Shown piece by piece: positions 1 to 23,353 of a stretch of 23,353 nucleotides of DNA (its first letter is position 1; each line of letters opens with the position of its first letter). The DNA comes from a virus, in IMG/VR virus record IMGVR_UViG_3300042197_003294, positions 1 to 23,353 of that record; one strand, given 5' to 3'. The notes beneath the pieces are model-generated. The model had not been told where the DNA came from, ran no database searches, and saw only the letters and a list, made by a program, of their open reading frames with translations. A program made the translations under genes and the position numbers.

Positions 1-212
1 ACGTCTCTGGGATCGTAGCTGTGGTCAGCGCCAAAAAAGATGTGCCGGATGATACCGGGCGTGGTCTCTAGATTGGCTGCTCGCAGCGCTGAATCGATGG
101 CGTCTTCGGTCTGTAGTCCTACTACAAACAAGGTACGTTCGCCGTGTGCGGGAGTGCGTTCTACTTCGGTACCTATGAAAAATTCAGTGTTCTCGTGTCC
201 GGGTCTATTCAT
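1..212 (-). CDS. Unknown conserved-looking phage protein, 3' end cut by window edge
   Basis: This reading frame is open from an ATG at 212 to the left edge, so only the N-terminal 70 residues are visible. The protein begins MNRPGHENTEFFIGTEVERT and continues through TLFVVGLQTEDAIDSALRAA to a segment reading HIFFGADHSYDP. A second ATG lies one codon upstream (213-215). The 212 start has better spacing from the GAGGA Shine-Dalgarno and is preferred. The start overlaps the stop of the upstream small gene by 8 nt, so it belongs to the same operon as the DpdA-like and radical SAM genes. I do not recognise a catalytic motif. The context suggests a role near DNA or nucleotide modification, but that is inference from neighbours only. 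Confidence 0.7.
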   Translation of the reverse strand, partial: MNRPGHENTEFFIGTEVERTPAHGERTLFVVGLQTEDAIDSALRAANLETTPGIIRHIFFGADHSYDPRD

Positions 213-411
213 CATTGTCCTCGATATATTCATGATCATGCTGCCACTGTCGTTTCCGCAGATCCTGTAGCTGATCTTTCAGAGCCAACCGTTGTTTTTT
301 TAAGTCATTGAGATGCGTGTCACTGAACCGGCCGGTCTTTTCTAGACCATCGATCTGTTTGTCTAAGGCGGCGTGCATCTCTTGCAGATGTTGGATGCGA
401 TTTTCATACAT
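205..411 (-). CDS. DUF465/YdcH-like small helical protein
   Basis: A 68-residue protein, almost entirely charged helix, with the pattern H-L--MHAALDKQIDGLE, then D-HLNDLKKQRLALKDQL. This is the layout of the small YdcH/DUF465 family: two helices, the first with H..LD..I..LE and the second with L.KKxRL.LKD. Family function is poorly known. The members are short coiled-coil proteins. Here the gene sits between the DpdA-like gene (8-nt overlap at its start) and the left-edge gene (8-nt overlap at its end). A GGAGG Shine-Dalgarno lies about 9 nt before the ATG. The family is common in bacteria and its presence inside a phage modification operon is unusual. The assignment is from pattern only. Confidence 0.75.
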   Translation of the reverse strand: MYENRIQHLQEMHAALDKQIDGLEKTGRFSDTHLNDLKKQRLALKDQLQDLRKRQWQHDHEYIEDNDE

Positions 412-1939
412 CTTGGGCGTCCTCCAGATCTTCTAGTTTCTGTGGGTCAAGTGTTTCTTCGTCGGTCTCTTTGGATCCAAAATCAAAGAGAGCGTTGTAC
501 ATAGTACCAGCGTTGACTGCGCGATCACCAGTGTAACCACGGGTGCCTACGATCCTCTGCCAGACCATGGCATGATCATCGATCATGGCCAGACTGCGTT
601 GGCGATCTCGCTGGGCAAACACCCTATCTATCACTGCTGCTGCATTATACCATGAATCTCGTGGATGCAGCAACATATCTGGACCAACACCAGAGTCAAA
701 TTCTCGATTGGCTCTTTGCACGGCTTCGATGTGCATCCAAACATTGTGTGCCATGAGCAATGCATAAGAAAAACTATCCCATGACGTACGGCTGACTTGG
801 CCGTTTTTGTTTTTTTGGTCGGGCTGATATACACAGACATCTTTGAGTTCGATCATCTGTGTTATGGGGCTATCTTGGAAATTCGGATGGATACCATCTT
901 GCCTCACGGCCTGACCAAATTTCCGGGTGTCGTTGCTGTATCGTCGATCATCGGCAGTGGCGCTCATGCGATAGCTCCATTTGCCACGATTCTCAGTGGC
1001 GATGGAATTATATAATTGTCCATTGGCCGTGGCCAAGAACGGTGAAGCACAGTCAAAACTTATAGTGAAATCAGAATTGGCGTATTTTCTCACCGAACGC
1101 TGTATCGTGGTCAGCAGCACGGCCCACTCCAGCTTAGACGTTCCCAGGAAGTGCATCCAGTCATGTACTCCTTTCTCCAGCAAGCCGTCGTGTATCAAGG
1201 TGACCAAGCGCTTCAACACCAGATGCACGTCACACATGTTCTGTCCACCCATGCCCCATCCATTGAAATGTCGATCGGGGTATTGCTGGGGATCTGAATA
1301 ATGCTTCATGGTCTCGTACCAGCGATCCGCGTCAGTGTGATTGGCACCTTGCAACACATTGAGTATCCGGGTCTTGCCATGCCGGTTGTTGATCCAGTAT
1401 TCGTTGTTGAACTTGGTGGCAGTGACCGCATCTTCGTAGCTGTGTATCCCAGATGCCGCGGCCCATTCGGGATTGGTGCAGGTCCATGTGGGTATGTCCA
1501 TGGTCATGCCATAGTCCGCTATGCCACACTGCCATTCCAGCACAGCACGTCGCTTTTTCTCGGCTTCGGGACATCGAGGATCAGCCCAGCGGCCAGGCCA
1601 TACTCCTTTGGCGATCTGGAATCCGCCCGAATCTGCCAGCATCACGGAACCCGGGTCCCGATTCCTGACCATGTCTTCTTTGGGCGCCGGCTTGGTGAGA
1701 TCCAGGTTGGCATGTCCCGCACTGTACAGGCTCCAGCGATAGGGAAAAATAGCTTGATTGGGGTTGAGCCAGTTCAGTTGTTCCATGTGCGTGATGGCCT
1801 GGGGCATGCGAGCGGCATCGACGTAGGGGCCGAATCGTTGGCGACCGATGTATGTGGCATAGAAACTCGATATGGCCGGGAGGAATATCGCGTAATCTTT
1901 TTGCGCTGCAGTAAAATCAGTGATGTCTTTTTTGGTCAT
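404..1939 (-). CDS. dpdA: TGT/DpdA-like DNA 7-deazaguanine transglycosylase
   Basis: A 511-residue protein resembling the queuine tRNA-ribosyltransferase (TGT) fold as used by phage and bacterial DpdA, which exchange guanine for a 7-deazaguanine base in DNA. Visible signatures are LADSGGFQ at residues 101-108 (TGT general-base Asp and substrate loop), a GWGMGGQN segment at 227-234 in the place of the TGT glycine loop, LGTSK at 265-269, and SFDCASP at 294-300, matching the TGT FDC.P nucleophile region. The Cys-rich zinc site typical of bacterial TGT is not evident. Near the C-terminus (residues 484-487) is LFDF, followed by an acidic tail; the polymerase in this window ends with the same peptide. 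The start overlaps the radical SAM stop by ATGA. tRNA modification is the alternative role. Confidence 0.72.
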   Translation of the reverse strand: MTKKDITDFTAAQKDYAIFLPAISSFYATYIGRQRFGPYVDAARMPQAITHMEQLNWLNPNQAIFPYRWSLYSAGHANLDLTKPAPKEDMVRNRDPGSVMLADSGGFQIAKGVWPGRWADPRCPEAEKKRRAVLEWQCGIADYGMTMDIPTWTCTNPEWAAASGIHSYEDAVTATKFNNEYWINNRHGKTRILNVLQGANHTDADRWYETMKHYSDPQQYPDRHFNGWGMGGQNMCDVHLVLKRLVTLIHDGLLEKGVHDWMHFLGTSKLEWAVLLTTIQRSVRKYANSDFTISFDCASPFLATANGQLYNSIATENRGKWSYRMSATADDRRYSNDTRKFGQAVRQDGIHPNFQDSPITQMIELKDVCVYQPDQKNKNGQVSRTSWDSFSYALLMAHNVWMHIEAVQRANREFDSGVGPDMLLHPRDSWYNAAAVIDRVFAQRDRQRSLAMIDDHAMVWQRIVGTRGYTGDRAVNAGTMYNALFDFGSKETDEETLDPQKLEDLEDAQDV

Positions 1940-2979
1940 ATCGATGATAAGTTTGCGTCAAATGTCACTCTCACTGGAGGCCGTGACCTCAGTGAACGTA
2001 GATACTGCAGGGCCAATGCATGCTCGGGATGGTTGGCGTTGCCAATGACGTCGTGCGCAGTGAAATCTGACCAAGTCCCCCAGTCCAGCAGGGTCGTGAT
2101 GCTACCAGCGAACCCATGTTGATCGCACAGATCAATGAAATTGCCCATGTCTCTCCAGTTTTTGGCCTGTAACACGAACAGCAATTGTACATGAGCGTTG
2201 GTGGTGTTCGCGAGTTCCTTGAGATATTCCAGATTCCTCAGCAACACTCTGTAACTTCCGCCCAGACGCACTTCTTCGTACACTGACTGGCTGCCAGCGT
2301 CAACGCTGATCTGGAATTCAGTGATCTGCGGGATCAACCGGCTGCGGTGTAACTGCTTCTCCAGCAACAACCCATTGGTAAAGATCCGGAAGGTCTGCGT
2401 AGGTCTGGGATCTAGTTCGTGTATCAGTGGTCGCATGACATTGGATGCCAGTACATCTCCGTTGCCGCTCATTATCACGTGTACTGGTTCACTGAATCTC
2501 TCCAGGAGATCTCGTATGTGCTGGGCGCGTCGCATCTTGGTGTCAAACATCTGACCTTGAGTCAGCATGATTTTTTCTAATCTGCAGCTGGGGCATCGGA
2601 GATTGCAGCTCTCGTCGATGTTGATGCTGACTTGATATCGGGGATAGCGTATGTTATTGTGAACGACCCCACAGATATTCACCGCGCACCAAGAGAATTT
2701 CCTGCTGCTGATGTCCTGCTGCAGCACCTGGCTGATGGGATTCTGCCAGACTTGGCGAAGATCGCTGAACGAGTCGATGTTGCCAACGCTGATGGGCAAC
2801 CAGGAGTCGCAGGGACAAGTGAAGCATTCGCCGGACCAATCTATCAGCAAAAATCTCCCAGGAGCATCGCAATCATGATCGATGGTGATGCCAAGCTCAT
2901 GATTGCGCTTGATGCTCTGGAAATTGTGCGAGTGGTAGATAGGTATGTAGGACCTCACCACTGACCCAGCATCGTTCAT
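1936..2979 (-). CDS. Radical SAM protein with N-terminal twitch/SPASM-like Cys domain
   Basis: A 347-residue protein. The radical SAM 4Fe-4S motif is C125-NLR-C129-PS-C132, within SINIDESCNLRCPSC. It is followed by SGNGD at 171-175 (position of the SAM-binding GGE motif) and RIFTNG at 198-203. Upstream of the core, residues 37-103 hold six further cysteines (37, 52, 55, 57, 98, 103) around CFTCPCDSW and a VGNI segment. This is an N-terminal SPASM/twitch auxiliary-cluster arrangement rather than the usual C-terminal one. The reaction cannot be read from sequence. It is longer than QueE (7-carboxy-7-deazaguanine synthase) and does not look like it. ATGA coupling to the DpdA-like gene suggests a shared substrate or pathway. 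The radical SAM call is secure; the function is open. Confidence 0.85.
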   Translation of the reverse strand: MNDAGSVVRSYIPIYHSHNFQSIKRNHELGITIDHDCDAPGRFLLIDWSGECFTCPCDSWLPISVGNIDSFSDLRQVWQNPISQVLQQDISSRKFSWCAVNICGVVHNNIRYPRYQVSINIDESCNLRCPSCRLEKIMLTQGQMFDTKMRRAQHIRDLLERFSEPVHVIMSGNGDVLASNVMRPLIHELDPRPTQTFRIFTNGLLLEKQLHRSRLIPQITEFQISVDAGSQSVYEEVRLGGSYRVLLRNLEYLKELANTTNAHVQLLFVLQAKNWRDMGNFIDLCDQHGFAGSITTLLDWGTWSDFTAHDVIGNANHPEHALALQYLRSLRSRPPVRVTFDANLSSI

Positions 2980-2984
2980 GCTGA

Positions 2985-3716
2985 TTATTTGCTGTGTGCT
3001 GGTAAGGTGTAGGTATAGATCACGATGCCTGAGTCCACGGTGATCTGCATGGCACCATCATCAGCGATGCGCATGACTTTATCGCCCACGAGATCGAGTA
3101 TCGAAATTACCTGTCGCACTGGGTATTTCCTCACGGATTTCAACGATCCCGTGACATCGGAATGGAAGATAAATTCACCAGCGTGCGTGGAATGATCACC
3201 GAACGTGAATTTGAGATTGGTACTCTCGGTGCTGACATCAAACACAGAGAAATCTGCGTTGGCCTGTGCCTGCATCTTCAATCTCTGCACGCTGGCCACA
3301 GTGGGCTGGAATTCTATGTTCCAGTTGGCACCGCGGAACTTGGCTGTTTTTATCTTTTCGGCCACGACTTCGGCGGTCATGAATCGATAGTCATTCTCGA
3401 AATCGCCGGCCTGGTTGCGGAAGTGCAGGCCCACTGGGACTTCCACATCATTGCGTTTTTGGCGATTGACCGTGATCTCGGCATTTTCACGATACTCCGT
3501 GAGGTTCAGCAGTATCTTGAGTTTGTCTAAGTTCGGCATGCCAAAAGTACCGATAAATTCCGCCACGGGAGCCAAGAACTTGGCCTGCAGCACCACGGAC
3601 TGATCCACGGCCACGGAATCTATCTTCGTAGATGAATCCGTGCCAACGATCTTGATGGCGTCAATACAACCTAGGTCATGCGTGTGTGATACCAAATCCA
3701 ATAAATGATCTCTCAT
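2985..3716 (-). CDS. 45: Probable T4 gp45-like sliding clamp
   Basis: A 243-residue protein (T4 gp45 is 228) with the look of a processivity clamp. It has repeated amphipathic beta strands, a central segment (FMTAEVVAEKIKTAKF) like the clamp inter-domain region, then FKF-type strands and a C-terminal run DDGAMQITVDSGIVIYTYTLPA, the usual PCNA/gp45 terminal strand pattern. The chosen ATG at 3716 has a strong AAGGAG five to six nt upstream; a TTG 18 nt further upstream is less likely. The gene lies two genes downstream of DNA polymerase. In T4 the clamp tethers gp43 and activates late transcription with gp33/gp55. The match is by pattern, not close identity, so another beta-rich phage protein remains possible. 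Confidence 0.68.
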   Translation of the reverse strand: MRDHLLDLVSHTHDLGCIDAIKIVGTDSSTKIDSVAVDQSVVLQAKFLAPVAEFIGTFGMPNLDKLKILLNLTEYRENAEITVNRQKRNDVEVPVGLHFRNQAGDFENDYRFMTAEVVAEKIKTAKFRGANWNIEFQPTVASVQRLKMQAQANADFSVFDVSTESTNLKFTFGDHSTHAGEFIFHSDVTGSLKSVRKYPVRQVISILDLVGDKVMRIADDGAMQITVDSGIVIYTYTLPAHSK

Positions 3717-3748
3717 GATTTCTCCTTTTGACAATTAGTATATAGACC

Positions 3749-4684
3749 TTAAGATTTTTTATCTATTATTTTGGCCAGGCTCTGGCCGCCTCGCAAAGAA
3801 GTCAGTGCTCCTGGCTTTCTCAGTTCCAACCATGCACACGAAGCCGACAGCATCTGGCTGTACTCGATATCATAGCCCAAGCTCACAGCGAGATCACGAA
3901 CCAATCCACCGGGAGTATAGCACATGAACTTCTTCTCTACCAGCCGCACGCCACCCACGGCATCACAGTCATTGAACGTGAACGCCAGCACGCCACCGGG
4001 TCTCAATATCCTGAAAAATTCCGACAGGTAGCTGCGCAGCAATTCCAAGGGTCTGTAGTGGAAGAAATTGTAACAAAAAGCCAGCCCTATCTGATTCTCT
4101 GGCAGAGCCCACAAGATGTTTTCTTGCTGTTCATCTATGGCGTAGCATCGCATCCTGAACTGATATTGCTCATTGAAGTTCGCCCGGGCCGGCTCCAACA
4201 GATCATGGCGGACATCTATGACATACAATGGATCCAGCGCCACAAGATGCTTGATCCAGGATTCTGTGCTGGGGCGCAATATCAGTCCCGGATACAACCA
4301 ATCGCTGCGTAGATTCAGTCTCGCGATGATGAGATCGATGTGTGGTTGTGACAATGCCAATGGTCGATTGAATACATATTCAGCGGTTTCGTATTGTATA
4401 TCTTGGGAGTACAATCGATAACTCTGGAGGTAATACTGTTTGCCTTGCTCGTTGATGGCTTGATCAAGCTTGGCAACAGTGTCATCGATATCTTGATGTA
4501 GATTCTGCCAGGCTTCTCGCACAGCACCAATAGCTGCATCCAAGGACTTCTCTGCATCAGCATCGCCGATGTCGCTGATCTTTTGTCGCAGAGATCCAAA
4601 TTCCCTGAGGATCATGGACTCAGTGTCACTGGGACGAGCCTCTTGTATGTTGATCTTCTGCTGTAGAAATTCGCTGAGTTTCAT
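3749..4684 (-). CDS. SAM-dependent methyltransferase-like protein with CTS-like N-terminus and coiled coil
   Basis: A 311-residue protein. Residues 1-16 (MKLSEFLQQKINIQEA) resemble a T4 capsid-targeting peptide with an INIQE/A processing site. Residues 20-90 are charged helix, probably coiled coil. Residues 125-290 look like a Rossmann methyltransferase: WIKHLVALDPLYVID at motif I/II, LAFCYNFFHY at motif IV, and FFRILRPGGVLAFTFND at motif V. Motif I is degenerate (GLILRPST where a G-rich loop is expected), so SAM binding is not assured. It overlaps the polymerase stop by ATGA. The downstream gap of about 30 nt holds the clamp Shine-Dalgarno. The substrate is unknown. If packaged, it would act early in infection. 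Confidence 0.6.
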   Translation of the reverse strand: MKLSEFLQQKINIQEARPSDTESMILREFGSLRQKISDIGDADAEKSLDAAIGAVREAWQNLHQDIDDTVAKLDQAINEQGKQYYLQSYRLYSQDIQYETAEYVFNRPLALSQPHIDLIIARLNLRSDWLYPGLILRPSTESWIKHLVALDPLYVIDVRHDLLEPARANFNEQYQFRMRCYAIDEQQENILWALPENQIGLAFCYNFFHYRPLELLRSYLSEFFRILRPGGVLAFTFNDCDAVGGVRLVEKKFMCYTPGGLVRDLAVSLGYDIEYSQMLSASCAWLELRKPGALTSLRGGQSLAKIIDKKS

Positions 4685-7341
4685 GCGAAATCAAACAATG
4701 ATTGTAGGGTGTTGTCTGTGTTGGTAGCAGATCCAAGGTCCCAATCCAGTACACCCAAAAGGTTATCGATCTTGCCATCTATCACCGTGGTCTCCATGGC
4801 CGAGTCATCAAACGGTAGTTCCCGGAACCATTGTGGAAGATGCAGTTCGTCGGTGGGATAGGCTATGGAAGTCCACGACAAGGGGTTGGATTTCAGTTTG
4901 CAGACGATGACCTTCATGCCATCAACGATCTGCATGCTATAGTTGTCTGAGTTCATGCGACGCATGGTATTCCAGTTCAATGCAGCACGCACATGTCCCG
5001 GCATGTTGGCGCGACCTTCCCGGGCTTCTCTGTTGCCGTACCGGGTGAGGTTGTTCACGCGTTTAGGCGATCCTTTTTCCCAGCCCGGACGCTCCTGGAA
5101 AGCATATTTGAAGTCGCGTATCTTTTGCACGATCGCTTCGCGCTGTGCGCCAGTCAATACATCATCTAATACTTCGCTGAGAAACTCTTGTATGATCCGG
5201 GGAGTATCTGATCGTTTGAGATCCAAGCCCATGGCCTTGACTTGGCCGGGCCGGCCATCTACATCATAACGCCGGCCGTCTCGGTCATAGTACAACACGG
5301 CGTAGCGTTTCTTGGTGATAAACAGGCCTCGGGTGGCAACGATCTCGCGACCCCCGCGTATCACTGATCCTAGGTCTCGGGGACAGTGAAAAGCCCGTTC
5401 CATGAACGCCGGGAAGCTCTGGTTCACTTGCTCGGCGATGCTGTCATAGAGAGCCACGGCAGTCTCCTTTGACCATGTCATGCGACCTGATTCTACTTCC
5501 TCGCGGACTGCAGGCCATGCTGAAAAATAACACGAATCTGTGTCACCGTAGATTATGGCCTCACCAGTGTGATCATATCGCCCAGTCACGCACTCGTTCA
5601 CATAGGCATCCATGTGATGCGCGATGGCACGACCCGTCAATGTGGTAGATTGACCTATGCGTTTGTCCGAAAACCTACAACCGGGATTCAAAATAGCTCC
5701 ATAGAGACTATTTAAATTGATCTTTTTCACCAGCTGACGTTTGTCCCAATACTCTTCCTCTTCTGGAATTTTACATTCCTTGAGTTTGGCTTGCATCTCC
5801 TTGCGCTCAGCGTACCAACGTTTGAGCAGGCCCGGAATCACGGCCTCTGTCTCGTAAGTGAATATTGTACCATTGGCCGAAATCATCCAGGGCTGATTTG
5901 AGTCAAAGATCATCCGCCATACTTCAGCGGCGCTGTGTACAGTCTCAGCACCGTCCTGCCAGTCTATGGTGATCTCTGTACCGCGTTGCTGTTCCATCAC
6001 AGCAGTGTATTCCAGGCTGCCAAACAGGCCCTCCCAGGCCGCAGCAAAACTGTCTCCACGACTCATCTTTTCTTGTATCAGCCTGTCAGTCATCACGGGC
6101 CGCAGCTGGCCCACGATGGTCTCGGGCCCCATGTTCAAGGCACGGATAGCCGAGGGATACAGGCTGTTGATGTCTATTGACCCGATCCAGTCATGCAGGC
6201 CTTTTTTAGGATAGGCCACGTAAGCGCCAGCGGCCTGTGTGTCAGAGTCAGTGAGTCGTTGGCGACGATTGGGCACCACCATGCCGCGCTCATGCGCTTC
6301 GTTGATGATGGCTTGCTCTGTGACGGCCACTGCTCCCATGGTAGTGGGCAGCAGCACTGTATTCTCATGAGCCAAGGTATTGGCCAGATCCAGGAATCGC
6401 AGTTTGCGATCCAGCTGGTACAAACCATTGACGTCTTGTCGATTGTACTCTATGAAGCGGCGCCAGTTCTGATTGTACAGCTGATCCAGGGTACCTTCGA
6501 ACTGGGTCTTGCCCGCAAGGCCTTCGTATTCCAGGATGGCGTCTAGGCTGTAGCTGTGGCGTTCTTCGTAGGTGTATTTCCTGTAGAGCTGCATGTAGTC
6601 TAGATGCACCCGGCCCACGAGATCGAACGTGATATTCTCGGCACCGAATCTCTCGAACGTCCGTTGCCGGGGATACTGATCCCACAGACAGAACCGGCGC
6701 GTGTCATCTTTGGATAACACTCGCGTGACACGCTGCACGGTGTAGGGTATGTCATAGCCCTCGCTGTTCCAACCACTCAAGACATCAGCATCTTGGATTA
6801 AGTCCAAGAATGTCTTCAAGAGCTCACCCTCGTCACGGAAAACAAAGATATTGTCAAACTCTTGGGAGATCTCTGCGGCGGTTTCATCGCTCATGTGTGC
6901 GGGCGGCATCACCAGCGTAACCAGCTGCGCCATCCAATCCAGATACACAGATATGGCAGTGACGGCGTTGAAAGGATCCTCGGGTCGACTAAATCCACGC
7001 TCGGCATCGAAGTCTACTTCGATGTCAAAGAACGCGGTATGTAACTTGGGAGCATCTTGGTGCCGGTAGTTTTCTTCCAGGCACCGGAACACGGGATTGA
7101 TATCTGCTTCATAGAGCTTCTGACCCTTGTGCATGGCCTGCTCTCGGCGGAATTCTTTTGAACTGCGCGTGGAGAACCTCGAAACCGGTGTGCCGTAAAG
7201 GCTGCGGAATTTACCACGCGGGTCGTCGTAATAAAAAATGTAGGATGCAGGATATTCCACATAGCGGCGTTCACCTGCTCGGCGTTCTACCACATGTATG
7301 CGATCGCGCTCACGATCATGCAAAGCATCTATGTATGAAAT
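4681..7341 (-). CDS. 43: Family B DNA polymerase (T4 gp43-like), probable ATT start
   Basis: A replicative polymerase with 3'-5' exonuclease, about 886 residues (T4 gp43 is 898). Exonuclease motifs are FDIEV at 105-109, WNSEGYD at 191-197 and YNRQD at 299-303. Polymerase motif A is D390 with SLYPS at 393-397, motif B is NSLYG at 544-548 with an upstream KK, and motif C is YGDTDS at 598-603, followed downstream by KKRYA. All key acidic residues are present. The C-terminus QSLFDFA matches the clamp-binding tail of T4/RB69 polymerases. No ATG or GTG fits the N-terminus. A TTG at 7323 has no Shine-Dalgarno and cuts into the first conserved strand. An ATT at 7339-7341 sits 6 nt after AGGGAG and gives an N-terminus beginning ISYIDALHDRERDR. 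The frame is closed by a TGA inside dsbA. Confidence 0.95.
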   Translation of the reverse strand: MSYIDALHDRERDRIHVVERRAGERRYVEYPASYIFYYDDPRGKFRSLYGTPVSRFSTRSSKEFRREQAMHKGQKLYEADINPVFRCLEENYRHQDAPKLHTAFFDIEVDFDAERGFSRPEDPFNAVTAISVYLDWMAQLVTLVMPPAHMSDETAAEISQEFDNIFVFRDEGELLKTFLDLIQDADVLSGWNSEGYDIPYTVQRVTRVLSKDDTRRFCLWDQYPRQRTFERFGAENITFDLVGRVHLDYMQLYRKYTYEERHSYSLDAILEYEGLAGKTQFEGTLDQLYNQNWRRFIEYNRQDVNGLYQLDRKLRFLDLANTLAHENTVLLPTTMGAVAVTEQAIINEAHERGMVVPNRRQRLTDSDTQAAGAYVAYPKKGLHDWIGSIDINSLYPSAIRALNMGPETIVGQLRPVMTDRLIQEKMSRGDSFAAAWEGLFGSLEYTAVMEQQRGTEITIDWQDGAETVHSAAEVWRMIFDSNQPWMISANGTIFTYETEAVIPGLLKRWYAERKEMQAKLKECKIPEEEEYWDKRQLVKKINLNSLYGAILNPGCRFSDKRIGQSTTLTGRAIAHHMDAYVNECVTGRYDHTGEAIIYGDTDSCYFSAWPAVREEVESGRMTWSKETAVALYDSIAEQVNQSFPAFMERAFHCPRDLGSVIRGGREIVATRGLFITKKRYAVLYYDRDGRRYDVDGRPGQVKAMGLDLKRSDTPRIIQEFLSEVLDDVLTGAQREAIVQKIRDFKYAFQERPGWEKGSPKRVNNLTRYGNREAREGRANMPGHVRAALNWNTMRRMNSDNYSMQIVDGMKVIVCKLKSNPLSWTSIAYPTDELHLPQWFRELPFDDSAMETTVIDGKIDNLLGVLDWDLGSATNTDNTLQSLFDFA

Positions 7342-7369
7342 ATCTGTCTCCCTGCTTGACTGCGAATGT

Positions 7370-7630
7370 TTAGAGAGTTTTCCCCACCGTGGTCAAGATG
7401 TTCTCCAGCAAGGCGTGATCTTGTTGTTCCCGGCCAAACTCGGCTTTGTGGGCTAGGCGTATGGCTTTTTTCAGGATGTTGGGTTTGATCTCAAGCTCTT
7501 CGGCCACGGCCCGGATGGTGTCTGACAGGCCACCGTTGAGAGTCTCGATCTCATGCATGACCTGCATGCCCTCATTGATTATTTGCGTCAATTTCGCACG
7601 TTGTTCGCTCGTAAATGTTTTGTCTTGCAA
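7370..7630 (-). CDS. dsbA: DsbA-like dsDNA-binding protein, TTG start
   Basis: An 86-residue helical protein from a TTG at 7628-7630, chosen because a strong AGGAGG lies 5 nt upstream. A longer frame from a TTG at 7681 lacks such a site. The C-terminal half (SDTIRAVAEELEIKPNILKKAIRLAHKAEF, then LENILTTVG) matches the pattern of the small DsbA family of T4-like phages. T4 DsbA is of similar length (89 residues), binds double-stranded DNA near late promoters and stimulates late transcription. It lies between the SAH hydrolase and DNA polymerase genes, separated from the former by 47 nt. Together with the clamp and the TATAAATA octamers, it supports a T4-type late transcription programme. Confidence 0.68.
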   Translation of the reverse strand: MQDKTFTSEQRAKLTQIINEGMQVMHEIETLNGGLSDTIRAVAEELEIKPNILKKAIRLAHKAEFGREQQDHALLENILTTVGKTL

Positions 7631-7677
7631 TTTGACCTCCTGGTAGAAATAATATTTTACAGCATTATCAGGGATTG

Positions 7678-8958
7678 TCAATAGCGATAGGTATCTGATT
7701 TATAGGGTCCTGTGATCGCAACACCGATGTACTGCGCTTGTTCTGGGGTGAGTTCAGTGAGTTCGGCCCCGATCTGGTCAAGATGTAGTCTGGCCACTTC
7801 TTCGTCGAGATGTCGGGGCAGCACACGCACTTCACCAGGCCGGTAATTTCGATGATTCTGGAACAGCTCGATCTGCGCGAGGACCTGATTGGTAAACGAG
7901 TTGGACATCACGAAACTGGGATGGCCTGTGGCACATCCGAGATTGACTAATCTTCCTCGTGCCAGCAATATGATCCTGCGTCCGTCGGGCCAGATCACAT
8001 GATCCACTTGCGGTTTGATCTCTTCCCAATGCAGATCCGACAGCGAGGCCACGTCGATCTCGTTGTCAAAGTGTCCGATGTTGCATACTATGGCGTTGTG
8101 CCGCATGCGGTCCATGTGCGCCCGCGTTATGACATTGACGTTGCCGGTGGCAGTGACGAAGATGTCTGCTCGATCTGCTGCATAATCCATCGTCACAACA
8201 CGATATCCCTCCATGGCGGCCTGCAGGGCGCAGATGGGGTCTGATTCAGTGACCCAGACCTGTGCCGACAGGCTCCGCAAGGCTGCTGCGGATCCTTTGC
8301 CTACATCACCAAACCCACACACCACTGCGACCTTGCCGGCGATCATGACATCAGTGGCGCGCTTGATGCCATCCACCAGGCTCTCACGGCAGCCATAGAG
8401 GTTGTCGAACTTGGATTTGGTGACCGAGTCGTTCACATTGATGGCCGGGAAAGGCAAAGCACCTGCCGCGGCTTTAGCCCGTAATCTCAGCACGCCGGTG
8501 GTGGTCTCTTCTGTGACGCCCCGGATTCCTGCTGCGATATTGGGATAGCGAGTGATGATACGATCAGTGAGATCATGCCCGTCATCCAGGATCATGTTGG
8601 GTTGCCAGCCTCCAATGGTCTGATCTATGCACCACCAGTATTCCTCCTCGGTCTCGCCCCGCCAAGCCCACACCGGTATACCTAGATCCACCATGGCAGC
8701 GGCGGCATGATCCTGTGTGGAGAAGATGTTGCAGCTTGACCAGCGCACTTCAGCTCCGAGATCCACTAACACTCGTATTAACACAGCGGTCTGGATAGTC
8801 ATGTGCAGGCTACCAACAATGCGCGCGCCTGCCAAAGGTTGAGAGTCAAGGTATTTCTCGCGTATGGCCCGGAGACCCGGCATTTCGTGTTGGGCTATGG
8901 CGATCTCGCGGTGGCCCCAAGAGGCCAAGGAGATGTCTCGGACTTGATAATTCGGCAT
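7678..8958 (-). CDS. ahcY: Adenosylhomocysteinase (S-adenosyl-L-homocysteine hydrolase)
   Basis: A complete 426-residue NAD-dependent enzyme that splits S-adenosylhomocysteine into adenosine and homocysteine, relieving product inhibition of methyltransferases. Visible family signatures are HMTIQTA at 52-58, [13 protein letters not shown] at 76-88, EETTTGV around 150, [11 protein letters not shown] at 176-186 (catalytic Lys/Asp), the NAD loop GFGDVGKG at 215-222, and the C-terminal YKSDTYRY that closes the partner active site. The ATG at 8958 is preferred over longer frames because of the AAGGAA 6 nt upstream and the family N-terminus. It looks fully active, with no truncation. It is a metabolic gene seldom expected in a phage. 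The methyltransferase-like gene in the same transcription direction is one possible source of its substrate. Confidence 0.95.
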
Positions 8959-9043
8959 ATGATTCCTTGTAGATATATTGATATGTATGCTCACTGGGGA
9001 CTGGGGGTAGCGATTCTCCGGTCCCGGGCAGCAGCCGCCCACG

Positions 9044-9065
9044 CAACCTTACGGTCCTAAGGTTG
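9044..9065 (-). terminator. Perfect 8-bp stem, 6-nt loop hairpin after the 77-aa gene
   Basis: CAACCTTA at 9044-9051 and TAAGGTTG at 9058-9065 are exact inverted repeats around a 6-nt loop. The hairpin includes the stop codon of the 77-residue gene and lies at the upstream edge of the 98-nt gap before ahcY. No U-tract follows on the minus strand, so it could be an RNA processing or stability element rather than an intrinsic terminator. Confidence 0.45.
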
Positions 9066-9290
9066 AATCTGGTTACGCAATCGATAGTAGACTTCTACCT
9101 GATCGATCATGGTTCGCAAGGCCTCGTCGGACTCCGCGGATTCAAAGATCCCTCGCCAGAGTTCGCTGCGCGATCTCAGTCGTGCCAAGGGGCTCTCTTG
9201 TATGAGTTCTCGTTCTGTGGTACCCAGGCGACGTCGATACACAGTGCCACCACCATCGGGACTCTCATAGATATATTCAGTTGATGTCAT
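9057..9290 (-). CDS. Small conserved-looking phage protein, unknown function
   Basis: A 77-residue protein beginning MTSTEYIYESPDGGGTVYRRR, with a GTTERELI segment and a C-terminal helix ending MIDQVEVYYRLRNQIQP. The ESPDGG-TVYRR start is a pattern I associate with small proteins of T4-like marine phages, but no function is known to me. The ATG at 9290 follows the stop of the upstream gene by 2 nt, with no clear Shine-Dalgarno, so translational coupling is likely. A longer frame from a TTG at 9326 is less likely. Its stop codon lies inside the hairpin at 9044-9065. Confidence 0.65.
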   Translation of the reverse strand: MTSTEYIYESPDGGGTVYRRRLGTTERELIQESPLARLRSRSELWRGIFESAESDEALRTMIDQVEVYYRLRNQIQP

Positions 9291-9292
9291 GT

Positions 9293-9475
9293 TCAGATGC
9301 GGAATCGCATCGTGGTCTGTTCCCAAGTAGCTGTCCTTGATCTGAACGATGCTGGTGTAGTCATGGGGATAGGAGTACCGTGTGCGGGAGTCGCCGCAGT
9401 GGGAGATACTATCTCAACACCAGGCTGTGGTTCAAATCTTATCTTAGACCAGCTCAATGGTTGTTTATCTGTCAC
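9293..9475 (-). CDS. Small hypothetical protein, GTG start
   Basis: A 60-residue protein, MTDKQPLSWSKIRFEPQPGV at the start, then a Pro/Thr/Ala-rich middle and a Thr/Arg-rich end. The start is a GTG at 9473-9475 with a strong AAAGGAGAG about 5 nt upstream, and it overlaps the preceding stop as GTGA. I recognise no domain. Three genes in a row here (62, 60 and 77 residues) are translationally coupled and probably made together. Confidence 0.6.
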   Translation of the reverse strand: MTDKQPLSWSKIRFEPQPGVEIVSPTAATPAHGTPIPMTTPASFRSRTATWEQTTMRFRI

Positions 9476-9660
9476 AGTCCTCTCCTTTGTAATTCAGCGC
9501 CTTTGTTGAAACTGGGGCTCCAGGAATTGGGCACCCGGCCGCCACGACGTATGCTCCATTCATAGCCAGCTCTGTGTCCCGAACAATCTTGGGTACACTG
9601 GCTGCCTTTGAATTGCAGCTCATTGACCTGCAGCCTCTTGACGAATTCTCGCGCTCTCAT
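9472..9660 (-). CDS. Small CTS-tagged Cys/Arg-rich internal-protein candidate
   Basis: A 62-residue protein. The start MRAREFVKRLQVNE resembles the T4 capsid-targeting peptide, with QVNE/L as a possible prohead-protease site. The rest contains C-TQD-C, then SGHRAGYEWSIRRGGR and SWSPSFNKGAEL, a basic module with two cysteines. The ATG at 9660 is part of an 18-bp block identical at two other gene starts in this window. It has no Shine-Dalgarno, but AATAAATA ends 5 nt before the ATG. A longer in-frame ORF exists, but it would lie inside the preceding gene. I infer a packaged DNA-associated or early-acting peptide. The function is unproven. Confidence 0.7.
   Translation of the reverse strand: MRAREFVKRLQVNELQFKGSQCTQDCSGHRAGYEWSIRRGGRVPNSWSPSFNKGAELQRRGL
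9643..9660 (-). repeat. 18-bp CTS-start DNA repeat, copy 1
   Basis: The plus strand reads gaattctcgcgctctcat. It encodes MRAREF from the ATG and is identical at 14666-14683 and 18971-18988. The same amino acids could be written many ways, so nucleotide identity suggests recent duplication or gene conversion of the gene start. Confidence 0.85.
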
Positions 9661-9664
9661 GTTG

Positions 9665-10273
9665 TTATTTATTCGTGATCCAGAAGCCCAATCTATCACC
9701 TGCGGCGCTGGGATACCATGATGTACCTGCGGGTTGTACCATGGGTTCATCGCGCCATTGCGGATAGATCTCATCGCTGTCATGATTGCGGAAGTCATCG
9801 TTGAATCGGGCATGCGCTTCTATCACCAATCCTCCCACGTATTCCACATTGATCCACTCCACGTCTTGGGCCACTGCATGTAATACTGGAGGCAAGGGAA
9901 CTTGGTCCTGTATCCTGCACCAGCGACTGAATCTATCCAGCCTATGGCTATTACGGAAACCTTCCACGGCCAGGTGTTGCTGTCCCCAATGATAGTCCAC
10001 TGAGATGTGACAGCCACGGAAGTAGCTCATCCAGAAGCTGCCATCGGGCACAGAGTCAGTGTCATCGGGCGTGAGCCAGCGACGTTCGGCACCACGCGCC
10101 ATCATGCGTATGTTGGTTATGGGTTTGATGATGTACCAGTTGGCTTCGGGCACCGGTACTCCCGCGGGACCAGCCTGATATCCCATGCGCCGTGTCAGGA
10201 TCAAACGATCATAGATCCACAGATGTTGAACAGGGACCGTGGCCCAGACATCTACATCACTGACAGTTTCCAC
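9665..10273 (-). CDS. Conserved-looking phage protein of unknown function (possibly ATP-grasp-like)
   Basis: About 202 residues if started at a GTG at 10273, 11 nt after the upstream stop. In-frame TTG/GTG codons at 10315 and 10312 overlap that gene and lack a Shine-Dalgarno, so the start is uncertain. Features are HLWIYDRLILTRRMGY, PEANWYIIKPITNIRMMARGA, SVDYHW, then a repeated beta pattern with VEWINVEYVGGLVIEAHARFN and a C-terminal RLGFWITNK. The order (WYIIKP, hydrophobic strands, then VEYVGG.VIE.H.R.N) is loosely like an ATP-grasp fold, with E and N in the metal-binding strand, but I would not assert it. No capsid-targeting start is visible. It sits between two CTS-tagged genes. Confidence 0.6.
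   Translation of the reverse strand: METVSDVDVWATVPVQHLWIYDRLILTRRMGYQAGPAGVPVPEANWYIIKPITNIRMMARGAERRWLTPDDTDSVPDGSFWMSYFRGCHISVDYHWGQQHLAVEGFRNSHRLDRFSRWCRIQDQVPLPPVLHAVAQDVEWINVEYVGGLVIEAHARFNDDFRNHDSDEIYPQWRDEPMVQPAGTSWYPSAAGDRLGFWITNK
9666..9673 (-). promoter_or_regulatory. AATAAATA, late-promoter-like octamer 5 nt before ATG
   Basis: The octamer differs from the T4 late promoter TATAAATA by one base and contains the TAA stop of the upstream gene. The 5-nt spacer would place a T4-type start site on the A of the ATG at 9660. Because it overlaps coding sequence, chance is possible. Confidence 0.35.
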
Positions 10274-10284
10274 GGTTTTGGTGG

Positions 10285-11124
10285 TTAGAGTTCGTTGGTG
10301 TTGTCGGGCCACCAATCAAACTTGGGCTCTAGACGATTGCGGTACAGCGCTTTGATGCGCCGATCATATTCTTGACTGCTGCCCTTGGCCCGACCTGACA
10401 CCACATCCATGACATAGTTCAAGGTCACGGCATTGGCACTGAGAGTGGCACAGCGTGCTGATACTTCATTTTTCAAAAGATCTATCAAGATGCTTTCAGA
10501 GCTTTCGGCCAAGACCCGGACGAGATTTTTGGGCACATGCAGATCCACGGTGCTGTAGACGAAATCATAGTGTGGGGCTGGACAACAATGTAGTATGTAT
10601 TCGTCTCGCACCACCACGCGTTTGAATCCATCGCGATTGTACCATGTGGCCTGGCTGCCAGTCTCTTCATCGGGCTGTCCCCAATGTCGGATCAAACTGC
10701 GAGCAAACTTCTGTGGTTCCGGGTTCTTCCAGTCTGCGATGCTGCCGCCACGGGCTTCAAATATGTCACGACTTTCTTTCCGAGTGGCTACATTTCTAGC
10801 AGCACCACGACGTTCGGGATCAGGATCTTGCCTGCGCTTGCGCGCTGCGGCCGATGCACGGCCTTTTTTGCCAAGGCTGTGTGCTTTGCTCTGTGGCAGG
10901 CACTTGGGTTTGCCTTCGCGCTCACTGCCGCGGGCACAAGGACCCATGATCTTGCCCTGTGGATTGAATCGCACCCATTTTTCACGGAACCACTTGCGGA
11001 GATCTTCCTCCATCTGCTGCTCGCTCACAGGCACGCAGTTGGGAACCATGCGGCTTCCCTTTTTCTTCATGCCAGCCTGGCGATACCCTGACCAGCAAGA
11101 CTCCAGTATCTCGCGGAATCTCAT
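10285..11124 (-). CDS. CTS-tagged multi-module Cys/Lys/Arg-rich protein
   Basis: A 279-residue protein. Residues 1-9 (MRFREILES) look like a capsid-targeting peptide with an ILE/S site. Residues 10-33 contain GYRQAGMKKKGSRMVPNCVP. Residues 50-115 form a strongly basic module: VRFNPQGKIMGPCARG, EGKPKCLPQSKA, then RASAAARKRRQDPDPERRG, which recurs in other phage proteins (I believe DUF6321-like). Residues 125-200 are a separate beta-rich module with HCCPAPHYDFVY. VLAE/S at 204-207 is a further candidate cleavage site, followed by a helical C-terminal module containing ARCATLSANAVTLNYVMDVV. The ATG at 11124 follows the upstream stop by 6 nt. I infer a packaged polyprotein whose basic parts may bind DNA. 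Confidence 0.75.
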   Translation of the reverse strand: MRFREILESCWSGYRQAGMKKKGSRMVPNCVPVSEQQMEEDLRKWFREKWVRFNPQGKIMGPCARGSEREGKPKCLPQSKAHSLGKKGRASAAARKRRQDPDPERRGAARNVATRKESRDIFEARGGSIADWKNPEPQKFARSLIRHWGQPDEETGSQATWYNRDGFKRVVVRDEYILHCCPAPHYDFVYSTVDLHVPKNLVRVLAESSESILIDLLKNEVSARCATLSANAVTLNYVMDVVSGRAKGSSQEYDRRIKALYRNRLEPKFDWWPDNTNEL

Positions 11125-11130
11125 GGCGGA

Positions 11131-11868
11131 TCAGCGTCCCGCGGCGCCGAGATTGGCGCCTGCGTTGCTGATGTTGACTCGCTGGTAGACTCCACTGCCT
11201 TGCTGACCTCTTTCGATTCTAGCGCCCCAGTTGTCTATACCACGCTGGTCCAAGAAGTTTTCTAACCAGCGGCTGGCTTCGCGAACATCGCGGAAGTTCT
11301 TGTTGGTGAGATCCATGATCTTGGTGTCACCGTCTATGGTGATGGTGGCAGTGATTTTGTTGGCATTGTCCTGAGCCGGGCCGGCAGCGCTGGCACCCCC
11401 ACTGAATGCCATGACACCGGCTGCGGCCAAGGCAGCCAGGGTCTCGCGCCAGCCTTCGTTGACTTGGCTTTTGTCGCCCCAGTTCTTGGCACCTTTTTTG
11501 CGACACTGTACCAAAGCACCCGAAGCATAGGCACTGGGCCATACTCGATAGCGGCTGCGCACTTTGTGATAGCAGGCATCTTTCTTGGCCTCGGCGATCT
11601 CGGATTCGGTCATGCCTCGACGCCGCATGAGATCATCGAGATCCTGTTGTATCTGCTGTATTTGTGCTTCGTCACTGTCTATCTCGTTGTCCAAGCGATT
11701 GATGTCCTGGCGATCCATGCGCTGCCCTGCGCGGAAATCATACAACAGGGCTTCAAGGTCGCTTTCGGCCTGCGGATAACGGGCGCGCAGTTGGCTCATT
11801 ATCCTCTGTGTGCGCGCGGTCTTGCGTAGGTTGGGTTCTCGGCGTTCAAATAGTTCTGTCAGCAACAT
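11131..11868 (-). CDS. CTS-tagged protein with coiled coil, Cys-basic module and latent hydrophobic helix
   Basis: A 245-residue protein. The start MLLTELFERRE resembles the N-terminus of T4 Alt (MELITELFDED as I recall it). Residues 30-95 are coiled coil. IAE/A at 91-93 precedes a basic module with DACYHKVRSRYRVWPSAYAS and LVQCRKKG (97-126). QVNE/GWRE at 135-141 is another candidate prohead-protease site. Cleavage there would expose GWRETLAALAAAGVMAFSGG ending ASA, which looks like a signal peptide or membrane helix. The remainder (170-235) is a small alpha/beta domain with ITATITIDGDTKIMDLTNKN. The ATG follows the upstream stop by 1 nt. The same exposed helix layout occurs in the GH19 lysin of this window. 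Confidence 0.75.
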   Translation of the reverse strand: MLLTELFERREPNLRKTARTQRIMSQLRARYPQAESDLEALLYDFRAGQRMDRQDINRLDNEIDSDEAQIQQIQQDLDDLMRRRGMTESEIAEAKKDACYHKVRSRYRVWPSAYASGALVQCRKKGAKNWGDKSQVNEGWRETLAALAAAGVMAFSGGASAAGPAQDNANKITATITIDGDTKIMDLTNKNFRDVREASRWLENFLDQRGIDNWGARIERGQQGSGVYQRVNISNAGANLGAAGR

Positions 11869-11869
11869 G

Positions 11870-14083
11870 TCAGGCCTCGTCTACGTAATCATCGCGGAGT
11901 TGTGTGGCTTGCCGGCGCCGAGCGCAGTACATCTCTGTAGCTATCTCGGCTTCGTCCAGGCTCTTGAATCGCTTGGGGATGGTGCGGTTGCGGATGCTGA
12001 TGCGGAAGCCATCGTCTTCGTTACCGTGTATGCGGATCTCATGTCCATCATCGGTTTTTATGGTGCGCACAGCCGGACCGATCTGATCCACGGCCTGGGG
12101 TATTTTTTTGATGAGATCGGGATCTTTACGAATGGCAGTGGCCACGTCCTGCAGATAGTCGCCCAGCTGCCGTTTCATAGTGGTGATGACATCTTCAGAC
12201 GTCATGCCCGCAGCCACTGATTCACGGAAAATACGCAGGCGTTCTTGTTCGATTACACTTTCATTGATGCCGGATGCGTTGATCCGGGCCTTGATACCAT
12301 ATCCACGGGATGTATCTACCAACTTCTTGGCCTGTGCCAAGGGTTTCACAGTGACCACTGCTCCGCCATGTTTCTGCACTTCGGCTATCTTGAGCTGGGC
12401 ACGCTCACTGCCACGCGGATATTCATTGGGCAACACTTCTTCTAACGCGTCCCAGGCATCTCGGGCCCAGTAATCTTTGCCTGGAACACCAAAAAATATC
12501 ACTTCCACCTGTTGATCGTTGTTGGCAGTGGGCGTGACCGTGGGCTGCGCTGCAACCGCGGTGCCCATGTCCGTGAGTTCGGCGATTGGCTGCGTGGACA
12601 ACTTGGTGGTGATTGTGACGGTGCGTTCCGGTGTGCGATTCTTGATGGTCTGGCCCGCGCGGCGTGCTGCTTCTCTGCCAGAAAATGTCACAGGTTCACC
12701 TTGCCGACGCCATACCTGGCCATCTATCACGATGTACCAAGTTCCCTGCATGATCTGGCGATAACGTTCCTCTTCACCGCCCAGTTCTGCTTCAATCTCG
12801 TCGCGTTTGAACTGACGGCGTTCAGCGTCCATGGCTCGCTGCTCTCTGCGCTCATCGTCTAAGGGATTCCAACCGCTTTCCGCCACACCTTGTCCACTGT
12901 ATTGCCGATAAAGGTCCACATAATGCTGGACTTCTTGTTCCCAGCCTCGGGGATCGCGGTTCTTGTACTGTAGGCCCAGCATCATGGCATAGGCTTCTGA
13001 GGCACTGAGCCATGAGCCGGGATCTTTATGATCGCCCATGCGAATCAACACCCTGCGTGTCTTTGGATCTAGTCGTTCCAAGCGGTAAGGATCTATACCT
13101 TCCGCCATGCCTTGCTGACCAATTTGACGATATTCAGTGGGCCAATCAAACACTATGCGATCGTATGCATCAAACACAGTGTCGAGGTAATCTCTCAATT
13201 CGTCAGGTATACGCTTTTTAGCCCATTCTGGGGGCATTTCAGAATCAATGCCCCGAACTTCGCCCCAATATATTTCCCAAACACGTGGAGTCCAGTAATC
13301 TAAAGCTTCGGTATCCAAGTCGCCTGCTCGCTGTAATGCCGGTGCAACAGACTTGTAGCCCTCTCTGTTGGCCCATTCGGCAAAAATTTTATGATACGGC
13401 TTGTTGTTTTTTACTGCCCATTGGTATAGATCTTTTACATCAGTTGGAGGCATTTGTGAATCAGGATACTTTGGTTCTCGCTGTATCTGACGCATCATGG
13501 TGTCAAATTTTTCATCTCCGGTGGCTTCCGCCACGCCTTGCTTTTTATCTTGTTGAGCCACCCAGGTGGCCAGCTTGCTCTTGAGACCGCTGCTGTGATG
13601 CTTGGGCGGGTTATGTGTATCTATCACGTCTATGTTGCGCTGGCTCAATGGTCCCCCGGCCTGATAAGCCGCAGGACTAGCTATCTGTCTGCGTCCGGGT
13701 TCGTTGGCCAAGGTGCTGGACTGGCTCGGAGAAGATAGTATCCGGTCCAGGTTCAGCTGCTGTGCTATCTTGGGATCGACCCATTGGAATTCCACGAACG
13801 AAGGTACGGAATCGTAACCTCCGCTGGCTCGATAATCAGCCTTTACGTAGCGTCCATCGCCCATGCGGAAATATGTGGTGCGAGGAGCCATGATATCCAG
13901 TTCATTCACGATGCCTTCCGCCATGTCTTGGTCTTCGCCCACGAGATAACCACGCGTGGCGTTGCGCCCGGCATAAGGACCGTTGAGTTGTGGCGATGTC
14001 TGTGGTGGATCAAAGTCTGCCGGCAGCTGACCCACCGCACGTTGCTGGCTGCTGATGTTTTCAGTGATGTTGCGTATCTTCAT
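11870..14083 (-). CDS. Large CTS-tagged modular polyprotein with four internal xAE sites
   Basis: A 737-residue protein from an ATG at 14083 (ATGA overlap with dps; AAGAA-type Shine-Dalgarno). The frame is open 120 nt further upstream, but that overlaps dps. Residues 1-9 (MKIRNITEN) look CTS-like. DMAE/G (53-57), QGVAE/A (182-187), QGMAE/G (324-329) and QGVAE/S (398-403) divide it into segments of about 55, 130, 142, 74 and 335 residues. PIAE (499-502) and KIAE may be further sites. Segment 187-328 is AT-rich relative to its flanks. The end carries DGHEIRIHGNEDDGFRISIR and FKSLDEAEIATEMYCARRR, a module pattern I have seen in other phage proteins. No enzymatic motif is recognised. I infer capsid cargo diced at assembly. 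Confidence 0.8.
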   Translation of the reverse strand: MKIRNITENISSQQRAVGQLPADFDPPQTSPQLNGPYAGRNATRGYLVGEDQDMAEGIVNELDIMAPRTTYFRMGDGRYVKADYRASGGYDSVPSFVEFQWVDPKIAQQLNLDRILSSPSQSSTLANEPGRRQIASPAAYQAGGPLSQRNIDVIDTHNPPKHHSSGLKSKLATWVAQQDKKQGVAEATGDEKFDTMMRQIQREPKYPDSQMPPTDVKDLYQWAVKNNKPYHKIFAEWANREGYKSVAPALQRAGDLDTEALDYWTPRVWEIYWGEVRGIDSEMPPEWAKKRIPDELRDYLDTVFDAYDRIVFDWPTEYRQIGQQGMAEGIDPYRLERLDPKTRRVLIRMGDHKDPGSWLSASEAYAMMLGLQYKNRDPRGWEQEVQHYVDLYRQYSGQGVAESGWNPLDDERREQRAMDAERRQFKRDEIEAELGGEEERYRQIMQGTWYIVIDGQVWRRQGEPVTFSGREAARRAGQTIKNRTPERTVTITTKLSTQPIAELTDMGTAVAAQPTVTPTANNDQQVEVIFFGVPGKDYWARDAWDALEEVLPNEYPRGSERAQLKIAEVQKHGGAVVTVKPLAQAKKLVDTSRGYGIKARINASGINESVIEQERLRIFRESVAAGMTSEDVITTMKRQLGDYLQDVATAIRKDPDLIKKIPQAVDQIGPAVRTIKTDDGHEIRIHGNEDDGFRISIRNRTIPKRFKSLDEAEIATEMYCARRRQATQLRDDYVDEA
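12878..12892 (-). repeat. 15-bp GVAE-coding repeat
   Basis: The plus strand reads ttccgccacaccttg. It encodes QGVAE at residues 398-402 of the 737-residue protein and is identical to the copy at 17660-17674 in a different gene. Confidence 0.85.
13100..13114 (-). repeat. 15-bp GMAE-coding repeat
   Basis: The plus strand reads ttccgccatgccttg, encoding QGMAE. It marks one edge of the AT-rich segment 13115-13525. Confidence 0.85.
13526..13540 (-). repeat. 15-bp GVAE-coding repeat
   Basis: The plus strand reads ttccgccacgccttg, encoding QGVAE. It marks the other edge of the AT-rich segment 13115-13525. Confidence 0.85.
13916..13930 (-). repeat. 15-bp DMAE-coding repeat, diverged
   Basis: The plus strand reads ttccgccatgtcttg, encoding QDMAE near the N-terminus of the 737-residue protein. 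It differs from the 13100 copy at one base. Confidence 0.75.
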
Positions 14084-14520
14084 GCTCGTTCTTCTTTCAA
14101 GAAACTGCGCAGCATCCAGCGATGTTTGCCCTGGGCATCGATGCGCCCGGCCACGAAATCCGCGATGCCCTGTTGATTCTCTGCTTCGGCCGCGGCAAAG
14201 CACTGATTGAGATGATCTATCAGCGTCTGGCAGTCGGCCAAGAGCTCCTGTATCATGAGCCGTGCGCGCGGCACTTTGGTCTGTCCCGGCACCAGGCTCA
14301 GCTCGGCGAAACGTTCGAAGCTGCCTGGCGTGTAGTCATCCAGGATGCGTATGAATTCTGCTGTGGGGTCAATGGCATCGTATACTTCTTCATAGATCTT
14401 ACCAAAGAATTTGTGCAGTTGCGCGAAGTCTGGGCCCTCGCAATTCCAGTGGAAAAACTGTGATTTGATCACGAACGCATACTGCGAGGCCAACAATACT
14501 TTGAGATCATCTACTAACAT
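14080..14520 (-). CDS. dps: Dps-like ferritin (DNA-binding/ferroxidase)
   Basis: A 146-residue Dps-family protein. These form 12-mers that oxidise Fe(II) with peroxide and protect DNA. The ferroxidase residues keep canonical spacing: H24 in FHWNCEGP, H36 in QLHKFF, D51 and E55 in DPTAEFIR, the same 12-15-4 spacing as in bacterial Dps. The C-terminal helix has ADFVAGRIDAQGKHRWMLRSFL, the usual family end. There is no capsid-targeting start and no long basic N-terminal tail. The ATG lies 14 nt inside the preceding 58-residue gene, and its stop overlaps the large polyprotein as ATGA. I infer protection of phage DNA, or of the cell during takeover, from oxidative damage. Length fits a complete gene. 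Confidence 0.9.
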   Translation of the reverse strand: MLVDDLKVLLASQYAFVIKSQFFHWNCEGPDFAQLHKFFGKIYEEVYDAIDPTAEFIRILDDYTPGSFERFAELSLVPGQTKVPRARLMIQELLADCQTLIDHLNQCFAAAEAENQQGIADFVAGRIDAQGKHRWMLRSFLKEERA

Positions 14521-14683
14521 GGCGTGGCTTTCTCTTGTTCAAGGGCTTGATGCCGTTAGCGTATTTAGTGGTGTTGGGCTGTGTTGATCGTGATATGATG
14601 CTGCCCAAGGGCTGACTCACAGTGGCGATGCTGCCCGACACAGTGGCACCCGTGTCTTCGCGGATGAATTCTCGCGCTCTCAT
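14507..14683 (-). CDS. 58-aa CTS peptide with short basic tail
   Basis: A 58-residue protein that begins MRAREFIREDTGATVSGSIA, continues through TVSQPLGSIISRSTQ and ends NGIKPLNKRKPRHVSR. The first nine residues look like a T4-type capsid-targeting peptide with an IRE/D cleavage site. What remains is about 49 residues, Ser/Thr-rich and then strongly basic. The size and layout are like a T4 internal protein reduced to its minimum. GGAG lies about 10 nt before the ATG. The ATG block is one of three identical 18-bp repeats. The stop is 14 nt inside dps, so the two are likely coupled. Confidence 0.7.
   Translation of the reverse strand: MRAREFIREDTGATVSGSIATVSQPLGSIISRSTQPNTTKYANGIKPLNKRKPRHVSR
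14666..14683 (-). repeat. 18-bp CTS-start DNA repeat, copy 2
   Basis: Identical to 9643-9660 and 18971-18988. It encodes MRAREF of the 58-residue protein. Confidence 0.85.
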
Positions 14684-14967
14684 GTCATGATCTCCAAGTG
14701 CTGAGAATCTATCCAGCGTGCCGGGCCATGTGTCACGACATGATCAGACACCGTGAAACGAGCGAGATTCTTGCCTACTGGCACTATTTTCACGGGATAT
14801 ATCCCGGGTTCGAGGTCTAGTTGCAATATCTCTTCCAGGCTAGAATTATTCCAGCGCCACTCTCGTTCGGTGAGCAGATCATCGCGGACGTAGAGTCGAT
14901 ACACAGGCGGTATACCTTCCCATTCACAGTCAAGCCTGAATCCGGCGAGGATAAACTCATGGCGCAT
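14680..14967 (-). CDS. Conserved-looking small phage protein, beta-rich
   Basis: A 95-residue protein starting MRHEFILAGFRLDCEWEGIPP, then a beta-rich body (VYRLYVRDDLLTEREW, ILQLDLEPGIYPVKIVPVG) and the end HVVTHGPARWIDSQHLEIMT. The pattern is like small hypothetical proteins of T4-like phages. I know no function. MRHEF could be a weak CTS-like start, but no cleavage site follows. Its stop overlaps the start of the 58-residue gene (ATGACATG). It has no Shine-Dalgarno. GATAAATA ends 4 nt before the ATG. Confidence 0.7.
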   Translation of the reverse strand: MRHEFILAGFRLDCEWEGIPPVYRLYVRDDLLTEREWRWNNSSLEEILQLDLEPGIYPVKIVPVGKNLARFTVSDHVVTHGPARWIDSQHLEIMT

Positions 14968-14971
14968 CCCA

Positions 14972-14979
14972 TATTTATC
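14972..14979 (-). promoter_or_regulatory. GATAAATA, late-promoter-like octamer 4 nt before ATG
   Basis: One mismatch to TATAAATA. It contains the TAA stop of the upstream 63-residue gene. A T4-type start site would fall within one base of the ATG at 14967. Confidence 0.35.
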
Positions 14980-15166
14980 GGGATTTCAATTCACGGGGAT
15001 TGCCCACTATGATATCGTTTTTATTGTATTGGGCGCGCAGTATCTTGCGAGCCTGATCGGGATTACGCGCCTGCAGCGTGGTATTGATGATCTGGGTATA
15101 GCCGGGCTGCCGTAGTTTCAGCTTGACGAGATAGGTCTTGAGCCGCGAAAATTCTTTTAGACGCAT
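14975..15166 (-). CDS. Small basic phage protein with CTS-like start
   Basis: A 63-residue basic protein, starting MRLKEFSRLKTYLVKLKLRQ, then TTLQARNPDQARKILRAQY and ending NPRELKSR. MRLKEF resembles the other capsid-targeting starts, but no [ILVM]xE follows closely, so processing is doubtful. The ARNPDQARKILRAQY core is a helix pattern I associate with small proteins of T4-like phages. It is the first gene of the leftward unit beginning at the 29-nt divergent gap. An exact TATAAATA ends 4 nt before its ATG. Confidence 0.7.
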   Translation of the reverse strand: MRLKEFSRLKTYLVKLKLRQPGYTQIINTTLQARNPDQARKILRAQYNKNDIIVGNPRELKSR

Positions 15167-15170
15167 GCTT

Positions 15171-15178
15171 TATTTATA
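15171..15178 (-). promoter_or_regulatory. TATAAATA, exact T4 late promoter octamer
   Basis: An exact match to the T4 late promoter on the minus strand, in the 29-nt gap between divergent genes. T4 late transcripts begin about 6 nt after the octamer, which here is the start codon at 15166, so the mRNA would be leaderless or begin inside ATG. This is the best-placed promoter in the window. Confidence 0.55.
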
Positions 15179-15203
15179 TTTTATATCGGTCGGCCATGAC
15201 CGC

Positions 15204-15211
15204 AGTAAATA
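15204..15211 (+). promoter_or_regulatory. AGTAAATA, late-promoter-like octamer 5 nt before ATG
   Basis: Two mismatches to TATAAATA, on the plus strand. The spacer of 5 nt would put the start site on the A of the ATG at 15217. Confidence 0.3.
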
Positions 15212-15216
15212 TATCA

Positions 15217-15759
15217 ATGAACACTACATCACATCCATCATTGCCCGTCATCACCTGCGATCAGGTCTTGGAATCTCCGGCGCACAAAACACTGCTGGAA
15301 GAACTCAGCCAGCAGAATCTAGACATGTATCAGGCCTATCCCAATAGGATCTTTACCCGACCCCATTATCAGACCTGGCTGCAGGGATATTTCCAACAGC
15401 TGATCGACTGGACTGTGACCAAACACTCCTTGTCGGGAGAAATACAGCAAGTTTTCTATTCCGTGGAATTACCAGGCTGCAACTTCATGTATCATCGTAG
15501 CCATCCCAACATCGGTGCGGTCATACACTGGAGTCCCGAAGACTTCCCCGGTCCCGGAATCCGGATGTTGGAACAAGGTCTTGATGATTCTGATGATTAT
15601 CTCTGGAGCGACAAAGGTCGTTCAGGGCCCGTGTTTCCGTTCTTGGCGAACCAGGCCATAGTGGTGGTGAATCAAGAGCCACGGCACCACTGGGGATTCC
15701 AGTCTCCCATAGGCGAATCTCGCGCCAAGCGCAGCGTCTGGATCTATTTGGGAAAGTAA
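15217..15759 (+). CDS. Putative 2OG-Fe(II) oxygenase/cupin-like protein
   Basis: The only plus-strand gene, 180 residues from the ATG at 15217. An in-frame ATG at 15196 would add 7 residues, and neither has a Shine-Dalgarno. I chose 15217 because an AGTAAATA octamer lies 5 nt before it. The core pattern is NFMYHRSHPNIGAVIHWSPEDF (90-110), then FPFLANQAIVVVNQEPRHHWGFQSP and a closing KRSVWIYLGK. This is a double-stranded beta-helix layout with candidate metal ligands H93 or H96 and H157 or H158, and R169/R172 as 2OG-binding candidates. The canonical HxD is absent. It ends tail to tail with the next gene, overlapping it by 16 nt. Oxygenase activity is a guess from fold pattern and neighbour. 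Confidence 0.65.
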   Translation: MNTTSHPSLPVITCDQVLESPAHKTLLEELSQQNLDMYQAYPNRIFTRPHYQTWLQGYFQQLIDWTVTKHSLSGEIQQVFYSVELPGCNFMYHRSHPNIGAVIHWSPEDFPGPGIRMLEQGLDDSDDYLWSDKGRSGPVFPFLANQAIVVVNQEPRHHWGFQSPIGESRAKRSVWIYLGK

Positions 15760-16265
15760 AACTGGAATCCCATGCTGGTCCGATAACCATTGGTTATAAA
15801 CGGACTCTGATGGGCTTTTTTGTCTGTGTTTAAATTAAAATACCCGCGATTGTATCCATACTGAACGGTGTATGGAGCAGGTTCCAAGAACATGGTCCCG
15901 GGCATAGGATGCTGGCTTTTCTGCAGATACACCTGTGCCATGACATCGATGTCATCGGCGTCGCGATGTATGGGCACTTCGCTGCCGGGTAGATCCAGGA
16001 ATATCTTGGCCTTGCGATAGTGTATGGGTCGTCCCACGGTATTGGCCACTATCACTGCCAGTTCAGTGCCTAGATCATGGAAAGGATCCAGGTCATTGCT
16101 GTGCGGGAAACTCAATCTAGCCAGTGGGCGATCCATGAACCAGATTCCGCTGTAGGCAAAGTACTGCGGCACGGTGTCTAGGAATCCTGCGGTGAAGACG
16201 TCGTCGATCTCCCAGAGAGTGTCGTGTATCTTGGTGATTTTTATGTCGGTATTGATGTTGGGCAT
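15744..16265 (-). CDS. 2OG-Fe(II) dioxygenase
   Basis: A 173-residue protein of the 2-oxoglutarate/Fe(II) oxygenase superfamily, of the kind common in T4-like cyanophages. The iron triad is visible: H100-R-D102 in SEVPIHRDADDIDV and H152 in NTDKKAHQS. R162 in GYRTSMGFQFYF probably binds the 2OG carboxylate. The substrate is unknown; protein prolyl/lysyl, nucleobase or small-molecule hydroxylation are all possible. It overlaps the convergent plus-strand gene by 16 nt at the 3' end. The ATG at 16265 has no Shine-Dalgarno, but AGTAAATA ends 5 nt before it. The 80-nt gap upstream separates it from the GGCT-kinase gene. Confidence 0.82.
   Translation of the reverse strand: MPNINTDIKITKIHDTLWEIDDVFTAGFLDTVPQYFAYSGIWFMDRPLARLSFPHSNDLDPFHDLGTELAVIVANTVGRPIHYRKAKIFLDLPGSEVPIHRDADDIDVMAQVYLQKSQHPMPGTMFLEPAPYTVQYGYNRGYFNLNTDKKAHQSPFITNGYRTSMGFQFYFPK
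15778..15821 (+). terminator. Hairpin and T-run after the plus-strand gene
   Basis: GTCCG at 15778-15782 with ATAACCA at 15783-15789 pair with TGGTTAT at 15791-15797 and CGGAC at 15801-15805, leaving a 3-nt AAA bulge and a one-base centre. Six T follow at 15816-15821. It lies about 20 nt past the stop of the plus-strand gene and inside the coding end of the dioxygenase. The 10-nt gap between stem and T-run weakens the intrinsic-terminator call. A 1-nt loop cannot form, so the inner pairs must open. Confidence 0.4.
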
Positions 16266-16270
16266 ACGGA

Positions 16271-16278
16271 TATTTACT
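16271..16278 (-). promoter_or_regulatory. AGTAAATA, late-promoter-like octamer 5 nt before ATG
   Basis: Two mismatches to TATAAATA, in the 80-nt gap before the dioxygenase. A T4-type start would fall on the A of the ATG at 16265. The rest of the gap (16279-16345) holds only weak 5-bp inverted repeats. Confidence 0.35.
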
Positions 16279-16345
16279 GCCGTGCCAGCGATAGATTATT
16301 TTTACGACCAGCGTTGTTGGGTTTAACAATCTTCTATAGTAAGAT

Positions 16346-17476
16346 CTAACTGCTCCATTTCAGGCTCCAGCCCGCCCCGAACGGATCCACTATCACCATG
16401 GTGCCGTCCCGGCGTTCGCGCACGTTGAAGCCGGCCAGATCCCAGGCCAGTCCTTGCTCCGCGCCCCACTGCCGCAGCTGGCTCGCGATGTTGTAGAAGC
16501 CCGGCATCTGTGCGCGGTACTGCTGCATGAGATTGTCCATCAACAAGTTCCACCGGCTGTCTTGCCGCGCATGGCGCAGGAAATCCTGCCAGGTCGGGAA
16601 ATGGTGCCACACGCCCTGATTCAGCAGCTGGCTCAGGAATTCCCGCACCGCGGTGGGCAGTTCCACCAGGGCTTCCATGCTGAGCTGCAGGAACTCGCTC
16701 TTACCTATCTGTATCTTGCGGTAGGGCTGGCCGTTGATGGTGCCAAATCTCAGCATGTGGGGATTGTTGCTGTGCTCTTGTGCCCACTGCCGATAGGCCA
16801 AGATGGCGCGATTGCCGGCCGCCTGCCGGCTACGTCCTTGGTTGGGCATGGGCATCACGATCTTGACCACGGTGCCTTCGTTCTTGCCCCACACTATGCT
16901 GTCCACGCCTTCGCCCCAGAACGCATATCCGGCCGCACGCATGCGCTGGCGCATCTCCTGCGCGTCCGGACTGCTGCTGGCCATCTCGCGCAGGTCGCGC
17001 AGCCAGGCAGCGTCATCCTGCTGCCAACGATCCTGTGCTTCAGCCACTTCCAGGGCTTGGTCGATCTGCGATGACGGAAGTCCAAACGCCCGATAACCTC
17101 GCCGCAGCGTGGCCACGTAGCCCTGAGAAGGCGCGCGCCAGGTGGTGTTGTCTCGCGTGTCCGGGGTCATGCGATACACCCAGGCCTCGACCCTGCGTGA
17201 CTGATGCTGAACCGGCAACTGCTGCCGGCCATACATGTGGGGATAACCTTCCACGCGGTCCAGTTCGCTCAAGAGTTCTCGCGGTATAATCCACAGCGCG
17301 CCCCACACCTGCGACCCGGCATCGGGCGTTACGTCGGCATACTGCAGAAACTCGAACCTGTGGTTGTTGAGCAGGGCGGGCCCCACGGCCCTGGCCCCGG
17401 GCATGTGCTCCTGATCGGTCAGCATGCCGTAAGCGAAGTAGTATATGGGTTCGGGGCGGAAGTCTCGGTATCTCAT
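16346..17476 (-). CDS. Gamma-glutamylcyclotransferase-like domain fused to kinase-fold domain
   Basis: A 376-residue fusion. Residues 11-105 look like the GGCT/AIG2 fold: YYFAYGMLTD at 12-21 (the family YGSN-type loop), VWGALWII at 58-64, and LDRVEGYPHMY at 72-82 with E76 as the likely catalytic Glu. The middle (GYVATLRRGYRAFGLP) and EVAE/A at 143-147 may be a processing point. Residues 182-376 look like a protein-kinase/aminoglycoside-kinase fold: AGYAFWGEGVDSIVW (G-loop), VVKI with K205, LSMEAL, WDLAGFNV with D346 and N351 (catalytic loop) and VIVDPF with D364 (DFG-like). The start MRYRDF is CTS-like. Its kinase part is paralogous to the 215-residue protein at 20383-21030. Substrates are unknown. 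Confidence 0.72.
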   Translation of the reverse strand: MRYRDFRPEPIYYFAYGMLTDQEHMPGARAVGPALLNNHRFEFLQYADVTPDAGSQVWGALWIIPRELLSELDRVEGYPHMYGRQQLPVQHQSRRVEAWVYRMTPDTRDNTTWRAPSQGYVATLRRGYRAFGLPSSQIDQALEVAEAQDRWQQDDAAWLRDLREMASSSPDAQEMRQRMRAAGYAFWGEGVDSIVWGKNEGTVVKIVMPMPNQGRSRQAAGNRAILAYRQWAQEHSNNPHMLRFGTINGQPYRKIQIGKSEFLQLSMEALVELPTAVREFLSQLLNQGVWHHFPTWQDFLRHARQDSRWNLLMDNLMQQYRAQMPGFYNIASQLRQWGAEQGLAWDLAGFNVRERRDGTMVIVDPFGAGWSLKWSS

Positions 17477-17479
17477 GTT

Positions 17480-18988
17480 TTAGCGATTTTTCTTCCGGCC
17501 GCTCTTCATGTTGGCGCACCAGTGATACATACGACCGCGTTCGCCACCATACTTTTGGGCCCGGGCGCGTAGGTCTGTCACAGATCCCGAGCAACTGGCA
17601 CCACTGCGTTTCACACGTCCGGGCCTGCTCTTACCTTTGACCTTACCATCCGCGAAATTTTCCGCCACACCTTGTTGTTTTCGTGTGAATTTGTATGTCA
17701 TTGACCCCATTGGAGTCCGTCCCTGATGTATCATATATCCTAAACTACCGGCATATCTTTGTACCAATCTATCATACAATTTTTCTCTACTGCCTTTGGG
17801 ATCATCTTCTTTTACTGCTGAGAAAAATAAACTAACAGGTTTTTTCTTTTCGATAAATTGTGCGATGGCTGTTAATACAGTAGCAAATACTCGTTGGGAA
17901 TCACCTTCGCCAGTCACTTCTTGGCGGTTGTTCCTATAGAATTCTACCATCCAATTGTTTTTGGACTCCTTGTTAAACATTATGCTTAAATAGGTGCCAT
18001 CGTCTAATGCTGCCAATGCGTCATAATCTCCATGCATTGATCGTGTCCACTTAATCCTGTAGGGTTGGTCCAGGCTTTCCGCCACACCCCCCGCTGAACC
18101 ATCTATCGAAAAATATTCTCTGCCCATGATGGCGCTGGGTGGTATGGCGCCGCTGTAGATGTAAGTTTCTTCACCGGTGTCATCGTTTCTCAGCCAATGC
18201 GAATCTGCTGACAGCAGACGCCGATCTAGCTTGTTCTGATCGATCTTGAATATCACGCCGCCTTGTTTCATCAGTTCCAATATCTGTTGCTCGCGCTCGG
18301 CGTTGGGTTCTATCACACTGGGATCGATGAAACTACTGGCGATGTCCGGATAGTTGCTGAGATACACATAGCGGTGATCGCTCCAGTCAAACATCCTGAG
18401 ATTACCGCCGGGCAGCAGCCCGTGTTTCCGTATGCTGGGTTCGAATGCTTTCAAGGTGGCATGATATAATGGTTCACGATCAAACCCCGGACTTTCTGCC
18501 ATGGCACGTGCGCCCAGGTCGCCATAGCGACGCAGCGTGATCTTCAGGGCTTCCATGACCTCGTCGCTGTAGCGGATCAGCCGGGGATCTACCACACGCA
18601 CTGGCGCCTGCCGCACGCCGGTCTGCAGCAGGGCAGCATAGCGATGGTGCCCGTCTATGATGCGATAGCCACCGCGCACGGGAGTGACCAGCAGGGGCGG
18701 AATTTTATCCCCTTGCTGCAAGGCTTGCCGCAGGCTGGCCACGGTTCTCTGGCTGGGCAGGTCTCGCATCTTGGTCATGGGTTCCCAGGGCCGCAGTTGC
18801 TCCACCGGCACCATCCGCAAGGGAAAATCCTGGATGCGCATGCCCCGACCGGTGTTGGTGACGGCACCTTGGTTCCGCGGATTGGTCATCATGACTATGG
18901 GCGCGTCACGGTCGCTGCGGTTTATGACATTGCGCCCCCAGTTCACGATGTCGCGCAAACCTTCCTGCGTGAATTCTCGCGCTCTCAT
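17480..18988 (-). CDS. CTS-tagged polyprotein: ParB-like, ADP-ribosyltransferase-like, AT-rich module, Cys-basic tail
   Basis: A 502-residue multidomain protein. MRAREFTQE/G is a capsid-targeting peptide with processing site. Residues 59-135 are ParB/Srx-like (VPVEQLRPW, IIDGHHRYAALLQTG with GHHR at 113-116). AMAE/S at 162-166 ends it. Residues 167-300 look like an ADP-ribosyltransferase of the KptA/DarT type: LYHATLKAF with H176, KHGLLPGG, YVYLSNYPDIASSF, VIFKID, then ETYIYSGAIPPSAI. GVAE/S at 301-305 ends it. Residues 305-443 are an unidentified, AT-rich module (LFFSAVKEDDP, SREKLYDRLVQRYA). QGVAE/N at 439-444 precedes a basic tail, SGASCSGSVTDLRARAQKYG, with MYHWCANMKSGRKK. T4 packages the ADP-ribosyltransferase Alt in a similar way. 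Confidence 0.78.
   Translation of the reverse strand: MRAREFTQEGLRDIVNWGRNVINRSDRDAPIVMMTNPRNQGAVTNTGRGMRIQDFPLRMVPVEQLRPWEPMTKMRDLPSQRTVASLRQALQQGDKIPPLLVTPVRGGYRIIDGHHRYAALLQTGVRQAPVRVVDPRLIRYSDEVMEALKITLRRYGDLGARAMAESPGFDREPLYHATLKAFEPSIRKHGLLPGGNLRMFDWSDHRYVYLSNYPDIASSFIDPSVIEPNAEREQQILELMKQGGVIFKIDQNKLDRRLLSADSHWLRNDDTGEETYIYSGAIPPSAIMGREYFSIDGSAGGVAESLDQPYRIKWTRSMHGDYDALAALDDGTYLSIMFNKESKNNWMVEFYRNNRQEVTGEGDSQRVFATVLTAIAQFIEKKKPVSLFFSAVKEDDPKGSREKLYDRLVQRYAGSLGYMIHQGRTPMGSMTYKFTRKQQGVAENFADGKVKGKSRPGRVKRSGASCSGSVTDLRARAQKYGGERGRMYHWCANMKSGRKKNR
17660..17674 (-). repeat. 15-bp GVAE-coding repeat
   Basis: The plus strand reads ttccgccacaccttg, identical to 12878-12892 in another gene. 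It encodes QGVAE at 439-443 and marks one edge of the AT-rich module. Confidence 0.85.
18077..18088 (-). repeat. 12-bp GVAE-coding repeat
   Basis: The plus strand reads ttccgccacacc, encoding GVAE at 301-304 and marking the other edge of the AT-rich module. The Gln codon half of the 15-bp repeat is not kept. Confidence 0.8.
18971..18988 (-). repeat. 18-bp CTS-start DNA repeat, copy 3
   Basis: Identical to 9643-9660 and 14666-14683. It encodes MRAREF of the ParB/ART polyprotein. Confidence 0.85.
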
Positions 18989-20379
18989 GTGCGCATTTCT
19001 CGGTCACGCATGATCTGATAGTAGTCCATGAATTTTTGTTCGCGATCTCTCAGGCCACGCAAGGCAGGATTTATGCCGCGCGTGACAGATGCCACATCAT
19101 AGAAATCCCTCACCAGGGGTCGCACTCGTTGTTTCCAGTACCAGGCCGCGATCTCGGCCGCCACGTCGGGTCGGCTGGCCAGGTCTGGATTACGTTCGAG
19201 ATCCAGTCCCAGCGCCCGCCCGGCCTGGCGATAATTGTCGCGCCCGGTGAGTTGTATGTATCCACGACCGCGATATCGCCAACCATCACCCGAAGCTTCA
19301 TTGCCGTTACCCAGGCGGTTAGCATAGGCGCGATTGGCTATGGCCTTTGGTCTGTTGGCATACTGGCTGGCGATGCGGGCCGAGGAGAAAGCCGTGGGAA
19401 ATGTCTTCATGAGATTGGGCGCTGAATAATAGAGATTCTCTCGCATGCTGGTGAAGTCTTGGCTCTCATGAGCGGCCTGTGCCAGCAGCGCCGCCAGCTC
19501 TGCTACACGAGTGATGCCGGCTCGCATGGCGGTTTTCAGCATGCGCCGTTCGTCGGGTCCGGCGTTGGGCAAGGGTAGATCTTTGGCGCGAGCGGGTGGG
19601 TCGGCTGCCCGGGATTTCTCGGGTTCTGTGATCCTGGGTTGCGACGCATCAGAGGATGCGGGTTTGGTTTGTGTTCCTGCTGCTGGTGTGGGTTTTGGTT
19701 TGTCTGCTGGTGCGGATCTGGCCGGAACGGCCCGGTCAGTGTAGCCCAGGCGAGCCAGCTCGTCCCTGCGCTGTGCATCCAACACATTGCGCTCGCCGGG
19801 TATGCGCAGCTTCTGTCCCGGGGTGATGGTGAAATTGCGATCCAGGCCATTGGCCCTGGCTATCACCTCGGGCGTGGTGTTGTTGGCACGGGCGATGCTG
19901 TACACAGTGTCACCCTGTTTTACGGTGTGCGCACCTGCGCCCAAGGCGAGACTACCCAGGGCCAGACCCGCGGCAGTGTCGCGCCAGCCTTCTTCCAAAG
20001 ATCCAAGATCAGTGCCCGGCACATGTAACACATTGTCGGCGATGGCTGGCAGTCTTGCAAACACAGTGCCCACAAAATACTGCTTGCTCTGCCGATCCAT
20101 GACTCGCAAGCCCACGGCTTTGTTGAGCTTGGGGTCATACAGCCAGAACTTCTCGCCTCGAGTGAACTCCAACATCCGCCGTCGCACCATGGGCAACTGT
20201 TTAAGGATAGCGTCGCGTTCTTGATCCGACACACCGCGCTCTATCTGCCGCAGGTAACGATGGTAATCACGCCCTGGAGGATCTTGTGGATCGGGATCTT
20301 CAAAATGCAGCGTGATGTCGCCGATGCCCCAGGTGCGCCTGCGTTCTGTGATAGGTTCAGAGAATTCCTGGGCTCGCAT
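18985..20379 (-). CDS. CTS-tagged LysM + GH19 lysin
   Basis: A 464-residue peptidoglycan hydrolase. Residues 1-12 (MRAQEFSEPITE) are CTS-like with an ITE site. A unique module follows at 20-120. LEE/GWRDT at 128-135 is an LxE cleavage site whose product would start with a hydrophobic Gly/Ala helix (133-150). Residues 150-195 are a LysM domain: HTVKQGDTVYSIARANN to ITPGQKLRIPG. A Pro/Ala/Lys linker spans 220-270. Residues 280-464 are a GH19 chitinase/lysozyme-type domain with AHES (E305 the probable acid), ENLYYSA, RAYANRLGNG and GWRYRGRGYIQLTGR. Its start overlaps nothing upstream (3-nt gap) and its stop overlaps the polyprotein as ATGA. It could be an endolysin, but the N-terminal tag argues for a virion-carried lysin. 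Confidence 0.85.
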   Translation of the reverse strand: MRAQEFSEPITERRRTWGIGDITLHFEDPDPQDPPGRDYHRYLRQIERGVSDQERDAILKQLPMVRRRMLEFTRGEKFWLYDPKLNKAVGLRVMDRQSKQYFVGTVFARLPAIADNVLHVPGTDLGSLEEGWRDTAAGLALGSLALGAGAHTVKQGDTVYSIARANNTTPEVIARANGLDRNFTITPGQKLRIPGERNVLDAQRRDELARLGYTDRAVPARSAPADKPKPTPAAGTQTKPASSDASQPRITEPEKSRAADPPARAKDLPLPNAGPDERRMLKTAMRAGITRVAELAALLAQAAHESQDFTSMRENLYYSAPNLMKTFPTAFSSARIASQYANRPKAIANRAYANRLGNGNEASGDGWRYRGRGYIQLTGRDNYRQAGRALGLDLERNPDLASRPDVAAEIAAWYWKQRVRPLVRDFYDVASVTRGINPALRGLRDREQKFMDYYQIMRDREMRT

Positions 20380-20382
20380 GCG

Positions 20383-21030
20383 CTATCCCCAGCTGATCCA
20401 GGGATCGATTATGACGTAGGTGCCGTCCCCACGCCGCATGACATTGCCACCGTGCAGATCCCAGTCGTAATCCCAGTTTGTTTTGCGGTGGGCCGCTCGC
20501 ATGGCTTTCCACAGGCTGGACAACTGCCAGCGGTTTTCATTGATCCATTCTTGGGGGTCATCTCCCCAGCCTGTGAGACCATCCATGAAATACTCGAGGT
20601 CACTGCCGTCGGCCACGGCTTCGGACATGAGCTCGATCATTTCTTGTTCGTCGGCCATGAGCGGTTCCAGGCGCTCCATGGATATCTGCATATAGTTTCG
20701 GTCGCCCACGCGGAACTTGGCGAACACGCTCTCGCGGCCCTGTTCATCCCGCTCTGTATAGTACCGGGGCCAGTGCGGGCTGGGATGGCTCTGCGTGAGT
20801 TTCAGGAACCGCTGGAAGGTGGCCATGGCCACGCCGGTGTCGCCGCGCCAGGAATCCGGCATGATGATCTTGATCACGCGTGGCAGGCTGGGGTGGCTCC
20901 AGGCCGTGGCTTCCGCTCCACCACCCAAGAAGCCATATCCGGCCCGGCGCATCACCTGATCGATCTTGCTGGATCGGGCCGTGCCTGTCTCATACTCCGG
21001 TATGAGTGTCTGGAATTCTTGAAATCGCAT
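20383..21030 (-). CDS. CTS-tagged kinase-fold protein
   Basis: A 215-residue protein. MRFQEFQTLIPE/Y is CTS-like with an IPE site. The rest matches a small kinase/phosphotransferase fold: RRAGYGFLGGGAEATAW (glycine loop, 29-44), VIKIIMP with K54, QISMERL with E119, WDYDWDLHGGNVMRR with D191, H193 and N196 (catalytic loop) and VIIDPW with D209 (metal-binding Asp). It shares the order AGYxFxGxG, VxKIxMP, SME, WDLxGxNV, IxDP with the C-terminal half of the GGCT fusion at 16346-17476, so they are paralogs. The peptide or small-molecule substrate is unknown. The key catalytic residues appear intact. It sits between the lysin and the small membrane protein. Confidence 0.72.
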   Translation of the reverse strand: MRFQEFQTLIPEYETGTARSSKIDQVMRRAGYGFLGGGAEATAWSHPSLPRVIKIIMPDSWRGDTGVAMATFQRFLKLTQSHPSPHWPRYYTERDEQGRESVFAKFRVGDRNYMQISMERLEPLMADEQEMIELMSEAVADGSDLEYFMDGLTGWGDDPQEWINENRWQLSSLWKAMRAAHRKTNWDYDWDLHGGNVMRRGDGTYVIIDPWISWG

Positions 21031-21033
21031 CAG

Positions 21034-21297
21034 TTACTTATCCGGGTGCAGCGTGGGTTGGCGTCGCGGCTCGGCAGCGCTGTTGGTGTGGCCGTTACCG
21101 TTGCCGTAGCGCATGCTCAGGAACTTCTTGGCCACTTCCGAGCCGCCCACGGTGGCTACGTACACCAGCAGCAGTTCCCAGTTTGTGGCATTGGCGTTGG
21201 TTATGACCACGTAGGTGGCCGTGGCATAGGCCACGTTGGTCCAGAACTTTGAGGCCGAGAACTTACCGTGTGGATCTTGGAACAGCGGGCTGTTCAT
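21034..21297 (-). CDS. Small membrane protein, possible holin
   Basis: An 87-residue protein with MNSPLFQDPHGKFSASKFW at the start, two short hydrophobic segments (about 20-34, VAYATATYVVIT, and 42-55, LLLVYVATVGG), then VAKKFLSMRYG and a polar, basic tail. Size, two membrane segments and a charged end fit a holin, and the GH19 lysin is two genes downstream. However, proteins of this pattern in T4-like phages are usually left unnamed, and a structural or membrane-anchoring role is equally possible. The start overlaps the upstream stop as ATGA; a 3-nt gap separates it from the kinase-like gene. Confidence 0.65.
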   Translation of the reverse strand: MNSPLFQDPHGKFSASKFWTNVAYATATYVVITNANATNWELLLVYVATVGGSEVAKKFLSMRYGNGNGHTNSAAEPRRQPTLHPDK

Positions 21298-22808
21298 TGG
21301 CGTCTCCTGCGACCCAGGGTTTTTTCTTCGGGCTCAGCGCTGATGGGTTCTCTGCGGGCTCGGATGCTGCTGCGTGGTATTTCAAAATCAGAACCCCGGG
21401 CCTGTGCGGTGGTTTTCTTTGTGGGTTCTCCCGGCACCGGTCCGGGATCGGGGTCCGGCGCGCCAGCGGGCTGCAGCTTGAAACTGAAACCACCCTTGGT
21501 GGGATCGGTACCACCGCTCTTGCTTTCCATGGTGACTTTGCCATCCAGCTTGGCTGGCCACTGGGTGCTGAACGCCAACACGTTCTTCTGTGCCTTGGCA
21601 TATTGTTGTATGAAGTTGTAGTCCAAGATCTCCAGTATCACTTCCTGGAACTCCGGCACAGCGCCACCATTCACCATCTCCATCACGGCCTTTTTCACCA
21701 CATACGTGAGCTTGCCGCCGTCACTGCCGCGGCTTTCCAGTCCAGACCACAGGGACTCATACTCAGGCATAGGAGTGTCGTTCTTGAGGCTGTCGCGCAC
21801 CGCAGCCACGATATCCTCGGGCCAAGGCAGGAATTTTTTGAATTTTTTAGGCACGCGGTCGGGCAGCCGCTGATCGAATAGGTTCATCATGAGGAACACC
21901 TGACTCACGGTCTTGGGAGATGGAATGTTTTCGTTCTGCGTGAGTTCTATGAGATCTATGGCCACGTCGTAGTTTTTCTTGGCCTTGACGTGGTCCGGTA
22001 TCTTGAGACCACTGAGGCTGGGTGGCGCGCCACCTCCGGTGCCCTTGCTGGAGATGTTGATGGTGTGTCCGGTCTTGGCGTTGCGGATTTCGGCATAGCT
22101 GTCGGCCAGCTGGTTGCTGGGATCACTGGGAAAGTTCAGCACCAGGCTTTTCATGCTTCCTCCCAGCCAGTCCAGGAATCCCTGTCGCTTGCTGGCTCCG
22201 CCTAGCCACTGAGTGGTATCGTATATGAGAGCCAACACGCCGAGATACTCTCCAGCATAGTCTACTATGGCTTTCTTGATCTGCTCGTTTTTCACGAACT
22301 CATCGGGTATAATAGCGGGTTCGCCGCGCGTGATCTGTTGCGCCATGGCTATGATAGCTCGACCGTAGTCAGTGCTTTGCAGCACTGGGTTGTTCGTGAT
22401 CACACCGGCGAGCTTGGAGGCTGGTATGTCCTGATCCGTGATGCCGATTTGCGTGGGCTTGACCTGCGCGCCTTCTTTCTTGAGGCTGGCAGTGTCCGCT
22501 TCGCCGGGTTTGGCTGACGCTCCGCCAAACTCGGCGGTTTTACGGAACTGGCTCAAGGGCCATTCCCGACCGTCAAGATCGCGGCCTTTCAGCGCGCCGC
22601 GGAATTTACCCTGTGCTCGTAATTGTAAAAAACGCTGGGCTTCGCGTGGATCCAGTGTAACTGGGGTGCCTTCTCGTTCGGTGTAGAAAGGAAGGCGCTC
22701 CTGGATGTGCGATATGAACGCATCAAATCGCTCGGGGTATTTGATAATGGTACCAGCATCCAATGTGGCTTCGGCCAATGAATCTAATCGGTCTAATAAG
22801 TCTCTCAC
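21294..22808 (-). CDS. CTS-like tagged large phage protein of unknown function
   Basis: A 504-residue protein from a GTG at 22806-22808, one base overlapping the upstream TAG, with GGAG upstream. A longer GTG frame from 22868 lies within the neighbour and is less likely. The start MRDLLDRLDSLAE/A resembles the Alt-type CTS with an LAE/A site. Next come YPERFDAFISHIQ and LDPREAQRFLQL, then GREWPLSQFRKTAEFGG. The middle (DSYAEIRNAKTGHTINISSK, then GTGGGAPPSLSGL) has a D/E...SSK pattern that could be a PD-(D/E)xK-like nuclease core, but this is weak. The C-terminal 80 residues are Pro/Gly-rich, ending EKTLGRRRRQ. The function is unknown. It is the longest of the single-copy-tag proteins. Confidence 0.72.
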   Translation of the reverse strand: MRDLLDRLDSLAEATLDAGTIIKYPERFDAFISHIQERLPFYTEREGTPVTLDPREAQRFLQLRAQGKFRGALKGRDLDGREWPLSQFRKTAEFGGASAKPGEADTASLKKEGAQVKPTQIGITDQDIPASKLAGVITNNPVLQSTDYGRAIIAMAQQITRGEPAIIPDEFVKNEQIKKAIVDYAGEYLGVLALIYDTTQWLGGASKRQGFLDWLGGSMKSLVLNFPSDPSNQLADSYAEIRNAKTGHTINISSKGTGGGAPPSLSGLKIPDHVKAKKNYDVAIDLIELTQNENIPSPKTVSQVFLMMNLFDQRLPDRVPKKFKKFLPWPEDIVAAVRDSLKNDTPMPEYESLWSGLESRGSDGGKLTYVVKKAVMEMVNGGAVPEFQEVILEILDYNFIQQYAKAQKNVLAFSTQWPAKLDGKVTMESKSGGTDPTKGGFSFKLQPAGAPDPDPGPVPGEPTKKTTAQARGSDFEIPRSSIRARREPISAEPEEKTLGRRRRQ

Positions 22809-23353
22809 TATACCATCTCCGGTACCACTTCCAGAGGTATGTGCGCCACACCATTCCTCTGTGCCCACTCACGGGCGCTTCTGTTGGCATCGGCCTGTAC
22901 ATTGCCTATGCCCGATATCGTTTGCAACACATCACCAGTACTGGCATTGCGGATCTGCCAGCGGCCCGAGAACTCCGCCTGTGGTTGACTTGCTGCCTGC
23001 TGCCGCTGGCGCTGGATATCCAGCGTAGATCCTGGTATGGCGTTCTCCAAAGGTACTAATTGATAATTACGAGGGTCCCCGATGCGCTCTTTGGTCCAGG
23101 TCCTAAAGTATGCCAGAGCTTCTTCGGGGGTATTGCGAGTGAACGATATCAGGATGCGATCATCCCTGGTGTTTACGATGGCATAGTTGGCATCGGGATC
23201 GCGAGTGGTGTTGGCACGTGGTGGATCTATGTCCGAATTCTGCCACAAAGGATTAGTGATGTTGCTGGTGGCCACAGATTCCGGATCTCGCGGATCGTTG
23301 ACGATACGAGCACCCGGTGCGCCTCCGGAAAGTTCTTGATTGCGGCGCCAAGC
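22808..23353 (-). CDS. Tandem-repeat beta-domain protein, 5' end cut by window edge
   Basis: The frame is open to the right edge, so the true start lies outside. About 181 residues are visible. It contains two diverged copies of a small alpha/beta unit: YAIVNTRDDRILISF, then PEEALAYFRTW and YQLVPLE; and WQIRNASTGDVLQTI, then VQADANRSAREW and HIPLEVVP. The 737-residue protein has a similar unit (WYIVIDGQVWRRQG, then REAARRAGQTI). No catalytic motif is visible. A GTG at 23275 could be an internal start, but the frame upstream of it (ELSGGAPGARIVNDPRDPES) looks coding. Its stop overlaps the next gene by one base. Confidence 0.65.
   Translation of the reverse strand, partial: AWRRNQELSGGAPGARIVNDPRDPESVATSNITNPLWQNSDIDPPRANTTRDPDANYAIVNTRDDRILISFTRNTPEEALAYFRTWTKERIGDPRNYQLVPLENAIPGSTLDIQRQRQQAASQPQAEFSGRWQIRNASTGDVLQTISGIGNVQADANRSAREWAQRNGVAHIPLEVVPEMV

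Follow-up and report, generated by a model that had tools for sequence, protein, structure and literature searches.

Internal proteins IPI-III and Alt of phage T4 carry capsid targeting sequences that are cut by gp21 (PMC9026906). In phiKZ-like phages and SPN3US, propeptides of many head proteins are cut after xxE by the gp21-related gp175/gp245, and the head contains proteins that are injected (PMC9026906). Phages and conjugative elements also encode polyvalent proteins, multi-domain chains that combine ART, ParB and other effector-like modules; they are believed to enter the cell together with the DNA and to be processed by their own zincin-like peptidase (PMC5512222). We analyzed a window of 23,353 nt, the whole stretch of DNA considered here, from the IMG/VR record IMGVR_UViG_3300042197_003294, in which 27 genes were counted. 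Like the T4 internal proteins and Alt, its proteins begin with a short leader in which position 2 is K/R and have a hydrophobic-x-Glu site, varied cargo stands behind one leader type, and a gp21-type protease and gp23 are encoded, here in relatives. The window system differs from that of T4 in having many more tagged proteins and repeated internal cut-like sites that chain modules together, and its linker is conserved as DNA and serves module exchange. We consider it probable that the tagged proteins are head cargo, that some are polyproteins cut at linkers, and that a short DNA word mediates the exchange of their modules.

A preliminary description of this DNA had named a family of N-termini as T4-like tags on unrelated proteins. 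All were found on the minus strand, at plausible starts in a tight operon (Table 1). The pattern M[RK]xx[EDQN][FILMV] fits 9 of the 27 window genes, or 10 if MRAREFVKRLQVNE at 9472-9660 is counted, against a background of 33 among 5575 internal Met (0.6%; p = 4e-14). An [ILVM]-x-E within about 15 residues, said to occur in most, could be read off the sequence in 8 of the 11 named starts; it is absent from the proteins at 16346-17476 and 14975-15166, and the leader at 17480-18988 has Thr at P3 and hence departs from the strict rule. The kinase fold, the LysM-GH19 lysin (Pfam LysM, 4e-15; GH19, 8e-11) and the basic Cys modules listed as cargo were all recovered. The proteins are less unrelated than had been claimed: two that were said to share no other sequence, 10285-11124 and 11131-11868, match the same PHROG, and 16346-17476 and 20383-21030 have, by eye, a kinase-like stretch in common.

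We then compared the leaders with T4 using a profile of 30 leaders from relatives, selected on the ground that the module behind them is also found after a [QKEG]G[VMIL]AE linker. As had been anticipated, the profile retrieved the T4 proteins: among 454 T4 ORFs, IPIII ranked first, IPII second and Alt fifth, with Alt, IPI and gp22 scoring below IPII and IPIII. The leaders of IPIII and IPI were also read in the annotated T4 record. Scores of the window leaders run from about 0.45 to 10.0, so not every one matches well. The low score of 0.45 belongs to 21294-22808; a similar start, MRDLLSKLDAIVSE, stands on a QGVAE-bearing protein of relative L180. The leader at 11131-11868 can be compared with the start of T4 Alt, MELITELF. 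Judged by sequence, the tags are genuine and T4-like. Chance, or a common preference at translation starts with no targeting role, would fit the occurrence of tag patterns at 2-4% of genes across relatives' genomes and the fact that MKLSEL-type starts can be family features. We regard this as highly improbable given the tag frequency in the window, the retrieval of T4 internal proteins and Alt, and the situation in Agrobacterium phage Atu_ph07, whose DNA polymerase places it among the closest cultivated relatives. Within its CDS 31-76 cluster lies an array of genes for MRWxQLTE-tagged proteins, CDS 53-62 being those with MRWxQL[TN]E, and its tag pattern occurs in 19 of 467 genes versus 1 of 1602 internal Met, clustered in the region positive by mass spectrometry. 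That cluster contains 29 virion proteins by mass spectrometry, a cluster-wide count and not one per tagged CDS (PMC6102473).

By gp23 and DNA polymerase sequence, the clade is T4-like. The preliminary description had suggested a search for a gp21-like protease; it was made in relatives, whose long contigs encode gp23 and an S77 (gp21-type) protease. Both occur together in 6 of the first 12 long records, and among 17 long motif-bearing records Peptidase S77 was present in 10 and gp23 in 12; the S77 search gave no match in 7 of the 17, including the 262-kb G011. The window, a 23-kb fragment, contains no protease gene. The gp23 N-termini of the clade have LLE, ILE and LKE sites right before an arm that several small tagged proteins copy; past its own site, the 58-aa protein at 14507-14683 is similar to this arm (xLKE/NAS..GSTVSGNIATLNRV). 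The T4 core proteins gp22, gp67 and gp68 are also cut to fragments by gp21, and the gp22-like N-terminus of the clade (MFDAIKPLLES..LINE) resembles the Alt-like leader class. The T4 fragments mostly leave the head, whereas the pieces here would be folded modules with effector-like domains.

Table 1 Tagged proteins, linkers and related features of the window. A slash marks the putative cleavage position.
Feature	Position	Strand	Basis or remark
Tagged protein, leader MRDLLDRLDSLAE/ATL, scaffold/Alt-like leader class	21294..22808	-	GTG start
Tagged kinase-like protein, putative cargo, leader MRFQEFQTLIPE/Y	20383..21030	-	Tag pattern; PHROG 15752 protein kinase, 1e-9
Tagged LysM-GH19 lysin, leader MRAQEFSEPITE/R	18985..20379	-	Pfam; leader profile score 10.0
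Candidate cargo polyprotein, leader MRAREFTQE/	17480..18988	-	Modules and internal linkers
Linker GGVAE, GGGGGTGTGGCGGAA, 3 mismatches	18077..18091	-	aa 300-304 of 17480-18988 protein
Linker QGVAE, exact CAAGGTGTGGCGGAA	17660..17674	-	aa 439-443 of 17480-18988 protein
Tagged gamma-glutamylcyclotransferase-like protein, MRYRDFRPEP, no clear xxE	16346..17476	-	Pfam GGACT, 4e-15; tag pattern
Small tagged protein, MRLKEFSRLK, without xxE site	14975..15166	-	Tag pattern
58-aa tagged protein, MRAREFIRE/DTGATVSGSIATVSQPLG	14507..14683	-	Leader profile score 9.8
Candidate cargo polyprotein, leader MKIRNITE/	11870..14083	-	DMAE, QGVAE, QGMAE and QGVAE linkers between modules
Linker-like site QDMAE, CAAGACATGGCGGAA, 3 mismatches	13916..13930	-	In 11870..14083
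Linker QGVAE, CAAGGCGTGGCGGAA	13526..13540	-	In 11870..14083
Linker QGMAE, CAAGGCATGGCGGAA	13100..13114	-	In 11870..14083
Linker QGVAE, exact CAAGGTGTGGCGGAA	12878..12892	-	In 11870..14083
Tagged basic Cys-module protein, leader MLLTELFE/RREP (Alt-like)	11131..11868	-	PHROG 727
Tagged basic Cys-module protein, leader MRFREILE/S	10285..11124	-	PHROG 727; tag pattern
62-aa tagged Cys-module protein, leader MRAREFVKRLQVNE/LQFKGSQCTQDCSGHRAGY	9472..9660	-	Translation
Methyltransferase, start MKLSEFLQQKINIQE	3749..4684	-	Pfam methyltransferase; possible tag, more likely family start

The capsid-targeting interpretation held for the N-terminal tags but was incomplete, since it overlooked internal linkers, the other half of the modular system. 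Six copies of a 15-nt linker word, two of them with 3 mismatches, lie on the minus strand and are confined to two window genes; 0.64 copies were expected, and six were reached in none of 100 shuffles. The proteins of these genes, 17480-18988 and 11870-14083, look like cargo polyproteins. In the former, the leader is followed by a ParB-like module, AMAE/ (aa 162-165), an ART-like stretch, GGVAE/, the SLDQPYRIKW module (GNAT-like in its model), QGVAE/ and a basic Cys module, NFADGKVKGKSRPGR. Modules of 11870-14083 occur with other partners in relatives L630-L633 and L242. The sequence search with the SLDQPYRIKW module gave no solved structure, and Foldseek against the PDB gave only weak GNAT-like matches to its model (best E 1e-3). 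The model also matches Alt and two Atu_ph07 proteins, whose lengths of 778 and 278 aa are those of MKWNDLNE- and MRWNDLLE-tagged genes, and in Vibrio phage D479 the module corresponds to three adjacent CTS-like proteins in tandem. With its ParB-like and further modules, the 17480-18988 protein has several effector-type domains in one chain, as polyvalent proteins do. Unlike in polyvalent proteins, the boundaries match prohead-protease sites and have one DNA word in common, and Pfam scans of the window polyproteins and of nine other multi-linker proteins detected no peptidase family or zincin-like domain. Nor does PMC9026906 describe the head proteins of phiKZ-like phages and SPN3US as chains that are shuffled by way of a standard linker.

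We examined the residues at module boundaries. In an alignment of 15 sequences, the boundary Glu residues of 18077-18091 and 17660-17674 are both invariant, and the linker itself varies (QGVAE, PPVAE, SSIEE, EGMAE, KPVDE, LQTNE and others). Window modules recur in other phages, where the leaders or linkers in front of them differ considerably; the preceding residue is Glu in 97 of 97 contexts for the module downstream of 17660-17674 and in 31 of 31 for another. A given module can start directly after an xxE leader at the N-terminus or after an internal GVAE, and a module related to 9472-9660 comes after KQGVAE in relative L240. When short leaders were placed by module alignment, 36 of 57 ended in Glu exactly at the module start; some of the 21 without a terminal Glu reflect alignment slippage or a wrong start. 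Of 645 linker copies, 636 have Glu at P1 and 644 have V, M or L at P3; V or M at this position of the linker contrasts with the main T4 rule of L/I-x-E. Leaders are swapped among cargo as well: relatives' loci contain 104 distinct MRAxE[FI]xxE starts, with one module behind different leaders. Relatives have as many as 8 linkers per protein, and a few hundred contigs yielded 311 internal modules in 237 families. Because Glu precedes modules behind leaders and linkers alike, tag and linker appear to be cleavage sites of one kind. A flexible interdomain linker arising from ordinary domain fusion, with real tags and multi-module proteins that work uncut, would agree with the predicted structure, in which linkers fall in stretches with pLDDT below 50 on either side of a folded module (18077-18091 included), and cleavage of the window proteins is itself something we infer. 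Such a linker has no need for an invariable Glu or a mostly hydrophobic P3, and it fails to explain the exact boundary common with N-terminal leaders or the single DNA word; we therefore find it improbable.

The linker is conserved as DNA, and modules are exchanged at it. The exact word CAAGGTGTGGCGGAA was present in 129 of 190 linker contexts, where codon use predicts 0.7%, and it is essentially always in one reading frame, a constancy that is partly intrinsic since 27 of 34 chance matches in bacterial genomes were also in frame 0. Among pairs of word contexts, 182 (93 + 89) had only one flank in common and 2 had both; the same comparison with control 15-mers gave 34,052 two-flank and 1,791 one-flank pairs. 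Short conserved words inside many unrelated ORFs are also known from Rickettsia palindromic elements and further repeats that lie in frame within genes, but the linker word lacks homologous flanks on both sides and so is not an insertion. A selfish or mobile intragenic element, inserting in frame and with no role in cleavage, would account for DNA conservation far past codon preference in hundreds of unrelated contexts. We judge it very improbable: the flank analysis rules out plain insertion, the best-kept residues are the P1 Glu and the hydrophobic P3, and many homologous boundaries retain Glu without the word. Assembly chimeras at the repeat seem unlikely: usual assembly k-mers are longer than the word, and the common flanks have diverged.

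A further alternative concerns the DNA-level part only, namely that word identity reflects recent ancestry and fast turnover, with homologous recombination at a fortuitous repeat. T4-like phages recombine readily, and the word does change: synonymous changes affect 8.5% of its codons, compared with 23% in homologous flanks. Conversely, flanks only about 80-86% identical adjoin an unchanged word (a figure conditional on the exact word), the exact word predominates without such conditioning (75 of 112), and N-terminal tags, which are as widespread as the linker, show ordinary codon variation. We take this possibility seriously, though we lean against it. We found no linker word in 50,697 cultivated phage records. 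A degenerate 19-mer matched bacterial and archaeal genomes (257 Gb) 34 times, in ordinary genes and at about the number that chance predicts, and a host origin of the word was rejected. Our literature search returned no phage paper mentioning GVAEG, mostly alpha-synuclein papers among the QGVAE matches listed, and nothing on prohead-protease cargo polyproteins; the shuffling linker is apparently undescribed so far.

We propose that this T4-like phage carries the tagged proteins as cargo inside its head. Each would be docked into the prohead core by its leader, which has about 8-19 residues (MRAxEF[IV]xE or Alt/scaffold-like), and a gp21-type protease of the phage would cut after the leader's Glu. 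The internal QG[V/M]AE linkers would be further cut sites in the two polyproteins, so that one polypeptide gives several small mature proteins, which would remain in the head and then be injected. One 15-nt word in one frame would act as the standard junction at which recombination exchanges modules between phages. On balance, we favor a double role of the word in uncultivated large T4-like phages, as prohead-protease site in the protein and fixed domain-exchange junction in the DNA, so that these phages could build new injected polyproteins without loss of frame or processing. New cargo would then be assembled from a common pool of hundreds of small modules. This would be a natural case of building proteins from modules, in which one standard junction is at once DNA joint and apparent protein cut site, and the dual role is directly testable in T4. 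Tags and linkers would also provide a sequence-readable list of the proteins, mostly of no assigned function, that enter cells with these environmental phages. Since the T4 anti-restriction factor IPI is an injected protein, such a list may offer a way to counter-defense and takeover proteins.

Two look-alikes were noted. A fixed 805-aa family, with KQQGVAESKVQIA in one position, was excluded as non-cargo. The methyltransferase at 3749-4684 starts with MKLSEF, which also satisfies the tag pattern; this may be a family start because most of the similar control-list sequences begin with MKLSEL.

The preliminary description had proposed T4-like capsid-targeting tags on about ten unrelated window proteins. 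The tags themselves were borne out. With starts checked, 9 of the 27 window genes begin with M[RK]xx[EDQN][FILMV] (10 if a 62-aa gene is counted), whereas this form occurs at 33 of 5575 internal methionines (0.6%) in the same and related genomes (p = 4e-14). Across whole related genomes, 2-4% of genes start this way, indicating that tagged genes are clustered in the window. The accompanying [ILVM]-x-E site, claimed for most tags, lies within 15 residues in 8 of the 11 named starts; MRYRDF and MRLKEF lack it, and MRAREFTQE has Thr at P3.

In T4, gp21 cleaves after L/I-x-E, ten residues of IPIII are enough for targeting, and leader residues 4 and 7 act in targeting and 8 and 10 in processing (PMC9026906). 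We gathered leaders from related contigs without any tag pattern, accepting those that end in Glu at the start of a module found elsewhere directly after an internal [QKEG]G[VMIL]AE. From 30 such leaders we built a profile covering their final six residues, gave K/R at position 2 a small extra score, and used it to rank 454 T4 ORFs. As the preliminary description had anticipated, it retrieved the T4 internal proteins: IPIII and IPII (both MKTYQEFIAE) ranked first and second, Alt (MELITELF) fifth and gp68 eleventh. The comparison with T4 holds. IPI (MKTFKEFTSTTTPVSTITE) ranked 32nd because its site sits further in, as with several window tags; the IPIII and IPI leaders were taken from the annotated record AF158101. 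Third was a 58-aa T4 ORF beginning MKTFKEFIKE.

Beyond the tags, the larger finding is a predicted system of modular cargo polyproteins that use a standard linker, QG[V/M]AE, which occurs inside two window proteins. DNA words like CAAGGTGTGGCGGAA, the 15 nt encoding QGVAE, occur six times in the window, all on the minus strand, in frame and confined to the genes of these two proteins (0.64 expected; none of 100 shuffles reached six). Proteins carry up to 8 linkers, with a median spacing of 75 residues. The same modules follow either linkers or tags: the window module NFADGKVKGKSRPGR is preceded by QGVAE in the window and by MRAHEFVDE and MRIFEITE at related loci L377 and L004; xWSxKYKxSIxCxxPKG by KKGVAE, QGVAE, MKLSEIIIE, MKANEFITE or MRAQEFITE; and DWQKVNK by QGVAE, MRADEIINE or, as DWNKVN, MRIHELLSE. 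Among short leaders placed by alignment, 36 of 57 end in Glu exactly at the module boundary. When relatives of the two C-terminal modules of the 17480-18988 protein were fetched by homology, Glu directly preceded the module in every distinct context (97/97 and 31/31). Both boundary Glu residues are invariant across an alignment of 15 sequences, in which the other linker positions vary freely; the AlphaFold model built from that alignment gave pLDDT <50 at residues 1-9 and 145-160, where the two linkers lie, and >80 across most of the module between them. Linker and tag thus mark the same boundary, and the pattern, judged from sequence, is that of a protease site.

Given the xxE form and the sites in gp23, we infer a gp21-type enzyme as the protease that would cut the linkers. 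The gp21-like protease sought in the preliminary description is absent from the window fragment and present in relatives: of the first 12 long records from relatives, 6 have both Peptidase S77 and gp23, and the 17 long linker-bearing records include 10 with S77 and 12 with gp23. Records missing either are partial, save one of 262 kb (G011, the record of locus L184), which has QGVAE linkers but no gp23 or S77 match and is either partial or carries a divergent capsid. The gp23 N-terminus of this clade has LLE, ILE and LKE sites in succession, ending E/NASxGSTxSGNIATLNRV (slash, point after Glu). A 58-aa window protein reads MRAREFIRE/DTGATVSGSIATVSQPLG, with a gp23-like arm after Glu shared by several dozen like starts in other phages, which suggests that these proteins are treated like gp23 at cleavage. 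As a predicted packaging route, the system varies that of the T4 internal proteins.

The linker is also conserved as DNA. Exact CAAGGTGTGGCGGAA was found in 129 of 190 distinct QGVAE contexts, against 0.7% predicted from codon use in the same genes, and in 75 of 112 once one fixed structural protein family was omitted; N-terminal tags, unlike the linker, show ordinary codon variation. Allowing up to two mismatches, the Q-G-V-A-E frame was the longest ORF in 645 copies and not in 2, a bias that is partly intrinsic, since chance matches in bacterial genomes also favour this frame (27/34). Among 311 exact contexts, 93 pairs were alike in the 5' flank only, 89 in the 3' flank only and 2 in both, with identity falling from about 0.86 to 0.27 within a few bases of the word; 15-mers taken from these loci as controls gave 34,052 pairs alike in both flanks and 1,791 in one. 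This excludes a simple inserted element and shows that the word is a point where modules are exchanged. Of 41 multi-member 5' groups, 40 have at least two different 3' partners, and the same holds for 3' groups. In diverged homologous pairs, synonymous change was 23% in the flanks versus 8.5% in the word; the DNA identity may be selected for recombination or merely kept by rapid copying. Separately, an 805-aa protein family (MAKIIKKGIFPSQAV...) at L188, L191, L205 and about ten more loci holds KQQGVAESKVQIA at a fixed place and is probably a structural protein outside the linker system.

Among the matches listed in IMG/VR, a codon-degenerate search found KQQGVAE-encoding DNA, and a separate search found GAGCAAGGTGTGGCGGAAGG by itself, for which a 20-mer chance expectation of about 0.1 was estimated. 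Linker DNA was near chance level in bacterial genomes and had no convincing match in 50,697 cultivated phage records. The phage literature searched yielded no mention of the motif and no precedent for a DNA-level junction.

The SLDQPYRIKW module, which lies between the two linkers of the 17480-18988 protein, is also encoded by T4-like Vibrio phages: D479 has it as three neighbouring proteins (MEFRTFLTE/A, MNDFKQFMVE/A, MKTLQTYMVE/A), and nt-1 (Straboviridae) has it after an internal NLTE/A. Against BFVD, its model matched Alt of phage phiAS5 and Atu_ph07 proteins whose lengths, 278 and 778 aa, equal those of the tagged genes MRWNDLLE and MKWNDLNE. Atu_ph07 has the tag form in 19 of 467 called genes versus 1 of 1602 internal methionines; the stretch at 32-50.6 kb, within the CDS 31-76 cluster, accounts for 13 of these 19 genes. 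PMC6102473 reports 29 proteins of this cluster in virions, a count for the cluster as a whole.

Features in the window, Atu_ph07 and T4
Record	Position	Feature
Window	7678-8958	S-adenosylhomocysteine hydrolase (Pfam 2e-126)
Window	9472-9660	62-aa gene with tag form
Window	10285-11124	PHROG 727 match, basic Cys-rich module
Window	11131-11868	PHROG 727 match, basic Cys-rich module; E-G-W-R-[DE]-T stretch
Window	11870-14083 (-)	Putative polyprotein; modules aa 187-328 and 329-402 recur in other phages (41-97% identity, unrelated neighbours)
Window	14080-14520	Ferritin/Dps-like, untagged, within run of tagged genes
Window	17480-18988 (-)	Putative polyprotein with two linkers
Window	18985-20379	E-G-W-R-[DE]-T stretch
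Atu_ph07 (MF403008.1)	39484-49507	Ten consecutive genes with M[RK]WxxL[TNI]E-like starts; tandem tagged paralogs of a cultivated phage; several share, as judged by eye, an LYRGM stretch (ART-like)
T4 (AF158101)	about 18966-19142	MKTFKEFIKE ORF, 58 codons; candidate extra CTS-bearing protein

The window record, itself only part of a larger phage, is complete at 23,353 bases, with nearly all genes on the minus strand. Among cultivated phages, those with the closest family-B DNA polymerase are Sinorhizobium phage Phosso (49%), Agrobacterium phage Atu_ph07 (45%) and the Rak2/GAP32/121Q group (41-42%), all large T4-like phages. The hydrolase operon also includes a radical-SAM gene and a methyltransferase gene, suggesting methylation-related metabolism in the phage. 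The PHROG 727 proteins are possibly DNA-binding core proteins; that of 11131-11868 also matches 365 phage records, cyanophages almost throughout. The E-G-W-R-[DE]-T motif precedes an Ala/Leu/Gly-rich hydrophobic stretch (VNEGWRETLAALAAAG, LEEGWRDTAAGLALGS), which may be a further module common to both proteins, bounded by an xxE site of its own.
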